64,000 nt of DNA from an uncultured Paracoccaceae bacterium (lineage in GTDB: Bacteria > Pseudomonadota > Alphaproteobacteria > Rhodobacterales > Rhodobacteraceae), in NCBI GenBank assembly GCA_947488175.1, contig CANKYO010000001.1:310001-374000 (forward strand), read 5' to 3'. Positions 1 through 64,000 of this stretch are shown piece by piece. Numbering within the stretch: the stretch's first letter is position 1; each line of letters begins with the position of its first letter. The translations under genes and the position numbers were made by a program. A model generated the notes under the pieces. It was not told the origin of the DNA and searched no databases. It saw nothing but the letters and a program-made list of their open reading frames with translations.

Positions 1-480
1 GACAGCATCAACACCACCGGCTGCTGCCCGAAATTCAACCCCGAAGGCTGGGACGGGCAAGAACTGCATTTCAAGGACAAGCCCTTTGTCCGCGCTACAA
101 CAAAAAGCGCGATGCACATCCCACTGAACATGGGATCAGTATTCACCCGAGTTCAAACCCATATTGATGACGCGGGTGCGTCAGACAATGACAACATGAT
201 CGTACTGAGCCGGGACCTGTCAGCCTGGAAAGCCGAACATCTGTTTTCCATCTCCAAACCCGTCGGGAACGAAGAAACCACGCATCTCAGCGGAAACTTC
301 ATCACCAAGGTCTTCGAAGGTCCCTACCGCGAGGCCGGAAACTGGTACGAAGAAATGAAAGACCTCGCGAAATCAAAAGGCAGTACATCGGAAGAAATCT
401 ATTTCTTCTACACGACCTGCCCGAAATGCGCCAAAGCCTATGGGAAAAACTACATCGTCGGCGTGGCGCGCACGGACTAG
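1..480 (+). CDS. Hydrolase-like GyrI/AraC-binding-fold family protein, 5' truncated
   Basis: The frame is open from base 1, so the N-terminus lies outside the window and at least 159 codons are present. The visible protein has an early CC pair (TTGCCPKF), a central MHIPLNMGSVF segment, and a C-terminal TTCPKCAKAYGKNY stretch with a CxxC pair. This pattern matches a family of about 160 residues that is often annotated only as 'hydrolase' and probably has a small-molecule-binding fold; that assignment is from memory and no catalytic function is established. The cysteine pairs could bind a metal. An ATG at 112 opens a shorter frame, but the conserved sequence upstream of it makes that start unlikely. 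The stop overlaps the stop of the convergent acetyltransferase gene in a shared CTAG. Confidence 0.6.
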   Translation, partial: DSINTTGCCPKFNPEGWDGQELHFKDKPFVRATTKSAMHIPLNMGSVFTRVQTHIDDAGASDNDNMIVLSRDLSAWKAEHLFSISKPVGNEETTHLSGNFITKVFEGPYREAGNWYEEMKDLAKSKGSTSEEIYFFYTTCPKCAKAYGKNYIVGVARTD

Positions 481-935
481 TCCGGCGTATCCAGTTGGCG
501 GCGATAGCCGCGGTGCTGCCCTTCAAACCCGCAGGCCTGGTAAAACGCATGCGCGTCCGTCCGTTCGTTATGGACAAACAGCTCCACCAATCCACACCCG
601 CGCGCCTTGGCAAGCGCGGTCGCAGCGTCCATCAACTGACGGCCCAGCCCCTTCCCGCGATATGTCTTCGCCAAACGGACATCCTCTATCAAGGCGCGCG
701 TAATACCCTGATAGGACAATCCTTCCAGCATGTTCATCTGCAAACAGCCAACCGCAGCCCCGTCCATCTCGACCACCAGCAACACGGCTTGCGGATCGCT
801 GGTAATCTGCGCGAATGCCGCCTGATAGCGGGGCAGCACGTCAGGCGACAGGCTCTCGCGCCGCGCACCCTGTGGATCGTCATGCAACAACGCCACGATC
901 TGCGGCACATCCGCCGCAACAGCCTCCCGGATCAT
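477..935 (-). CDS. GNAT family N-acetyltransferase
   Basis: A 152-residue single-domain GNAT enzyme predicted to transfer acetyl from acetyl-CoA to an unknown amine. The acetyl-CoA pyrophosphate loop is visible as YRGKGLGRQLM (Q/RxxGxG/A type), followed by the typical helix and the C-terminal HNERTDAHAFYQACGF segment. The ATG start has a good GGGAGG Shine-Dalgarno upstream. The substrate cannot be told from sequence. The upstream intergenic region (936-1163) carries one of the three 11-bp-phased CCGACG arrays of this window, beginning 89 bp from the start codon. The last codon overlaps the convergent upstream gene by 3 bases. Confidence 0.85.
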   Translation of the reverse strand: MIREAVAADVPQIVALLHDDPQGARRESLSPDVLPRYQAAFAQITSDPQAVLLVVEMDGAAVGCLQMNMLEGLSYQGITRALIEDVRLAKTYRGKGLGRQLMDAATALAKARGCGLVELFVHNERTDAHAFYQACGFEGQHRGYRRQLDTPD

Positions 936-984
936 GTCCGACCTCCCGTGCTGAAAACCTTAACACGCCGTTTACACATCCCAC

Positions 985-1102
985 CGCGCGCTGCGTTAAG
1001 CCACCCCCACCGTACAGTGGGGTCCGACGTTTTGCCGACGAAAATCCGACGCAACGCCGACAGCCGATTTTGCCTGCAAAACCAGCATTAACACATGATT
1101 CG
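985..1102 (+). repeat. Phased CCGACG element, copy 1 (four units)
   Basis: Four hexamers (CCGACG x3, then CCGACA) start at 1024, 1035, 1046 and 1057, exactly 11 bases apart with 5-base spacers. The 5' flank carries a GCGTTAA box and a CCCCAC/GTGGGG inverted repeat that ends in GTGGGGT just before the first unit. The 3' flank carries GCATTAAC followed by TGATTCG. Copies 2 and 3 are at 42410-42470 and 62170-62265. The element lies between lpdA and the GNAT gene, upstream of the GNAT gene. I do not recognise it. Confidence 0.75.
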
Positions 1103-1163
1103 GCACCCGAAACCGGGCGACCACCGCGCGGCACCGTAAGATGGGTTTTAACCCATCCCCGCC

Positions 1164-2558
1164 TCAGAAATGAATAGCGCGACCATAAGCATCAAGCACG
1201 CTCTCATGCATCATCTCCGACAGGGTCGGATGCGGGAACACGGCATGCATCAGGTCTTCCTCGGTCGTCTCCAACTGGCGGCCGACAACATAACCCTGGA
1301 TCAACTCAGTCACCTCGGCACCCACCATATGCGCGCCCAGAAGCTCACCAGTCTTGGCATCAAACACGGTCTTGATCATGCCCTCAGGCTCACCCAACGC
1401 GATGGCTTTGCCATTGCCGATAAAGGGAAAACGACCCACCTTCACGTCAAAGCCCAACTCCTTGGCCTTCGCCTCGGTATAGCCAACCGACGCGACCTGC
1501 GGATGACAATAGGTACAGCCCGCAATGCTTTCTGGCTTGACCGGATGGGCATGTTTGCCAGCGATCAACTCGGCCACCATCACACCCTCATGCGATGCCT
1601 TGTGGGCCAGCCACGGGGCACCGGCGATATCACCAATGGCATAAACACCATCGACACCCGTGCGGCAGTATTCATCAGTGACGACATGGGTCCGGTCCAC
1701 CTTAACGCCCAATTCCTCCAGGCCCAGCCCCTCAACATTACCAACGATCCCTACGGCACTGATAACAGTGTCGAATTCCATCTTCTCGACCTTGCCGCCA
1801 GCCTCGATATGGGCGGTCACCTTACCCTTGGCGCGATCCAGCTGCTTGACCATAGATTTCTCCATGATCTTCATGCCCTGCTTGACAAAAGCCTTCTTGG
1901 CAAAGGCCGAAATCTCGGCATCTTCGACAGGCAAAACACGGTCCATGACCTCGACCACAGTCGTCTCGCAGCCCAGCGTGTTGTAGAAACTGGCAAACTC
2001 AATCCCGATCGCGCCCGACCCAATGACGAGAAGTTTCTTGGGCATCCGCGGGGGCACCAGCGCGTGCTTGTAAGTCCAGACCAGATCACCATCGGCTTCA
2101 AGCCCCGGCAATTCGCGGGCGCGGGCGCCGGTGGCCAGAATGATGTTCTTGGCGGTCAGCTCCTCAACACCCTTCTCACCCTTAACAGACACTTTACCTT
2201 TGGCCGGTATCGTTGCGTCGCCCATGACGACGGTCACCTTGTTCTTCTTCAATAGATGGCCAACACCACCCGCCAACTGGCCCGCCACCTTGCGCGAACG
2301 TTTGACCACCGCGTCCAGATCGTAATCAATACCATCCGCCTTCAGGCCAAATTCCTTGGCGCGATGCATCAGGTGGAAAACTTCGGATGACCGCAACATC
2401 GCCTTGGTCGGGATACAGCCCCAGTTCAGGCAGATACCGCCAAGATGCTCGCGCTCCACAACGGCGACATTCATGCCCAGCTGTGCGGCGCGGATCGCTG
2501 CGACATAGCCGCCCGGACCGGCACCAATCACGATCAAGTCAAAGTTCTTCGCAGCCAT
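1164..2558 (-). CDS. lpdA: Dihydrolipoyl dehydrogenase (E3)
   Basis: FAD-dependent E3 subunit that reoxidises dihydrolipoamide with NAD+ in 2-oxoacid dehydrogenase complexes or the glycine cleavage system. At 464 residues it has the normal family length. Visible are the FAD-binding GAGPGG near residue 12, the redox-active disulfide GGICLNWGCIPTK (Cys43/Cys48), an NAD-binding GSGAIG segment, and the C-terminal HPHPTLSE motif that supplies the catalytic His-Glu pair of the partner subunit. I chose the MAAKNF start because GGAGG precedes it by about 8 bases; a longer frame exists to 2579. It has no dehydrogenase-complex neighbours here, so which complex it serves cannot be said. Confidence 0.96.
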   Translation of the reverse strand: MAAKNFDLIVIGAGPGGYVAAIRAAQLGMNVAVVEREHLGGICLNWGCIPTKAMLRSSEVFHLMHRAKEFGLKADGIDYDLDAVVKRSRKVAGQLAGGVGHLLKKNKVTVVMGDATIPAKGKVSVKGEKGVEELTAKNIILATGARARELPGLEADGDLVWTYKHALVPPRMPKKLLVIGSGAIGIEFASFYNTLGCETTVVEVMDRVLPVEDAEISAFAKKAFVKQGMKIMEKSMVKQLDRAKGKVTAHIEAGGKVEKMEFDTVISAVGIVGNVEGLGLEELGVKVDRTHVVTDEYCRTGVDGVYAIGDIAGAPWLAHKASHEGVMVAELIAGKHAHPVKPESIAGCTYCHPQVASVGYTEAKAKELGFDVKVGRFPFIGNGKAIALGEPEGMIKTVFDAKTGELLGAHMVGAEVTELIQGYVVGRQLETTEEDLMHAVFPHPTLSEMMHESVLDAYGRAIHF

Positions 2559-2660
2559 GCAAACGCCCTCCAAATGCAATTTGGTTGAACGTTAAACTAC
2601 TTTCCGCCGAACCTCTAGTGACCTTGCGTCATAGCCGCTAATCAATCCGTGCAAAGCGGA

Positions 2661-3242
2661 TCAACCAGCGTCCTGCTGGACCGCCCGGATCGCCGCACCA
2701 TAACCGCCCGCATCCAGAAAGGCCTGTTCAGCCGGGGTCGTCTTGCGGCCCAACGCATTGTTACGATAGGGAAAACGACCAAAATCGCGGATCACCTGCC
2801 GGTGCGCCTGGGCATGCTGTTCATTGCCCGATCCATGTTCCGGCATCCGGGTATGGATCAGCCTGACCGCACGGTCCTGATCACACAGGTTCTCCGAATG
2901 CATCAGCGGTAGATAGAAAAATTGCCGGGCCGGTTCATCGATCTTCATATCCCAATTGCGGTCGATCGCCATCTTGGCCGCGGCCAGGGCACATTGGTCG
3001 GTCGAAAACGCCTTGTCGTCATCACGGAACATATTGCGCGGAAACTGGTCGGTCAGAATGATATAGGCCAGCGTGCCCGACGGATAGGTCAGCCAAAGCC
3101 CCAGCGCACCCTCATAGGATTGCTTCCAGGTCTCTTCAAATCTCTCGCGGATCATCGCATCGAAATCAGGATCCGACCGATACCAGTCTGAGGGGTTACA
3201 TTCATCCAGCCAAAAAGCCAGAATTTCGTCTGCGGTTGCCAC
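2661..3242 (-). CDS. DUF924 family protein
   Basis: A 193-residue protein that matches DUF924: an N-terminal ILAFWLDE(C) segment, the LTDQFPRNMFR motif near residue 65, YLPLMHSE, and a C-terminal FGRFPYRNNALGR block. DUF924 is an all-helical, TPR-like fold with no established biochemical role. The start codon is GTG, supported by AAGGAG seven bases upstream. It stands alone, on the same strand as lpdA (gap of about 100 bases) and the MFS gene, so co-transcription is possible but not shown. Family assignment is confident; function is unknown. Confidence 0.88.
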   Translation of the reverse strand: MATADEILAFWLDECNPSDWYRSDPDFDAMIRERFEETWKQSYEGALGLWLTYPSGTLAYIILTDQFPRNMFRDDDKAFSTDQCALAAAKMAIDRNWDMKIDEPARQFFYLPLMHSENLCDQDRAVRLIHTRMPEHGSGNEQHAQAHRQVIRDFGRFPYRNNALGRKTTPAEQAFLDAGGYGAAIRAVQQDAG

Positions 3243-3345
3243 GGCACCACTCCTTAATCGCGTCCCCCTAACGTCAGGGAAGCAGAGAAATCAAAGCCTT
3301 GCAAGGTAGCAGTTTCCACCATTGATCACGTGATCTTTCGATATG

Positions 3346-4620
3346 TCACAGTGGTTGAGCATTTCCCTCCGGCCCGACCTCCTCTTCCGCCTCGATATAG
3401 ACCTCCTGTGCCACCTCAGCCACGACAGGGGTCGATGCCGCAGAAACAGCCGCATAGGGCACGGCCTCGGTATCCATAGTCTTGCGGCTCCGCTGCGTTG
3501 ACCGGTAAAGCCCGTAAAACCCAACGGTCAGCATCAGGATCGCGGTGAACAGCCAGAACCCGTTGGCGCCCAGCCCGTCCATCATCCACCCGACAATCAG
3601 GGGCCCCATAATCGCTCCTAACCCGTTGATAAACAACAACCCGCCAGAGGCTGCGGCCATATCCTCGCGTTCCAGATAATCATTGGTATAGGCGATCAGC
3701 AGGGCATAAAGCGGGTTCGATGTGCCACCCACAATCGCCCCGCTGATCAGGATCAATGCGTAGTTTCCGGGGATCAGAAAAGCGATCAACGATCCGGCCC
3801 CGCCCAACAGCGAAATCCAGATGATCAGCACCCGGCGGTCCATCCGGTCTGACAGCCAACCAATCGGATATTGCAGGACCAGTGCCGCGATATAGATCGC
3901 TGAAACGAACAGCGAAATCTCGCCAACGGTCAAGCCGACCCGATTACCATAGACCGCCGACATGCCGAATTGCGCGGCAAACACGCCGCCCAGCATGAAC
4001 ATCCCGAAACAGGCGAGCGGTGAGGCGTTGATTACCTGCCGGATCGTCATCGGCTTGGTCGAGGCAAAGGCAGGCATCGGACGCACCGATAACAGGATCG
4101 GGGCAAAGGCCAGCGACACCAGCACCGACGGGATGATGAACAACGCATAGCCCGACACATCGCCCTGACTGACAATCCACTGCGCAAACACGATCCCGGC
4201 CATCTGCACAATCATGTAAAGCGACAGCGCCTTGCCCCGGGTCTCGTTTGACGACGCATCGTTCAGCCAACTTTCGGCGGTGATATAAACACCGCAAAAG
4301 CAAAACCCGATGATGACGCGGCCAATGGTCCAGGCCCAGGGCTCAACCAGCACCGGATAAAGGATCAGCACAGCCGATATCATCGACCCCAGTGCCGCAA
4401 AGACGCGCACATGACCGACCCTGCGGATCAGCTCTGGCGTATAGCGGGAACTGAACAGAAACCCCAAAAAATAGGCCGACATGACAACCGACAGGCTGAA
4501 AGTACTGAACCCTTCGATATCACCCCGCAGGCCCAACAACGTGCCCTGCAGGCCGTTGCCAATCATCAGCATGAACATCCCCAGAAAAAGGGCCCATGAA
4601 CCGGCGAAAACCTGAAACAT
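3346..4620 (-). CDS. MFS transporter
   Basis: A 424-residue major facilitator with about 12 hydrophobic segments and the loop 8-9 signature GWLSDRMDRR at mid-protein. The N-terminus FAGSWALFLGMFMLMIGNGLQGTLLG and the following RGDIEG stretch resemble a family common in Rhodobacterales whose substrate is unknown. The C-terminus is an extended acidic cytoplasmic tail (about 45 residues rich in A, E and V). I chose the ATG at 4620 with AAAGGG upstream rather than the TTG five codons earlier. The neighbour queA starts elsewhere and gives no substrate hint. Confidence 0.85.
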   Translation of the reverse strand: MFQVFAGSWALFLGMFMLMIGNGLQGTLLGLRGDIEGFSTFSLSVVMSAYFLGFLFSSRYTPELIRRVGHVRVFAALGSMISAVLILYPVLVEPWAWTIGRVIIGFCFCGVYITAESWLNDASSNETRGKALSLYMIVQMAGIVFAQWIVSQGDVSGYALFIIPSVLVSLAFAPILLSVRPMPAFASTKPMTIRQVINASPLACFGMFMLGGVFAAQFGMSAVYGNRVGLTVGEISLFVSAIYIAALVLQYPIGWLSDRMDRRVLIIWISLLGGAGSLIAFLIPGNYALILISGAIVGGTSNPLYALLIAYTNDYLEREDMAAASGGLLFINGLGAIMGPLIVGWMMDGLGANGFWLFTAILMLTVGFYGLYRSTQRSRKTMDTEAVPYAAVSAASTPVVAEVAQEVYIEAEEEVGPEGNAQPL

Positions 4621-4725
4621 TTCATGCCCTTTCAATAACTGGCAGAACCGGGCTATCTCACGATTCCCTTACCAATTCATCACATGAAAACGACGCGGTC
4701 GCGCCTGTTCGCGCCTTTGAAGGTT

Positions 4726-5781
4726 TTAGTCCTCGGGCGGCAACAAAAGCGACGCATCCCCGTAGGAAAAGAAACGATACTCCCGGGCAATCGCATGGGC
4801 ATAAATCGCCCTGATCCGGTCTACCCCCATCAGCGCGGATACCAGCATCATCAGCGTCGATTTGGGCAAATGAAAATTCGTCATCAACCCGTCAGCAATC
4901 TGAAACTGAAACCCCGGCGTGATAAAGATATCCGTCGGCCCGTCCCATGGTTGCAGCACACCATCCGTCGCTGCACTCTCGATCAGCCGCAGCGCCGTGG
5001 TGCCGACGGGAATGACCCGGCCACCGGCAGCCTTGGTGGCGTTGATTTCTTCCGCCGCGGTCGCGGTCACCTCGCCCCATTCGGCATGCATCTTGTGATC
5101 GCGCACATCATCCACCTTGATCGGCAGAAACGTGCCCGCCCCCACATGCAACGTCACATGGGTGAACTGCACGCCACGAGCCTCAAGGGCCGCCAGAAGC
5201 GGGCCGTCAAAATGCAGCGACGCGGTGGGGGCCGCCACAGCCCCTGATCGGCGTGCCCAATAAGTCTGGTAATCCTGCTTGTCGGCCTCATCCGCCGGAC
5301 GCTTGGCCGCGATATATGGGGGCAAGGGCATCGCCCCGACCTCTGTCAGCGCGGCATCAAAATCTTCGCCAGACAAGTTGAAGTGCAGGTACGCCTGGCC
5401 ATCCACCCGGCCCATCACTGTGGCAGACAACCCACCGGAAAAGACAATGATCTCACCATCCCGGATTTTCTTCAGTGGTTTGACCAACGCCGCCCAATCG
5501 CCATTCGCCTGCGGCTCCAGCAGGGTCACCTCGATCCGGGCAGAAGTGGCACCAGCCTCGCCCGTCCGGTGGCGCAAACCCGTCAGGCGAGCCGGGATCA
5601 CCTTGGTATCATTCAGAACCAGCCGATCACCGGGGCGCAAAATCTGCGGCAGGTCCGACACGATCCGGTCGGCAATCGCATCACCCTCGGCCAGCAACAG
5701 GCGCGCCGATGACCGGGGGCGCGCAGGGCGGGTCGCGATCAGCCGCTCGGGCAGCTCAAAATCGAATTCACTGAGCTTCAT
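4726..5781 (-). CDS. queA: S-adenosylmethionine:tRNA ribosyltransferase-isomerase QueA
   Basis: QueA transfers and isomerises the ribosyl group of SAM onto preQ1-modified tRNA (position 34) to give epoxyqueuosine. The 351 residues match the family length; [22 protein letters not shown] at the N-terminus, the [13 protein letters not shown] motif, the HVGAGTFLP(I/V) motif and the C-terminal [10 protein letters not shown] are all diagnostic. It overlaps the start of the downstream-lying, upstream-transcribed AsmA-like gene by 4 bases (ATGA), so the two are translationally coupled in one transcript. The other queuosine enzyme of the window, tgt, is about 34 kb away. Confidence 0.96.
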
Positions 5782-8700
5782 TGCCCGATCACCGGGGCCG
5801 GACGGCGGAAAATCTCGCGGAACATCCCCGGCGTCAGTGCTGAAAGCGGGTTGACGCTCACGACGGGGGCATTGGCAGAGCCAGTGATGTTAAAGTTGAA
5901 CCCAATCAGCCCCTCACCCCGACGGGTCAGGACCGATCCGATTGAATTCACAAGGTAAAATGGTGACACGACGCCCTGCAGGTCCAGTTGTTTGCTGGCC
6001 AGCGTGTAGATGCCATCCACCGAAATGCCAAGGCCCGGACCCACGGCACTGGCCTCGGTGACGATCACCTGCGCCGGGGTCAGCCGAAACCGCGCGTCAA
6101 TCTCGTCAAAGGACAGGCCCTGCCCGTCCAGCTGTTGCAACAACCCCACCACGCTGATCGCATCCAGCAGGGCCGCCATCGTGGGCGCATCACGCACCCG
6201 TAAACCACGCACGGCCAGAATACCGTCAAAACTGCCTGCACCGCCCGCTGGCAACAGCGTCAGATCAAGCGATCCGCCCAAACCATTGCGCATGAAACCC
6301 GCTGCCCGCGCCACACCGCCAGCATCATCGCTGACCAGCCGGACGGCTGACCGCCCGTTTCGGGGGGCAACTGACCCGCGCACCCGCGTCGCCCCGTTGA
6401 CCTGACCACTGAACTGGCCTGAAAACCCGCCAGCACCATTGAAATCACCCTGAAATCCGGTCAGGGCAATACCCTCGGACACCTGCAGACGGTCAAGCCT
6501 GATCTGCACCGGACCACCCTGCCCTTGCGACGGACCAAACCGCGCGCGGCGCAGATCGACCGTGCCACCATCAATTTCGACCCCCACGGGTTGGCCCGGA
6601 CCACGCCCGCGCAAAGTGATCGCCGCATCCAGCCAGTTGTCCACCTGCAAACGATCAAACCGCGCGGCCTCCAACTGACGATCTGCATTCAGATCAACAC
6701 GGCCATCCGCCTCCAGCCCCGGCGCGCGGATCGCGAGGGTCGCAATCTCCGGCACCGGCCCCAACGATCCTTCCACCAGCAACTCACCGGTTTGACCCGG
6801 GGCCTTGTCCCAACTCAAGGCGGCAATGCCAACACCCAGCCCCCGCATATCCGACTGCAGTGAAAAACGCGGTGGCGCGCCGGTTTGCAAATCAATCGTC
6901 AGATCGGCCATCGCTGCCCCACGGACAGAACCGCGCGGCAAGGCAATACCGAACTCATCCAGAAACCGCTCCGACAGTTCCACCTCACCCTGCAACCGGC
7001 TTTGGCCCGCATGTTCAGGGCCGAACGCCTTGGACCAGACAACATCCACCGGCACGTCACCCACGCGCACCGGCCCGCCCACGGTCAGGCCACCACGATC
7101 CGCCGCAACCCGCATGCGCGGCGCGGCCAGCCTGCGGCCCGGCACCAGAACCTCGCTGCGGACACCTGTCAGGTCAGCGGCCATGTTGAAACTGATCTCT
7201 TCATTGGTGATGCGCGGCTTCAGCGGCATCTCGATCCGGCCATCGACACGCGCGCGACCATCAACAAGTGTCACTGGCAGGTTGGCCTTGTCCAGAAACT
7301 CAAACGGGCGCTGGTTGAGCACCGAAAGCACCGCAGTGGCCGAACTGGCAATGCGCAGATCCAGCACGGCCGGCGGATTGGGGATGCCCATTTCCGGGAT
7401 CGCAAAGACCGACCCCGCCAATTGCATCTGCCCCCCCTGGGGCGGTGCGGCAATGCCGTCATCCAAAGCAATGACCAGACGTTTGCCAATAATCGACACC
7501 GTGCCGGTGCCGTCATCAATCGGCGGCATGGTCCGCATGAACTGCACCCTGGCACCATCAAAACCGAAATTTGTCGCAAATTGCGCAGGCGTATCCGGCG
7601 CAATCCGCAGCCCCGCCACAGCATCCACAATCCGGCCTTCAGTCACGTTTTTTTCGAACCAGCCACGGGTCCGGGGTTTGACGCTGACCGGCCAGTAACG
7701 CAGCAAATCCACAACCGGGCTTTGATCAATCGACGCATCCATCGCTACGCGCCAGCCTGCATCCGTGGCCCTGACCTCCCCCGTCGCGGACACGCGGGTC
7801 GGGCCGTCGGTCAACACCAACTGGCCGACATCAACTGCAAACGGGGCAAAGCGAAGCCTGACATCTACCGCCGCCTCGGCCACCGTCACTGGCGCATCGT
7901 AAAGCTCCGCCGGATTGACCGCGACATCGGTCAGACGAAACTGCGCCAGCAATGCCTGCGGCAACCCATCGCGAAATTCGCGCAAATAGGCATCGCCAGT
8001 GGCGCGCAACCGACCCCATTCGGTTTCAAGCGATATGTCGCTGAACGCGATCCTGTCGCGCGCCGGATCATAGGTCAGATAGGCCTTGGCCGCGTCAAAC
8101 TTCACCGGCTGGGTGGCCGGGTTGGGTTGCAAGGCACCCGCCCCGATCTCCAGCACACCGTTCAACGGCCCCAGCGCGCCCTCGCTATCCAGCTCGGTAC
8201 GCAAGGCCGCGGTGATCGGGGCGTCCACATCACTCAGCCAACTCAGTGCGGGGGATTGTGTGGCGATATCACTGGCCACGGCATCGCTGATATTCAGACT
8301 CAATTGCGCAGACCGGCTTCCGCGCGGGCTGCGATAGGACAGATTGACCGTCGTTACCTCTGCCCGCCCGGACAAAAGCGCAAATTCACCACGCAGCGCG
8401 GTTTCACCGCCACGTAGGTCCAGCGTCAGGTTGCCGCCATCAACGACCCAGCTGCGGCGGGCACGGGCATCATCGAAGTTCACGATCAGGCCACCGGCCT
8501 CAACAATCTCCAGCGCTTCCAATTGCGGACGCTCCAGCAAGGCATCCGCCTGATCCAGAAGTTCCGCCAAGGATTCCGCCTGCCCGGTCGTCGGCGCGCC
8601 TGATCCAAATGCCACGGCCACCGATCCGTCCCGTGCCCGGCGCAGATTGATCTGGGCACCGGTCACTCTGATCTCTTGCAGCAGCACCTCGCGCTGAATG

Positions 8701-9086
8701 ATCAGACCACGGGGCGACATCAGACCTTCGGCGACAGGGACGCGGCTGATCAAGGTGCCATTGGCATCGCGCAACTGCACATCCGTCAGGCGAACCGTCG
8801 GGTGCAGATCACGACCGACATTCAGGCTGATCTCGCCAAAACGCAGATCGCCACCATTCAACAACTCCGCCGCCCGCGCCTCGATCCGGTCAACAATCCA
8901 GTCCGGCGCGCTGACATCGCGTTCCAGCAAAATAATGCCAGCAGCAGCAGCAAAAAAAATCGGGGTCAGCGATAACCAGACAAAGGCACGCACCCAGAAC
9001 AACCAATGATGCCATACGGGGCGCGGCGCGGCGGCCACCTCTGGTTCGTCGGTTTTTTCGGCCTCTGTCACATCTGCTCCGCTCAC
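5778..9086 (-). CDS. AsmA/YhdP-like large membrane-anchored protein
   Basis: A 1102-residue protein with one N-terminal transmembrane helix (about residues 32-53) after a short acidic cytoplasmic stretch, followed by a very long periplasmic region rich in beta-strand patterns and a C-terminal AsmA-like module ([18 protein letters not shown], then [26 protein letters not shown]). This is the DUF3971/YhdP-like architecture. E. coli YhdP and relatives help move phospholipids from inner to outer membrane; that role is inferred by family, not shown. The start is GTG. It is translationally coupled with queA (ATGA overlap) and divergent from bcp with an 81-base gap. Confidence 0.85.
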
Positions 9087-9167
9087 CGCGTCAACATACC
9101 CTTTATCTTTGCCCGTGGCGGGCTAAAACAAAACCACGAAAACGCGTTACTGCAAAAGGATGCCCAA

Positions 9168-9635
9168 ATGACAAATCCCGCCGTGGGTGACACCGCCCCC
9201 GACATCAGCCTGCCACGCGACGGAGGCGAAATTGTGAAATTGTCAGATTTCAGTGGCAAGAACGTCGTGCTGTATTTCTACCCAAAGGACGACACGCCCG
9301 GCTGCACGAAAGAGGCAATCGGCTTTACAGACAATGTCGCCGCCTTCGATGGTTTGAATACCGTGATCCTCGGCGTTTCCAAGGACAGCGTAAAAAAGCA
9401 CGACAAATTCATCGCCAAACACGAGCTGAAAATCGCCCTGCTGTCAGACGAAGAAGGCGATGTCTGCGAACGCTATGGCGTCTGGGTCGAAAAGAACATG
9501 TATGGCAAGAAATATATGGGCATCGAACGGGCGACCTTTCTGATTGGTGCCGACGGCAAGATCGTGCAGGTCTGGCGCAAGGTGAAAGTCCCCGGCCATG
9601 TGGACGCGGTGCTTGATGCGGTCCGCGCGCTGTGA
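9168..9635 (+). CDS. bcp: Thioredoxin-dependent peroxiredoxin Bcp
   Basis: A 155-residue atypical peroxiredoxin of the BCP/PrxQ group that reduces hydroperoxides with thioredoxin-type donors. The peroxidatic cysteine is Cys46 in YPKDDTPGCTKEA. The position five residues further, where E. coli Bcp and most PrxQ proteins carry the resolving cysteine, is Ile here (CTKEAIG), so it should be a 1-Cys type or use the more distant Cys in GDVCERYG. I chose the ATG at 9168, after AAAAGGA, over a longer upstream frame that overlaps the divergent AsmA-like gene. Its stop overlaps the GTG of the next gene (GTGA), so the two are coupled. Confidence 0.95.
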   Translation: MTNPAVGDTAPDISLPRDGGEIVKLSDFSGKNVVLYFYPKDDTPGCTKEAIGFTDNVAAFDGLNTVILGVSKDSVKKHDKFIAKHELKIALLSDEEGDVCERYGVWVEKNMYGKKYMGIERATFLIGADGKIVQVWRKVKVPGHVDAVLDAVRAL

Positions 9636-10444
9636 CACTGGCGGAAATGGCCGTAGCGGTGCTGACCACTGCCGACGGCCGCGAAAAGACAGCCCTGTCG
9701 CGCAAATACGCGGCAGAGTGGCAGGCGGCACGGCACGCAGGCCAGACCCCGGCCATCGGCCAAGCCAAACCGCCCGCGCGCCCGTCCCGCCCCGCCAAGC
9801 CGGACCTTTTGGACCCGGGCGATGTCCCCCATCGCAAACCGGGGTCAGAGGCGGGGCGCACAGCACTTCTGCACGCGGTCGCGCATATCGAACTGAACGC
9901 AGTCGACCTGCATTGGGACATCATCGCGCGCTTCACCGACACCACACTGCCGATCGGCTTCTACGACGACTGGGTCAAGGCGGCGGACGAAGAATCAAAA
10001 CACTTCAACCTGATGTGCGATTGCCTCGAGGCGCTTGGCAGCCGTTATGGCGCCCTGCCCGCCCATGCGGGCATGTGGCGGGCCGCCGAAGACACCGCTG
10101 ACGATCTGATGGGGCGGCTGGCCGTGGTGCCGATGGTGCTTGAGGCACGCGGGCTGGACGTGACCCCCGGCATGATCAAGATCTTCAAACAGGCCAAACT
10201 GACCCAGGCCGTCGAAGCGCTCGAAGTGATCTATGCAGAAGAGGTGCACCACGTCGCCTATGGCTCCAAATGGTTCCATTTCCTGTGCGGGCGGCACGAC
10301 CTGGACCCCACCGGGGTCTTCCACGACCTCGTGCGCAAATACTTTCACGGCGGCCTCAAACCACCCTTCAACGAAGAAAAACGGGCCGAGGCCGGGATAC
10401 CGCCGGACTTTTATTGGCCGCTTGCCGCGAAAGCCAAAGTTTAG
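9632..10444 (+). CDS. DUF455 family ferritin-like protein
   Basis: A 270-residue protein of the DUF455 family with a ferritin-like four-helix fold. The probable di-iron ligands are visible as HIELNAVDLHWD, ADEESKHFNL and YAEEVHHVAYG, the E/ExxH pattern of ferritin-like oxidases. About 65 N-terminal residues are proline- and alanine-rich and probably flexible. The start is GTG overlapping the bcp stop by 4 bases, so it is translationally coupled to that peroxiredoxin; this suggests an oxidative or metal-related job, by inference only. No substrate is known for the family. Confidence 0.85.
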   Translation: MTLAEMAVAVLTTADGREKTALSRKYAAEWQAARHAGQTPAIGQAKPPARPSRPAKPDLLDPGDVPHRKPGSEAGRTALLHAVAHIELNAVDLHWDIIARFTDTTLPIGFYDDWVKAADEESKHFNLMCDCLEALGSRYGALPAHAGMWRAAEDTADDLMGRLAVVPMVLEARGLDVTPGMIKIFKQAKLTQAVEALEVIYAEEVHHVAYGSKWFHFLCGRHDLDPTGVFHDLVRKYFHGGLKPPFNEEKRAEAGIPPDFYWPLAAKAKV

Positions 10445-10590
10445 ACACAACAAAGCCGCGAAAGATCGGCAAAAGCCCGCGCAAACAGGGCGTGGACAGC
10501 GCAAATCCCCCACTGCTGCTCAAAAATCTTGCAGCACTTGGTCTGTCTGTCTAACAGAGTATGACGACACCGGTTGGGGGACCGGTTTAA

Positions 10591-11922
10591 ATGGGACGGG
10601 ACGGGAAACGCATCGTGCGATCACGACTTACAGTAAGAATTCACGCGCTATTGGAACGGGTGTTTCCAGAAAGACGGCTCTTTCTGCGCTCTGACACCGA
10701 AACACGGTTCATTCGGCTGACACCGGAAACACAGCTGGTTGGCTGGACCGGGTGTACCATCGTTGTCGCCTGGACAATCGTTGCCACAGCCATCCTTCTG
10801 ATGGACAGCATCGGCGCCGGTAACTTCCGCGCCCAGGCGCAACGCGACCAGATGACCTATGAACAGCGGCTCAACGCGCTTTCGTCCGAACGGGACATGC
10901 GTGCGGCCGAGGCTCTGGCAGCACAGGAACGGTTCAATTCCGCGCTGCAACAGATTTCGATCATGCAATCGGAACTTCTGGCCACCGAAGAAAAGCGGCG
11001 CGAACTGGAAACCGGGCTCGAGGTCGTGCAGGCCACATTGCGCGACACGATGCGCGCCCGTGAAGAAGTGCGCGACCAACTGGCCGAACTGACCGCCGAA
11101 ACCGACGGACCCACCGTCGCAGCACTCAGCGAAGATGCGGCAGGCACCGTCGATCTACTGGCAAACGCCCTGGCCGAAACCGCCGCCGAACGCGACATGA
11201 TCGCGGCTGATGCTGAATTCGCCATCGACCACGCCCAGGAAATGGAACTGGAACTGCGCCTGCTGCAGGAACGCAACGACCAGATCTTCCGCCAACTGGA
11301 AGAGGCGATGCTGGTCTCGGTCGAACCTCTGGATGAGATGTTCCGGGCCGCTGGCATGAACCCTGAAAACCTGATCAGTCAGGTGCGGCGCGGCTATTCA
11401 GGCACCGGCGGGCCGCTGACACCGCTGCAATTCTCGACGCGCGGCGGCACGCCGGACCCCGATGCATTGCGGGCGAACGCCATCCTGACCTCCATGGACC
11501 GGATCAACCTCTACCGGATTGCCGCCGAAAAGGCGCCGTTCTCAATCCCGGTCAAATCGAACTTCCGCTTCACATCCGGCTTTGGGCCGCGTTGGGGGCG
11601 GATGCATTCGGGCACCGACTTTGCTGGCCCAATCGGCACGCCGATCTATTCGACCGCGGATGGCGTTGTAACCCATGCAGGCTGGTCATCAGGTTATGGA
11701 CGCCTGATCAAGATCCGGCACGAATTCGGAATTGAGACAAGATACGCACACTTGAACTCCATGGATGTCACCGTGGGTCAAAGAGTCTCGCGTGGCGAGC
11801 GAATTGGTGCTATGGGCAATTCCGGACGGTCAACAGGACCACACCTTCACTACGAGGTTCGCGTTGGGGGCGAGCCAGTCAACCCAATGATCTATATAAG
11901 AGCGGGACAAAATGTTTTCTAA
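10591..11922 (+). CDS. M23 family peptidoglycan endopeptidase with DUF5930 N-terminus
   Basis: A 443-residue LytM-type zinc endopeptidase that should cut peptide cross-links of peptidoglycan in the periplasm. After a short cytoplasmic stretch there is one transmembrane helix (about residues 50-70), a long coiled coil (about 75-235, many E/R/A/Q heptads), then the LytM domain. Zinc ligands are His339 and Asp343 in MHSGTD and His420 of the HLH motif (His418 is the catalytic partner), so the enzyme looks active. The last 11 bases overlap the bactofilin gene, which implies coupled translation and a joint role in localised wall remodelling and cell shape. Confidence 0.93.
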   Translation: MGRDGKRIVRSRLTVRIHALLERVFPERRLFLRSDTETRFIRLTPETQLVGWTGCTIVVAWTIVATAILLMDSIGAGNFRAQAQRDQMTYEQRLNALSSERDMRAAEALAAQERFNSALQQISIMQSELLATEEKRRELETGLEVVQATLRDTMRAREEVRDQLAELTAETDGPTVAALSEDAAGTVDLLANALAETAAERDMIAADAEFAIDHAQEMELELRLLQERNDQIFRQLEEAMLVSVEPLDEMFRAAGMNPENLISQVRRGYSGTGGPLTPLQFSTRGGTPDPDALRANAILTSMDRINLYRIAAEKAPFSIPVKSNFRFTSGFGPRWGRMHSGTDFAGPIGTPIYSTADGVVTHAGWSSGYGRLIKIRHEFGIETRYAHLNSMDVTVGQRVSRGERIGAMGNSGRSTGPHLHYEVRVGGEPVNPMIYIRAGQNVF

Positions 11923-12412
11923 ATCCAAAATCAACGAACCCGGCCCAAAAGCGGCCGACAATGCGGAAGCTGCCAAAACCGCACCAGCCAAAACAGGTGC
12001 CCCAGCAGCCAAGCCGCCTGCATCGGTACTTTCTGCCGATCTGCTGATCACCGGTAACATCAAGACAACCGGTGACGTGAATGTCGAAGGCCAAGTCGAA
12101 GGCGACGTGCGCGCGCACCTCCTGACCGTTGGCGAAGGCGCCACGGTGAAGGGCGAAGTCGTTGCTGACGATGTTGTGGTCAATGGCCGCGTCGTAGGCC
12201 GTGTGCGCGGCCTCAAGGTCCGCCTGACATCGACCGCACGGGTCGAGGGCGACATCATCCACAAAACGATCGCCATCGAAAGCGGCGCCCATTTCGAAGG
12301 CTCCGTACAGCGTCAGGACGATCCGCTGGCAACAGGCGCCAAGAAAATGCCAACGACTGCGGCACCGGCTTCAGCACCAGCCGCCGCACCTGCTGATAAG
12401 CCCAAAAGCTGA
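11912..12412 (+). CDS. Bactofilin (polymer-forming cytoskeletal protein)
   Basis: A 166-residue bactofilin: a short disordered A/P/K-rich N-terminus (1-40), a central right-handed beta-helix domain (about 42-130; repeating glycines and short hydrophobics such as VNVEGQVEGDVRA and VVVNGRVVGRVRG), and an A/P-rich tail. Bactofilins polymerise without nucleotide on the inner membrane and recruit wall enzymes. The ATG lies inside the last codons of the upstream M23 peptidase gene, the classical bactofilin-LytM pairing. A strong terminator follows 25 bases after the stop, so the two genes close an operon. Confidence 0.93.
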   Translation: MFSKSKINEPGPKAADNAEAAKTAPAKTGAPAAKPPASVLSADLLITGNIKTTGDVNVEGQVEGDVRAHLLTVGEGATVKGEVVADDVVVNGRVVGRVRGLKVRLTSTARVEGDIIHKTIAIESGAHFEGSVQRQDDPLATGAKKMPTTAAPASAPAAAPADKPKS

Positions 12413-12435
12413 TCAGGTAGACCGATCCGGTTTAG

Positions 12436-12462
12436 AAAGGGCGCCCTCGTGGCGCCCTTCTT
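12436..12462 (+). terminator. Rho-independent terminator after bactofilin
   Basis: A 7-bp stem GGGCGCC / GGCGCCC with a CTCGT loop, flanked by AAA on the 5' side and TTCTT on the 3' side. It is 23 bases downstream of the bactofilin stop and also lies beyond the end of the convergent LysE gene, so it may serve both directions. Confidence 0.8.
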
Positions 12463-12485
12463 CGTGTGTCTGTCTGCGACGGCAC

Positions 12486-13088
12486 CTACCTGCTGAACAA
12501 CAGCCGCAAACCCAAGCCGCCCAACACACAGGCTGCAAAACGGTCAATATACAACCTTGCGCGCATATATGCCCTGCTGACGGCGACACTGCTCATGGCG
12601 AAGGCAAGCCCGGTATAGAACATGGTTTCGACAGCCAGATGATTGACAACGACAAGCGCATTCTCGGCCATCGTCATGCCCGGCGGAAAGATGACGACCA
12701 GAACCGCCGCCGCAAACAGCACGGACTTCGGGTTCAGGATATTGATCATCACGCCCCGCCAGAACGCGTTGCCGGCCTTGGCGTCGGTAGACCTGATCGG
12801 ATCACGCGCGCCGACCCACATGCCATAGGCGATATAGATCAGATATGCTGCGCCCAGCGTCTTCACCAGCGTATAGGCCCACGGAAACAAGACAAAGATC
12901 GCCTCAAGCCCAAGAAGGGCGGCAAGCGTCCACAGTGACGCAACCATCGCTAAACCAAGGCCGATCATCACACCTGACTGCCTGCCTGAACTCAATGTCG
13001 TCCTCATCGCAACCAGCAGCGCCGGACCCGGGCTGACAATGGCGGCAATCAGCGCCACGTTAAACGCGATAAGATGTGAAAATTCCAT
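12486..13088 (-). CDS. LysE family translocator
   Basis: A 200-residue membrane protein of the LysE/RhtB amino-acid exporter family with about six hydrophobic segments. The family signature SPGPALLVAMRTTLSSGRQSG (here split over residues 19-39) is clear, as is the later NPKSVLFAAAV. It should export an amino acid or related small molecule; the substrate is not predictable. The MEFSHLIAF start was chosen because of normal length and a GGAG six bases upstream. A near-perfect 19-bp palindrome lies 15 bases upstream of the start and may be an operator. Confidence 0.92.
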   Translation of the reverse strand: MEFSHLIAFNVALIAAIVSPGPALLVAMRTTLSSGRQSGVMIGLGLAMVASLWTLAALLGLEAIFVLFPWAYTLVKTLGAAYLIYIAYGMWVGARDPIRSTDAKAGNAFWRGVMINILNPKSVLFAAAVLVVIFPPGMTMAENALVVVNHLAVETMFYTGLAFAMSSVAVSRAYMRARLYIDRFAACVLGGLGLRLLFSR

Positions 13089-13103
13089 GGAACACTCCGT
13101 TTT

Positions 13104-13122
13104 GCGTTCCACAGTGGAATGC
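13104..13122. promoter_or_regulatory. Palindromic operator candidate upstream of lysE-type gene
   Basis: The 19-base palindrome GCGTTCCACAGTGGAATGC is symmetric about its central A except for one position pair. It sits 15-34 bases upstream of the LysE-family start codon, where a repressor would block transcription or initiation. No regulator gene is adjacent, so the binding protein is unknown. Confidence 0.5.
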
Positions 13123-13207
13123 ACCCAACGAATGTCAACACGCAGCCCCCGCCACTGATCCACCTGCGATCAACATGACTAAGAAATCAGCAGAAGAAGG
13201 TGCATAA

Positions 13208-13981
13208 TCAGGCCAACGCCTTTCGGTACAGATGCCATGTTGCATGCCCCAGCACCGGCAGCACGATCATCAATCCCAGAAACCACGGCAGCAACGCCAA
13301 CAGGGTCAACACCGCAATCAGCACCGCCCAGACCAGCATCACCAGCAGGTTGGCCCGCACCGTCTGCATACTGACCAGCATGGCAGTGACAAAATCCACC
13401 TCGCGGTCCAGCACCAATGGCAGGCTCACAACCGTCAATGAGAACAGCAAGAACGCCAGCACAGCCCCAACCACCAGTTCGACTCCGATCATCATCAGCC
13501 CGTTAACTGTAAAAAAAACATCCCAGCTTTCCGACACATTAGTCATGGTCGAAAGCCCCATGAACAGCGCAAACAGCATATGAGCCAGAAAGGTCCAGAA
13601 CAGGAAATAAATCACAATGATCGCGCCCAGCCACGGCAATTGGCGGGTGCGTTCAGCCCAGACGATGCCCAACACCCCGCCCCACTCCAATGGCTGACCC
13701 TTCTCCATCCTGCGGCTGACTTCGTACAGCCCCGCCGCCGCAAAGGGTGCCAGCAACGGAAAGCCCAGCGATGTGGCCAGCGTCCATGACACATGCCCGG
13801 CCCCCAGCCAAAGCATGAAGAACCCGCCAAGCACATAAACCGCACTGAAAAACAGACCGAACTGCGGCGCGCGCCGGAAATCGGCCAGCCCGGCGCGCAG
13901 CACCGCACCGATATCGCCAAGGTGCAATATCTGGATCTCGGGCCGCGCGGCCCCGCCGCTCATTGTGTCAGCTGATGCCAT
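13208..13981 (-). CDS. DUF2189 domain-containing membrane protein
   Basis: A 257-residue integral membrane protein with five or six hydrophobic segments that fits DUF2189 (N-terminal ALRAGLADFRRAPQFGLFFSAVYVLGG region and a later SLPLVLDREVDFVTAM motif). The role is unknown; DUF2189 proteins are sometimes called cytochrome c oxidase-subunit-I-like but carry no evident catalytic motif. The ATG at 13981 is preceded by GGGGGAGG and overlaps the 3' end of the amidase gene by 14 bases, so it is coupled with the amidase. Confidence 0.85.
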   Translation of the reverse strand: MASADTMSGGAARPEIQILHLGDIGAVLRAGLADFRRAPQFGLFFSAVYVLGGFFMLWLGAGHVSWTLATSLGFPLLAPFAAAGLYEVSRRMEKGQPLEWGGVLGIVWAERTRQLPWLGAIIVIYFLFWTFLAHMLFALFMGLSTMTNVSESWDVFFTVNGLMMIGVELVVGAVLAFLLFSLTVVSLPLVLDREVDFVTAMLVSMQTVRANLLVMLVWAVLIAVLTLLALLPWFLGLMIVLPVLGHATWHLYRKALA

Positions 13982-15341
13982 GCCAAGCCTCCCCCAATTG
14001 CAGCACACCGATATCATCGCGCGGACGCCCGGCAATTTGCAAGCCCATCGGGCGCGGCCCGGTCATCGGCACGCCGAGGCATGGCAACCCGATCAGGCTA
14101 ACCGGCACGACCACTTCCATCCAGCGGTGATAGGTGTCCATCATCACGCCGCCCACTTCCTTGGGCCAATCCCACTCCACCGGAAACGGCCAGCATTGCG
14201 CGGTGGGCAGGACAAACGCATCATATTCATCAAACAACCGCACCGCAGCCCGGAACCAGTCAGATCGGATCGCACTAGCGCGCTGGATTTCCGCCCCCGA
14301 AAGGGAGCGCCCACGCTCCACCTCCCACACCGCTTCCGGCTTCAACTGATCGCGCATGGCGGGCTGATCAAACACCGGACCCAGCTTTGCAGCCACCGCC
14401 CAGGATCGCAGCGTGATCCACGCCTCCCACAACGCAGCAGCATCAAAAGGCGGCGAAACAACCTCAACGATGCATCCCGCATCCGCGAACCGGGCAACCC
14501 CTTCGGCACAAGCCTCGAGCACACCCGCCTCCATCGGATAGGCGCCGCCCCAGTCACCCAGCCAGGCAATTCGGCGGCCGGTCACATCTGCCTGCACATG
14601 GTCCATGAACGGCTCATCCGGCAACCCAAAGGGCTGGCGGGGATCTAGACCAGCCTGCACATCCAGCAACATCGCCACATCACGCGGACAGCGGGCCATG
14701 GGGCCATTGGTGGATAGCTGGTGCAAGAACATATCACCCACAGGCTCCGCCGGGACCCGCCCCCATGTGGGCCGCATCCCGTAAACACCATTCCAACCCG
14801 CAGGATTGCGCAGACTGCCCATCATATCCGATCCATCAGCCAAACAGACCATGCGCGTAGCCAGCGCCACCGCGGCCCCACCCGACGACCCACCAGCCGA
14901 ACAGCCCGGCAGCAACGCATTCTGCGTGGCGCCGAACACCGGGTTGTAAGTATGACTGCCCAATCCGAATTCCGGCGTATTGGTTTTGCCGATGATGATG
15001 GCACCCGCATCCTGCATCCGCTGCACCATGATGTCGCTCGTCGGCGCAGGCTTGCCCGCAAACAACGGCGAGCCCATCGAGGTCGGCAGGCCCGCCACAT
15101 TGGCCAGATCCTTCACCGCCATCGGCATCCCGTGCAGCGGACCCTTGGCCGGGACCATATCCGCTGCCCGCGCTTCGGCCATCAACTCCGCCTCTGGGCG
15201 TAAGGATACGATGGCGTTCACCGATGGGTTCACCAGCGCCACACGATCCAGCGTCGCGCGCATCAGTTCAACGGCTGTGATCTGCCCCGCCGCGATCGCG
15301 GCAGACAGCCGATACGCATCCCATTCCAGAAACTCTCCCAT
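13968..15341 (-). CDS. Amidase (amidase-signature family)
   Basis: A 457-residue amidase-signature enzyme that hydrolyses an unknown amide. The Ser-cisSer-Lys triad is in place: Lys in MAVKDLAN, the cis-Ser in CSAGGSSGGAA, and the nucleophile in DGSDMMGSLRNPA (the usual GSDxGGS appears here as GSDMMGS). It is not GatA in context, because gatB/gatC are absent and the C-terminus is of the generic amidase type. I chose the ATG at 15341 over a TTG four codons upstream. The next gene, DUF2189, overlaps its end. The upstream prfB stop is 36 bases away on the same strand. Confidence 0.92.
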   Translation of the reverse strand: MGEFLEWDAYRLSAAIAAGQITAVELMRATLDRVALVNPSVNAIVSLRPEAELMAEARAADMVPAKGPLHGMPMAVKDLANVAGLPTSMGSPLFAGKPAPTSDIMVQRMQDAGAIIIGKTNTPEFGLGSHTYNPVFGATQNALLPGCSAGGSSGGAAVALATRMVCLADGSDMMGSLRNPAGWNGVYGMRPTWGRVPAEPVGDMFLHQLSTNGPMARCPRDVAMLLDVQAGLDPRQPFGLPDEPFMDHVQADVTGRRIAWLGDWGGAYPMEAGVLEACAEGVARFADAGCIVEVVSPPFDAAALWEAWITLRSWAVAAKLGPVFDQPAMRDQLKPEAVWEVERGRSLSGAEIQRASAIRSDWFRAAVRLFDEYDAFVLPTAQCWPFPVEWDWPKEVGGVMMDTYHRWMEVVVPVSLIGLPCLGVPMTGPRPMGLQIAGRPRDDIGVLQLGEAWHGIS

Positions 15342-15377
15342 GCCGACATCCAATCCCGGCAGAGCGGGATTGGCAAG

Positions 15378-16502
15378 CTATTCGGCGTTCGCGGCGTCCC
15401 GGCCCTTGCCGGACATATCCATCGCCAGCGTTGCGGCCATGAGACCATCCAGATCGCCATCCAGAACACCCTTGGTGTCGGATGTCTCGTAACTGGTCCG
15501 CAGGTCCTTCACCATCTGGTAGGGTTGCAGCACATAAGACCTGATCTGGTTGCCCCATCCGGCATCGCCCGCGCTTTCATGCGCCTCGTTGACAAGGGCA
15601 GAGCGTTTATCCAGCTCAATCTGGTACAAACGCGATTTCAGCGCCTTCATGGCGATATCGCGGTTCTGGTGCTGGGATTTTTCGGAACTCGTCACCACGA
15701 TGCCCGTCGGGTGGTGGGTGATCCGCACGGCGGAATCGGTGGTGTTGACGTGCTGGCCACCGGCACCCGAGGACCGATAGGTATCAATACGAATATCCGC
15801 CGGGTTCACCTCGATCTCGATATTGTCATCGACAACCGGATACACCTTCACCGACGTAAACGACGTGTGGCGCTTGGCGGCACTGTCAAACGGCGAAATC
15901 CGCACCAGCCGATGCACACCGCTTTCCGATTTCAGCCAACCATACGCATTATGGCCGCTGATCTTGTAACTGGCGGATTTGATCCCGGCCTCATCACCCG
16001 CCTGCTCTGACTGCAGCTCGACCTTATACCCCTTCTTTTCGGCCCAGCGGACATACATCCGCGCGAGCATATTCGCCCAGTCACACGACTCTGTCCCACC
16101 GGCGCCAGCATTGATCTCCAGAAACGTATCATTGCCATCGGCCTCACCATCAAGCAGCGCCTCGAGCTCTTTCTGGGCGGCCTTGTCCTTCAGCTTAACC
16201 AGTGCAGCCTCGGCCTCGGCCACAACCTCGGCATCGTCTTCCATCTCGCCCAGCTCAATCAGTTCGCGATTGTCTGACAGTTCCTGTTTGATGCTGTCGT
16301 AATTGGCCATCGCATCCACCAGCATCTGGCGATCGCGCATCAGCTTCTGGGCCGCCTCGGGATCATCCCACAAGGTCGGATCCTCGACACGGGCATTGAA
16401 TTCCTCCAGCCGATGCGGCGCGGTTTCACGATCCATCCGCTGGGCAAGCAGGGCCAGCGACTTCTCAATCGCCTCCACGGTATTCTGGATTTCTGCGCGC
16501 AT
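15378..16502 (-). CDS. prfB: Peptide chain release factor 2
   Basis: RF2, 374 residues, recognises UGA and UAA in the ribosomal A site. The tripeptide SPF (in [15 protein letters not shown]) and the hydrolysis motif GGQ (in [18 protein letters not shown]) are intact. The frame runs without interruption from [10 protein letters not shown], so the autoregulatory +1 frameshift known from E. coli prfB is absent. The reading frame stays open far upstream (to 16769), but that part is antisense-like sequence within the PBP1A gene and was excluded. PBP1A starts upstream on the same strand and ends 70 bases before this gene. Confidence 0.97.
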
Positions 16503-16572
16503 GGGGCACCTTTGGACTGAACTGATCAGGGGGTCATAACGCGGGTTTTGAACCGCAGCAAGCAGGCTTCGG

Positions 16573-19092
16573 TCAGTACAGCCCGCCCGATGACAAGGTG
16601 CCAAATGTGGCCTTCGGTCCAACCGTTGCGGTGCTGCCGGTCGATGTGGTGACCTGACGGCCAGTGCGCGGCACTTCATCAAACAACGGCAGGTCAGCTG
16701 CCATCGCGAACCCACCATCAAACATGATGCCAAACAGCGGCTCCTCGCCAGGGCGGAAGCATTCGGCAATCACATTGTCACCCGATGCACCATCAGGCAG
16801 ACGCGCCCCGCTGAACCGGTCAATATTGATGAACTGGCAGCTTTCGGGCACCGCAAAACGACCACCACCGAATTTTTCGATGGCATCGGTCATGAAGCGG
16901 TTGAACACAGGGCCACAAATCCCGCCGCCAGAGGCACCACGGCCCAGCGTGCGTGGCGTGTCATAACCAATATAGCAACCGGCGACGATATTGGACGAAA
17001 AGCCAACAAACCAGACATCCTTGGCGTCGTTGGTCGTACCGGTCTTGCCTGCAATCGGCACCGGCAGATTGATGGCACTGCGGGCGGTGCCGCGATCCAC
17101 CACACCCTGCATCATGGAAGTCAGCTGATAGGCCGTGATCTCATTCATCACCCGGTCGCGGTTTGACGTGATGCGCGGGGCTTCCCCGGCAGGCAGGTTC
17201 GCATCGGTGCAATCTTCGCAAATGCGCTGGTCATGGCGATAAACGGTGTTGCCAAAACGGTCCTGTACGCGGTCGACCAATGTGGGCTCAACCCGTTCGC
17301 CACCATTGGCGAACATCGCATAGGCGGCGACCATCTTGAACAGGGTCGTCTCGTCCGAGCCAAGCGAGGCAGCAAGCACCCGGTTCATGTCCTGATAAAC
17401 GCCAAAGCGTTCGGCATACCGGCCAACGGTATCAATCCCGATCTCCTGCGCCAGACGAATAGTCATCAGGTTCCGCGACCGTTCGACGCCGGTGCGCAGC
17501 GGGGTCGGGCCGTAAAACTGGTTCGACGCATTCTTGGGGCGCCACGTCCCCTGCGGCGTGTTGATCTCGATCGGGGCGTCCACAACGATGGTTGCAGGCG
17601 AATAGCCACTGTCCAGCGCGGCCGCATAAACAAAGGGCTTGAACGATGAACCGGGCTGACGCTGCGCCTGCGTGGCACGGTTGAATACCGAATGTTGATA
17701 GCTGAAACCACCCTGCATCGCGATGACACGGCCGGTATTGACGTCCATCGCCATGAACCCACCCTGCACTTCCGGCACCTGCCGCAATGTCCAGCGAATA
17801 AACGTGCCATCGCTGTCCTGCGTCATCTTGCGAACATGGACGACATCGCCGGGGGTGAAGTTTTCAAAGAAATCGCCACGGATCCACTGAATATCCTCGC
17901 GCGGGATAACCTGTGGCTCGGCTTCGGTGTCCAGCAGCCCTTCGATACCAATACGCAACTGGTTCTCGGCCACTTCCAGCACAACGGCCGGATACCACTT
18001 ATTCACCAGTTCAATGTCACGGGCCACATCTGCTTCGCTTAGGGCGGCGCGCCATGTGGCCTCATCGGCCAACGCCTCTTCGGGAATTGTCTCGCCGGTA
18101 CCGCGCCACTCTGCAGTGCTGCGGTCAAACTCTTCCAAGGCCTGCTGCAGGGATTGCGCCGCAGAAACTTGCAATTCGGGATCAACCGTCGCGCGGATCG
18201 ACAGCCCGCCGGAAAAGAACTCTTCCTGGCCAAAGTTCTGGCTGAGCTGGCGGCGAATTTCATCGGTGAAATAATCGCGATCCGGCAGGTTTTCGCGGAA
18301 GCTGGGATAATCGCCACCCTGCACCGACAAAAGCGGTGCCTCGCGCTCTGCATTGTAGGTCGCCAGATCAATATAGCCGTTTTGATACATCAGACGCAGG
18401 GTATTGTTGCGCCAGAAAAGGGCTGTATCGCGATCATTCACCGGGTGGCGGTTACTCGGTGCTTTGGGCAGCGACGCCAGATAGGCAGCCTCACCGGGGG
18501 TCAGCGCACTCAGCGGTTTGTTGAAATAGGTCAGCGCCGCAGCTGTCACACCATAACTGTTCTGACCCAGAAAAATCTCGTTCAGGTAAAGCTCAAGAAT
18601 ACGCTCCTTGGGCATCGCACCTTCGATCCGGGCCGCCAGGATGATCTCCTTGATCTTGCGTTCCGCCGACCGGGAGCCATCCAGCAAAAAGTTCTTCATC
18701 ACCTGCTGTGTGATGGTCGACGCACCGCGCACATCTTCGCCCCGCGACTGCACAGCATCGACAAAGGCCGACAGCATACCCATCGGATCATAACCGGCAT
18801 GGGTATAGAAATTCTTGTCCTCGGCCGAAATGAAAGCCTGCTTGACGATATCCGGGATTTCCTCGGCTGGGGTAAACAACCGGCGCTCGACCGCGAACTC
18901 ATCAATGATCCGGCCTTCGCCGGAATAGATCCGGCTGATCGTCTTGGGGGTGTATTGCGACAGTGTCTCGTAACTCGGCAGGTCACGGCCATACATATAG
19001 AAAATGCCGCCAAGGGTCAGCGCACCCATGATCGTGCCAAGGGTCAGCAGCGTAAAAATGCCGCCAAAGAAATTGAGGATAAAGCGCAACAC
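16573..19092 (-). CDS. mrcA: Penicillin-binding protein 1A (class A PBP)
   Basis: Bifunctional peptidoglycan synthase of about 839 residues: an N-terminal membrane helix, a GT51 transglycosylase domain with the [15 protein letters not shown] catalytic motif and [10 protein letters not shown], then the transpeptidase with SxxK (QPGSSFKPF), SxN (ERSRNLM) and KTG (AGKTGTTND) motifs. All key residues are present. The start is uncertain: there is no ATG near the membrane helix, and I chose GTG at 19092, with AAGGA 12 bases upstream; a TTG follows it directly. It is transcribed toward prfB and divergent from the methyltransferase gene. Confidence 0.94.
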
Positions 19093-19248
19093 GACGGTCA
19101 GATGTCCTTGATGATCTGCTCTGCTTATACGCGGCCCACCCGCAATGGTCAAAAGGCCAAATGTCGCTTTCGGCCAGAAGACGCCACGCAACCGATCACT
19201 TTTTCAAAGCCCCTTGAAACGGATCATGATCCGGGTCAGGTCAGCGGC

Positions 19249-19860
19249 ATGAAAGCGCAAGATGTCATCCCGACCTACGAGCGTGTGGGGGCCGAGTGGG
19301 CCCAACAACGCAACCGCAACCTGATGGAAAAGGCCTGGCTGGATCGAATGCTGTCCGCCGCACCCCGCGATACCGGGGTGGTGCGGGTTCTCGATATCGG
19401 CTGCGGTTCGGGCAAACCCATTGGCAGCTATCTGGCAGAACGCGGCGCAGAGCTGACCGGCGTTGATGCCACTGACATCATGACCGGGCTTTATACCGAA
19501 AACGTGCGGGGCGCCGAAGCGATCAAGACAGATATGCGGGGTCTGAAACTCGACCGGCAATTCGACGCTTTGCTGGCCTGGAACAGTTTCTTTCACCTTT
19601 CCGCCGACGACCAGCCCGCCATGTTCGCCACATTCGCAGCCCATGCAGCGCCAGGGGCTGCATTGATGTTCACCTCCGGGCACATAGCGGGCGAAGCGAT
19701 TGGAGAGGTCGCTGGCGCACCGATTTACCACGCCTCACTGGCACCGGACGATTATCGGACGCTTCTGTTCGAGAACGGATTCAAGGTCCTGCGCTTCGTG
19801 CCAGAGGATCCCACATGCGGCAGTCACACGATCTGGCTCGCCCAGTTCCGCAGGGCCTAG
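19249..19860 (+). CDS. Class I SAM-dependent methyltransferase
   Basis: A 203-residue methyltransferase of the Rossmann type with motif I VLDIGCGSGKPIG near residue 50, motif II ELTGVDATD, and an acidic/aromatic ALLAWNSFFHLS segment. The substrate is unknown. The ATG at 19249 has AGG upstream; the open frame extends further but that sequence is the reverse complement of PBP1A. The stop overlaps the stop of the convergent AmiC-type amidase in a shared CTAG tetramer. Confidence 0.88.
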   Translation: MKAQDVIPTYERVGAEWAQQRNRNLMEKAWLDRMLSAAPRDTGVVRVLDIGCGSGKPIGSYLAERGAELTGVDATDIMTGLYTENVRGAEAIKTDMRGLKLDRQFDALLAWNSFFHLSADDQPAMFATFAAHAAPGAALMFTSGHIAGEAIGEVAGAPIYHASLAPDDYRTLLFENGFKVLRFVPEDPTCGSHTIWLAQFRRA

Positions 19861-20999
19861 CCCTCATGGGCCGCGAAAGCCGCCACGGCATCGGCAATCG
19901 CCCGAACCAGCTGCGACCGGCCTTCGACATCCAGCAGGCGCTCGCGGTCTCGGGCATTCGACAGAAACCCTGCCTCCACTAGCACGCTGGGAAAATCAGC
20001 CGCCGACAGCACGGCGAACTGCCCCTCTCTGCGGGGCCGCGCGTTTAAACGCACGCCACGATCCCGCATCTGTTGCACCAGCAAATCGGCGAAGCGCTGG
20101 CCTTCGGGCCCCGTATCCCGCCGGGCGATATCCAACAGCACGGTGGCCACCTGATCCCCCTGCCCGGTCAGATCGACACCTTCCAGCAGATCCACCCGCT
20201 CGTGCCGCTCCACCATCCGTCGCGACGCCGTATCGCCGCCATCCTTGCCCAACGTATAGACAGACGCCCCCTGTGCCTCGTCCTCTTCCAATGCATCGGC
20301 ATGAAGCGAAATCAACAGATCTGCACCCGCTGTCCGGGCAAGGCTGATCCGGCGGTCCAGCGACACGAAATCATCCGCCTCGCGCGTCAGGACCACTTGC
20401 ACACCCTCCATATCCGCCAGCGCTGCGGCCACTTCGCGGGCCAGTTGCAGCATCAACGGCGCCTCCTGGACACCGCCCCGATCCGCCCCCGGATCAATGC
20501 CGCCATGGCCCGGATCAATAGCCACCACGAACCCGGCATCAGGCACACCTTCCTCCGGTAGGGTCGCGTCCGCCTTCAGGCCAGAACTGCGCGCTGACGC
20601 TGCAAACGCCGCGACCGAACTCCGCTCCATAACAATCGTCAAATCCACACCCTGCGGCACGGTCAGCATGCCCGCCTCTGCCACGGCCATCGGCTCTGCC
20701 AACGTGACAACCAGCCGCGACCAGCCATCCGGCATCGGCTCCAATCGCAGGTTGGTGGCCCACCCCGGCTCCAGCACGCCAGACAGGTCAACGCCATCCC
20801 GCTCCAACCCCTCAAACTCCAGAACCAGCCGGCGCGGATCGTCCAAAGTGTAAACCCGATACGGCGTCACATCACTCAACCCCAGCTGGACGCGCAAGCT
20901 CCACCAGCCATCACGCACCACGCTGCGGGCGGGATCAATCCGGACCTCCGCCCAGACCGATGACGCGCAGAACAGCAGTATCGCCACCAGCCGGATCAT
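19857..20999 (-). CDS. N-acetylmuramoyl-L-alanine amidase with AMIN domain (AmiC type)
   Basis: A 380-residue periplasmic zinc amidase that removes stem peptides from peptidoglycan during cell separation. A signal peptide (MIRLVAILLFCASSVWA) is followed by an AMIN domain (about 20-130) and the Amidase_3 catalytic domain (about 150-375). Zinc-site motifs are visible: DPGHGGIDPGA, VVLTREAD, SLHADALE and the catalytic-glutamate segment SVLVEAGFLSN. Its start overlaps the aminotransferase stop by 4 bases (ATGA), so the two are co-translated. Its stop shares CTAG with the convergent methyltransferase gene. Confidence 0.95.
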   Translation of the reverse strand: MIRLVAILLFCASSVWAEVRIDPARSVVRDGWWSLRVQLGLSDVTPYRVYTLDDPRRLVLEFEGLERDGVDLSGVLEPGWATNLRLEPMPDGWSRLVVTLAEPMAVAEAGMLTVPQGVDLTIVMERSSVAAFAASARSSGLKADATLPEEGVPDAGFVVAIDPGHGGIDPGADRGGVQEAPLMLQLAREVAAALADMEGVQVVLTREADDFVSLDRRISLARTAGADLLISLHADALEEDEAQGASVYTLGKDGGDTASRRMVERHERVDLLEGVDLTGQGDQVATVLLDIARRDTGPEGQRFADLLVQQMRDRGVRLNARPRREGQFAVLSAADFPSVLVEAGFLSNARDRERLLDVEGRSQLVRAIADAVAAFAAHEG

Positions 21000-22141
21000 G
21001 CCCGCCGCGCCGCCATAAATATGGCCAGCCGGTCCAGCCCTTCGCGAATATCATCCGTCGACCGGGCATAGGAAAACCGCAACCAGCGATGACCTCGGGC
21101 CGCATCGAAATCGAGGCCAGGTGTCACCGCCACCCCCGCCTGATCCAGTATCTCGGCGGCAAAAGCACGGGCATCATCCGTATAGTCCGACACATCGACA
21201 TAGACATAAAACGCGCCATCCGGCGGGGCAAAGCGGTGCAATCCGGCGGCCTGCAACCCGTCAATCATCAAGGCGCGGTTGGCGGCATAAACCGACTTGT
21301 TCGCCTCCAGCTCATCAGGGCAATCCATTGCGTGCAACGCCAGCCGCTGCGACGCATGGGGCGCACAGATGAACATATTCTGCGCCAACCGCTCCACCCG
21401 GCGGACATGATCAGACGGGACCACCATCCAGCCGACACGCCAGCCGGTCATGGAAAAATACTTCGAAAACGAATTGACGGCATAGACCTCATCCGTGACC
21501 TGCAAGGCGGTCACAGGCTGGGTGTCATAATCAATCCCATGATAAATCTCATCCGAAATCAGCGCAGCATCACGCGCCTGACAGGCACCAGCCAAGGCCG
21601 CAAGCGCGTCCCGGTCAAGCATCGTGCCTGTGGGATTGGCAGGCGAGGCCACGATCAACCCCGCCAGATCATGGGCGGCCACATCACCCGGCAAAGGCTG
21701 AAACCGCTGTGCAAAAGTGGTGGGAATATCCACCGGTGTCAGGCCCACGGCCTTCAATATCTGGCGATAGGACGGATAGCAGGGCGTGCCCAGCCCCACC
21801 CGCTCGGCATTGTCGAACAGGGCGGAAAACGCCAGCAGAAACGCCCCCGATGCACCGCTGGTAATCACCACGCGGGCCGGGTCCAGATCGACACCATACC
21901 AATCGGCATAATGGGCAGCGATGCGGGCGCGCAAGGCAGGCAGGCCCAGACCGACCGTATACCCCAACGGCTCGCTCAGTTCCTCCGCAAGTCGCGCGCG
22001 CGCGGCAGCGGGGGCACCGGTGCTGGGCTGGCCTACCTCCATATGGATGATATGACGGCCCGCCTCCTCGGCCTGACGGGCAGCCTCCATCACGTCCATC
22101 ACGATGAACGGATCCACCTCGCCCCTTGTCGCGTGTCGCAT
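20996..22141 (-). CDS. PLP-dependent aminotransferase (class I/II)
   Basis: A 381-residue fold-type I aminotransferase. The PLP lysine is in VNSFSKYFSMTGWRVGW, with the SPANPTGT motif and the SDEIYHGIDYD aspartate upstream of it. The substrate cannot be deduced; related proteins in alphaproteobacteria are annotated as aspartate/aromatic aminotransferases. I chose the ATG at 22141, which has GAGG six bases upstream; an ATG four codons earlier is possible. It is the first gene of a two-gene operon with the AmiC-type amidase and is divergent from the DsbA-like gene. Confidence 0.9.
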   Translation of the reverse strand: MRHATRGEVDPFIVMDVMEAARQAEEAGRHIIHMEVGQPSTGAPAAARARLAEELSEPLGYTVGLGLPALRARIAAHYADWYGVDLDPARVVITSGASGAFLLAFSALFDNAERVGLGTPCYPSYRQILKAVGLTPVDIPTTFAQRFQPLPGDVAAHDLAGLIVASPANPTGTMLDRDALAALAGACQARDAALISDEIYHGIDYDTQPVTALQVTDEVYAVNSFSKYFSMTGWRVGWMVVPSDHVRRVERLAQNMFICAPHASQRLALHAMDCPDELEANKSVYAANRALMIDGLQAAGLHRFAPPDGAFYVYVDVSDYTDDARAFAAEILDQAGVAVTPGLDFDAARGHRWLRFSYARSTDDIREGLDRLAIFMAARRA

Positions 22142-22259
22142 CTGCTGCCTCATTTCTTTGACGCCTGTTTGCCCCTCACCGGCATGTGACGTCAATGCAC
22201 CTTGGCAATTTCCGGCGGATGTGGTCTGACGGGGCGACCCATCCCGCAAGGAGCCACAC

Positions 22260-23003
22260 ATGAAACTCCGCCTCGCCCTGCCCCTGACACTCGCCCTCGC
22301 CAGCCCTCTGGCAGCCCTTGATCTGGACGCGATGAGCGATGAGGAGCGGGCGCAATTTCAGGCCGAGATACGCACCTATCTTCTGGAAAACCCCGAAGTG
22401 ATTGCCGAGGCCATCACAGTCCTGCGCGCGCGCGAGGAACTGGCGCAGCAACAAAACGATACGCTCATGGCGCAGACCTTCGCCAATGATCTTTTCAACG
22501 ACGGGCATTCCTTTGTGGGCGGCAACCCGGACGGCGACATCACCGTGGTCGAGTTCATGGATTACCGCTGCGGCTTCTGCAAACGGGCCTTCCCTGAAAT
22601 CGAAGCACTTGTCGCGAGCGACGCCAATATCCGCTACGTGATCAAGGAGTTCCCGATCCTGGGCGAACAATCAGTGCTGGCGTCACGCTTTGCCATCGCC
22701 ACCCAACTGGTCGCAGGGGACGCGGCGTACAAGGACGTCCACAACACCCTGATGGAATTCCGCGGCGATGTCACAGAACAAAGCCTGACCCGGCTGGGGG
22801 ATTCACTCGGGCTCGATACGGCCGCCATCATGGCCAGAATGAACGACGATGACGTCACCGAAATCATCGCTGAAAATCGCAGGCTGGCACAACAACTCCA
22901 GATCACCGGCACGCCCACATTCGTCTTTGAGGACCAGATGGTGCGGGGCTTTGTGGAGCTTGCGGAGATGGAGGAACTGGTCGCGCAGCTGCGCAGCGAA
23001 TAA
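22260..23003 (+). CDS. DsbA family thiol-disulfide oxidoreductase
   Basis: A 247-residue periplasmic protein with a signal peptide (MKLRLALPLTLALASPLAA), a helical N-terminal extension (about 25-85), and a thioredoxin-like domain whose active site is Cys104-Gly-Phe-Cys107 in MDYRCGFCKRAFPE. The cis-proline is in ITGTPTFVFED. This is the 27-kDa outer-membrane-protein/Com1-like DsbA group, a disulfide oxidase or isomerase. The ATG has a strong AAGGAG upstream. It stands alone and is divergent from the aminotransferase operon. Confidence 0.93.
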   Translation: MKLRLALPLTLALASPLAALDLDAMSDEERAQFQAEIRTYLLENPEVIAEAITVLRAREELAQQQNDTLMAQTFANDLFNDGHSFVGGNPDGDITVVEFMDYRCGFCKRAFPEIEALVASDANIRYVIKEFPILGEQSVLASRFAIATQLVAGDAAYKDVHNTLMEFRGDVTEQSLTRLGDSLGLDTAAIMARMNDDDVTEIIAENRRLAQQLQITGTPTFVFEDQMVRGFVELAEMEELVAQLRSE

Positions 23004-23071
23004 ACGAACTGATCAGCGGCGATATCGAAGTGAAGATCGGCAATTGGTACGGCGATGTGATGCTGGCGTAA
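23003..23071 (+). pseudogene. Possible C-terminal gene remnant after the DsbA-like gene
   Basis: A stretch of 22 sense codons ending in TAA, out of frame with the DsbA-like gene, reads like a genuine protein tail (GDIEVKIGNWYGDVMLA). It lies exactly between dsbA and the end of the atypical KAP NTPase gene. It could be the residue of a gene displaced when the KAP gene arrived, or chance. I do not recognise the family. Confidence 0.2.
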
Positions 23072-23086
23072 GACTGATCGGCCAGC

Positions 23087-24414
23087 CTACTGGTCCATAA
23101 GCCTAAAGGTGTCCAGGGTGTCAGCAATGACTTCGCTGAACGTATCTCGCGCGCTTACACTGCCAAAGAGCTCACCGGTCGCGTCGCTCAGATAAGCAGG
23201 AAGATGGGCATTTCTATCAGCCGTGACGAGTCGCCAAACTACATGCGCTTCATGCTCGAAGGACCCGCGATCTGGTCGATTTCTAAGGCGTAAAACTGAA
23301 AAAATATCATCTTCTGTTGCATTCCCCCACCGAGCTTTATCGATCACGTTTGATGCCATCACACTTAGAACCAAAGAGCCAATATATATATATGGTCTGT
23401 TGCGGGCCGCTCTGACGGTGGTTCTCGTGTAACCTTTGCCAAGGCTGCAATCTTTTCGACATCACGCAAACTGAGTCGCGCATGATGATCCACGAATGAC
23501 AAATACTTATTCAGCCAGTCACCCTTCCATAAATTGGACAATCCAAGCTCATCACACACATATTGGAAATGCCTGATCTGTAGTTGAGATGAACCGGACC
23601 TTGCGCCACGCGGTATCAGGGGCATTGTCGCTGTAATGAATTTCTGCAAATACTTCTCAGCTCGAACACCGGAACCGTAGCGAGCGCGAACACTGTTTGC
23701 CAGTTCCTGAAGATTCGCCCCCAAGACGAAATGAACATTGGGAACATTGAAAAAATGCTTGATCACTTCCAATAGGCTCAGAGCATAGTCCGGCCTACAT
23801 CGATCAAGCTCATCAACGACGATAACCAACTTCCGTTCTTTTGCGATCTGATCCAGAGCCTCACGAAACCCGCGCATCGCAGCCCTTTTTCCATCCTCCT
23901 TTTTCCAGAACTCCTTAGACGCGTCCTCCAGTTCCTTTGACCCTGCTTTCAAGCCGGCGTCGACAGCGGCTCCAGTCACTTCTGTTGCGCCAGCAGTGGC
24001 CATTGCAAGTCCAATTCTGGCGGCGGGCCTGACAAGTTTAGATGCCGCCTCTTTGGCCGCTTTCCACGTGTTCTTTGCCTTCTCGTCAGAACCAAAACGA
24101 TCGGAAATCACGCTGGTAAGACCAATAAGCGGATCATCCATGAAGTCGTGCTGAAACGCATCGAAATAAACTGTTTTTGCAGAACCCCGGTTCTCGTTGC
24201 CATGCGCTCCGACCCAACACTTAAGAAATACAGATTTACCGGCACCCCAAGGAGCATCGAGCGCGATCACCATGGGTTCGGATATGCGTTCGACAAGATC
24301 AGAAAGTTTCTTGCCCTCCGCCGCCCGACCTAAGCGGCAGATGCCCTCAAAACCGTCTTGATACAGCTCAATTTCAGGCTCTGGCAGACTAAGTCGAAAG
24401 CCAGAACCTGCCAT
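23087..24414 (-). pseudogene. KAP family P-loop NTPase, frameshifted near an (AT)6 tract
   Basis: Two frames make up one KAP NTPase. The first (24414 to 23365, 349 residues) has Walker A APWGAGKS (residues 54-61), an internal hydrophobic segment (about 130-155), and Walker B VIVVDELDRC (about 198-206). It stops at DHIYILALWF. The second continues in another frame to 23087 (SVMASNVIDKARWG and on). The shift falls just after an (AT)6 run; losing one AT unit gives a continuous protein. KAP NTPases are membrane-associated and some exclude phage (PifA of F plasmid); a defence role here is inference. Base composition is clearly lower in GC than the neighbours, suggesting transfer. It starts one base after the ispG stop. 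Confidence 0.75.
23382..23393. repeat. (AT)6 dinucleotide tract inside KAP gene
   Basis: Twelve bases of perfect AT dinucleotide repeat inside a coding region, immediately before the frame break of the KAP NTPase gene. Removal of one unit, or gain of two, joins the two halves in frame, so it fits a slipped-strand mutation site. Confidence 0.85.
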
Positions 24415-24415
24415 G

Positions 24416-25543
24416 CTACTCTGCCGCCTCCACGGCATCTGCCGCTTCCAACTCGGCAGCCTTCTTTTCCACCTGCTCAACGATATGTTCGATCATATCA
24501 TCGTTCGACTGCTTGTGGCTCTGCTTGCCTGCCAGATAGACCATGCCCGACCCCGCGCCACCGCCGGTAAAGCCGACATCAGTCATCAACGCCTCACCGG
24601 GCCCATTGACCACGCAGCCGATGATCGACAGCGACATCGGCGTCTTGATATGTTCCAGCCGCTTTTCCAGCGCCTCCACCGTCTTGATCACGTCAAACCC
24701 CTGCCGGGCACAGGAGGGACAGGAGATGATGTTGACACCCCGGTGACGCAAACCCAGCGATTTCAGGATCTCATAGCCCACCTTCACCTCTTCCACCGGA
24801 TCGGCAGACAGGCTGACGCGGATCGTATCACCGATCCCCATCCACAACAGATTGCCCAGCCCGATCGCCGATTTGATCGTGCCCGATGTCAGCCCCCCAG
24901 CCTCCGTAATCCCCAGATGAATGGGGGCATCCGTCGCCTCCGCCAGTTGCTGATAGGCAGCGGCGGCCATGAACACATCCGACGCTTTACAGGAAATCTT
25001 GAATTCGTGAAAATCATTGTCCTGCAAGATCTTGATATGATCCAGACCACTTTCCACCATCGCATCCGGACAAGGTTCGCCATATTTGTCCAACAGATGC
25101 TTTTCCAGCGACCCGGCATTCACGCCAATGCGGATCGAACAATTATGATCGCGGGCGGCCTTGATGACCTCCTTCACCCGCTTCTCATCACCGATATTGC
25201 CCGGATTGATGCGCAGGCAGGCCGCACCCGCTTCCGCCGCCTCGATCCCGCGCTTATAGTGGAAATGAATATCCGCCACGATCGGCACCGACACTTCGGG
25301 AACAATCTGCCTCAGCGCCGCACTCGACGCCTCGTCCGGCACCGAAATCCGCACGATATCCGCACCTGCATCCGCCGCCGCCTGCACCTGCGCAATCGTA
25401 GCCTTCACATCCGTGGTCAGGGTATTGGTCATCGTCTGCACAGTAATCGGCGCATCCCCGCCGACGGGCACGTTGCCGACCATGATCTGACGGGATTTCC
25501 GGCGATAGATGTTCCGCCAGGGACGGATATGGTTCAGGGACAT
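24416..25543 (-). CDS. ispG: 4-hydroxy-3-methylbut-2-enyl-diphosphate synthase
   Basis: IspG (GcpE) converts MEcPP to HMBPP in the MEP isoprenoid pathway using a 4Fe-4S cluster and flavodoxin/ferredoxin. The 375 residues are full length, with the N-terminal [20 protein letters not shown] block, LRINPGNIG, and the cluster ligands [11 protein letters not shown] and [11 protein letters not shown] near the C-terminus. It follows the rodZ-like gene by 78 bases on the same strand, an arrangement common in proteobacteria. The odd feature is downstream: the KAP NTPase gene begins one base after the stop. Confidence 0.97.
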
Positions 25544-25621
25544 CAGGTCAGTTCCGACTGCAAAGGGTCTGCCGCCAACCTAGTCAGCAATGGGACAGGC
25601 AGCAAGTCGGCCCGGGTGCGA

Positions 25622-26815
25622 TTATTCGTCCGCCTGCACTTCGGCGACATTCACGATCTCGGCCAGATCATCGTCAGCGGTCAGGTCCGCCACGGTATAG
25701 GCAGCCGTCAGGCTTTCCGGCGTCAGGCTGACATTTGACGTCACAACACCACGTTCGCCCACCGGGCCGTAATGCACGCCGTTCACCGCGAAATACATCG
25801 CGCCGCTTTCACCAACACGCAGCGTCGCGGGTTCCTCGGTCGCTGGCACGACAAAGTTCTGGCCCGGCTCCATCACACCTTCAAAGATCACCGTGCCATC
25901 AGCCGCGCGCACACGGACCCACGCCGGGCGCACCGCAACCAGCTGGACCTCCGGCACCGGCGGCTCAACCACCTGCACCGGTGGGGCGGCACGTTCAGGC
26001 AACGCGGCATTCGCAAAATTCACCGCAGGTTCGGTGCGCACCTCTGGCACCAGCGCACCAATGCTGCCCGGCGCCAATGTGGAAATTGGTGCATCACGGG
26101 CCACCAGAACCGGCACATCCAGCGCCTGCGGACGATAAAGACGATCCAGCGCCTCAGCGGACGGGGCATCAAACCCGGCCAGCGCATCGCTTGTTTGTAT
26201 AGCGTTTGAGGCACCGGCAAGCGGATCAAGATCAGACACAACAACCGGTGTCTGCTCAACCGGGGCAAACTGCACCTTCTGCACTTCCTGCAGAACGGTC
26301 CAGCCGCCATAGCCCAAACCACCGATCAACGCGATCAGCACCAGCACCGACCCGATGGCACGCGGTTCGATCTGCGACAGCACAGCCTCACCCGCCGGAA
26401 TGAAGGGGGTGGAGGATTCGGAAAAGATGTTCTTGCCCAACGGGCCAACAGCCGGTTCACCCGATTTCGGCTTCAGCGATGACGCCTGCGCCGACATGCC
26501 ATGCGCCGTGGCAAACCCGCTTTCCTTGCAGAAGGATGCAAAGGTCTCATCAGGGTCCATGTTCAGGTAACGGGCGTAAGACCGCACGTAACCCGCAATA
26601 AACCCTGGCGTATCAAAAGCAGAAGGATCGGCGTTTTCAATCGCCGCAATATAAGAGGCCTTGATCTTCAGCTCGCGCTGAACATCCAGCAGGCTCTTGC
26701 CCATCGTTGCGCGTTCGCCGCGCATAACGTCGCCCAAACGAAGCTCGTAGTCGTCAAACCCTTTGGCCTGCCCGCCATCAGCTGCGTCATCGCGCCTGAA
26801 GCTCTTCCCGATCAT
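25622..26815 (-). CDS. RodZ-like helix-turn-helix membrane protein
   Basis: A 397-residue bitopic protein: an N-terminal HTH of the Xre/RodZ type (LGDVMRGERATMGKSLLDVQ to YARYLNMDPDETF, about residues 27-90), a transmembrane helix near 165-185 (GSVLVLIALIGGLGYGG), a proline-rich linker, and a C-terminal DUF4115-type domain (PAWVRVRAADGTVIFEGVM). RodZ anchors MreB to the membrane and maintains rod shape. Position directly upstream of ispG supports the call, since rodZ-ispG adjacency is widespread. Nearby bactofilin and PBP genes are not linked in an operon. Confidence 0.88.
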   Translation of the reverse strand: MIGKSFRRDDAADGGQAKGFDDYELRLGDVMRGERATMGKSLLDVQRELKIKASYIAAIENADPSAFDTPGFIAGYVRSYARYLNMDPDETFASFCKESGFATAHGMSAQASSLKPKSGEPAVGPLGKNIFSESSTPFIPAGEAVLSQIEPRAIGSVLVLIALIGGLGYGGWTVLQEVQKVQFAPVEQTPVVVSDLDPLAGASNAIQTSDALAGFDAPSAEALDRLYRPQALDVPVLVARDAPISTLAPGSIGALVPEVRTEPAVNFANAALPERAAPPVQVVEPPVPEVQLVAVRPAWVRVRAADGTVIFEGVMEPGQNFVVPATEEPATLRVGESGAMYFAVNGVHYGPVGERGVVTSNVSLTPESLTAAYTVADLTADDDLAEIVNVAEVQADE

Positions 26816-26928
26816 CGACTGTCCCGTCGCTTACTGCCCCCAGGCACCCGCAAACCGAATCAAATCGTCGTGAATACCTGTGAAACCAATAACATATCCA
26901 CAGGGATCATGCACATCGTGAAAAAGTG

Positions 26929-28152
26929 TTAACCAGCCAGATCAGCACGATTAAGCGCACAGTGTGACCAAAGACCATCCAATGCACCCACCAGCGCATC
27001 CATTTCGCGCGGCCCATGAACCGGCGACGGGGTAAAACGCAGACGCTCCGTTCCGCGCGGTACTGTGGGGAAATTGATCGGCTGCACATAGATGCCATAG
27101 TCGGTCAGCAGCATGTCCGACAGTTGCTTGGTATGCACAGGATCACCCACGATCAGCGGCACGATATGGCTGCCATGATCAATGATCGGCAGGCCAAGTC
27201 CCTTCAAACGCAGCTTGAGGATCTTCGCCTGTGTCTGATGTTGCGCGCGCAACGCCTGATCCGTTTTCAGATGCGCGACAGAGGCCGCAGCACCCGCCGC
27301 AACAGCAGGTGGCAGCGACGTGGTAAAGATGAACCCCGGCGCATAAGACCTTATCGCATCACACATTTTTGCAGATGCGGCGATATAGCCACCCATCACA
27401 CCATAAGCCTTGGCCAGGGTCCCGTTGATGATATCAATCCGGCCCATCAGCCCATCACGCTCGGCCACGCCGGCCCCGCGCGGGCCATACATGCCCACCG
27501 CATGCACCTCATCAATGTAAGTCAGCGCACCAAATTCATCCGCCAGATCGCAGATCTCTTTGATCGGGCCAAAATCGCCGTCCATGGAATAGATCGACTC
27601 GAACGCGATCAGTTTGGGGGCAGCGGGATCATCGGCTTCCAGAAGCTCACGCAGATGGTCCAGATCGTTATGGCGGAAAATCCGCTTGGCCCCGCCATTG
27701 CGACGGACGCCTTCGATCATGGATGCATGGTTCAGCGCATCGGAATAAATAATCAGCCCCGGGAACAGCTTGGGCAGCGTACCTAACGTGGCGTCATTGG
27801 CGATATAGGCGCTAGTGAACAGCAACGCGGCTTCCTTGCGATGCAGATCGGCCAGTTCAGCCTCCAACCGCTTGTGATAAACGGTCGTGCCGGAAATGTT
27901 GCGGGTTCCACCCGAACCGGCGCCAGTGGCATCAATCGCCTCATGCATCGCTGCCAGAACAACAGGGTGCTGACCCATACCCAGATAGTCATTACCACAC
28001 CACACCGTCACTGGCTGTTCGGAGCCGTCAGGCTTGCGCCATGTGGCATGGGGAAACTGGCCGCGCTTGCGCTCAATATCGATAAATGTCCGATAGCGGC
28101 CTTCGTCATGCAAACGGGCAATCGCGGCATCCAGTTGGGCGGTATAATCCAC
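26929..28152 (-). CDS. hemA: 5-aminolevulinate synthase
   Basis: PLP enzyme that condenses glycine and succinyl-CoA to 5-aminolevulinate, the first step of tetrapyrrole synthesis in alphaproteobacteria. It has 407 residues; the PLP lysine is in [13 protein letters not shown], with GTRNISGTT and [12 protein letters not shown] upstream. The N-terminus ([23 protein letters not shown]) matches Rhodobacter HemA, which fixes the GTG start at 28152, preceded by AAGGA. An Fnr-type box lies about 155 bases upstream, in line with known FnrL control of hemA in Rhodobacter. It stands alone. Confidence 0.97.
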
Positions 28153-28303
28153 TGGGTATTCCTTCTTCCTCGTTACAAAGACAGCCCCATAGAGCCAAAC
28201 TTTGAATCGTTCTAATGGTCATATAGGGTCAAATCCCCACGGGCAATACGCTACAAACTGTCGCCCTGCGTCATCAAAATGTGACAACCAGACTACGCCA
28301 GCC

Positions 28304-28317
28304 ATGATCTGGATCAA
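28304..28317. promoter_or_regulatory. Fnr/FnrL-type box upstream of hemA
   Basis: ATGAT-CTGG-ATCAA differs from the TTGAT-N4-ATCAA consensus at a single base. It lies 152-165 bases upstream of the hemA start codon, in a noncoding gap. In Rhodobacter sphaeroides hemA expression is raised at low oxygen through FnrL; the same logic is inferred here. Confidence 0.6.
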
Positions 28318-28329
28318 GTCAGGGATGCC

Positions 28330-29082
28330 CTACCCGCCCGCCCACGGGTAAACCGCTTCAAAGTAGGCATCAGCAGCCTCGCGCAGCCGTGCCTGCCCAC
28401 CGTGCCGGGCAAGCTCTGCTTCCAAATCATCGTAACCTGGTAAATCCGATTGGGTCTGTGCCTGCGCGATCGGCATGCCGGTGGCCATCATATCGCTCAT
28501 CAGTTGGTACCGATGCAGATGGATACCCACAGCTTTTTCCAGGGTTTGGCCCATTTCAGGCAACCCAATCTGCTCCATCGCCTGGCGCAGTTCCCAGCCG
28601 CGAAATGGCGGCGTCTCACCAAAGCTGTCCAGATGCGCGAGGCCCTGATCACCCAGCATGGTCTCGGCCAGGGCGAGTGGTCCAATGGCGAACCCCTCCG
28701 GCTCAAGCAGTACGTCACCCGCCTCTCGCTTTGATCGGGCGAAATCGCGCACGGTCGCGTAATACGCGGCATTCGCGGGCCGCGGGGCATGCCGCACCAT
28801 AATCTCGGGAACTCCCAGGGCCTCCTGTCGGTCGCGTTCGATCTGACGCGCGATCTCGGCATCAATCTCTGCCGCCGTGGCGCTTGGCCCAAGACGGGCG
28901 GCGACATTTGCGCGCCGCTCTTCAAGGAATCGTTTTTGCAGATTATCGGTATTGTTGCGAAAGAACGGTTTCAACAGACCAACCAGCACCCCACCAACAA
29001 TGCCACACGCTATCGCAAAAGCCAGACGTTCCCGCCCGCCAAAGACGTCATAAACCCAGATGTCCCAGTATTCTTGCCACAT
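28330..29082 (-). CDS. Hypothetical single-pass membrane protein
   Basis: A 250-residue protein of no family I recognise. The N-terminus MWQEYWDIWVYDVFGGRERL is followed by one membrane helix (LAFAIACGIVGGVLVGLLKPFF), a basic, charged region (about 45-85) that may be coiled coil, and a soluble C-terminal domain (about 100-245) with several conserved-looking aromatic residues. I chose the ATG at 29082 with GGGAAC upstream; the frame is open for 76 more codons but those look noncoding. Transcribed toward hemA but separated from it by the Fnr-type box. Confidence 0.7.
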   Translation of the reverse strand: MWQEYWDIWVYDVFGGRERLAFAIACGIVGGVLVGLLKPFFRNNTDNLQKRFLEERRANVAARLGPSATAAEIDAEIARQIERDRQEALGVPEIMVRHAPRPANAAYYATVRDFARSKREAGDVLLEPEGFAIGPLALAETMLGDQGLAHLDSFGETPPFRGWELRQAMEQIGLPEMGQTLEKAVGIHLHRYQLMSDMMATGMPIAQAQTQSDLPGYDDLEAELARHGGQARLREAADAYFEAVYPWAGG

Positions 29083-29221
29083 GTCCCGTTCCCCCTGCGG
29101 CCTTCCCTTGGGCGTCAGACGTAGCAGAGCATCACGGCTTGGCAAAGCCGCCACGCCTTTAGCATTGACCCTCGCGGCAATCCTGCCACCCTGCGCGCAA
29201 ATCAGACCAAACAGGTGACCC

Positions 29222-30598
29222 ATGACACTCGACCCCGTCCTCGCCCGCATTGACGCCGATATTCCGCAGGCCACTGACCGGCTGCTGGACTTGCTGCGCA
29301 TCCCGTCCATCTCAACCGACCCGGCCTACAAGGACAAATGCGATCAGGCGGCGGACTGGCTGGTCGCTGACCTGCAATCCATCGGGTTTAACGCCTCCAA
29401 ACGGCCCACACCGGGGCACCCCATGGTCGTGGCGCATTCCGGTGGCGACGGGCCGCATATCCTCTTTTACGGGCATTACGACGTGCAACCGGTGGACCCC
29501 TTGAACCTCTGGGACCGGGACCCGTTCGATCCGCAAATCGAAGACACCGCCAACGGCCGCGTCATCCGGGGACGCGGCTCATCCGACGACAAAGGGCAGT
29601 TGATGACCTTCGTCGAGGCCTGCCGGGCCTGGAAAGCCGAGCATGGGTCGCTCCCCGCCAACATCACTATTTTCTTCGAAGGGGAAGAGGAATCAGGCTC
29701 CCCCTCCCTCACCCCCTTCATGGAAGAAAACGCCGATGAACTGACCGCCGACATCGCCCTGATCTGCGACACCGGGCTTTACGGCGACAGCACACCGGCC
29801 ATCATCACGCAACTACGCGGTCTGCTGGGCGAGGAACTCACCATCACCGGCCCCAACAAGGACCTGCATTCGGGCATGTATGGGGGCCTCGCCATGAACC
29901 CGGCGCGTGTCCTTGCACGGATCATCGCGTCGTTACACGACGAAAACGGACGGATCACCGTCCCGGATTTCTATGATGGCGTGCCCGAACTCTCCAACGA
30001 ACTCGCCGCCGCATGGGACGACCTGAAATTCGACGAAAAACACTTCCTTGGCGAGGTCGGGCTCTCCGAACCCGCAGGTGAAAAGGGGCGGCGGCCACTG
30101 GAAATGCTCTGGTCGCGGCCAACATGCGAGGTCAACGGGATGTGGTCCGGCTATACCGGCGACGGCTTCAAAACCGTTCTACCCAGCGAAGCGCATGCCA
30201 AAATCAGCTTCCGGCTGGTCGGCACACAAGACCCGCTGAAAATCCGCGAAAACTTCCGCAAGATGGTGCACGACATGCTGCCACCCGACTGCTCAGTCGC
30301 ATTCAGCGACCACGGGGCCAGCGCCGCCGGGCAAATGACCACAACACACCCCGCCTTCGATCAGGCGCGCAAGGCGCTCTCCGACGAGTGGCCCAACGCG
30401 GCGGCCTATGTCGGCTGCGGCGGCTCCATCCCTATCGCGGGACATTTCAAGGATATCCTGAACATGGACGCCATGCTGATCGGCTTTGGCAAGGACGACG
30501 ACCAGATCCACTCACCCAACGAAAAATATGACCTGTCGTCGTTTCATAAAGGCATCAGAAGCTGGGCACGGATCCTGCACGCAATGACCAACGGGTAG
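29222..30598 (+). CDS. M20 family dipeptidase/metallopeptidase
   Basis: A 458-residue M20/M25/M40 zinc peptidase of the dipeptidase subgroup (similar to carnosinase-type DUG1/CNDP enzymes). Metal-binding motifs are visible: FYGHYDVQPVDP, GRGSSDDKGQ, FFEGEEESGSPS, and CDTGLYG; the dimerisation (lid) domain lies around residues 205-330 with the SGMYGGLAMNPA motif. It should hydrolyse small dipeptides or N-acylated amino acids in the cytoplasm. The ATG is preceded by a weak AGGTG. It stands alone, divergent from the hypothetical membrane-protein gene. Confidence 0.92.
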   Translation: MTLDPVLARIDADIPQATDRLLDLLRIPSISTDPAYKDKCDQAADWLVADLQSIGFNASKRPTPGHPMVVAHSGGDGPHILFYGHYDVQPVDPLNLWDRDPFDPQIEDTANGRVIRGRGSSDDKGQLMTFVEACRAWKAEHGSLPANITIFFEGEEESGSPSLTPFMEENADELTADIALICDTGLYGDSTPAIITQLRGLLGEELTITGPNKDLHSGMYGGLAMNPARVLARIIASLHDENGRITVPDFYDGVPELSNELAAAWDDLKFDEKHFLGEVGLSEPAGEKGRRPLEMLWSRPTCEVNGMWSGYTGDGFKTVLPSEAHAKISFRLVGTQDPLKIRENFRKMVHDMLPPDCSVAFSDHGASAAGQMTTTHPAFDQARKALSDEWPNAAAYVGCGGSIPIAGHFKDILNMDAMLIGFGKDDDQIHSPNEKYDLSSFHKGIRSWARILHAMTNG

Positions 30599-30666
30599 GC
30601 ACCGCCGTCGCGCGCAGACTCCCTGCGCGTGACACCACGATCAATCAACGCCCTGCCCTGGCAGAC

Positions 30667-30843
30667 CTAATCCCCATGCCACTGTGAAAACAGCTTGAAA
30701 ACAAACCAGCCCGCGCCGCCCGTCAGAAGGATCACGCCAAACCGGTAACCCGCCCCAAGGTCAAGGGCATGAACCAAAGCCAGACCACCGATTCCAAGAA
30801 CGCCAATCACCAGTATGATCAGGAAAAACAGTCTGAGCATCAT
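30667..30843 (-). CDS. Small two-helix membrane protein (58 aa)
   Basis: A 58-codon frame starting with a double ATG. It encodes two hydrophobic helices (about residues 4-25 and 34-51) separated by HALDLGAGYRFG and ending in a short KLFSQWHGD tail. A protein-like composition, membrane topology and placement 28 bases upstream of a tRNA make it credible; no family is recognised. No strong Shine-Dalgarno is visible. It is convergent with the M20 peptidase gene. Confidence 0.55.
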   Translation of the reverse strand: MMLRLFFLIILVIGVLGIGGLALVHALDLGAGYRFGVILLTGGAGWFVFKLFSQWHGD

Positions 30844-30870
30844 CGGTTCTCACGTTTTAGGGGGGAGAAA

Positions 30871-30947
30871 TGGCGCGGTTGACGGGGCTCGAACCCGCGA
30901 CCCCCGGCGTGACAGGCCGGTACTCTAACCAACTGAGCTACAACCGC
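30871..30947 (-). tRNA. tRNA-Asp (GTC), copy 1
   Basis: 77 bases including an encoded CCA. On the minus strand it begins GCGGTTGTAGCTCAG and folds into a full cloverleaf with the acceptor stem GCGGTTG/CAACCGC, discriminator G, and anticodon GTC in CCTGTCACG. It is identical to the second copy at 31762-31838. Confidence 0.96.
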
Positions 30948-31291
30948 GCGTGAGGGGCGGCATAATCCGGCTTTGCGGGGCCGTCAACGGAAAATCACGC
31001 AGGCAGAGAAACTTTTGTGGGCATCGGGGAACAGGCAGAGGGCAATGCACCCACAGCCCCGCCAAACTGGTCCCGGCGCAAAGGACACATTGCGATCATC
31101 ATGACAAGAAAAGCGGTGGCTTGCTTGTCGTCAGTGAGCCAACCAAACCGTGAACGGCCTGCACGTTGCCTATGACCCGCAGCATTGGAGAAAGGTATAG
31201 CCAACAATCAGTGCAGTTCCAGTAGGCTCAAATTGACATCTGAAGGATTCCTCTAGACCGTCAGAATGACAATGATCGGCCAGAGAAGAGC
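30948..31291. other. Noncoding stretch between tRNA-Asp copy 1 and orphan membrane gene
   Basis: 344 bases without a supported gene. A 70-codon minus-strand frame at 30995-31207 (with WLTDDKQATAFLVMMIAMCP) is open but has no clear ribosome site or known family. GC falls toward the right end. No transposase or clear repeat was seen. Confidence 0.4.
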
Positions 31292-31633
31292 ATGTTTATT
31301 GCTGATCGAAGCTCTTTGATTGTGGAGGGAATAGTGCTTTCTGACGAAGACATTGAATGTGAAGAAAAAGAATTTACCAGAATAATTGCAAGCCTGGAGC
31401 GCCAAAAAATTTGGACACCATTGTTCTTCCTGGGATTTACTGCACTCCTTGTCTGGCTACAAACGGGAAAGATCATCGGACAAACTGACTCAACACTAGA
31501 AGCATACGGTGTCGCAGTGCTGTTTTTTCTGTACGTAGTTTTCGCAGAACTAACGAATGTTAAGATCATGCTTATCAAAGCCCAAAGAAGGGACTGGCGG
31601 CGGGATATACTCAGGCAGAAAGGAAAAAACTAG
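31292..31633 (+). CDS. Orphan small membrane protein (113 aa)
   Basis: A 113-residue protein with two predicted membrane helices (about 41-58, TPLFFLGFTALLVWL; and 71-88, YGVAVLFFLYVVFAEL), a charged N-terminus, and a basic C-terminus (KAQRRDWRRDILRQKGKN). The ATG is preceded by GAAGAG. The gene is markedly AT-richer than its neighbours and lies alone between two identical tRNA-Asp genes, which suggests recent acquisition. No family is recognised, so a function cannot be given. Confidence 0.6.
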   Translation: MFIADRSSLIVEGIVLSDEDIECEEKEFTRIIASLERQKIWTPLFFLGFTALLVWLQTGKIIGQTDSTLEAYGVAVLFFLYVVFAELTNVKIMLIKAQRRDWRRDILRQKGKN

Positions 31634-31761
31634 ATGGCCAAATGCTGCCCTGCGAACCCATAATCAGAGAACCTCACCAACAACAAACGTATGGAAGTCA
31701 TGGAACTGACATAGCGCCACAAATGTCGTCAGGCAGTAAAACGTTGATTTATTGGTAAAAA

Positions 31762-31838
31762 TGGCGCGGTTGACGGGGCTCGAACCCGCGACCCCCGGCG
31801 TGACAGGCCGGTACTCTAACCAACTGAGCTACAACCGC
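31762..31838 (-). tRNA. tRNA-Asp (GTC), copy 2
   Basis: 77 bases with encoded CCA, identical in sequence to the tRNA-Asp at 30871-30947 and in the same orientation 815 bases away. Anticodon GTC. The flanking sequences differ beyond a few bases on each side. Confidence 0.96.
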
Positions 31839-32161
31839 GCATCTGTTTGCCCGGCCGCCAGGCCGGAACACCCTGCTTCTAGGTGGCGGACCGGATCAGG
31901 TCAAGCGCTCAAAACAGCAAAAAGCTGACGTCGGGGCAACCTGCAGCATTGCCACAATTCAACACCATTATGTCGCAAAAAATGCGGCAAGGGCGCACAA
32001 ATTAACCACGTTACCCAGTCAAACTGCCCCTGCCGCAGACCATCACAGTCTTTTTGTTACCTATTGATTATCACCACGCGGAACGCAGACAGAAACCAAT
32101 AAATAATGCAGGCCCATCTTTGACACGACCCCGCGCGATTGCTGAAGCCTTTTGTCACGAA
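31839..32161. other. Noncoding stretch upstream of LytTR gene
   Basis: About 320 bases of mostly AT-richer sequence that should contain the promoters of tRNA-Asp copy 2 (minus strand) and of the LytTR gene (plus strand). No ORF with a ribosome site, no repeat and no terminator was recognised. Its right end may be coding if the LytTR gene starts further upstream than chosen. Confidence 0.35.
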
Positions 32162-32959
32162 GTGACCATATATGACGTGTTTTTCGGCAAATTCACCCTC
32201 AGTCTTTCACGCTTCGTGAAAATGATCACGGATCCAAGGGGCCTTGTTTTTCTGGCGCTGGGATGTGTGCTCCTGTTTGCCGCCGATCCCAATAATGTGC
32301 GCGTCAATCTGGGGCCGATACTCGCCCTGCTGATCTGGATCGGCTCTGTCGCGCTTTATGTGAGCACGATTTTTGCGATGATCGCGCTGTTTTCGTTCAC
32401 ACAGCACCATTTCGGCCCCTACCCGATCTACACGCCGGTCACATCGACCATCGGCCTGCTGCTGGTCTTTGTCTGTGCAAGGGCCGCCATTTCTTTCATC
32501 ACCGGTGATCCACCGCCCGATAACGCGGCGCCCTTGTTTTTCAACCTTTTGATCGCGGGCATGATGCTTGAGACATTGTTCATTCGCTTTGCCATGCCGG
32601 GCATCTTTGCGGATGAAAACAAGCCGCGCCACAGCCCCGATGTAATCCGGATCGGTGACCAGCAGTTTCCTGTTCAAAGGATCAGGCACATGGCCGCGCA
32701 AGAGCACTATATCAACATCGCCGGACCGACAGGTACGGTGCTGGTCCGGGCGCGGCTCAGGGATGCGGTGGCGCAAACAACGCCCGAACAGGGCCTGCAG
32801 CCGCACCGGTCATGGTGGGTGTCAACAGCAGCCAAACCCAAGTTGGGCCACCAAAACGGCAAGCCCATCCTACAATTGGACGATGACACGATTGTACCCA
32901 TCGCCAAAGCGCGGATGGATGATGTACAACGCTGGATCAATTTACACGGCGACTGGTAA
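32162..32959 (+). CDS. LytTR-domain transcriptional regulator with membrane N-terminus
   Basis: About 265 residues: four predicted membrane helices in the N-terminal 150 residues, then a C-terminal LytTR DNA-binding domain (FPVQRIRHMAAQEHYINI, VLVRARLRDAV, HRSWWVST, IVPIAKARMDDVQRWI). LytTR proteins bind direct repeats upstream of target promoters; membrane-anchored versions without a receiver domain are frequent in Rhodobacterales and are unstudied. The start is uncertain: the frame is open from 32054 (TTG), there are GTG codons at 32162 and 32177, and the first ATG is 32222. None has a strong ribosome site. The stop touches the stop of the convergent pirin gene. Confidence 0.8.
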   Translation: MTIYDVFFGKFTLSLSRFVKMITDPRGLVFLALGCVLLFAADPNNVRVNLGPILALLIWIGSVALYVSTIFAMIALFSFTQHHFGPYPIYTPVTSTIGLLLVFVCARAAISFITGDPPPDNAAPLFFNLLIAGMMLETLFIRFAMPGIFADENKPRHSPDVIRIGDQQFPVQRIRHMAAQEHYINIAGPTGTVLVRARLRDAVAQTTPEQGLQPHRSWWVSTAAKPKLGHQNGKPILQLDDDTIVPIAKARMDDVQRWINLHGDW

Positions 32960-33898
32960 CTACCTCTCAGGCAACGGAATAAATTCAGCATCATCATTGG
33001 GCGGCAACTGAAACCGGCCATTCTGCCAGTCGCCCGCGCGCCAGGCCTCCTTGGCCTCCTCGATCCGCTGCTTGCTTGAGGCGACGAAGTTCCACCAGAT
33101 ATACCGCTCACCCTCCAGCGTCGCCCCACCCAGCAGCATTACACGCGCCCCTTGCGGTCCGGCCTTCATGCTGACGCGGTCGCCGGGGCGAAACACCATC
33201 ATGCGGCCCGCGTCGTAATCCTCGCCGGCAATGGTCACGCTACCTTCCAACACATAAGCGCCGCGATCCTCGTGATTATCGGGCATGGGCAGGGCCGCCC
33301 CAGGCTCCAGAATCGCATCAAGATAAAACATCTCCGACGGGGTTTCGACGGGCGCACGACTGCCATAGGCATCGCCCATGATCAGGCGCACCTGCTTGCC
33401 TTCACCATCCATCAGCGGCAGATCGGCCTTGGGCGCATGGATAAACGCGGCCTCGCGATCCTCGGCCCCTTTGGGCAGGGCAATCCATGTCTGGATGCCG
33501 AACAGGCTTTGCGGCTTTTCGCGCGCCTCACCATCCATGCGTTCGGAATGAGTAATGCCGTGACCGGCAATCATCAGGTTCATCGCCCCCGGCTCGATCC
33601 ACTGCTCGGTGCCAAGGCTATCGCGATGATGGATCGCACCGCGATGCAGATAGGTCACCGTCGCCAGCCCAATATGCGGATGCGGGCGCACATCAATCCC
33701 CTGTCCGGTCACAAACTCCGCCGGTCCCATCTGGTCAAAGAAAATGAACGGGCCCACCATCTGGCGGCGCGGGGCCGGCAAGGCACGGCGCACCTCGAAC
33801 CCGCCCAGATCGCGGGCGCGGGGAACGATTACGGTCTCAATGGCATCCACGGCATCGTCGGTCGGGCAATGCGGGTCGAGGGCTGGATTCCAACTCAT
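32960..33898 (-). CDS. Pirin family protein
   Basis: A 312-residue bicupin of the pirin family. Metal ligands of the N-terminal cupin are visible in DVRPHPHIGLATVTY, the HRD segment IHHRDSLG, and GHGITHSER. The C-terminal cupin carries PDNHEDRGAYVLEG. Some pirins are quercetin 2,3-dioxygenases, others act as redox sensors; the substrate here is open. The MSWNPALDPHCP start is fixed by a strong AAGGAG eight bases upstream. The gene is convergent with the LytTR gene with no gap. Confidence 0.92.
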   Translation of the reverse strand: MSWNPALDPHCPTDDAVDAIETVIVPRARDLGGFEVRRALPAPRRQMVGPFIFFDQMGPAEFVTGQGIDVRPHPHIGLATVTYLHRGAIHHRDSLGTEQWIEPGAMNLMIAGHGITHSERMDGEAREKPQSLFGIQTWIALPKGAEDREAAFIHAPKADLPLMDGEGKQVRLIMGDAYGSRAPVETPSEMFYLDAILEPGAALPMPDNHEDRGAYVLEGSVTIAGEDYDAGRMMVFRPGDRVSMKAGPQGARVMLLGGATLEGERYIWWNFVASSKQRIEEAKEAWRAGDWQNGRFQLPPNDDAEFIPLPER

Positions 33899-33994
33899 CA
33901 GGACTCTCCTTTCAGGGTTACTGAAAAGATAGGGCAGCAGCACAGCAATGAAAGCCAAAGCCGCGCACATCACATCTGCATGAAAAGAGAGGAA

Positions 33995-34070
33995 TGGTGG
34001 GTGATGAGAGGCTCGAACTCCCGACATCTTCCGTGTAAAGGAAGCGCTCTACCAACTGAGCTAATCACCC
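33995..34070 (-). tRNA. tRNA-Val (TAC)
   Basis: 76 bases with encoded CCA; acceptor stem GGGTGAT/ATCACCC with discriminator A, D-stem GCTC, anticodon stem CTTCC/GGAAG and loop TTTACAC, giving anticodon TAC, then TTCGAGC in the T-loop. It shares its acceptor stem with the CAC isoacceptor 656 bases away. Confidence 0.95.
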
Positions 34071-34112
34071 GATCCCGCGTCGTTTAGACCAGCGGCGCAT
34101 GCAGTGCAAGCC

Positions 34113-34673
34113 TCATTCCAACAGGGTCTGCACGCCATCTTTCAAATGGTAAACACAGCCCTGCCCGCCACTCAACGCGGACACGGTCAAGGCAGCATCG
34201 TGGGTGACCAGCGACCGGATCATGCGGCTGGTGATCCCATGGGTGACCAGCACGGCAGGCCCGTCCAGATCGGCCAGAAACGCGCGGCAGCGGGCCTCAA
34301 GCCGGGCAAACCCTTCGCCATTGGGGGCGATATCGTATTGCGCCAGAAACGGGTCCGGGGCCTCCGGCGTCGGCAAACCATCACGCAGCAGGCCGGACCA
34401 GTCACCAACGCCGATCTCGCGCAACCGGTCATCAGTGCGGACATGGCGCGCCACACGGGCTAGCGCGATGCCCGCCGTCTGCACGGCACGGCCCTGCGGA
34501 CTGGTCAGAAATATGAACCCCGTCAAATCGCGCCATTGCAGGATTTCGCCCTGCCGGGCGGCGTCCATCTCACCCTTGGGGGTCAGCGGCGAATTCAACT
34601 CGCCCTGCATCCGGTTCTCGGCATTCCACTCGGTCTCGCCATGGCGCAGCACGTAAAGCTCTGGATGTGACAT
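34113..34673 (-). CDS. Histidine phosphatase family protein
   Basis: A 186-residue branch-1 histidine phosphatase (phosphoglycerate mutase-like). The catalytic phosphohistidine motif LRHGETEWN is at residues 8-16, the arginine/serine motif SPQGRAVQTA follows, and the second catalytic His is in VLVTHGITSR. Likely a small-molecule phosphatase rather than a glycolytic mutase, since the alpha-insert of GpmA is missing. Start at the ATG of MSHPELYVLRHG. It lies between two tRNA-Val genes on the same strand and begins 18 bases past a hairpin that should end the upstream tRNA transcript. Confidence 0.9.
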   Translation of the reverse strand: MSHPELYVLRHGETEWNAENRMQGELNSPLTPKGEMDAARQGEILQWRDLTGFIFLTSPQGRAVQTAGIALARVARHVRTDDRLREIGVGDWSGLLRDGLPTPEAPDPFLAQYDIAPNGEGFARLEARCRAFLADLDGPAVLVTHGITSRMIRSLVTHDAALTVSALSGGQGCVYHLKDGVQTLLE

Positions 34674-34691
34674 CGGGGACCCCCGCCAAGG

Positions 34692-34716
34692 AAAAGCGCG
34701 CCACAATGGGCGCGCC
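34692..34716 (-). terminator. Terminator downstream of tRNA-Val (CAC)
   Basis: On the minus strand a 7-bp stem GCGCGCC / GGCGCGC with a 6-base loop is followed by TTTTC. It starts 9 bases after the tRNA 3' end and precedes the phosphatase start codon by 18 bases, so the phosphatase is probably transcribed from read-through or a promoter inside this short gap. Confidence 0.65.
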
Positions 34717-34725
34717 GGAAAATAA

Positions 34726-34800
34726 TGGTGGGTGATAAGAGATTTGAACTCCTGACATCTTCGATGTGAACGAAGCGCTCTACCACTGAGCTAATCACCC
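34726..34800 (-). tRNA. tRNA-Val (CAC)
   Basis: 75 bases with encoded CCA; acceptor GGGTGAT/ATCACCC, anticodon stem CTTCG/CGAAG with loop TTCACAT and anticodon CAC. One base shorter in the D-loop than the TAC isoacceptor at 33995-34070. Confidence 0.95.
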
Positions 34801-34813
34801 GTTGACGGATGAT

Positions 34814-35158
34814 TTAGTCGCCATTGTCCGTTGCTGCAAGCCCAGATTGCGCGGCACGTGTGGCATCTTTCTGGGTCCGCAGCTTGAGCGTCATGACCTG
34901 CGCCCCACCGTCCAGATCCTTGCTGCGCACCACCCGCAGCTTGCCCAAAGGCGGCAGGTTCACATCTTCTCCCGCGGCGAGCGCTTCACCCAGCACCGCA
35001 AGTGCTGTTTCGATAGCCGGTTTGGCATCGCGCTTCTTCACATCGGTCCGGGCAATGACCCGCTCCAGAAACTCCGGCTTCTTTAGCTGAGCCGCTGCCG
35101 GTTTCTCGGTGGCGGCGGGTGCCGTGGCACCGCCCTTTGCTTTGCTTTTCAATGCCAT
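34814..35158 (-). CDS. HU family DNA-binding protein with A/K/P-rich N-terminal extension
   Basis: A 114-residue HU/IHF-fold protein. The first 25 residues are low-complexity (A, K, T, P) and precede the HU core (KPEFLERVIARTDVKKRDAK, then ALAAGEDVNLPPLGKLRVV). The flanking arm ends in KLRTQKDATRAAQ rather than the canonical proline-tipped arm, so it is a divergent HU. It should bind DNA without strong sequence preference. The ATG at 35158 has AGGA seven bases upstream; a GTG directly before it is possible. tRNA-Val follows on the same strand at a 13-base distance. Confidence 0.82.
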   Translation of the reverse strand: MALKSKAKGGATAPAATEKPAAAQLKKPEFLERVIARTDVKKRDAKPAIETALAVLGEALAAGEDVNLPPLGKLRVVRSKDLDGGAQVMTLKLRTQKDATRAAQSGLAATDNGD

Positions 35159-35239
35159 CACAAATCCTCGCTTTGCTGCAGCCTAGCGGGTCGGCGGCAG
35201 TGTTCCCACAGCTAAATGCGATCCGGCAGCATCAGAATC

Positions 35240-35272
35240 AAAAAGGCGCACCCGGATCGGACGCGCCTTCTT
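35240..35272 (-). terminator. Rho-independent terminator of lon
   Basis: On the minus strand an AAGGCGC/GCGCCTT outer stem with an imperfect inner CCG/CGG stem is followed by a T run (TTTTT). It lies 18 bases after the lon stop codon. Confidence 0.75.
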
Positions 35273-35289
35273 GCGATTATGTTCGGTAC

Positions 35290-37695
35290 TTAATGCGCCC
35301 GCGCCGCCTCACCTTCCGAACCGGATTTCAGGGCAGCCGCCGCTGCTTCTTCTGCGGCCTCGTCCCATTCGATCGACTCTGGCTTGCGGACCAGCGCATG
35401 TTCCAGCACCTCTGACACATGTTTGACAGGGATGATCGTCAGCCCCTCTTTCACGTTGTCCGGAATTTCCGGCAGGTCCTTGGCATTGTCCTGCGGGATC
35501 AGCACGGTCGTGATACCGCCCCGCAATGCGGCCAGCAGTTTTTCCTTCAAACCACCAATCGGCATCGCATTCCCGCGCAACGAAACCTCGCCCGTCATGG
35601 CGATATCCTTGCGGACTGGGATCTGCGTCAGCACCGACACGATGGAGGTCACCATCGCCAGCCCGGCAGAGGGGCCATCCTTCGGCGTCGCCCCATCCGG
35701 CACGTGGACGTGAATATCCAGCGTGTCGAATTTCGGCGGCTTCACCCCGATCTCCGGCGCAATCGAACGGACGTAAGAAGACGCCGCATCAATCGACTCC
35801 TTCATCACATCGCCCAGCTTACCGGTCGTCTTCATCCGGCCTTTGCCCGGCAGGCGCAGCGCTTCGATATTCAACAGCTCACCACCGACCGATGTCCAGG
35901 CCAGACCGGTGACAACACCAACCTGATCCTCTTCCTCGGCCAGACCAAAGCGATGCTTTTCCACGCCAAGGAAGTCAGACAGGTTTTCCGCATTCACTTC
36001 AATGCGTTCCGCCTCTTTCTTCACAAGCTTGGTTACCGCCTTGCGGGCCACCTTGGCCAGCTCTCGCTCCATGTTCCGGACGCCAGCCTCACGGGTATAG
36101 ACCTGTACAATCGCCGTCAGCGCATCATCGGCAACGCTGAACTCCTTGTCGCGAAGCCCGTGGTTTTTCATGACCTTGGGCAGTAGGTGCTGCTTAGCAA
36201 TCTCGACCTTTTCATCCTCGGTGTAACCCGACAGCGAAATGATCTCCATCCGGTCCAGCAAAGGCCCCGGCATGTTGTAGCTGTTCGCCGTGGTCAGGAA
36301 CATCACGTTCGACAGGTCATATTCGACCTCCAGATAGTGATCGACGAATGTCGAGTTCTGTTCCGGATCCAGCACTTCGAGCATCGCCGACGCCGGATCA
36401 CCCCGGAAATCCTGACCCATCTTGTCGATCTCATCGAGCAGGATCAGCGGGTTCGTCGTCTTGGCCTTTTTCAGCGCCTGAATGATTTTGCCGGGCATCG
36501 ACCCGATATAGGTCCGACGGTGACCTCGAATCTCGCTTTCATCACGCACACCACCGAGGGAAATGCGGATGAACTCACGGCCCGTCGCCTTGGCAACAGA
36601 CTTGCCAAGTGATGTCTTACCAACCCCCGGAGGGCCGACAAGGCACATGATCGGGCCTTTCAGTTTGCGCGAACGCTGCTGCACGGCCAGATATTCGACG
36701 ATCCGTTCCTTGACCTTTTCAAGCCCGTAATGGTCGTTGTCCAAAACCTCCTGCGCATTGGCGAGGTTCTTTTTGGTGCGCGATTTCACGCCCCATGGCA
36801 CGCCCAGAACCCAATCCAGATAGTTGCGCACAACCGTTGCCTCGGCGGACATGGGCGACATGTTCTTGAGCTTTTTCAGCTCCGCATCGACCTTTTCGCG
36901 GGCTTCCTTGGACAGCTTGGTCTCAGCGATCTTGGCTTCTAGTTCGGCGACCTCGTTCTGGCCTTCCTCACCATCACCCAATTCCTTCTGAATGGCCTTC
37001 ATCTGCTCATTCAGATAATATTCCCGCTGGGTCCGCTCCATCTGTGTTTTCACACGGGTCTTGATCTTTTTCTCGACCTGCAGAACAGACATTTCGCCCT
37101 GCATCAGGCCAAACACTTTTTCCAGACGCTCGGACACAGACAGGGTCTCAAGCAGGCCCTGCTTCTGATCCACTTCGATGCCCAGATGCCCGGCCACAAG
37201 GTCGGCCAGTTTCGCTGGCTCTGTCGCCTCACCCACGGCGGCCATCGCCTCTTCGGGGATGTTTTTCTTGATCTTGGCGTAACGCTCAAACTCTGCGGAC
37301 ACGTTCCGCACCAGCGCCTCAACCTCGGTACTCTCGCCGGGGATTTCGGTCAGATACTCGGCGGAGGCCTCAAAGAACTGGTCATTCTCGATGAACTTGG
37401 TGATGCGCACACGGCTGCGGCCCTCGACCAGCACCTTCACGGTGCCATCGGGCAATTTCAGCAGTTGCAGCACATTCGCCAGCACACCAGCCTTATAGAT
37501 ACCCTCCTGATCAGGATCGTCCTGACCGGGGTCAACCTGGCTCGACAGCAGGATCTGCTTGTCGTCCTGCATCACCTCTTCAAGGGCGCGGACAGACTTT
37601 TCCCGGCCCACAAACAGCGGCACGATCATATGTGGAAACACCACGATATCGCGCAACGGCAGGACGGGATAGGATGAACTCAACGGTTCTTGCAT
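35290..37695 (-). CDS. lon: ATP-dependent Lon protease
   Basis: LonA, 801 residues: N-terminal substrate-binding domain (YPVLPLRDIVVFPHMIVPLFVGR), central AAA+ module with Walker A GPPGVGKTSLGKS and Walker B NPLILLDEIDKM, and the C-terminal protease with the catalytic Ser in KDGPSAGLAM and Lys in IGGLKEKLLAA. It degrades misfolded and regulatory proteins in the cytoplasm. The ATG at 37695 is preceded by AAGGAAAAGAG; the frame is open upstream but that sequence is the 5' leader. A heat-shock-type promoter lies about 75-100 bases upstream. Confidence 0.97.
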   Translation of the reverse strand: MQEPLSSSYPVLPLRDIVVFPHMIVPLFVGREKSVRALEEVMQDDKQILLSSQVDPGQDDPDQEGIYKAGVLANVLQLLKLPDGTVKVLVEGRSRVRITKFIENDQFFEASAEYLTEIPGESTEVEALVRNVSAEFERYAKIKKNIPEEAMAAVGEATEPAKLADLVAGHLGIEVDQKQGLLETLSVSERLEKVFGLMQGEMSVLQVEKKIKTRVKTQMERTQREYYLNEQMKAIQKELGDGEEGQNEVAELEAKIAETKLSKEAREKVDAELKKLKNMSPMSAEATVVRNYLDWVLGVPWGVKSRTKKNLANAQEVLDNDHYGLEKVKERIVEYLAVQQRSRKLKGPIMCLVGPPGVGKTSLGKSVAKATGREFIRISLGGVRDESEIRGHRRTYIGSMPGKIIQALKKAKTTNPLILLDEIDKMGQDFRGDPASAMLEVLDPEQNSTFVDHYLEVEYDLSNVMFLTTANSYNMPGPLLDRMEIISLSGYTEDEKVEIAKQHLLPKVMKNHGLRDKEFSVADDALTAIVQVYTREAGVRNMERELAKVARKAVTKLVKKEAERIEVNAENLSDFLGVEKHRFGLAEEEDQVGVVTGLAWTSVGGELLNIEALRLPGKGRMKTTGKLGDVMKESIDAASSYVRSIAPEIGVKPPKFDTLDIHVHVPDGATPKDGPSAGLAMVTSIVSVLTQIPVRKDIAMTGEVSLRGNAMPIGGLKEKLLAALRGGITTVLIPQDNAKDLPEIPDNVKEGLTIIPVKHVSEVLEHALVRKPESIEWDEAAEEAAAAALKSGSEGEAARAH

Positions 37696-38106
37696 GCTCT
37701 TTTCCTTTTTTGGCAAGACGCACCGGTCCCGCTTGGCGGCAACATGGGGCATCTCCTCTTGGCATCAACATGTGGGGTTGATTGAAATACGTTTCAACCA
37801 GACATGCGCGTGGCGTTTTGCGCAGAGTGCCTGCCCTTCGTCTGCTCCGCAAGTAAACAAACATCAAAAGGTGAACGTTTGGCTGAAATCGGGGCGGTTT
37901 ATCGCAGGTATTTGACGAAAACCCAAAGAATTGAGGCGGCCAGTGTAGCACCAACCGCCCCATATCGTTGAAAATAACAGCTACTCAACACACCGTTACA
38001 CGTGAGTGATAATGCATTGACCATGCGTCAGGCGGCGGCAAAACGTTAGGTCAGGAAATCCTGACCACGCCCAAATTCTTGCACAATCCAGAGGTATGCG
38101 CAGGGC
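37696..38106. other. Noncoding region between lon and the following membrane-protein gene
   Basis: 411 bases holding the lon promoter candidate (37770-37797, minus strand) and presumably the promoter of the plus-strand gene at 38107. Apart from that promoter and a TTGAAA/TTTCAA inverted repeat overlapping it, I see no ORF or repeat in it. Confidence 0.5.
37770..37797 (-). promoter_or_regulatory. Sigma-32-type promoter candidate of lon
   Basis: On the minus strand TTGAAA and CCCCACAT are separated by 14 bases, close to the heat-shock consensus CTTGAA-N13-15-CCCCATNT. The -35 half is also one arm of a perfect TTGAAA-TACG-TTTCAA inverted repeat (37782-37797). A start site here would give a 5' leader of about 70 bases before the lon ATG. 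Confidence 0.6.
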
Positions 38107-39045
38107 ATGTCCGAACTGATCTATCGCCAAAGGCGGCGGTTCATCCTGATCGCCCTGCTGACCTGCCTGCCAATGACGGGCATGGTGATCTACTCGGCCT
38201 ATCTGTCGATGCGTTTCGCATCATTTTCCTACTTTCTGTCCGAACCCGGAATGCTTTTGTGGATGTATCTGTTCTATGCGTTGATGATCAGCGTGATGAA
38301 CGCAGCGATCCTGTTTTTTCCCGCGCTTCTGATTGTCTTTGCCCCGCGTTGGCGCGGTATGATCGAAGGGGCCACTTTCGGCATCGGCCTTGCCTTGCTG
38401 ATCGCTTGGATCGTCGACCTCATTGACCATAATTCGCTTTTGGCTCAATCCAGATGGCTGCTTACATGGGTCATATTCCTTGCCGCAATGTATTTTCGCG
38501 TGCATGACCGCATCCTGCCAAAACTCCGCTACAAGGCGCGCGTCAGCTATCGCTCCAGAAAACCGATCACGCAGCTATGGGCGGAACTGGTCCCAATCCC
38601 CGAACATACCGACCAGCATTGGAATGTGGCATTGGTCGACATCACCGCCGATCCCGACGATCCAACAAGGCTACACGCCGTCTATGACCTGCCCAAATGC
38701 CAACTGCACCAGACAATGCAGATCAGGCAAAGCAACGCTCCTGCTCATTTCGCCTATCGCTATGAAAACGCCCCGATCAAAAATGCACACGCGACAGCCG
38801 GCACTTACGCGGTCCGGATCGAAGATCTGGAATTCACCCGCAAGGTCACGCTGGAACTGATCACCGACAAACTGCCCTTCAGCCAATGGATGGGGCATTG
38901 GTTCGGCGACGTTCTGGGGGATCAGGCCGATTATCTGGTGACGCAAGAAACCGGCAAGCGCGATTACACCACCACCGGGGCCATCATGCGCAAAGCCGCG
39001 GGCCGTCAAACCGGTTCAATATCGCCCAGCGCACGGGTGGCGTGA
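38107..39045 (+). CDS. Hypothetical membrane protein with C-terminal soluble domain
   Basis: A 312-residue protein with about four membrane helices in the first 135 residues, followed by a basic linker and a soluble domain (about 150-312) of unknown family. The C-terminal part is rich in beta-like hydrophobic/charged alternation ([16 protein letters not shown]). The ATG has GGG four bases upstream. The 3' end overlaps the convergent tgt gene by 40 bases, which is unusual in length and may mean that the true gene ends in tail sequence under little constraint. No function can be given. Confidence 0.7.
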
Positions 39046-40136
39046 AAATCAGCCTCCCACTCCGCAAACCGGCCCCCTGCAATGGCCTCCCGCATCCCCT
39101 GCATGATTTCCTGAAAATAATGCAGGTTGTGCCAGGTCAGCAACATGCCCGAAATCATCTCCTGCGCCCGGAACACATGATGCAGATAGGCGCGGGAATA
39201 GCTGGCACAGGCCGGACAGGTACACGCCTCATCCAGCGGGCGCGGGTCATCGGCATGGCGCGCATTCTTGATATTGACCACACCACGCCGGGTAAACACC
39301 TGCCCCGTCCGGCCAGAGCGTGAGGGCAGCACGCAATCCATCATATCAATGCCGCGCTTGACCGCCCCCACGATATCATCGGGCTTGCCCACCCCCATCA
39401 GGTAACGTGGCTTGTCCACGGGCAACTGATCGGGCGCAAAATCCAGACAGCCGAACATTGCCTCTTGCCCTTCACCCACGGCCAGACCACCAATCGCATA
39501 GCCGTCAAACTCTATCGCACGCAGCGCCTCAGCGGATTGCGCACGCAAATCTTCTTCCAGCCCGCCCTGCTGAATGCCGAACAAGGCATGACCGGGGCGG
39601 TCGCCAAACGCATCCCGCGACCGCTGCGCCCAGCGCATCGACAACTCCATACTTTCGGCGATGCGCTTGCGATCGGCAGGCAGCGCCGGACATTCATCAA
39701 AACACATCACAATATCGGACCCCAGCAAACGCTGGATCTCCATCGACCGCTCCGGCGTCAGATGATGGCGCGACCCGTCAATATGGCTTTTGAAGGTCAC
39801 CCCCTCCTCGGTCAGCTTGCGCAGATCCGACAAGCTCATCACCTGAAACCCGCCACTATCTGTCAGGATCGGCTTGCCCCAATTCATGAACCTGTGCAGG
39901 CCACCCAACCGGTCAATCCGCTCCGCCGTGGGGCGCAACATCAGGTGATAGGTATTGCCCAGCAGAATATCGGCCCCCGTCGCCGCCACACTCTCCGGCA
40001 GCATCGCCTTGACCGTGGCAGCCGTCCCCACAGGCATAAAGGCAGGCGTGCGAATATCGCCACGCGGCGTCGAAATCACCCCGGTGCGGGCCATGCCATC
40101 GGTGGCGTTCAGAGAAAATGAGATTGCTTTTGTCAT
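39006..40136 (-). CDS. tgt: Queuine/preQ1 tRNA-ribosyltransferase (TGT)
   Basis: TGT swaps guanine 34 of GUN-anticodon tRNAs for preQ1. At 376 residues it is full length; key motifs are [12 protein letters not shown] (catalytic Asp), FDECPA, FGIQQGG, and the zinc site [16 protein letters not shown]. The tRNA-Asp genes in this window have a GTC anticodon and are therefore substrates. It is divergent from the MFS gene with a 27-base gap and overlaps the end of the convergent membrane-protein gene by 40 bases. queA, which acts later, is about 34 kb away. Confidence 0.97.
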
Positions 40137-40163
40137 GGCCCCTCTTCCCTGATCCGTGCAACT

Positions 40164-41417
40164 TTGCCAAGAGCATCCTGCCAGAACGTCGCATCAAACC
40201 GGAAAGCCAGGCCCATCCCCTACAACCGCCATTTCCTGACGGCCACAGGCATCGTCGCCACGCTTGTTCTGGCGCAAAGCATGCTGTCCTTCGCCCTACC
40301 CCTTCTGGCGCTGGAAATCAGCGGCACGGGTACGGGTCTGGCCCTGATCAAAGGGGCGGGGTTTATTCCCAACATCCTCTTCGCCGTCTTCGTCGGGGTC
40401 ATCAACGACCGGATGCGCAAGGCCACGGGATTCCGGCTCTACACCCTCCTGCTCGCCGCCTCCTGCGCGATCCTCTGGGCGATGATGCTGGCGGACCGGG
40501 TCAACATCGCCAGCCTCGTCATTTTCGTGATCTTCCTCAACGCGGTCGGCTACGCGCTGGGAAATCTGCAATTCACCCTGCTCCGGCTGACAGTGCCCGA
40601 GGACCGATTAAGCGACGCCACCGCCCTCAACAGCGCCATCAACGCCACCATCACAACCATCGGGCCTGCGGTCGGTGGGTTTACTTTGCTGACGCTGGGC
40701 AGCACCGGGCTTGTTGGGATTGTCACGCTGATCCTGCTGGCCAATGCGGTCGCGGCCTTCACCGTCAACCCCGACGAAACATTGCCGCCTCCCAGCCCGT
40801 TCTGGCCATCCTTGCGCGAAGGGTTCGCCGTCTTCGCCAAGAACCGGGAACTGGTGATGATGACCATCGCCGTCATCCTGACCAACGCCGCAGCAGGCGC
40901 ATTCATCGTCGGGCTTCTGCTCAAGCTCAAGACGCAACTGGGGGCCAATGATTTCGAAACCGGTCTGGTGGTTGCCGCTGCCGGCGTGGGGTCGGTCATC
41001 GCCGCCACCTACGCACCGCGCATCCGGCGCCATATCGGTTATCGGGCAGCCTTCTTCTGGCCGATCTGGCTTTTGGGTCTGCTCAGCCTCGCCACCGCCG
41101 CCGCACCCACGCTCCTGATCCTCTTCATCATCAGCTTTCTCGAAGGGGCGGTGTCGATCTTCTACGACATCGGCATCTGGTCCTACCGGCAGGAAAGCAC
41201 GGCCGCGGCGCATATGGGGCGGGTCGCCGGGATCACAGGGGCGATCTTCAAACTGGGGATGCCGCCGGTGATCTTCCTTGCCGGATGGCTCGCCGACGCG
41301 GATGCGCTGACTAGCGTCTTCCTTCTGTCCACCGGCCTTTTCATCGGCGCGGCCCTCTTCCTCAGCCTTGTGGCGGGCTGGGGCCTGCCGCGCAAGGCCA
41401 CCTTTACCAAAGCCTGA
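40164..41417 (+). CDS. MFS transporter
   Basis: A 417-residue major facilitator with roughly 10-12 membrane helices and the loop 2-3 motif [14 protein letters not shown]. It resembles the exporter-like MFS group (EntS-type) that carries drugs or siderophores, but the substrate is not determined. The start is a problem: no ATG exists before the first helix, and TTG at 40164 without a clear ribosome site is the most upstream in-frame start. It is divergent from tgt with only 27 bases between them. Confidence 0.82.
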
Positions 41418-41438
41418 ACGCACTCAGCGCGTCCTCGA

Positions 41439-42257
41439 CTAATCCCAGGGGATCACCACCGTCACCCCTTGCCCGCGCGTAAACATCGTCGCGCGGTTCA
41501 GCCAGACCACCACAACCGCAGCCAACGCAAAGAACCACGTGTCATAAGGCTGCGCATCCGGCCACAGCGGGTTGTTCAGTTGGAAATGAAACAGCAGTGG
41601 CAACAGGATACTGCCCCGCGCGGCGTTGAACATCGGCGTGATGATGAGGCTTAGCGACACGGCCCCGATAATGAACGGGGTAAAGCTCCAGGCGCTTTGC
41701 GGCGTGCCCGACAATAGGAAGGCAGGCAGATGCCACACACCCCAGACAATGCCCAACAGCACCCCGGCCCAGATCGGCGCCATCCGGCGCTGCAACAAAG
41801 GCAAGGCCAGACCGCGCCAGCCGATCTCCTCCATCGGGCCAAGGATCAGCATGAAGCCCATCGCCACCAGAAACGGGGCCGGTCCGTCAAACGGAAACGC
41901 CCAAGGCGCACCTTTCACCGCGGCCCCGGCGGCAAACAATAGCGGAATGCCCAGCAGCAAAAACGCATACCACCATACCGAACATCGCCATAGGAACAGA
42001 CGAGACAGGAACCGGCCCAGCCCGGCCAACCCGCCACGGATCACAACCAGCAGCATGGCCGCAATCGCCGGGGCATAAACCGCCAGAATAAACAGCGGAT
42101 GTGCCGCGCTCACCTCGCCAAAGATCCGCACCATGGCGTCTGTATAAACCAAAAGAAGACCAACAGCGCCCCATGCCAGACCAAAGGCGATCAGCAGGAA
42201 CGGCAACAGCGCCTCGAACGGCACTGCGGGCGCGGTGTCGGTTGAACGAACAGGCAT
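41439..42257 (-). CDS. CPBP family intramembrane glutamic endopeptidase
   Basis: A 272-residue integral membrane protein of the CPBP/CAAX protease family. The catalytic EExxxR appears as GPMEEIGWRGLALPLLQ, the second motif as VWGVWHLPAFLL, and the third as a histidine in LLFHFQLNN. In bacteria such proteases are linked to bacteriocin self-immunity or protein processing; the substrate is unknown. Start ATG at 42257 after AAGGA. One of the phased CCGACG elements lies 171 bases upstream, between this gene and the divergent DUF59 gene. Confidence 0.9.
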   Translation of the reverse strand: MPVRSTDTAPAVPFEALLPFLLIAFGLAWGAVGLLLVYTDAMVRIFGEVSAAHPLFILAVYAPAIAAMLLVVIRGGLAGLGRFLSRLFLWRCSVWWYAFLLLGIPLLFAAGAAVKGAPWAFPFDGPAPFLVAMGFMLILGPMEEIGWRGLALPLLQRRMAPIWAGVLLGIVWGVWHLPAFLLSGTPQSAWSFTPFIIGAVSLSLIITPMFNAARGSILLPLLFHFQLNNPLWPDAQPYDTWFFALAAVVVVWLNRATMFTRGQGVTVVIPWD

Positions 42258-42409
42258 TATCAGATCCTTCTCCCACCGTTGTTTCACCCTCCATGATATC
42301 AACGTGGCAAATTGGCTGGTTGAGACAAATCAACCAACACCCATAAAAGCCTGTGGGTTACATTCGGGCGGGCGATGACAAGCGCGGCAAGTCTTTAAAT
42401 ATCTGCCAA

Positions 42410-42470
42410 GCGACCGCACGATGGGGTCCGACGTTTTGCCGACGCATATCCGACGCGATGCCGACCGCCA
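42410..42470 (+). repeat. Phased CCGACG element, copy 2 (four units)
   Basis: Hexamers at 42428, 42439, 42450 (CCGACG) and 42461 (CCGACC), exactly 11 bases apart, preceded by CCGCACGATGGGGT as in the other copies. The 3' flank is only loosely like copies 1 and 3 (TTTAC and ATTCC at similar distances). It lies in the divergent gap between the CPBP gene and the DUF59 gene. Confidence 0.75.
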
Positions 42471-42551
42471 TTTTCTGCGACATCCACAACCCTTTACGCC
42501 AATCATTCCAAACCCTATATGTTTGCTCAGGAATAAGGGAAAGCGGATGCC

Positions 42552-42914
42552 ATGACCAATACGAATGCCCAGCTTGAAGGCGCGCCGATGATTGCGCCAT
42601 CGACCACAGATCATCCGCTTTACGAAGATGTAGTGAAGGCCTGCCAATCCGTCTATGACCCCGAAATTCCGGTCAATATCTACGATCTCGGCCTGATCTA
42701 CACCATTGATATCAAAGAAGATAATGCCGTAAACGTAATCATGACACTGACCGCGCCCGGCTGCCCCGTGGCAGGCGAAATGCCCGGCTGGGTGGCTGAC
42801 GCCATCGAACCCCTGCCCGGTGTTAAACAGGTCGACGTGGAAATGACGTTCGAACCGCAATGGGGCATGGACATGATGTCAGACGAAGCGCGGCTCGAAC
42901 TGGGCTTTATGTAG
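42552..42914 (+). CDS. SUF-system Fe-S assembly protein (DUF59/MIP18 family)
   Basis: A 120-residue MIP18/DUF59 protein (SufT/PaaD-like) that helps mature Fe-S proteins. The family core is clear: VYDPEIPVNIYDLGLIY, then MTLTAPGCPVAGEMPGW with the conserved reactive Cys, and VEMTFEPQWG. In Rhodobacterales this gene type belongs to the SUF set, here detached from the main operon; a second SUF-type gene lies at 46361. It is followed by an acetyltransferase gene after 6 bases, so these two are probably co-transcribed. Confidence 0.93.
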   Translation: MTNTNAQLEGAPMIAPSTTDHPLYEDVVKACQSVYDPEIPVNIYDLGLIYTIDIKEDNAVNVIMTLTAPGCPVAGEMPGWVADAIEPLPGVKQVDVEMTFEPQWGMDMMSDEARLELGFM

Positions 42915-42920
42915 CCCTCC

Positions 42921-43475
42921 GTGGCGCCCACCACCCAAAAACAACGCATGATCGCAGGCGATCTTTACGACGCAGGCGATCCCGAACTGGTCGCCGACCG
43001 CAAGCGGGCGCAGCGGCTGATGCGGGACTACAACGCAACCGTTTATGGTCAGGATGAAGAACGGCATCGCATCCTCGCCGATCTTCTGGGCAGTGATGGC
43101 GGCGCGGTAATCAGACCGCCCTTCTATGTGGATTACGGCAGCAACATCCACCTCGCCAAGGGCGTTTTCCTCAACTACGGCTGCGTGCTGCTGGATGTCT
43201 GTCCGATCCGCGTCGGTGCCGATACCCAGATCGGACCGGGCACCCAGATCCTGACAGCCGATCACCCGCGCGACCCGGCGGTCCGCGCCCAAGGGCTGGA
43301 GATGGGGCGGCCCATCACCATCGGGGCCAATGTCTGGATCGGGGGCGGCGCGCTCTTGCTACCGGGCGTTTCCGTCGGTGATGATGCGGTGATCGGTGCC
43401 GGGGCGGTCGTGACTCGCGACGTGGCGGCTGGCAGCACCGTCGTCGGCAATCCGGCGCGGCCTGTTGGACGCTGA
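42921..43475 (+). CDS. Maltose/galactoside-type O-acetyltransferase
   Basis: A 184-residue left-handed beta-helix acetyltransferase of the Maa/LacA/NodL group. The N-terminal Mac domain (MIAGDLYDAGDPELV) and the hexapeptide repeats (ITIGANVWIGGGALLLPGVSV, VIGAGAVVTRDV) and the terminal VVGNPARPV are diagnostic; the catalytic His is in TADHPRDP. It acetylates a sugar or sugar-like acceptor. The start is GTG at 42921; an ATG nine codons later would cut into the Mac domain. Confidence 0.93.
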   Translation: MAPTTQKQRMIAGDLYDAGDPELVADRKRAQRLMRDYNATVYGQDEERHRILADLLGSDGGAVIRPPFYVDYGSNIHLAKGVFLNYGCVLLDVCPIRVGADTQIGPGTQILTADHPRDPAVRAQGLEMGRPITIGANVWIGGGALLLPGVSVGDDAVIGAGAVVTRDVAAGSTVVGNPARPVGR

Positions 43476-43573
43476 CCACTTTCTGCGCCATGTCGTGTCT
43501 TCGTCACCAATCTGTTAGCCTGTCGTTACAAATACCGCGCATCTCCGCCTCATAATCATATGATGGAGCACCC

Positions 43574-44776
43574 ATGACACGGCTTTCCCTGACCCTCGCA
43601 ACCATCCTCGCAACCAGCCCGGCCTTTGCAGATGGGCACCTGACCTACGGCCCACGACCGGCTTTCCTGATCGGCCAGATGGATGACAGCCCCCTGAAAG
43701 ACCGGCTGCAGTCCTGTCTGGGCCAAGCCCCGGCCCGCTCCGATTTCTCCATCGGACACCGGGGCGCGCCGCTGATGTTTCCCGAACACACGGTCGAATC
43801 CAATGTGGCCGCGGCCCAGATGGGCGCCGGTATCCTTGAATGCGACGTAACCTTTACTGCGGATCATGAACTGGTCTGCCGACACGCCCAGAACGATCTG
43901 CACACGACGACCAACATCGTCGTCAGTGACATGGCAGACAAATGCACAACACCGTTCTCGCCCGCCGCAGGCGACACACCCGCCAGCGCGGAATGCCGCA
44001 CAAGCGATCTCACCCTGGCGGAATTCATGACACTTGAACCCAAAATGGATGCCGCCGACACCGGCGCGACAACGCCCGAGGAATATGTCGGCGGCACCGC
44101 CAACTGGCGCACCGACCTCTATGTCGACAACACCACGCTGATGACCCATGCCGACTCCATCACCCTCTTCCGCGATCTTGGCGCGAAATTCACACCGGAA
44201 CTCAAAACCCCGTCGGTAGACATGCCCCATAACGGGTTCAGTCAGGCGGATTATGCCCAGAAACTGGTGGATGAATACAAGGCCGCAGATGTGCCCGCAT
44301 CCGATGTCTGGTTGCAATCCTTCAACCTCGACGATGTGTTGTATTGGATTGAAAACGAACCGGAATTTGGCGCGCAGGCGGTCTATCTGATGGATGAATA
44401 CGATATCGAAGGCTATTCAGCGCTCGCCCCCGCCACATGGCCCAACACGATGGAAGAGATCAAGGCGATGGGCATCAACTATGTCGCCCCGCCGCTTTGG
44501 ATGCTGATCACGCTGGAAAATGGCGAAATGGTGCCATCTGCCTTGGCCGTTGCCGCGAAAGCGGCGGATCTCAACATCATCACCTGGACGCTTGAACGGT
44601 CCGGTCCGTTGGGCAATGGCGGCGGCTGGTACTACCAGACCGTGACCGAAGCCATTGATAGTGATGGCGATTATTTTGAGGTGCTGCACATTCTGGCCCA
44701 GGATGTCGGCGTGGTGGGTGTCTTTTCCGACTGGCCAGCCACCACCACCTATTATGCAAACTGCATGGGGCTGTGA
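43574..44776 (+). CDS. Secreted glycerophosphodiester phosphodiesterase
   Basis: A 400-residue GDPD-domain enzyme with a signal peptide ([19 protein letters not shown]), so probably periplasmic. The GDPD motif [17 protein letters not shown], the metal-binding [17 protein letters not shown], and the later [11 protein letters not shown] are visible. It should split glycerophosphodiesters to alcohol and glycerol-3-phosphate. Length is larger than short cytoplasmic UgpQ and fits the secreted GlpQ-like group with an insertion. Good GGAG ribosome site. A strong terminator follows immediately. Confidence 0.92.
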
Positions 44777-44786
44777 CCCTGCGCAT

Positions 44787-44820
44787 CCGAGGCGGCAAAA
44801 CAGCCGCCTCGGGTTTTATT
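44787..44820 (+). terminator. Rho-independent terminator after GDPD gene
   Basis: A 10-bp perfect stem CCGAGGCGGC / GCCGCCTCGG with an AAAACA loop, followed by GTTTTATT, 11 bases after the stop codon. It insulates the GDPD gene from the SatD-like operon. Confidence 0.9.
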
Positions 44821-44824
44821 GAAT

Positions 44825-44904
44825 AAAGCAAGACAATACACCGTCTTTGACATAAGCAAATAAATATCATTGCTTTTAACCAAAGCAAGCTTTATTACTT
44901 GCTT
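44825..44904. promoter_or_regulatory. AAGCAA/TTGCTT operator array upstream of SatD-like gene
   Basis: An AT-rich 80-base stretch with five copies of AAGCAA or its complement: AAAGCAAG (44825), TAAGCAAA (44853), TTGCTTTT (44870), AAAGCAAG (44882) and CTTGCTT (44898). Four form two inverted repeats with 10- and 8-base spacers (first AAGCAA/TTGCTT, second AAGCAAG/CTTGCTT), with centres 29 bases apart. The last arm abuts the ATG, and there is no Shine-Dalgarno. This fits a cooperative repressor site, and the encoded protein has a C-terminal HTH. Confidence 0.55.
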
Positions 44905-45561
44905 ATGCACAACCCACACCTCCATGCCGTTCTCACCGGGGACCTGATCAAATCAAGGCAGGCCAGCACGGCTGCTGTCGATGCGACGCTGAAAGCGCTG
45001 GGCGATGCGGCGGCAACCTTCGGCACCGTCTGCGGGCTGGACCTGCGTTTCACGCGCTTCCGTGGCGACGGCTGGCAGGTCGTGCTCTCCAATCCCGGGC
45101 TGTTGCTGGATGCGGCACTTTATTTCATTTCGCGCTTGCGGGCGGGCCAGACAGGTATCGCCACACGCATATCTATCGGCGTCGGCCCGATTGAAAGCCT
45201 TGGCTCTCACGACCTTGCCGATGCCACCGGGCCAGCCTTTTTCGTCTCCGGCGATCATCTTGGGCATATGGGGCGCAACCGCATGATCACCATTGCCGGA
45301 ACGGGGATCGGTGCCGCACAGGTCGCCATCATCGACCTCGCAGAATGCATCGCCACCGGCTGGACCGCAACGCAAGCCGAAGCGGTCGCCCTGCATCTCG
45401 AAGGGGACGTGCCGCGGCACCAAGATATCGCAGCAAAGCTCGGCGTCACCCGGCAGGCGATACAAAGCCGGCTGTCCGGGGCGGGGCTACCCTATTTCGA
45501 CACCGCGCTCTACGCTATGCGCAACCACGATTTCTCGCTACCGGTTCAAGGCCCGCCATGA
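44905..45561 (+). CDS. SatD-like protein with C-terminal helix-turn-helix
   Basis: A 218-residue protein like the SatD family. The N-terminal domain has TGDLIKSR (Asp13) and RFRGDGWQVVL (Gly54-Asp55) and ATRISIGVGPIES (about 87-98); this strand-D, GD-hairpin and R-I-x-G-V-G order resembles class III cyclase/GGDEF folds, which is an inference from pattern only. The C-terminus (172-193, QDIAAKLGVTRQAIQSRLSG) is a helix-turn-helix. I chose ATG at 44905 over an upstream TTG two codons earlier. The gene lies 52 bases upstream of a DUF3307 membrane-protein gene, the SatD/SatE-type pair known from other bacteria; its biochemical function is unknown. The array of AAGCAA/TTGCTT sites upstream suggests autoregulation. 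Confidence 0.75.
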   Translation: MHNPHLHAVLTGDLIKSRQASTAAVDATLKALGDAAATFGTVCGLDLRFTRFRGDGWQVVLSNPGLLLDAALYFISRLRAGQTGIATRISIGVGPIESLGSHDLADATGPAFFVSGDHLGHMGRNRMITIAGTGIGAAQVAIIDLAECIATGWTATQAEAVALHLEGDVPRHQDIAAKLGVTRQAIQSRLSGAGLPYFDTALYAMRNHDFSLPVQGPP

Positions 45562-45613
45562 TGGAAATAATCTCAGTCAACACCATCGCTGAACGGCAGA
45601 CAGACGGTAACCC

Positions 45614-46315
45614 ATGCTGAACACGGCCCTCGCCCTTGTTCTGGCCCATCTGCTGGCCGACTACCCATTCCAGAACCGTTGGATCGTCGCCAACAAGAAA
45701 AAGCCAGAGGCGATGGCCGCCCATATCGGCGTGGTTTTTCTGCTGACGCTGCTCGCCCTGCGCGGCGAAATCGCCCCGGCGCTGACGATCACCGTCATCC
45801 ATCTGGCCATCGACCTGATCAAAACCCATCTCGCCCCGGAACGGCTCTGGGCTTATATGTCCGATCAACTCGCCCATTTTGCCACCATTGCCGGGGTTCT
45901 GTGGTTCTGGCCTGACCTCGCTCTGCTCTGGCCAGAGGCAACGCCTTGGGCGCAATACCTGCTCGCTGTCAGCGCGGGCCTGATCTTATGTGTGCAGGCG
46001 GGCGGCCCGGCCGTTGGCCTGCTGATGTCCGATTTTGAGGAAATTCAGCATGTGGGCCTGCCCGCCGCGGGCCGGATGATCGGGCTGCTGGAACGGGCCC
46101 TGATCTATCTGATGGTACTGGCAGGCCAACCCGCAGGCATCGGGTTCCTGATTGCGGCCAAATCCATCCTGCGCTTCGACACCGTGTCAAAGGACCAGCG
46201 CGCGAGCGAATATGTCATCATCGGCACGCTGGCCTCGTTCGGCTGGGCGCTTCTGGTCAGCTATGCGACATTGTCACTCATCACAATCACCGGCATCGAC
46301 CCCACCCCATCTTGA
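45614..46315 (+). CDS. DUF3307 domain-containing membrane protein
   Basis: A 233-residue integral membrane protein with about six helices, fitting DUF3307 (N-terminal LALVLAHLLADYPFQNRWIV; AAHIGVVFLLTLLALRG; HLAIDLIKTH; DQLAHFATI). The conserved H, D and Q residues inside helices are typical of the family and could bind a ligand or metal, but no activity is known. It pairs with the SatD-like gene upstream and most likely forms a two-gene unit with it. The ATG has a weak ribosome site in GACGGTAACCC. Confidence 0.88.
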   Translation: MLNTALALVLAHLLADYPFQNRWIVANKKKPEAMAAHIGVVFLLTLLALRGEIAPALTITVIHLAIDLIKTHLAPERLWAYMSDQLAHFATIAGVLWFWPDLALLWPEATPWAQYLLAVSAGLILCVQAGGPAVGLLMSDFEEIQHVGLPAAGRMIGLLERALIYLMVLAGQPAGIGFLIAAKSILRFDTVSKDQRASEYVIIGTLASFGWALLVSYATLSLITITGIDPTPS

Positions 46316-46360
46316 GCGCCCGACACATCTGCCCTACATGTGTAATCAAAGGAGCAATTC

Positions 46361-46723
46361 ATGTTCGGTATTCCAGGCAAACAGGCGGTCACGATCACTG
46401 ACAAGGCGGCCGCACAAATCGCCAAGCTGATGACCAAAGACGGGCATCAGGGGCTGCGCATCGGCGTCAAGAAAGGCGGCTGCGCGGGCATGGAATACAC
46501 CATGGACTACGTGACCGAGGTCGACCCCCATGACGAGGTCGTCGAACTGGGCGGCGCGCGGGTCATGATCGCCCCCATGGCGCAGATGTTCCTGTTCGGA
46601 ACCGAGATCGACTATGAAACCTCGCTGCTCGAATCCGGCTTCAAGTTCCGCAACCCCAACGTGGTTGATGCCTGCGGCTGCGGCGAATCGATCAAGTTCG
46701 ACGACAGCATCGCGGCCAAGTGA
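46361..46723 (+). CDS. Iron-sulfur cluster assembly accessory protein (SufA/IscA/ErpA-type)
   Basis: A 120-residue A-type Fe-S carrier. The three conserved cysteines are present: Cys41 in VKKGGCAGMEY and Cys105/Cys107 in VVDACGCGESIKFD. It receives clusters from the SUF scaffold and passes them to apo-proteins. In Rhodobacterales the SUF pathway is the main system, so SufA is more likely than IscA. A strong AAAGGAG precedes the ATG. The stop overlaps the TfoX gene start (TGATG), so the two are coupled; tpiA follows in the same orientation. Confidence 0.94.
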   Translation: MFGIPGKQAVTITDKAAAQIAKLMTKDGHQGLRIGVKKGGCAGMEYTMDYVTEVDPHDEVVELGGARVMIAPMAQMFLFGTEIDYETSLLESGFKFRNPNVVDACGCGESIKFDDSIAAK

Positions 46724-47019
46724 TGGCGGTCGGCGACGCCGATATCGCTTTCGCCACCGACCTCTTCTCTGACCTTGGGCAATTGACCACCCGCAAGATG
46801 TTCGGGGGCATGTGCCTTTACCATCAGGGGATCGTTTTTGCGCTTCTCAGCAGCGAAGGGCGGCTCTACCTCAAGGCCAAGGGCGATCTGGCCCGCGAAC
46901 TGGCCGATAGCGGCAGCGCACAGTTTCACAACATGCCCTATTGGTCGGTCCCCGAACAGGCCCTTGACGACGCTGACGAGGCCTGCACATTGGCACGACG
47001 TACCCTCGCCATGTTGTAA
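46723..47019 (+). CDS. TfoX/Sxy family protein
   Basis: A 98-residue protein with the TfoX N-terminal domain ([20 protein letters not shown], followed by LYLKAK). In gammaproteobacteria TfoX/Sxy is a competence activator, but single-domain versions in alphaproteobacteria have no shown role. The ATG at 46723 overlaps the SufA-like stop as TGATG. Position between a SUF carrier and tpiA looks like simple operon clustering and gives no functional clue. Confidence 0.88.
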
Positions 47020-47030
47020 AAGGATCCGCC

Positions 47031-47762
47031 ATGCCCCGTAAACTCGCCGCCGGCAACTGGAAGATGAACGGGCTGCGCGCCAATCTGGCAGAGTTGGAAA
47101 CGCTGGAAGCACGGCACGGAGATGCAGGCGTCGATATCCTGATCTGCCCACCGGCGACCCTGATCAGCGCCTGCGAGGACACGCCGTTTGATATCGGCGG
47201 ACAGGATTGCCATGTGAGCGAATCCGGCGCCCATACCGGCGATATCAGCGCCGAAATGCTGGCCGATGCCGGTGCCAGCTACGTGCTCACCGGCCATTCC
47301 GAACGGCGCACCGATCACGGCGAATCCGACGCCAAGGTCGCTGCCAAAACGCAGACCGCCTATGATGCGGGGCTGATTGCGGTCATCTGCATCGGTGAAA
47401 CCCTGGCCGAACGCGAGGGCGGCACGACACTCACCGTCATCGACACCCAGCTCAACGGATCGATCCCCGACGGCGCCAATGCCGAAAACACGGTCATTGC
47501 CTATGAACCAGTCTGGGCCATCGGCACCGGCAAGGTCCCGACGCTGGAACAAATCGGTGAGGTGCATGCCCATATCCGCGACCGACTGACCAATCGCTTC
47601 AGCGACGGGGCAGAGATGCGCATCCTCTATGGCGGTTCCGTCAAAGGCAGCAACGCGGCCGAAATTTTCAGCGTCGCCCATGTCGACGGCGCACTTGTCG
47701 GCGGGGCCAGCCTCAAGGCGGATGATTTCTCACCCATCATCACCGCGCTGGAAAACAGCTAG
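47031..47762 (+). CDS. tpiA: Triose-phosphate isomerase
   Basis: TIM, 243 residues, interconverts DHAP and GAP. The substrate-binding Lys in [10 protein letters not shown], the catalytic His in LTGHSERR, and the catalytic Glu in [12 protein letters not shown] are present, as is the phosphate-gripper GGSVKGSNA. Good AGGA upstream of the ATG. It is the last gene of the run SufA-like, TfoX, tpiA. Two perfect palindromes lie just downstream, facing the convergent dctM. Confidence 0.97.
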
Positions 47763-47771
47763 CGACTCAGC

Positions 47772-47831
47772 GCAAAGTCTTCGTCACGAAGACTTTGCCA
47801 GCCCGCAGACTTTTCGTCACGAAAAGTCTGC
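47772..47831. repeat. Two tandem perfect 27-nt palindromes between tpiA and dctM
   Basis: Palindrome 1 (47772-47798) has 13-base arms GCAAAGTCTTCGT / ACGAAGACTTTGC around a single C. Palindrome 2 (47805-47831) has arms GCAGACTTTTCGT / ACGAAAAGTCTGC around a single C. Both share the core TTCGTCACGAA and are separated by 6 bases. They lie between convergent genes and could act as a bidirectional terminator or protein-binding site, although no T run follows on either strand. Confidence 0.85.
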
Positions 47832-47845
47832 CGGCACCCTTACCG

Positions 47846-49324
47846 TCATTTCACCACAATCTCCGGCCCCATGAAGTAGGTCGGCAGGAATGTGGATATG
47901 GCCGGGATATAAGTCACCATAATCAGGAAGATGAACAGCACGCCCAGGAATGGCAGGGCAGCGCGCACAACAGCCATCATCGGCATACCGGCAACCCCGG
48001 ACGTGACAAACAGGTTCAGTCCCACCGGCGGCGTGATCATCCCGATCTCCATATTGACCACCATGATGATGCCCAGGTGAATGGGGTCGATGCCCAATTC
48101 AATCGCAATCGGAAACACCAGCGGGGCCACAATCACGATCAGGCCTGACGGTTCCATGAACTGACCACCGATCAGCAGGATCACATTGACCATGATCAGG
48201 AAAGTCACTGGGCCCAACCCTGCATCCAACATCGCCCCGGCAATATGCTGGGGGATCTGTTCGTCAGTCAGCACATGCTTCAGCAGCAGGGCGTTGGCGA
48301 TGATAAACATCAGCGTGATGGTCAGCTTGCCGCCTTCAAACAGGGTGTGGCGGGTATCCTTATGGAAAAACGCCGTGACCAGCGCCCATGGTTTCTGCAA
48401 CAGGCTGAACTTCTGCGGCACCACGGCAGCCGACAGGCTGACGGCCTGACCCTGAAACAGGTTGCCTTCGCTGTCACGGGCGGCCAATGGGCCCATATCG
48501 CGATAAATAAAGGTCGCCACGATAAAGGCATAGACAGCCGCAACCGCCGCAGCCTCGGTCGGAGTAAACGCCCCGCCCTTCCAATAGATCAGGCTCAGCC
48601 CTTCCTCGAACCGGACCCATGGATGGCCATAAATACCGCCCATGATAATCAGGATCAGCAGCAACCCCCAAAGCGCATCGCGGAAACTGTCGAAAATCTC
48701 GCCCCAGCCGCGCCATTCGCCTTTCGGCATATTCCTGATCCGGGCAATGATGTAGATTGTGATCATCAGCATCACCCCGGCCATGATCCCCGGAATGACA
48801 CCCGCCAGAAACATCCGGCCCACAGATACATCCGTGGCCGATGCATAGACCACCATCACGATGGATGGCGGGATCAGGATGCCCAGCGTCCCGGCATTAC
48901 AGATCACGCCAGCGGCAAATTCCTTGGTATAGCCCACCTGCGTCATTGCCGCGATCACAATGGTCCCGATGGCAACCACGGTGGCTGGCGACGACCCCGA
49001 CAGGGCCGCAAACATCATGCAGGCAAACACACCCGCAATCGCCAGCCCACCCTGCAAATGGCCGACACAGGCAATGGCAAAGCGGATGATCCGCTTGGCC
49101 ACACCACCCGTGGACATGAATGACGACGCCAGCACAAAAAACGGAATGGCCAGCAGCGTGTAATGCCCCGCCATCGCCAGATAAAGCGACTGGGCAACTG
49201 CGGCCAGCGACGTGTCGGAAAACGCCAGCTGGAACACGATCGAGCTGACACCCAGTGCGACCGCAATCGGCACACCCAGCAACAGAAGGCCGATGATCAT
49301 CAGGAAAAGAAATGCAACTTCCAT
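47846..49324 (-). CDS. dctM: TRAP transporter large permease DctM
   Basis: A 492-residue multi-spanning large subunit of a TRAP transporter that moves dicarboxylates or related organic acids using the Na+ gradient. Roughly 12 helices and the family segments SGSSPATVVAIGTIVIAAM and TPTEAAAVAAVYAFIVATFI are present. It is somewhat longer than the usual 425-440 residues because of a hydrophilic loop with a further helix (about residues 285-345). It is co-transcribed after dctQ (4-base gap) and ends beside the palindromes facing tpiA. Confidence 0.95.
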   Translation of the reverse strand: MEVAFLFLMIIGLLLLGVPIAVALGVSSIVFQLAFSDTSLAAVAQSLYLAMAGHYTLLAIPFFVLASSFMSTGGVAKRIIRFAIACVGHLQGGLAIAGVFACMMFAALSGSSPATVVAIGTIVIAAMTQVGYTKEFAAGVICNAGTLGILIPPSIVMVVYASATDVSVGRMFLAGVIPGIMAGVMLMITIYIIARIRNMPKGEWRGWGEIFDSFRDALWGLLLILIIMGGIYGHPWVRFEEGLSLIYWKGGAFTPTEAAAVAAVYAFIVATFIYRDMGPLAARDSEGNLFQGQAVSLSAAVVPQKFSLLQKPWALVTAFFHKDTRHTLFEGGKLTITLMFIIANALLLKHVLTDEQIPQHIAGAMLDAGLGPVTFLIMVNVILLIGGQFMEPSGLIVIVAPLVFPIAIELGIDPIHLGIIMVVNMEIGMITPPVGLNLFVTSGVAGMPMMAVVRAALPFLGVLFIFLIMVTYIPAISTFLPTYFMGPEIVVK

Positions 49325-49328
49325 CGGC

Positions 49329-50015
49329 TCAAGCCTCCTTCTTCAGCTTGCTGGCGGCTTCTTCGACCGCTTCTTCAGCCTCGTGGCTCACGATCAGGCT
49401 CTCGGCCTCATCGGTCCAGACACGCCAGACCGCCTGACAGATGCGAAACAGGATCAGCACAGCGGCAATCGGCAGGATGGTATAGGGGATCATCCGGGGC
49501 ATCTTGGAATAGCGGTCACCGTAATTGATCCAGTCTTCCAGAAACCGCAGCCATTCAGGCATCGGGATCTGGTCAGTTTCGAAAAAGCTGCGCCCGCGCG
49601 CGTCAAAATCAAATCCGGTCGGAAACCACTTACCAGTGGTGGGGGGCAAATCGGCAAAAGGCGCCCATTGATCCCAAGCGCCTTTCAACAGCATCACGCC
49701 ATAGAAAATCGTGACCGCCCCGGCAATCAGAGCAATCACCTTGCGTGGTCGTGGGGGCAGCAGGTTCGTAATGGCATCGACACCCAGATGGGCGGTCACC
49801 TTGAACCCATAAGCCACACCAAACAGAACCAGCCAGGCAAACAGGACCAGCACAACCTCAAGGCTCCAGATGATCGAACTGTTGAACCCGTATCGCAACA
49901 CCACATTGGCGAATGTCAGCATGGTCATCAGACCCAGCAGCACGGCGATAACGTTTTCCTCGAACCCGTGAACGGCACGGCCCACCGGCCCCTTGGGCGT
50001 GTACTTGCTGCTCAT
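49329..50015 (-). CDS. dctQ: TRAP transporter small permease DctQ
   Basis: A 228-residue small membrane subunit with four helices (first around residues 20-40, LLGLMTMLTFANVVLRYGFN). It binds the DctM subunit and is larger than standard 160-180-residue DctQ because of a periplasmic loop between helix 3 and helix 4 (about 110-165). The family signature W(S)LEVVLVLFAWLVLFG is visible. A good GGGAGGGG ribosome site precedes the ATG. An attenuator-like hairpin separates it from dctP. Confidence 0.93.
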   Translation of the reverse strand: MSSKYTPKGPVGRAVHGFEENVIAVLLGLMTMLTFANVVLRYGFNSSIIWSLEVVLVLFAWLVLFGVAYGFKVTAHLGVDAITNLLPPRPRKVIALIAGAVTIFYGVMLLKGAWDQWAPFADLPPTTGKWFPTGFDFDARGRSFFETDQIPMPEWLRFLEDWINYGDRYSKMPRMIPYTILPIAAVLILFRICQAVWRVWTDEAESLIVSHEAEEAVEEAASKLKKEA

Positions 50016-50038
50016 TGTCCCCTCCCCCGGGATGGCAG

Positions 50039-50066
50039 AAAGGCGGCCCGGATCCCCGGGCCGCCC
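50039..50066 (-). terminator. Attenuator-type hairpin between dctP and dctQ
   Basis: On the minus strand a perfect 10-bp GC-rich stem (GGCGGCCCGG with its complement, 4-base loop) followed by TTTCT, located 13 bases after the dctP stop and 24 bases before the dctQ start codon. It should end part of the transcripts after the abundantly needed binding protein while letting some continue into dctQM. Confidence 0.75.
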
Positions 50067-50078
50067 AGATCGTGTGAC

Positions 50079-51095
50079 TTACATCGAGTCGTTGATGGCC
50101 TGTGCGGCGTCGATGTTTTCCTGACCTACTTCGTCAGCAAACTGCGCCCAGACAGGTTTCATCGCTTCAACCCATGCGGTGCGCTGCTCTGGTGTCAGCT
50201 GACGTACTTCGCCACCGGCATCGATGATCGCCTGCTTGGCTTCGGCATTCACGCGGGCGGACTCACCATTCCGGGTCTGCGTGACCTCATCAAGGATCGT
50301 CAGGAACTGGTCGCGCACTTCTGGCTCAAGGCTGTCCAGCCAGTCCACAGATGCGACCACCAGATAGTCAATGATACCATGATTTGTCTCGGTGATGCCG
50401 TCCTGCACCTCAAAGAACTTCTGGCCATAGATGTTCGACCATGTGTTCTCTTGGCCATCCACAACACCAGTTTGCAGCGCGCCGTAAACTTCCGAGAATG
50501 ACATCGGCTGCGGGGACGCGCCCAGCGCTTCCATCTGGGCCACCAGCACGTCGGACGGCTGGACCCGGAACTTCAGGCCATTGGCATCGGTTGGCGCTTC
50601 CAGCGGCACATTGGCGCTGATCTGCTTCATGCCATTGTGCCAGAATTGCAGGCCTTGCAAACCACGACGCTGCATCGCATCCTTCATCGCCTGACCGGCA
50701 TCAGATGCCTGGAACGCATCCACGGCTTCAATGTTTTCAAACATGAATGGCAGATCGAACAGACGATAGGCCTTGGTGATCGACTCAAACAGCGACAGTG
50801 ACGGTGCTGCCAGTTGCACGTCACCGCGCAGCATCGCCTCGATCACCTGCTCGTCGGTGTAAAGGGTCGAGTTGGGGAACACTTCCATGCACATGGTGCC
50901 GTTCATCTCGGCATTCACACGCTCAGCCAGAAGGCTCGCCGCGATCCCCTTGGGGTGACGGTCGGTATTGGTGACGTGGCTGAACTTGACGACGATTTCA
51001 CCATCATCGCAGCCAGCGCCATGAGCATCAGCCAGCGCCGATGTCGCCATGACAGAGATTGCAGCCATTGCGGCTGCCGCTTTCAAAAAGGTCAT
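50079..51095 (-). CDS. dctP: TRAP transporter substrate-binding protein DctP
   Basis: A 338-residue periplasmic receptor with a signal peptide (MTFLKAAAAMAAISVMATSALA, written here as the first 22 residues starting MTFLKAAAA). The mature protein shows the DctP pattern FSHVTNTDRHPKG, then GLKFRVQPSDV (the conserved Arg that binds carboxylate) and DGQENTWSNIY. It captures C4-dicarboxylates or another organic acid and hands them to DctQM. I chose the ATG at 51095 because GGGAGG precedes it; the frame runs on upstream without a signal peptide. Confidence 0.94.
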   Translation of the reverse strand: MTFLKAAAAMAAISVMATSALADAHGAGCDDGEIVVKFSHVTNTDRHPKGIAASLLAERVNAEMNGTMCMEVFPNSTLYTDEQVIEAMLRGDVQLAAPSLSLFESITKAYRLFDLPFMFENIEAVDAFQASDAGQAMKDAMQRRGLQGLQFWHNGMKQISANVPLEAPTDANGLKFRVQPSDVLVAQMEALGASPQPMSFSEVYGALQTGVVDGQENTWSNIYGQKFFEVQDGITETNHGIIDYLVVASVDWLDSLEPEVRDQFLTILDEVTQTRNGESARVNAEAKQAIIDAGGEVRQLTPEQRTAWVEAMKPVWAQFADEVGQENIDAAQAINDSM

Positions 51096-51315
51096 AATTT
51101 TTCCTCCCTCGAGAATCTTGCCGCCTGTTTTCAGGCGCACACCCAGATCAAATGCAGCGACGAGGATTGGCGCAAGCGCCATGATGATCTACGCAAATCA
51201 GACCGTAAGCCATTGAAACTAAAAGACCGAAAGCAAACACGGCATCTTCCTGATATCGCAACCGGGCGGAAAACCACACAGTCTGCAGCGCTAACAGTGC
51301 GAAAAACCGCACATC

Positions 51316-52146
51316 TTAGGATGCATCGCTTTCCAGAACGGTACGCACGGTTTCGGTGGCCGTTTCGATATCCTTGACCACGGCATCAGCGCCAACCAGA
51401 TCCTTGATATCAGGGAAATGCGTCAGGATGTTCCCGGCCACCAGAACATGCGCCAGCGGCTGACTGATACGCAAGGCCAGGATCATACGGGCAAGCGGCT
51501 CAATCATCCGGTCGGAATGGGCGACCAGCACAATCGCCTGATACTGATGGGTTTCACTGCGTTGCACGATCTCATCATGGCTCTGGCCGACAGCCAGATC
51601 GACCTCCCAGCCTTCGCGACGGAACAGATCGGTCGCCATCTCGATACTCAGCGTATGGGTCTCGCCCGGCACCAACGCAAACAGGGCCGGATATTGCTGT
51701 CGATCCTCGCCAAGGGTACGGGCCACCACATGGCGCAATCCGCGAATGACGCGGTACAACCGGCCTGAGGCCAGTGTCACCTCGACAAACGACACACGGT
51801 CGTCTTCCCACATCTCACCCAGTTGGCGCGCGGCACCAGCGACGTAACCCAGATAGATCGTGTCAATGGTCACACCGTCGCGGCGAGCCGACAGAATGAT
51901 CTTGTCCGCGGCCTGTTCATCCGAGGACAACAGTGCCGCACACAGCAAATCAATCTCTGACGGTGTGGGCAGATCTTCTTTTCTGACAGTGCGCGGCATT
52001 CGAAAGGCCAATCGTCTCACGACTTCTTGCGCAATGGCCTCTACGGCCGTTGCGGGTAACTTTTGCTCCGCCAATCGGAATTGCTGATCAGCTCTGTCAT
52101 ATTCGGAGCGGTCGAATGCTCCAGCGTCCATTGGCGCGCGGGCCAT
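51316..52146 (-). CDS. Cobalamin-binding-domain regulator (PpaA/AerR-like)
   Basis: A 276-residue protein with an N-terminal helical part (about 60-145, a MerR/methionine-synthase-cap type helical bundle) and a C-terminal B12-binding-like domain (about 150-270: LVPGETHTLSIEMATDLFRREGWEVDL, VLVAHSDRMIEPL, VLVAGNILT). The methylcobalamin motif DxHxxG is replaced by ETHTLS, so base-off binding is doubtful, as in some PpaA/AerR photoreceptor-type regulators of Rhodobacter. Strong GGGAGGG before the ATG. It lies between dctD and dctP on the same strand, so a regulatory role for the TRAP operon is likely by context. Confidence 0.78.
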   Translation of the reverse strand: MARAPMDAGAFDRSEYDRADQQFRLAEQKLPATAVEAIAQEVVRRLAFRMPRTVRKEDLPTPSEIDLLCAALLSSDEQAADKIILSARRDGVTIDTIYLGYVAGAARQLGEMWEDDRVSFVEVTLASGRLYRVIRGLRHVVARTLGEDRQQYPALFALVPGETHTLSIEMATDLFRREGWEVDLAVGQSHDEIVQRSETHQYQAIVLVAHSDRMIEPLARMILALRISQPLAHVLVAGNILTHFPDIKDLVGADAVVKDIETATETVRTVLESDAS

Positions 52147-52277
52147 GAACGTCCCTCCCTTGCTGGCATATCAGACGCCATCCCAACGCTTGCGTGGTCA
52201 GGTTTTTGGTGTCCAATCGCATGCAGATTAGCATAGGGGCGCATTGACTCGGGCGCGGCAGAACGTCGCGGTAGCAG

Positions 52278-53507
52278 CTATTGATTGCGGAAATCCTCGG
52301 CGCGCAACCCATGCTTGTTTAACTTGTCGTAGAACGTCTTGCGTGGCAGCTGCAGATCACGGGCCACTTCGGTCGCCCGGCCATTGTGACGCTGCAAGGC
52401 CGCGACCAGCAATGACCGCTCAACCTGCGCCATCTGGGCCGACAAACCCAGCCCTGCGCTCACATCCCGCTCGTCCAACCCCATGGCAAACCGCATGGCC
52501 ACATTCATCAGCGCGCGTGCATTGCCGGGCCAATCCTGCGCCATCAGACGGGCCGTGTGATCCGCCGTGATGACCGGCATCGGCAGGTTCGCCTGTTCAC
52601 AAGCCTGCGCGACATAGTGCTGAAACAACACCGGAATATCCTCGGGGCGTTCGCGCAAGGTCGGGATGCGCACACGCATCAGGTCCAGCCGGTAAAACAG
52701 CTCCGCACTCAAATCCCCCGCACTCATCGCCTCTTTCAGATCACGGGTCGATCCGGCCAGCACGCGGGCCACACCGCCCGCCTCCAACCGGTCCAGCAGA
52801 TGCAACTGCGCAGCAGGGCCAAGGCCAGCCACCTCATCCAGATACACTGTCCCGTCCAGCGCCTCTGCCAGAGCCGCATCAAGCCCGGCCGCGTCCAGCG
52901 AAGATGCCGCGCATTTGACAAAGGGCCGGGATGCGGCCGCCGACACGAGATGGATCACCTCCGCCACCTTCGATGTGCCAGACCCCGGCTCACCCACAAT
53001 CAGAGCCTCGGTGCCCGCCCGCGCCACCGCACGGGCCTGCTGGCGCAGATCCTCGGCCAGCCGCGATTGGCCAAACAGCATCCGCGATGCGGCATCACCC
53101 GCCTCCAGCTCTGATTTCAAGCGGCGGTTTTCTAGCACCAGCGCCCGCGCCTTCAGGGCGCGTTCAATTACCGCGACAAAAGCCTGCGGCGCGCAGGGCT
53201 TTTCCAGAAAATCATAAGCGCCCGCGGACATGGCCCGCACAGCCATCGGGATATCCGCCTCACCGGTCAGCAGGATCACCGGCAGTTCCGGATCAGTTTC
53301 CCGCACAAAATCAAGCAGATAGAACCCATCCCGCCCCGGCATCCGGATATCGGACACCACAACCCCCTGAAACGCGGGCGTCAGATGATCCTTGGCCTCA
53401 ACAAAAGACCCGGCCACGGTCGGCGCCAGATCCGCCAGTTCCAGCGTCTGGCCCAGCGCCTCGCGGATATCGCGATCATCATCCACCAGCAGCACGCGGG
53501 TCGTCAT
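52278..53507 (-). CDS. dctD: DctD-like response regulator lacking the GAFTGA loop
   Basis: A 409-residue NtrC-family regulator: receiver domain with phospho-acceptor Asp53 (VVSDIRMPGRDGF), AAA+-like domain, and Fis-type HTH (ATEVARDLQLPRKTFYDKL, about 370-395). The AAA+ part is degenerate: the Walker A is GEPGSGTSK (172-180) instead of GETGTGKE, the ELFGHEKGAFTGA loop is missing entirely between residues 205 and 215, and the remaining Walker B-like GTVYLDEV follows. Without GAFTGA it cannot remodel sigma-54, so it probably acts on sigma-70-type promoters, as R. capsulatus NtrC does. The ATG overlaps the dctB stop (ATGA). Confidence 0.9.
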   Translation of the reverse strand: MTTRVLLVDDDRDIREALGQTLELADLAPTVAGSFVEAKDHLTPAFQGVVVSDIRMPGRDGFYLLDFVRETDPELPVILLTGEADIPMAVRAMSAGAYDFLEKPCAPQAFVAVIERALKARALVLENRRLKSELEAGDAASRMLFGQSRLAEDLRQQARAVARAGTEALIVGEPGSGTSKVAEVIHLVSAAASRPFVKCAASSLDAAGLDAALAEALDGTVYLDEVAGLGPAAQLHLLDRLEAGGVARVLAGSTRDLKEAMSAGDLSAELFYRLDLMRVRIPTLRERPEDIPVLFQHYVAQACEQANLPMPVITADHTARLMAQDWPGNARALMNVAMRFAMGLDERDVSAGLGLSAQMAQVERSLLVAALQRHNGRATEVARDLQLPRKTFYDKLNKHGLRAEDFRNQ

Positions 53508-55273
53508 GCGGCAACCTCCCGCGCGACGGCGTCCAGCTCAACGGTAAACACCGCCCCGCCATCGGGATGGTTGCGCCCCCGGATCGCGCCGCCAAAGCTT
53601 TGCACCAACCCATAGGAAATAGACAGGCCCAGCCCCATGCCCTCAGCCGCGCCGACTGCCTTGGTCGAATAGAACGGATCGAATATCTTCTCCGGTTCTG
53701 CAATCCCAGGCCCTGTATCACGGACCGACACCGTCGTGCGGCTGCCAGCATGCCCTACCGCAATCGTCACGATCTTCGGATCACTCTCTTCCATCGCGTC
53801 CATGCCATTCGACACCAGATTCAGGATCACCTGCTGCAAACGCACCTCGCCCCCGCGCACGATCACGGGCGTCGCCGGTGCGTCCCATTCCAGCGCGATG
53901 CCGTCCCGGGCGGCACGCGGCGCGACGATCTCCAGCACGGCATCAATCACCGCAATCAGATCGACATTCTTGGGCGGCTCATCCTCCTGCCGGGCAAAGG
54001 CGCGCAGATTGCGGATAATTCGGCCCATCCGGCGCGCCATCTCGGATATACGGCCCAGATTCTGCGCCGCAATCTCAGGCTTGCCCCGATCCAGAAACCC
54101 TTGCGCATTCTCGGCAAAAGACCGGATCGCGGTCAGCGGCTGGTTCAGTTCATGGCTGATGCCCGCCGACATCTGACCCAGGGCCGACAGCTTGCCCGCC
54201 TGCACCAAATCATCCTGCGCCTTTTGCAACCGGGCCTCGGCAGCGGTGCGTTCGGCCACCTCACGGCGCAAATCCTGGTTCAACGCCGACAACTCCGCAG
54301 TGCGGTCGCGCACCCGGCGCTCCAGCCGCGCATTCAACGCAGCCAGCGTACGGCGGCGCTGGGTCGCAACAAACAAGAGCATTCCGAACACCAGACAAAC
54401 CGCCGCCACCACTGCGGCCTGCAACGCCGCCAACTGCCGGGCCGGGGCAACATCTACCAAAACCTCACCAGTCATCCCGATCACCGGCAGATCAAGCGCC
54501 AGATGTAAGGCGCGTTCCGGCAGATACCGGCCACCATCCACATCCCAGACCTCGTACCCACTGACCAGCCCTTCGGTATACCGAACAAACGGGGCCACCC
54601 GGTCAGCCGGATACTCCGCCTGCGGCAACGGATCACCCAACCGGGACCGAAACACCAGCTCCGACCGGTTCGATAAAAAGATCACGCCACTGCGGTCGGC
54701 AAAATAAACCGCCGGGCGGGCACCCCGCCACGCCGCCTCGACCTGCTCCACATCGGCATAGACGACCAAGGCACCAGTCACAGGGCCAGCCTCGGAAAAC
54801 ACGGGCGCTGCAAAGACAAACGCGCGCCGCCCGTAAGCCTCACTATAAAGATGCGAAAACCCAAGGGCGCCATCCATCGCCCGCTCAAAATAGGCGCGTC
54901 CCTGATGATCGACATTGGGCGCATCAACAGTCGCCACAATCACCGCACCACCCGGATCAACCAGCATGATATCCAGCGCACCGGTCTTGTCGGCAATCTC
55001 CTGCAGGACCGGGCGCACCGTCTCCGGCGTCGTCTCACCTGCCATCAACGGGCGCAGATGCGGATGATCCGCCGTCAGTACCGCCAATTCGCGATAGCGG
55101 CGCAATTCGCTCGTCAAACTGTCAGAGGCAAGGGCAAGGTCGGTCCGTGCCCGCTGATCCAGCTGCGCGAGGGCCGCCACATAGCCATACCACCACACCC
55201 CCCCGGCAAAGGCTGTAACAGCCGCCAGAAACGCGACAATAACCAACAGGCGGGGACGAAGCAGAACGCGCAT
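53504..55273 (-). CDS. dctB: Sensor histidine kinase DctB
   Basis: A 589-residue membrane kinase: an N-terminal helix (about 10-30), a periplasmic double-Cache type domain (about 40-265), a second helix near 270-295, a coiled-coil linker, HisKA with the phospho-His in GISHELNQPLTAIRSF, and HATPase_c with N box LVSNGMDAM, G1 VRDTGPGI and G2 GMGLGLSIS. Known DctB proteins sense C4-dicarboxylates outside the membrane and phosphorylate DctD. I chose the ATG at 55273; another ATG lies ten codons upstream (55303). dctBD and the dctPQM genes lie on one strand, so this is the sensing end of the module. Confidence 0.93.
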   Translation of the reverse strand: MRVLLRPRLLVIVAFLAAVTAFAGGVWWYGYVAALAQLDQRARTDLALASDSLTSELRRYRELAVLTADHPHLRPLMAGETTPETVRPVLQEIADKTGALDIMLVDPGGAVIVATVDAPNVDHQGRAYFERAMDGALGFSHLYSEAYGRRAFVFAAPVFSEAGPVTGALVVYADVEQVEAAWRGARPAVYFADRSGVIFLSNRSELVFRSRLGDPLPQAEYPADRVAPFVRYTEGLVSGYEVWDVDGGRYLPERALHLALDLPVIGMTGEVLVDVAPARQLAALQAAVVAAVCLVFGMLLFVATQRRRTLAALNARLERRVRDRTAELSALNQDLRREVAERTAAEARLQKAQDDLVQAGKLSALGQMSAGISHELNQPLTAIRSFAENAQGFLDRGKPEIAAQNLGRISEMARRMGRIIRNLRAFARQEDEPPKNVDLIAVIDAVLEIVAPRAARDGIALEWDAPATPVIVRGGEVRLQQVILNLVSNGMDAMEESDPKIVTIAVGHAGSRTTVSVRDTGPGIAEPEKIFDPFYSTKAVGAAEGMGLGLSISYGLVQSFGGAIRGRNHPDGGAVFTVELDAVAREVAA

Positions 55274-55332
55274 GACCCTCAACTTACCCAGCCTCTCTTG
55301 CATTGGCCAGATGGCTGCGCCAAACCTGCCAA

Positions 55333-56502
55333 ATGCAACGCTTTTCCCAGTCTCCGACCGATCCCGGCTTTGTCCAGAACCCCTACCTGTTCTACGACCG
55401 CGCGCGCGATGCGGGCGATTTCTTCTGGTGGGACGATTATGACCTGCCCTGCGCCGTCAGCCACAAATCCGTGCACGCGGTCCTGCGTGACAAACGGATG
55501 GGGCGCGAATGCCCACCGGAACTGGCCCCCGACATCCCTGCCCATCTGCGGCCCTTCTACGCCGTTGAGGCGCATTCGATGCTCGAACTTGAACCACCCC
55601 GGCACACGCGCCTGCGCTCGCTGGTGCTGCGAGCCTTCACCAGCCGGACCATCAGCGCGCTCGCCCCCGATATAACCCGGCTTTGCCATGACCTGATCGA
55701 CCGGTTTCCCGACCAACCCTTCGATCTGCTCGACGCCTATGCGCGCCCCGTGCCGGTGATCATCATCTGCCGCCTGCTCGGCGTGCCCGAATCCCACGCC
55801 GATGACCTGCTGCGCTGGTCCAACGCCATGGTCGCCATGTATACCGCCGGTCGGACGCGGACCATTGAGAACGCCGCCGCCACCGCCGCGAGCGATTTCA
55901 CCGGTTTCATGCGCGACTACATCAACCAGCGGCGCAAGACCCCCGGCGATGACCTGATCTCAACCCTGATCGCAGCCGAAGAACAGGGCGAAAAACTCAG
56001 CGAAGACGAACTGATCACCACCTGCATCCTGCTCCTGAATGCGGGACACGAGGCGACGGTCCACACGCTCGGCAACGGCGTCAAAACCCTGCTCGATCAC
56101 AATGCGCGCGACATCACCGACGCATGTGTGGAGGAAATCATCCGCTTCGATCCCCCCCTGCACATGTTCACCCGCTGGGTCTACGAAGACGTGACCATGG
56201 GCGACCACAGCTTCAAACGGGGCGACCAGATCGCCTGCCTGCTCGGCGCCGCCAACCGAGACCCAGCGGCCTACGCCAACCCCAACCAGTTCGACCCGAC
56301 ACGCAAGGGGCCGCAAAACACCAGCTTCGGCGGCGGCATCCATTTCTGCGTCGGGGCACCACTGGCACGGCTGGAACTGCGGATCGCACTGGAAACCCTC
56401 CTCACCCGCTGCCCCAACCTGCAGATCAGCGAAACACCCCACTACGGCAACGTCTACCACTTCCATGGACTGGAACGATTGATGGTCAAATCCTTCCCTT
56501 GA
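55333..56502 (+). CDS. Cytochrome P450
   Basis: A 389-residue soluble bacterial P450. The heme thiolate is Cys339 in FGGGIHFCVGAPLARLEL, the ExxR motif is Glu268-Arg271 (VEEIIRFDPP), and the I-helix shows LLNAGHEATVHT in which the usual acidic-Thr pair is Glu-Ala-Thr. Substrate is unknown; the sequence resembles the CYP1xx-type hydroxylases seen in Rhodobacterales. No ferredoxin or reductase gene is adjacent, so electron partners must lie elsewhere. I chose ATG at 55333 rather than the TTG at 55303. The gene is divergent from dctB. Confidence 0.94.
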   Translation: MQRFSQSPTDPGFVQNPYLFYDRARDAGDFFWWDDYDLPCAVSHKSVHAVLRDKRMGRECPPELAPDIPAHLRPFYAVEAHSMLELEPPRHTRLRSLVLRAFTSRTISALAPDITRLCHDLIDRFPDQPFDLLDAYARPVPVIIICRLLGVPESHADDLLRWSNAMVAMYTAGRTRTIENAAATAASDFTGFMRDYINQRRKTPGDDLISTLIAAEEQGEKLSEDELITTCILLLNAGHEATVHTLGNGVKTLLDHNARDITDACVEEIIRFDPPLHMFTRWVYEDVTMGDHSFKRGDQIACLLGAANRDPAAYANPNQFDPTRKGPQNTSFGGGIHFCVGAPLARLELRIALETLLTRCPNLQISETPHYGNVYHFHGLERLMVKSFP

Positions 56503-56578
56503 CTGGTTCAATTGCGCCTGCGGTCGCACCTGCTATAGAGGTTCAACCGCAAGGAACGCGCAGATAGGCAGACCATCA

Positions 56579-58378
56579 GTGTCACAAACATCAAACAGCA
56601 CCACCCCCGCCGAAACAGGCTGGCTTGAAAACGACTTTCAGCGTGATGACGAACGAAATATCTGGGCACTGAAAACCGCCAGCGGTGGTTTCGGCTATTC
56701 CGATGGTGATCGGTCCGAAAACTATGTGCTTTCGGTGATCCAGAATGCAACCGACACGTCCGTTATGTCCGACGAACTCGCAGCCGGCATGAAGGATTGG
56801 CCATCAACCTATCACCTGCATCATCAGCGGGCCAACCTTCTGCGCGCGGTCTCTGACCATCTGTCAGGACCCATTCTCGAAATCGGGGCGGGCTGCGGGC
56901 TGTTGACCCGGTTCATGGGGGAAGAGGGGCATCAGGTTTTCGCGCTAGAGGGCAGCGGACGCCGCGCAGCGACCATCGGGGCGCGCTGCCGCGATCTGGA
57001 TAATGTGACGGTGATCAACGCCAATCTGCAAGACCTCAAGACGGATCAAAAGTTCCAGACGATCACCCTTATCGGGGTGCTCGAATATGCCCGCGTCTAT
57101 TTTTCCGACGGAAGCGACAGCGACCCGATTGACCAGATGCTTCAATATGTTGCCGACCATCTGACCGACGACGGCGTGCTTATTCTGGCCATCGAAAATC
57201 AACTGGGCCTGAAATATTTCGCCGGCTATGCCGAGGACCACCTGAATTACCCAATGGCCGGGATCGAGGGTCATTACACCGACAAGTCCGTCGTGACGTT
57301 TGGACGCGAAGTTTTGGCCAACCGGCTCAGTGGGGTCGGCTTGACCGGACAGCGCTTCGCCTATCCCTTTCCCGACTACAAATTCCCCGAAGCCGTGTTG
57401 TTTGATCCGGCCATGACACCTGATATTGGCGGGCGGTTTGCGGCGCTGGTGGCGGGGGCTGCGGCCTCCGACCGACAAAAACCCAAACACTTGCATTTTG
57501 CACTATCCAAGGCACTGCAGCCCGTCATGGAAAATGGGTTGGGCGGTGACGTCGCAAACTCTTTCCTTGTCGTGGCATCCAAGTCTGACATCACCGCTTC
57601 CGCCAACGACTATGCAGTTTACTACGGCAATGGCGATCGAAAGAAACACTACCTCAAACGGGTCGCATTTCAGGGCAGCGCCGATGATATCGTTGTCGAC
57701 AGGCAGCGCCTGACCGATGATCCGATGCCCCAGAATGAGGATCTGACCCAGATCCTGGAGCGCGAGCCATTTCTTGACGGTCAACTTTGGACTCAAGCGC
57801 TGCACGACATCATGGCGAGGGATAAATGGCGAGTTGCAGATGTCACAACCTGGGCGCAACGCTGGATCGCAGCACTTGGCGCGACCGTCGGGATCGATAC
57901 GGCAAACTGTCTTGATTCGTCGCAGCAAATTCCTGGCAAATGGCTCGATGCCATTCCCAAGAACATGATCCTGGACAAAGCCAACAACGCACATTTTGTC
58001 GATCTGGAATGGCACCAATCCGATGACATTCCCCTTGGTTACCTGATTGTCAGGGGCCTGTCCGACGCATTCAACCTGATGGAAATGACCGGCGCAAATG
58101 GCGAAATTCACCACCTACTGACCTTGGTCAGAACCGTGTGTCATCAACTGAAGATGCCGCTGAGCGAGACGCAAATAATGTCCTATTGGGATCATGAAGC
58201 CGCGTTGCAGCGCAAGATTTCCACCCGTCCCGGCAAATACCGACGCAACCAGATGCTGAAAACACGCGTCGCGCCGCAGGCCGCTCTCAAGGCCGTCAAG
58301 CGGCAGGGGAAACGTGACAAGGCCGTGCGGATCATCACGACGCAATACCGGACCCTCTTGGGCAAGTTGACGAAGTAG
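56579..58378 (+). CDS. SAM methyltransferase fused to a kinase-like domain
   Basis: A 599-residue protein. The N-terminal half is a class I methyltransferase with motif I ILEIGAGCGLLT (Gly103-Gly107) and a DGVLILAIENQLGLKYF segment typical of glycan methyltransferases. The C-terminal half (about 340-560) looks like a protein/aminoglycoside-kinase fold: Lys in KKHYLKRVAF, then WLDAIPKN (Asp457, Asn462) and HFVDLEW (Asp475), with the D-N-D spacing of 5 and 13 residues seen in PKA-like kinases. This is the WbdD-like methyltransferase-kinase layout used to cap O-antigen; the parallel is an inference. The start is GTG. No glycosyltransferase neighbours are visible. Confidence 0.75.
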   Translation: MSQTSNSTTPAETGWLENDFQRDDERNIWALKTASGGFGYSDGDRSENYVLSVIQNATDTSVMSDELAAGMKDWPSTYHLHHQRANLLRAVSDHLSGPILEIGAGCGLLTRFMGEEGHQVFALEGSGRRAATIGARCRDLDNVTVINANLQDLKTDQKFQTITLIGVLEYARVYFSDGSDSDPIDQMLQYVADHLTDDGVLILAIENQLGLKYFAGYAEDHLNYPMAGIEGHYTDKSVVTFGREVLANRLSGVGLTGQRFAYPFPDYKFPEAVLFDPAMTPDIGGRFAALVAGAAASDRQKPKHLHFALSKALQPVMENGLGGDVANSFLVVASKSDITASANDYAVYYGNGDRKKHYLKRVAFQGSADDIVVDRQRLTDDPMPQNEDLTQILEREPFLDGQLWTQALHDIMARDKWRVADVTTWAQRWIAALGATVGIDTANCLDSSQQIPGKWLDAIPKNMILDKANNAHFVDLEWHQSDDIPLGYLIVRGLSDAFNLMEMTGANGEIHHLLTLVRTVCHQLKMPLSETQIMSYWDHEAALQRKISTRPGKYRRNQMLKTRVAPQAALKAVKRQGKRDKAVRIITTQYRTLLGKLTK

Positions 58379-58508
58379 ACGCCGCTCCCTCCCCCCAAAG
58401 ACTGGACATCAGGCGACACTCGCCCAAAAAATGTGCCCGGTACAGCACAGCGTATTGCCAGACAGGCGTCGAAGTGCTTTGGGGTCCCCGCGAACAGGGA
58501 GAATTATC

Positions 58509-58772
58509 ATGAGTATCCGCGCCAGCCTTGCCCCATTGGCCTTACTTGCGCTAGCCGCATGCGACATCCAGACCACCCCGCCCCTGCCCGAAGGCGTGGC
58601 GGCCATGGCCGCCCCCTATCAGGACCTGCAAACCGCCGTCCTGCTGCCCGAAGATAACTGCTACTGGTACAGCCACGCAGGACCGGTCGAAACCACCCTG
58701 CTGCCGCTTAGAACAACCCAAGGGCGGCCGATCTGCCTGCAAGCCGCCGAAACCGCCCCCGCGACCCAGTAA
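58509..58772 (+). CDS. Small lipoprotein (87 aa)
   Basis: An 87-residue lipoprotein precursor: signal peptide MSIRASLAPLALLALAAC with lipobox LAAC, then a short mature domain with DNCYWYSHAGPVETTLLP and one further Cys pair (NCYWY, RPICLQ) that may form a disulfide. GGGAG lies 9 bases before the ATG. Many Rhodobacterales have such small lipoproteins next to L,D-transpeptidase or wall genes, but no function is known. The stop is 6 bases from the stop of the convergent L,D-transpeptidase gene. Confidence 0.8.
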   Translation: MSIRASLAPLALLALAACDIQTTPPLPEGVAAMAAPYQDLQTAVLLPEDNCYWYSHAGPVETTLLPLRTTQGRPICLQAAETAPATQ

Positions 58773-58778
58773 CCCGGG

Positions 58779-59501
58779 TCAGCTGCGGGCGGTAATCGCA
58801 TCCTCGGCAGGATACAGGATTGCCGACGATCCGGTCTCAACCTGATCATAAAGCCCGATGATATGGGCCATCACCATGCGCACGCAGCCGGAACTTGCGC
58901 GGCCACCGATGGACCGGGGCGACGGGGTGCCATGGATACGCAGATACGTGTCACGGCGACCCACGTAAAGATACAGCGCGCGTGACCCCAGCGGATTGCT
59001 CGGGCCGCCATCCATCCCATCCTTGAACCGCTCGAAAGAGCCCGGATCGCGCTCGATCATCGCATCGGTCGGGCGCCATGTGGGCCAGCGGGCCTTGCGG
59101 CGGATCGTATAGGTGCCCGGCTCGTACAGTTTGCCGGTGGCAATCGCCACGCCATAGCGCATCGCGGTGCCATCAGCGCGGATGTGATAAAGATACCGGG
59201 CTATCGCATCGACATGGATATCACCGGGGCGCAGGTTCGGGTTCGCCTCGACTATCGTAGGCAGAAACCGAGGGTGAAACCCCCATGGATTCGAAGTAAA
59301 CGGGTCATAATTGCGCGGGGTCACGCGCCTGTCCCATCCGGGCCAACGTGACGGGGGCGATACCGGCGGGCGCGGCGGCACAACCTCTTCGACCGTGGAC
59401 AGCACGGCGTCGGTCTCGACCTCCTGCGCCAGCGCGGCACCTGCGATGGGTGGCGAAAACAACGCCGCCGTTGTCATGATGAAATGACGTCTGCTTAACA
59501 T
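58779..59501 (-). CDS. L,D-transpeptidase (YkuD domain)
   Basis: A 240-residue secreted L,D-transpeptidase with a signal peptide (MLSRRHFIMTTAALFSPPIAGAALA; an RR pair and SRRHFIM make Tat export likely). The YkuD motif HGTPSPRSIGGRASSGCVRM holds the catalytic His, Ser/Gly and Cys, so the enzyme appears active and should form 3-3 cross-links or attach lipoproteins to peptidoglycan. Family length is normal. The 248-base gap to the divergent Tat gene holds an inverted repeat. Confidence 0.93.
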   Translation of the reverse strand: MLSRRHFIMTTAALFSPPIAGAALAQEVETDAVLSTVEEVVPPRPPVSPPSRWPGWDRRVTPRNYDPFTSNPWGFHPRFLPTIVEANPNLRPGDIHVDAIARYLYHIRADGTAMRYGVAIATGKLYEPGTYTIRRKARWPTWRPTDAMIERDPGSFERFKDGMDGGPSNPLGSRALYLYVGRRDTYLRIHGTPSPRSIGGRASSGCVRMVMAHIIGLYDQVETGSSAILYPAEDAITARS

Positions 59502-59594
59502 GGTCCGGCCTCTCCGCCCTCAATCAACAGCAAAAACAAGAAATTTCGGGTTAGGCGAAAAACAGCCTTACGGCAAGGGGAGTGACGGTTCAGG

Positions 59595-59661
59595 CGGCTC
59601 ACATCCCTGTGCGGTGCGGCCATAACGCACCAAAACGGGCAACTCACGCATCTGTGAGCCG
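59595..59661. promoter_or_regulatory. Inverted repeat in the divergent promoter region
   Basis: Arms CGGCTCACA (59595-59603) and TGTGAGCCG (59653-59661) are perfect inverted repeats 49 bases apart in the gap between the L,D-transpeptidase and the Tat-exported protein. They could be a looping operator or part of a long hairpin in the leader of the plus-strand gene. Confidence 0.45.
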
Positions 59662-59749
59662 TCTTTACCGCTCAATTACCATCGCCAATTCGGATTTCGG
59701 CGCAGATGCGCTACAATTTCAAAAACAACGGCCAAAGGGAGACCGCGAC

Positions 59750-60238
59750 ATGACCGAAAAGCGCACCAGCCGGCGCACGCTTCTTGCCACTGCCGGGGCC
59801 GTCTTGGCCACCGGGCTGTCGGGTCTCGTCGTTCCTGCGCAGGCCCAAGGGCTGACCCCCACCACATCCATGCGCGGTGGATCCAACAATTACCGGCCCG
59901 GCGCACCAATCGTTGACCGGATCGGCGGCGGTGGGTTCTGGATGACCGGCACGGTGCGGCGGGCAGGTGATGGTCAACCACTCGAAGGGCAGCGGATCCA
60001 GATCTGGGCGCACACGACCGAAGGGCATGAACGCGACCCGCAAAGCCACGGGGCAACACTGACCGACGCCAACGGCATGTTCCGGCTTGAAATGCCACAG
60101 ATCGTCCCGGCCTTCGGGCAACCCCACGGGCACCTCGCCTATGACAGTGGGGATTTTGAAACAGTCTTTTTGCGCCCCGTCATGGCAAGTGCCAGCGATA
60201 CGACACTTCACGCGGATTTCGTGCTGCAACCGGCCTGA
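59750..60238 (+). CDS. Tat-exported intradiol-dioxygenase-like protein
   Basis: A 162-residue protein with a twin-arginine signal (TSRRTLLATAGAVLATG, cleaved after PAQA). The mature part resembles a short intradiol ring-cleavage dioxygenase domain (MTGTVRRAGDGQPLEGQRIQIWAHTTEGHERDP, then GMFRLEMPQ), but the Tyr-Tyr-His-His iron ligand set is incomplete as far as I can see, so catalysis is doubtful. AAAGGGAG precedes the ATG. A cytochrome b-type membrane protein gene follows after 6 bases; the pair suggests a redox job at the membrane. Confidence 0.72.
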   Translation: MTEKRTSRRTLLATAGAVLATGLSGLVVPAQAQGLTPTTSMRGGSNNYRPGAPIVDRIGGGGFWMTGTVRRAGDGQPLEGQRIQIWAHTTEGHERDPQSHGATLTDANGMFRLEMPQIVPAFGQPHGHLAYDSGDFETVFLRPVMASASDTTLHADFVLQPA

Positions 60239-60244
60239 TCCAGG

Positions 60245-60856
60245 ATGGGGACGAACCGGGCGACACGCGCACGGGGCGCTCTGATCTGGGGCGCTCTGAC
60301 CGCAGCCACGGCCATACCCATCGCAGCCGCCGCCACCAGCCCCCTGCTGGCATGGCGCGAGCCGGTCTATATTCTGGCAGGCTTTGCCGGGATCATCGCC
60401 ATGGCTCTGATGTTGCTACAGCCGCTTTTGGCGGGCGGGCGTCTGCCAGGTCTGCGGGCCATGCGCGGGCGACAGGTGCATCGCTGGATCGGTGGCATTC
60501 TGGTGACCGCGGTAATCATCCATGTGGCCGCCCTTTGGGTTACCAGCCCGCCTGACGTGATCGACGCGCTGCTTCTGGCCTCCCCCACCCCGTTTTCAAT
60601 CTGGGGTGTGGTCGCCATGTGGGCGATCTTTGCGACCGCCATTCTCGCGGCGCTCCGGCGGCGGCTGGCCCCACGGACATGGCGGCGGGCGCACACCGCC
60701 CTGGCACTGGTGATCGTAAGTGGCACCGTGATCCACGCCTTGCTGATCGAAGGAACCATGGAAACCATCACAAAGGCCCTCCTTTGCGCCTTTGTGATGG
60801 TTGCGACCATCAAGGTTGTGATCGACCTGAAAACATGGGCACGCCGCCCGCGTTAA
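60245..60856 (+). CDS. Ferric-reductase-like/cytochrome b membrane protein
   Basis: A 203-residue membrane protein with about five helices. Two histidine pairs in the patterns RQVHRWIGGILVTAVIIHVAALW and RRAHTALALVIVSGTVIHALLI would ligate two hemes, as in ferric-reductase-like (NOX/MsrQ-type) domains. It probably moves electrons across the membrane to the Tat-exported neighbour encoded 6 bases upstream. The last four bases overlap the stop codon of the convergent DUF2145 gene (shared TTAA). Confidence 0.85.
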   Translation: MGTNRATRARGALIWGALTAATAIPIAAAATSPLLAWREPVYILAGFAGIIAMALMLLQPLLAGGRLPGLRAMRGRQVHRWIGGILVTAVIIHVAALWVTSPPDVIDALLLASPTPFSIWGVVAMWAIFATAILAALRRRLAPRTWRRAHTALALVIVSGTVIHALLIEGTMETITKALLCAFVMVATIKVVIDLKTWARRPR

Positions 60857-61659
60857 CCCGCGAACCCGACCACACGATCCGGTGTGACGCGATACACTTG
60901 CGACGCCAGATCATTGGCGCGCATGAACCGGGCAATCGACCCAAACGTCGCCGTTTTCACCTGCGGTCCATGATCCGCCGTGGTCAGCGCCTGCGACGCG
61001 GCAGGGGCGAACAGGCGTTGCAACCCGTTCAGGCGCACATTTTGCGGTTCAAAATAAGCCGCGATATTGGCCTTGATCCGGCGGGGATCGCGCGTGTCGT
61101 AAATCGCGGCCATCAACACATCCAGCGTATGCTCGGTACAATTCTGGAATTGCGATGATCCGGGGTTGGCCAGCACCGAATAGGTCGGGTTATGCAGGGC
61201 CGCATATGTGGGGCTGGCGATCACCTCCAGCAGTTTGCGCTGCAATCGGGGGTCAGGAATGATCACCCCCGCATCCAGCACCTGCGCGCCCGCAAAGAAA
61301 TCAGCGGGACTGTCCTGGACCAACTCGCTACGGGTCAGATTTCCCTGCTTCTGATAAAGATTATAGACACGATACCCCATGCCGGTACTGCCATCAGCCC
61401 GCGTAATCCGGGAATAGACCCAGAAACCCACATGGGTATAGCGAATGCCATCGGGCAGCATGGACGGATCACGACCCACCCGGGCCACAATCGCCACACT
61501 GGCCCCGCGTGCGGCCAGATCCTGCTGCACGCGGTTCGCGAATGTGGCCACTTCGGCCACGGGCAATACCGAATTGCCCGCCGCACTGCTGCCTGCACCT
61601 GCCTGGAAAGGCAGACATGCGACCAGCATCAGCATGATCAGCGATATCAAACGTTTCAT
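60853..61659 (-). CDS. DUF2145 domain-containing protein
   Basis: A 268-residue exported protein (signal peptide MKRLISLIMLMLVACLPFQA) of DUF2145, with the conserved YTHVGFWVYSR, GYRVYNLYQ and FQNCTEHTLDVLMAA motifs; the Cys and His in the last could form a catalytic pair as in papain-like or NlpC folds, but no activity is shown. AGGAG precedes the ATG at 61659. A small lipoprotein gene lies 14 bases upstream on the same strand, forming a two-gene operon. Confidence 0.9.
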   Translation of the reverse strand: MKRLISLIMLMLVACLPFQAGAGSSAAGNSVLPVAEVATFANRVQQDLAARGASVAIVARVGRDPSMLPDGIRYTHVGFWVYSRITRADGSTGMGYRVYNLYQKQGNLTRSELVQDSPADFFAGAQVLDAGVIIPDPRLQRKLLEVIASPTYAALHNPTYSVLANPGSSQFQNCTEHTLDVLMAAIYDTRDPRRIKANIAAYFEPQNVRLNGLQRLFAPAASQALTTADHGPQVKTATFGSIARFMRANDLASQVYRVTPDRVVGFAG

Positions 61660-61673
61660 GATCTCACTCCTGA

Positions 61674-62027
61674 TCAGTTCAGCCGCGGCGGACCATCGGG
61701 GGTCACACAGTCCGGCTGTCGCGGCGTTGGCCCGCATGTGGCAGGCGGACGCGCGCCAATACCGGCCTCAAAAACCTCAACCCCGGCATTCAACGACCCG
61801 GTGCCCACCTCTTCAATCGCGGCACCTGTGACCGCCAGAACCGACCCTGCCGCCATCACCGGCACCGCGCTGACCGTCGCCGCGCCAGAGGCGACAGCAC
61901 TGACCCCGTGGCCCGTGGCCTGCGCACTGTGATCGGCGGATTGGGTGGCGTGTTGAACACTCGGGCTGGCACAGGCACCAACAAGGAAAAGGGCCGCAAA
62001 CCCGGCTGTACGCTTGACAAATTGCAT
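61674..62027 (-). CDS. Small alanine-rich lipoprotein
   Basis: A 117-residue lipoprotein precursor (MQFVKRTAGFAALFLVGAC, lipobox VGAC) with a glycine/alanine/valine-rich mature region (VSAVASGAATVSAVPVMAAG) that could insert into or lie along a membrane, and a C-terminal CGPTPRQPDC tail with two cysteines. GGAGAG precedes the ATG. It is the first gene before DUF2145. Copy 3 of the phased CCGACG element lies 173 bases upstream of the start. Confidence 0.82.
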   Translation of the reverse strand: MQFVKRTAGFAALFLVGACASPSVQHATQSADHSAQATGHGVSAVASGAATVSAVPVMAAGSVLAVTGAAIEEVGTGSLNAGVEVFEAGIGARPPATCGPTPRQPDCVTPDGPPRLN

Positions 62028-62169
62028 GATGTCTCTCCATTCATGAACAATGCTCACGTTCGTAGAGCGCCACTTCACATCGGTCAACTAATTTGTGAAC
62101 TGCGTTCACAAATAGTAGGGAAAACCCGACCAAAGTATGAAGATTATCTTCACCTTTTAACCGCACGCC

Positions 62170-62265
62170 GCATTAATCGGCCCAACCGTGCGGTGGGGTC
62201 CGACGAAATGCCGACGCATCGCCGACAGGCGAAATCGCCTTGCCGCCTTGCGTTAACTGATGATT
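62170..62265 (+). repeat. Phased CCGACG element, copy 3 (three units)
   Basis: CCGACG at 62200 and 62211 and CCGACA at 62222, exactly 11 bases apart. As in copy 1 the unit array is preceded by a GCATTAA box and a CCGTGCGGTGGGGT stretch, and followed exactly 40 bases later by GCGTTAAC and TGATTCG. The element lies between the lipoprotein gene (start) and the lrp-type gene (end). Confidence 0.75.
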
Positions 62266-62318
62266 CGCGAGGTCTCGCGCGCCGACCACCGCACGCATCC
62301 CACCGAACGTTGCATCCA

Positions 62319-62780
62319 CTACAGTGGCAACGCCACCGTCGACTTGATCTCTTCCATCGACAAAAGTGCTGTGACGTTGTGCACTTTCACCTCTGAAATC
62401 AGCGCCTGATAAAACGTGTCATAAGCCCGTGCGTTCTGCACCCGCACCTTCAGGATATAATCGATATCCCCCGCCAGCCGATGCGCCTCCTGCACTTCCG
62501 GTCGCGATTTCAATGCCTTAAGGAACCTTCCTTGCCAGTCCGCATCATGCTCCGACGTGCGGATCAGCACGAAAAAACACGCCTCGAACCCCAGCGCCTC
62601 GGCATCCAGCAACACGGTCTGCTGCCCGATGATCCCGGCCTCGCGCATCTTGCGAATCCGGTTCCAGACAGGGGTCTTGGATGACCCGATATTCTTGGCA
62701 ATTTCGTCCAGCGACTGCGCCGCATCCGCCTGTAAAGCCGCCAAAATCTTCCGATCCGTCGCATCAATCCGCACCGACAT
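62319..62780 (-). CDS. Lrp/AsnC family transcriptional regulator
   Basis: A 153-residue Lrp-like regulator with an N-terminal HTH (DATDRKILAALQADAAQSLDEIA and NIGSSKTPVWNRIRKM) and a C-terminal RAM/ACT ligand domain (AHRLAGDIDYILKVRVQN, EVKVHNVTALLSMEEI). It binds an amino acid effector and forms octamers. The start is the ATG at 62780 with GGAG upstream. It is divergent from cysG, and this pairing in Rhodobacterales suggests control of the sulfite/nitrite assimilation genes. Confidence 0.95.
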   Translation of the reverse strand: MSVRIDATDRKILAALQADAAQSLDEIAKNIGSSKTPVWNRIRKMREAGIIGQQTVLLDAEALGFEACFFVLIRTSEHDADWQGRFLKALKSRPEVQEAHRLAGDIDYILKVRVQNARAYDTFYQALISEVKVHNVTALLSMEEIKSTVALPL

Positions 62781-62872
62781 TCTCAATTCTCCAATTTGGC
62801 AGGACAGACGGTCCAAATTCATCCCGACTTGGAACAAACGTCCTTAACTACCTTCTGGGGGAGGCAAATAGC

Positions 62873-62885
62873 AGAACGATATTCT
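62873..62885. promoter_or_regulatory. Lrp-type operator candidate in the cysG promoter
   Basis: AGAA-CGATA-TTCT, a small inverted repeat in the AT-rich gap between the Lrp gene and cysG, 31 bases upstream of the cysG ATG. Lrp/AsnC proteins favour such imperfect AT-rich dyads, so it could be the regulator's own site. Confidence 0.4.
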
Positions 62886-62915
62886 ATATTGAACCCAAGA
62901 AATTCGAGGGTCATC

Positions 62916-64000
62916 ATGCAGCACTTCCCCATCTTCCTCGCCGTCGCAGGCCGCCGCATCGTCGTTTCAGGCGGCGGTGACGCGGCCATGGCCAAGCTGC
63001 GCTTGCTGATGAAAACAGAGGCGCATCTGACTGTAATTGCTTCCGAAATCGCCCCCGATATCCAGAAATGGGCAGCGCAAGACAAGCTGACAATCATCAA
63101 TCGCGCCATGGAACCTGGTGATGCGCTCTGCGCCGCCCTGTTCTACGCCGCCAACGAAGATGATGTCGAAGATGCGCGCGTTTCAGCCATCGCCCACGCC
63201 GAAGGTGCACTCGTAAATATCGTTGATAATCTGGCAGATAGCCAGTTCATCACCCCCGCCATCGTGGACCGCGACCCGGTCACCGTCGCCATCGGAACCG
63301 AAGGCGCGGCACCGGTCCTGGCCCGCGCGATCAAGGCCGATCTGGAGGAACGGCTGCCCACCTCGCTCGGCATCCTCGCCCGCATCGGCAAAACCTTCCG
63401 CCACGCCGCCGACGTGCTGCCCATGGGCCGCAAACGGCGCGATTTCTGGTCCGCCTTCTATTTCAACACCGGCCCCAAAGCCATTGAAGACGCTGGCGAA
63501 AACGGCGTAATTCCAGCACTCGAAACCCTGCTCGACACCCACATCATGGCCAAGGCGCGGGAAGGCCATGTCGACCTCGTCGGCGCTGGTCCCGGCGACC
63601 CCGAACTGCTGACGCTCAAGGCACGCAACGCGCTCGACACCGCCGATGTGGTGATCCACGACCGGCTGGTCACCCCCGAAATCCTCGAACTTGCCCGGCG
63701 CGAGGCGATCATCATCGACGCCGGCAAAACCGGCTTTGGCCCCTCGATGAAGCAGGAAGACATCGACGCCCTGATCGTGCAGCACGCCCAGGACGGCCAC
63801 CATGTGGTCCGGCTCAAGGCAGGCGATCCAACTATCTTCGGGCGGCTTGACGAAGAAATCGAAGCCCTTGAAAACGCGGGCATTTCCTATCGGGTCATCC
63901 CCGGCATCACCGCCGCCTCCGCCGCCGTCGCGACCATCGGACAAAGCCTGACCAAACGGCAGCGCAACTCCTCCGTCCGCCTGATCACAGGGCACGATAC
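62916..64000 (+). CDS. cysG: Siroheme synthase CysG, 3' truncated
   Basis: The frame opens at ATG 62916 (GAGGGT upstream) and runs uninterrupted to the window end, giving 361 residues. The N-terminal precorrin-2 dehydrogenase/ferrochelatase part has the NAD-binding GGGDAAMAKLRLL loop and NPGPKAIEDA-type linker; the C-terminal uroporphyrinogen-III methyltransferase begins near residue 216 with LVGAGPGDPELLTLKA and VVIHDRLVTPEIL. CysG makes siroheme, the cofactor of sulfite and nitrite reductase. The dimerisation and active-site His/Ser set cannot be checked fully because the 3' end is missing. It is divergent from the Lrp gene. Confidence 0.95.
   Translation, partial: MQHFPIFLAVAGRRIVVSGGGDAAMAKLRLLMKTEAHLTVIASEIAPDIQKWAAQDKLTIINRAMEPGDALCAALFYAANEDDVEDARVSAIAHAEGALVNIVDNLADSQFITPAIVDRDPVTVAIGTEGAAPVLARAIKADLEERLPTSLGILARIGKTFRHAADVLPMGRKRRDFWSAFYFNTGPKAIEDAGENGVIPALETLLDTHIMAKAREGHVDLVGAGPGDPELLTLKARNALDTADVVIHDRLVTPEILELARREAIIIDAGKTGFGPSMKQEDIDALIVQHAQDGHHVVRLKAGDPTIFGRLDEEIEALENAGISYRVIPGITAASAAVATIGQSLTKRQRNSSVRLITGHD

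Follow-up and report, generated by a model that had tools for sequence, protein, structure and literature searches.

Helix-phased arrays of a short DNA word as candidate protein-binding sites across a Rhodobacteraceae genome

Results

Three arrays in the window

The window, a stretch of 64,000 nucleotides analysed as a whole, contains three arrays in which the word CCGACG recurs with an exact period of 11 bp. We verified by reading the sequence that they lie where the initial annotation had placed them, each preceded by GTGGGGT or ATGGGGT and each ending in a one-base variant of the word (CCGACA, CCGACC and CCGACA). The arrays and the boxes around them, several of which belong to the class A frame described below, are as follows.

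960..975, + strand: left TTAA-N7-TTTA box of element 1, CtrA-like spacing (read from the sequence; class-wide N7 count)
982..999, + strand: CACCGCGCGCTGCGTTAA box of the class A frame, element 1 (sequence, class A consensus)
1008..1022, + strand: CACCGTACAGTGGGG motif of element 1, immediately 5' of array 1 (sequence, class A consensus)
1024..1062, + strand: array 1, CCGACG, CCGACG, CCGACG, CCGACA; words start at 1024, 1035, 1046 and 1057
1088..1102, + strand: right box of element 1, TTAACACATGATTCG (sequence)
42410..42426, + strand: GCGACCGCACGATGGGG motif of element 2, 5' of array 2 (sequence, class A consensus)
42428..42466, + strand: array 2, CCGACG three times, then CCGACC; words start at 42428, 42439, 42450 and 42461
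62157..62177, + strand: left region of the class A frame, element 3, TTAACCGCACGCCGCATTAAT (sequence, class A consensus)
62200..62227, + strand: array 3, CCGACG, CCGACG, CCGACA; words start at 62200, 62211 and 62222
62253..62267, + strand: right box of element 3, TTAACTGATGATTCG (sequence)
62301..62313, + strand: right end of element 3, CACCGAACGTTGC (sequence)

The right end of element 3 lies five bases from the 3' end of an AsnC-type gene (62319-62837, minus strand). Array 2 was assigned to class A by the flank rule, its flanks matching poorly. Allowing up to three mismatches, TGGGGTCCGACGNNNNGCCGACG has three occurrences in the window where shuffles predict 0.01, and the five exact three-word CCGAC matches, overlapping and all on the + strand, had no equivalent in 200 mononucleotide shuffles. 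Word pairs alone are not distinctive, since on the + strand of the window, allowing one mismatch per hexamer, 13 pairs are spaced by 11 and 14 by 12. Rfam at the gathering score returned four tRNA matches in the window and no other family. Several synteny breaks occur in the window, away from the elements.

Copies across the genome and the class A frame

The 4.74 Mb genome (G000) contains at least 91 distinct arrays. A long pattern with up to two mismatches gave 105 + 87 (192) matches against 0 + 0 for its reversed control, and a shorter, looser pattern 72 + 63 against 8 + 8. The refuting case named by the initial annotation, only three copies and no conservation, did not hold, and its observation was right and understated. 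Among the 91 arrays listed, 78 have four words, 12 have three and one has five. The element is non-coding double-stranded DNA made of tandem words, usually four, that recur on the same face with every helical turn, and the exact period supports the earlier reading of the phasing.

We recovered a frame of ~205 bp, class A, in 55 of the 91 arrays listed. It consists, in order, of a CtrA-like TTAA-N7-TTnA box, an ACCG..CG box, the array, a TTAAC..ATGATTCG box and CACCGAACGTTGC, and it partly abuts a stop codon. The gap of seven is found in 25/55 left boxes and 39/55 right boxes, against at most 4 and at most 6, respectively, at any other gap of 4-10; in class B arrays this pair is nearly absent (2/36). 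Class A arrays stand between two TTAA-N7-TT boxes. Only these flanking boxes follow the CtrA spacing (TTAA-N7-TTAA), with a looser second half, and the array itself does not match it. By eye, the consensus of the 55 class A copies has no terminal inverted repeats of the kind that characterises MITEs. With RNA energies, mean fold z values against shuffles for classes A and B on both strands were -0.36, -0.27, -0.02 and -0.29, z fell below -2 in at most 4/55 elements, and the array alone gave a mean of +0.43; no palindromic stem-loop of the REP/REPIN type was recovered.

Neighbouring genes and strand polarity

Among 37 proteins scanned at or near arrays, the named ones share no function, which bears out the earlier statement that the adjoining genes are unrelated. 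Convergent genes surround 20/55 class A copies, and array orientation has no consistent tie to gene direction or to the transcription of the upstream gene. GC skew predicts orientation better than gene direction does. CCGAC lies mostly on the C-rich strand: skew was negative in array orientation for 71/91 own arrays listed, 62/91 arrays of other isolates, and 14/15 and 12/14 arrays of two genomes carrying the word CAGCC (see below); in the relative G023 it was 20/30, alone not significant (p 0.10). Among own loci whose flanking genes are not in tandem, the polarity holds in 38/44, and two of these have no called left gene. Arrays of a further word, TGTAC, were excluded from these counts because TGTAC is close to being self-complementary. 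The proposal that the array marks a regulon thus found no support.

The right end of class A copies is often found at a stop codon, with 11/31 convergent right genes ending 95-98 bp from the array, and some class B copies end ~16-21 bp 5' of a likely start codon (L003, L011, L019, L030, L094). The arrays had been described as always lying in gaps; this is correct for the window and not for the genome, where one array runs into the called 3' end of a CMP kinase gene and another lies in frame within valS (valine--tRNA ligase). The valS array is absent in 8/8 aligned relatives, and, compared with G017, the local stretch has ~10 additional residues and no clean junction.

Conservation of positions and spacers

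The conservation in relatives that the initial annotation had proposed to look for was recovered at the level of position. Judged by at least one flank, 60/91 arrays in the other isolates occupy the position of an own array, 57 of them within 40 bp, as do 17/30 arrays of G023. The spot orthologous to array 2 carries a CCGAC array in G014, G023 and G026; at the spots of elements 1 and 3, G014 and G023 have no array of at least three CCGAC words. CCGAC arrays are patchy, with matches in 18/394 Rhodobacteraceae genomes.

Spacer sequences track the genome, not the locus. For the isolates, over the 8 spacer bases unfixed by the fetching pattern and leaving out the first spacer, orthologous arrays differ at 4.97/8 bases and non-orthologous ones at 4.97 (n=29). 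For G023, whose fetching pattern leaves the spacers free, the values over 12 bases are 5.93 and 6.30 (n=14, P 0.32). Paralogous arrays within a genome are closer (own arrays 3.34/8 and 5.30/12, G023 3.67/12).

Arrays were also paired by either flank, giving non-independent pairs from 34 own loci. Conservation extended to the left flank in 20/53 comparisons and to the right flank in 51/55, different DNA often lying left of the same element. We keep this asymmetry as an observation only. Viral contigs gave two exact matches, both without the frame, and a plasmid collection searched with one element gave no match.

Other words in relatives

The word TGTAC, first noticed at one locus and afterwards searched across the genus, forms 11-bp arrays in the same genus: 28/56 genomes match, 18 with at least 11 matches, against 4 matches in total for the reversed control in the same 56 members. 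Arrays of CAGCC were recovered in two other genera (57 matches in G270 and 34 in G435, control 0). Other or mixed words stand in the same frame, in register within one base, in G468 (one copy), G470 (one) and G033 (four), the words of G033 being degenerate and mixed within single arrays. Another word is found at the same gene and on the same side for 6/29 TGTAC loci (5 own arrays) and 1/29 CAGCC loci. Many genus members have neither CCGAC nor TGTAC in number. A word-free scan of 29 relatives' loci for at least three hexamers at a fixed period found two at 11 (G007, G013), two at 9 and one at 12, a weak result by itself because periods 9 and 12 matched too; one more array, in G021, was identified by eye. 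The other words in the same frame are invisible from a single window.

Discussion

Alternative explanations

The main rival to a protein-binding site is a small mobile or gene-converted repeat without host function, an array of ~40-65 bp that spreads to new spots and over older arrays, either by its own copying or through an enzyme that acts elsewhere. This is a serious possibility, although we lean against it. The in-frame gain in valS, the homogenisation of spacers per genome, the patchy distribution and the differing presence and absence between relatives all speak for such copying; yet positions are shared by different species and, for some loci, across words, the class A consensus lacks terminal inverted repeats, and nothing folds above shuffles. 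No target duplication is recognisable at the one emptier site that we aligned, which has diverged too far for a judgement, and the mixed words within G033 arrays resemble drift rather than replacement.

It is improbable that the array serves as a conventional promoter operator, marking the regulon of a single global transcription regulator. The class B copies close to start codons and the CtrA-like boxes of the class A frame would suit an operator, as would the 11-bp direct repeats, typical of OmpR/PhoB sites; the convergent setting of many class A copies, the unrelated neighbours and an orientation not set by gene direction run counter to it.

A function at the RNA level, as a terminator, a Rho site or a structure of an untranslated region, is very improbable: copies lack a consistent orientation to transcription and fold no better than shuffles, and the window has no Rfam match besides tRNAs, despite right ends at stop codons and a right part that in some copies resembles a terminator hairpin. 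A Rho rut site, with C-rich words every 11 nt, was discarded, since the direction of the copies does not follow that of the upstream gene. Bent DNA from AT-rich spacers is not a general explanation because the spacers of the G435 arrays are GC-rich, unlike those of other arrays. An insertion hotspot or integron-like site was rejected in view of the missing common far junction, the non-independent pairs and the synteny breaks elsewhere.

A proposed helix-phased protein site with changing words

The best reading, to which we give an even chance, is a tandem helix-phased site for a candidate protein with a genome-wide role, whose word switches between lineages. The occurrence of other words within this frame, sometimes at the same places, suggests a DNA-binding protein whose target changed between lineages. 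Such a protein would bind cooperatively, lining up along the array with the words, usually four, as its half-sites, and would probably be built like an OmpR/PhoB-family regulator, since that family also reads 11-bp direct repeats. Because copies adjoin functionally unrelated genes, frequently at their 3' ends, and track GC skew, it would act mainly on the whole genome, in chromosome organisation or in a step linked to replication, and less in the control of single genes. The word (CCGAC, TGTAC or CAGCC) would switch together with its protein, and copies within one genome would be kept alike.

Several observations count against this protein-site reading. Spacers are genome-specific and, although a half-site reader need not read them, copying of whole arrays fits this better. 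The valS array is an acquisition that no regulator needs, and presence varies among relatives. Since neither word is frequent in many members of the genus, the element is either dispensable or present in unseen words. The near absence of the CtrA-like pair from class B, the GC-rich spacers of G435, the non-significant polarity of G023 alone and the degenerate words of the G033 frame copies also weigh against it. The initial interpretation is partly supported, and the small mobile repeat that it had listed as one option is the main rival. We propose more tentatively a family of helix-phased four-site chromosomal elements, patchy yet widespread among Rhodobacteraceae, with a fast-evolving reader whose role would be replication-linked and chromosome-wide; once the specificity of this reader shifts, about a hundred sites may change word while the frame stays unchanged, so that neighbouring species would differ as in dialects.

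If the protein-site reading is true, about a hundred chromosomal sites and the candidate protein reading them form an unrecognised system, the three words in one family, two of them within one genus, are a natural experiment in protein-target co-change, and the array word is a handle on its protein by pulldown or covariation. Even as a mobile repeat, the array would be of a type unfamiliar in bacteria, since it is not palindromic and its copies stay alike within a genome independently of the frame around them.

Comparison with known systems

The literature searched, mostly non-subscription, did not describe arrays of this kind for Rhodobacteraceae, in line with the earlier remark that no named element has this structure. 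CtrA boxes (TTAA-N7-TTAA) share their N7 spacing with the class A flanking boxes, whereas the array word is no CtrA word. Rickettsia palindromic elements bring a repeat in frame into a protein gene, as in the one clear coding copy here, but the arrays are not palindromic. REP, REPIN and GTAG- and CGTC-tagged palindromic repeats are dispersed, high-copy, mostly intergenic and alike within a genome, and the arrays resemble them in all these respects. Rhodobacter sphaeroides, source of the CenR site considered below, belongs to the same family as the array host.

REPs are palindromic stem-loops (PMC3733652), whereas the arrays have no fold. The CenR site is TGA-N8-TGA, a direct repeat like the arrays with half-site starts 11 bp apart by this formula and 10 bp according to the paper; unlike them it has two units, another word and a location upstream of envelope genes (PMC9275681). 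OmpR/PhoB-family sites (ArcA, PhoB, OmpR) are direct repeats 11 bp centre to centre, often three to five in succession; for ArcA, 92/158 sites hold 3-5 repeats, mostly 11 bp apart (PMC3798270). The arrays share the direct repeats ~11 bp apart and not the placement in promoters of a coherent regulon. ArcA words are described as degenerate and regulon-bound (PMC3798270), whereas array words are near-exact and occur next to genes without a common function and at 3' ends; unlike ArcA-type sites, the arrays change their word from one species to another within a genus.

Arrays in the window and in the genome

The initial annotation had described three arrays in the window, and all three were found at exactly the positions claimed; these arrays are not due to chance:

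1024-1062, window element 1, CCGAC array
42428-42466, window element 2, CCGAC array
62200-62227, window element 3, CCGAC array

Searching the bacterium's own genome (G000) with TCCGACGNNNNKCCGACGNNNNKCCGAC at up to two mismatches gave 105 forward and 87 reverse matches, overlapping ones counted, and the reversed control gave none. From 108 loci we gathered at least 91 distinct arrays, with four words in 78, three in 12 and five in one. Arrays of this kind are real and genome-wide; we found no description of them in the literature searched.

Genes beside the arrays

Gene positions were taken from a simple gene caller of our own, by which 20 of the 91 arrays lay inside some called open frame, most of these frames being short and doubtful. 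One array is certainly coding: it lies in frame inside the valine--tRNA ligase gene (valS), where the stretch has 10 residues more than its counterpart in the related genome G017, and the array was absent in 8 of 8 relatives. The named proteins among 37 scanned at or near arrays (including 10 of 22 and 10 of 25 from two candidate lists) shared no common theme: among them were heme A synthase, GatB, HisH, HisD, CMP kinase, dihydrolipoyl dehydrogenase, the glutamate synthase small subunit, a fatty acid desaturase, Sir2, cobalamin adenosyltransferase and a sigma-54-type response regulator. At locus L098 the array overlaps the 3' end, as called, of the CMP kinase gene, whose stop codon it seems to provide. 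The window also holds the following cluster:

30874-34800, minus strand, four tRNA genes inside 4 kb

Two classes of element

A right-flank rule assigned 55 arrays to class A and 36 to class B; it is crude, placing window array 2 in class A though its flanks fit poorly, and some copies with the frame (e.g. L050, L067, L107) in class B. The class A frame, of about 205 bp, consists of AAACCTTAAC..TTnAC, ACCG..CGC..TTAA, GGGGT, the array, an ATTT stretch, TTAAC..ATGATTCG and CACCGAACGTTGC. Its TTAA boxes stand at N7 spacing in 25/55 copies on the left and 39/55 on the right (other gaps, at most 6), which is 11 bp again; N7 is also the spacing of CtrA sites. In class B, a TTAA-N7 pair occurred in 2/36 and some TTAA within reach in 27/36; these elements are shorter than those of class A and often fill a small intergenic gap.

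The right-hand gene converged on the array at 31 class A loci. Its stop codon was 84-106 bp away from the array at 21 of these loci and 95-98 bp away at 11, falling at the end of the element. In some class A copies, L077, L092 and L108 among them, the right end is a variant, CACCGTACGGTGGGGG..ACGCAACACC, whose sequence resembles the usual GGTGTTGCG..CCCCACCGAACGTTGC in reverse complement, as though the segment had been inverted. The DNA immediately left of one same class A element differs between species (e.g. L068, L066 and window 40126-42411); at the last of these about 2.3 kb separate the blocks, versus about 0.1 kb in the relative G014.

Strand polarity

The array-free neighbourhood was C-rich in the CCGAC-reading orientation at 71/91 own loci (p 7e-8) and at 62/91 loci of other isolates. 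This polarity held at 38/44 own loci without tandem flanking genes (two without a called left gene), and the skew was closer to even when taken by gene sense (right gene 55/91, left gene 46/89). Two genomes with CAGCC arrays showed the same polarity (14/15 and 12/14); in G023 alone it was weak (20/30, p 0.10). We infer that array polarity is probably linked to replication direction.

Other words in other species

Allowing one mismatch, the CCGAC pattern was found in 18 of 394 Rhodobacteraceae genomes (393 genera), G000 and G014 included, with 113 matches in G201, 90 in G386, 72 in G123 and 28 in G239. Two genomes matched the reversed control instead; in both, CAGCC recurs in 11-bp arrays, with 57 and 34 matches and no control match, and in one of the two, G435, GTTAAC often stands on both sides of these arrays. 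At one locus, an 11-bp TGTAC array is present in G007 and G021, species of the own genus in which the CCGAC pattern matched once or not at all. TGTAC matches occurred in 28 of 56 genus members (at least 11 in 18, 1-3 in 10, maximum 79, some arrays being counted on both strands as the word is nearly self-complementary), with 4 control matches over all 56; CCGAC-rich species had 0 or 1. As separate observations, viral contigs L351 and L352 contain CCGACG repeated every 11 bp but lack the frame, and a word-free scan returned an 11-bp run of GTGCAC-like hexamers at L347 (G013, 965 onward), possibly within a coding region.

The right box alone, TTAACNNATGATTCG, was present in 12/56 genus members (control, 1 match). 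All 18 copies in G469 had a CCGAC array, and the genome G468, picked up by TGTAC, carries the class A frame. Measured back from TTAAC, the word register was equal to within one base in the 16 copies displayed.

Right-box copies in carriers other than the CCGAC-rich species
G008, three: two with CCGAC arrays, one without
G005, two: one with a CCGAC array, one without
G017, three: CCGAC or near it
G030, one: CCGAC or near it
G029, one: no array
G470, one: TGTAC-like word
G033, four: mixed words, e.g. CATAC, TGTAC, CCGAC, CAGAC

Six of 29 TGTAC loci (one of the 29 belonging to G000 itself) lay at the same gene and side as an own array, involving five own arrays; at least six coincidences have a probability of 7e-5, assuming 2.5% per locus. 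For CAGCC it was 1/29.

Genes and loci shared with own arrays
L090: dihydrolipoyl dehydrogenase
L094: HAD-type hydrolase
L053: OYE-like oxidoreductase
L069: cyclic-nucleotide phosphodiesterase
L065: glutamate synthase small subunit (shared locus)
L102: YqeY (the CAGCC case)

Three species from two genera have an array directly before the gene for dihydrolipoyl dehydrogenase, the words being CCGAC (L090, own), TGTAC (L356, G005) and CCGAC-like (L289, G230).

Positions and spacers in relatives

Judged by one flank or both, 60/91 arrays of other isolates occupied the same position as an own array (right only 38, both 16, left only 6), 57 of them within 40 bp; for G023 the figure was 17/30. At window element 2 an array was present in both G014 and G023, and neither had an array of at least three CCGAC words at the spots of elements 1 and 3; the G026 stretch compared spans element 2 only.

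The spacers do not track the locus. Differences per 12 bases among isolates were 6.59 for orthologous, 6.64 for non-orthologous and 5.30 for own paralogous arrays, a comparison biased by the fetching pattern, which fixes part of the first spacer; excluding that spacer, they were 4.97, 4.97 and 3.34 per 8 bases. In G023, fetched without this bias, the values per 12 were 5.93, 6.30 and, within the genome, 3.67. The pairs are few (29 for isolates, 14 for G023) and non-independent. Flank identity at +40 to +100 bp in class A was 0.67 for orthologues vs 0.61 and 0.59 (19 pairs), the orthologue advantage within the frame itself being slight, and in class B 0.86 vs 0.54 and 0.54 (8 pairs). The flanks are more locus-bound than the spacers; the array is thus kept alike per genome, largely independently of its surroundings.

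At L021/L322 (G000:C4 and G017:C12), G000 and G017 are 95% identical across 2.1 kb, compared with 80% at valS. The CCGAC array of G017 at L322 may have been acquired by transfer, because that genome has 65 TGTAC vs 6 CCGAC matches.

Interpretation

The chief alternative explanation is a mobile or converted repeat: the valS copy together with the homogenised spacers argues that arrays can be copied. The arrays are nevertheless best explained as a putative tandem protein site, because of their fixed phase, mostly fixed word number and conserved frame, and because no RNA fold of the elements was found. Both may be true, a working site being held uniform by copying. No regulon emerged, and this, together with the polarity, speaks for a chromosome-wide role of the putative protein site. 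The closest model is provided by regulators of the OmpR/PhoB family: for ArcA, 92 of 158 sites are reported to contain 3-5 direct repeats, mostly spaced by 11 bp (PMC3798270), and for CenR a two-unit site is described in Rhodobacter (PMC9275681).
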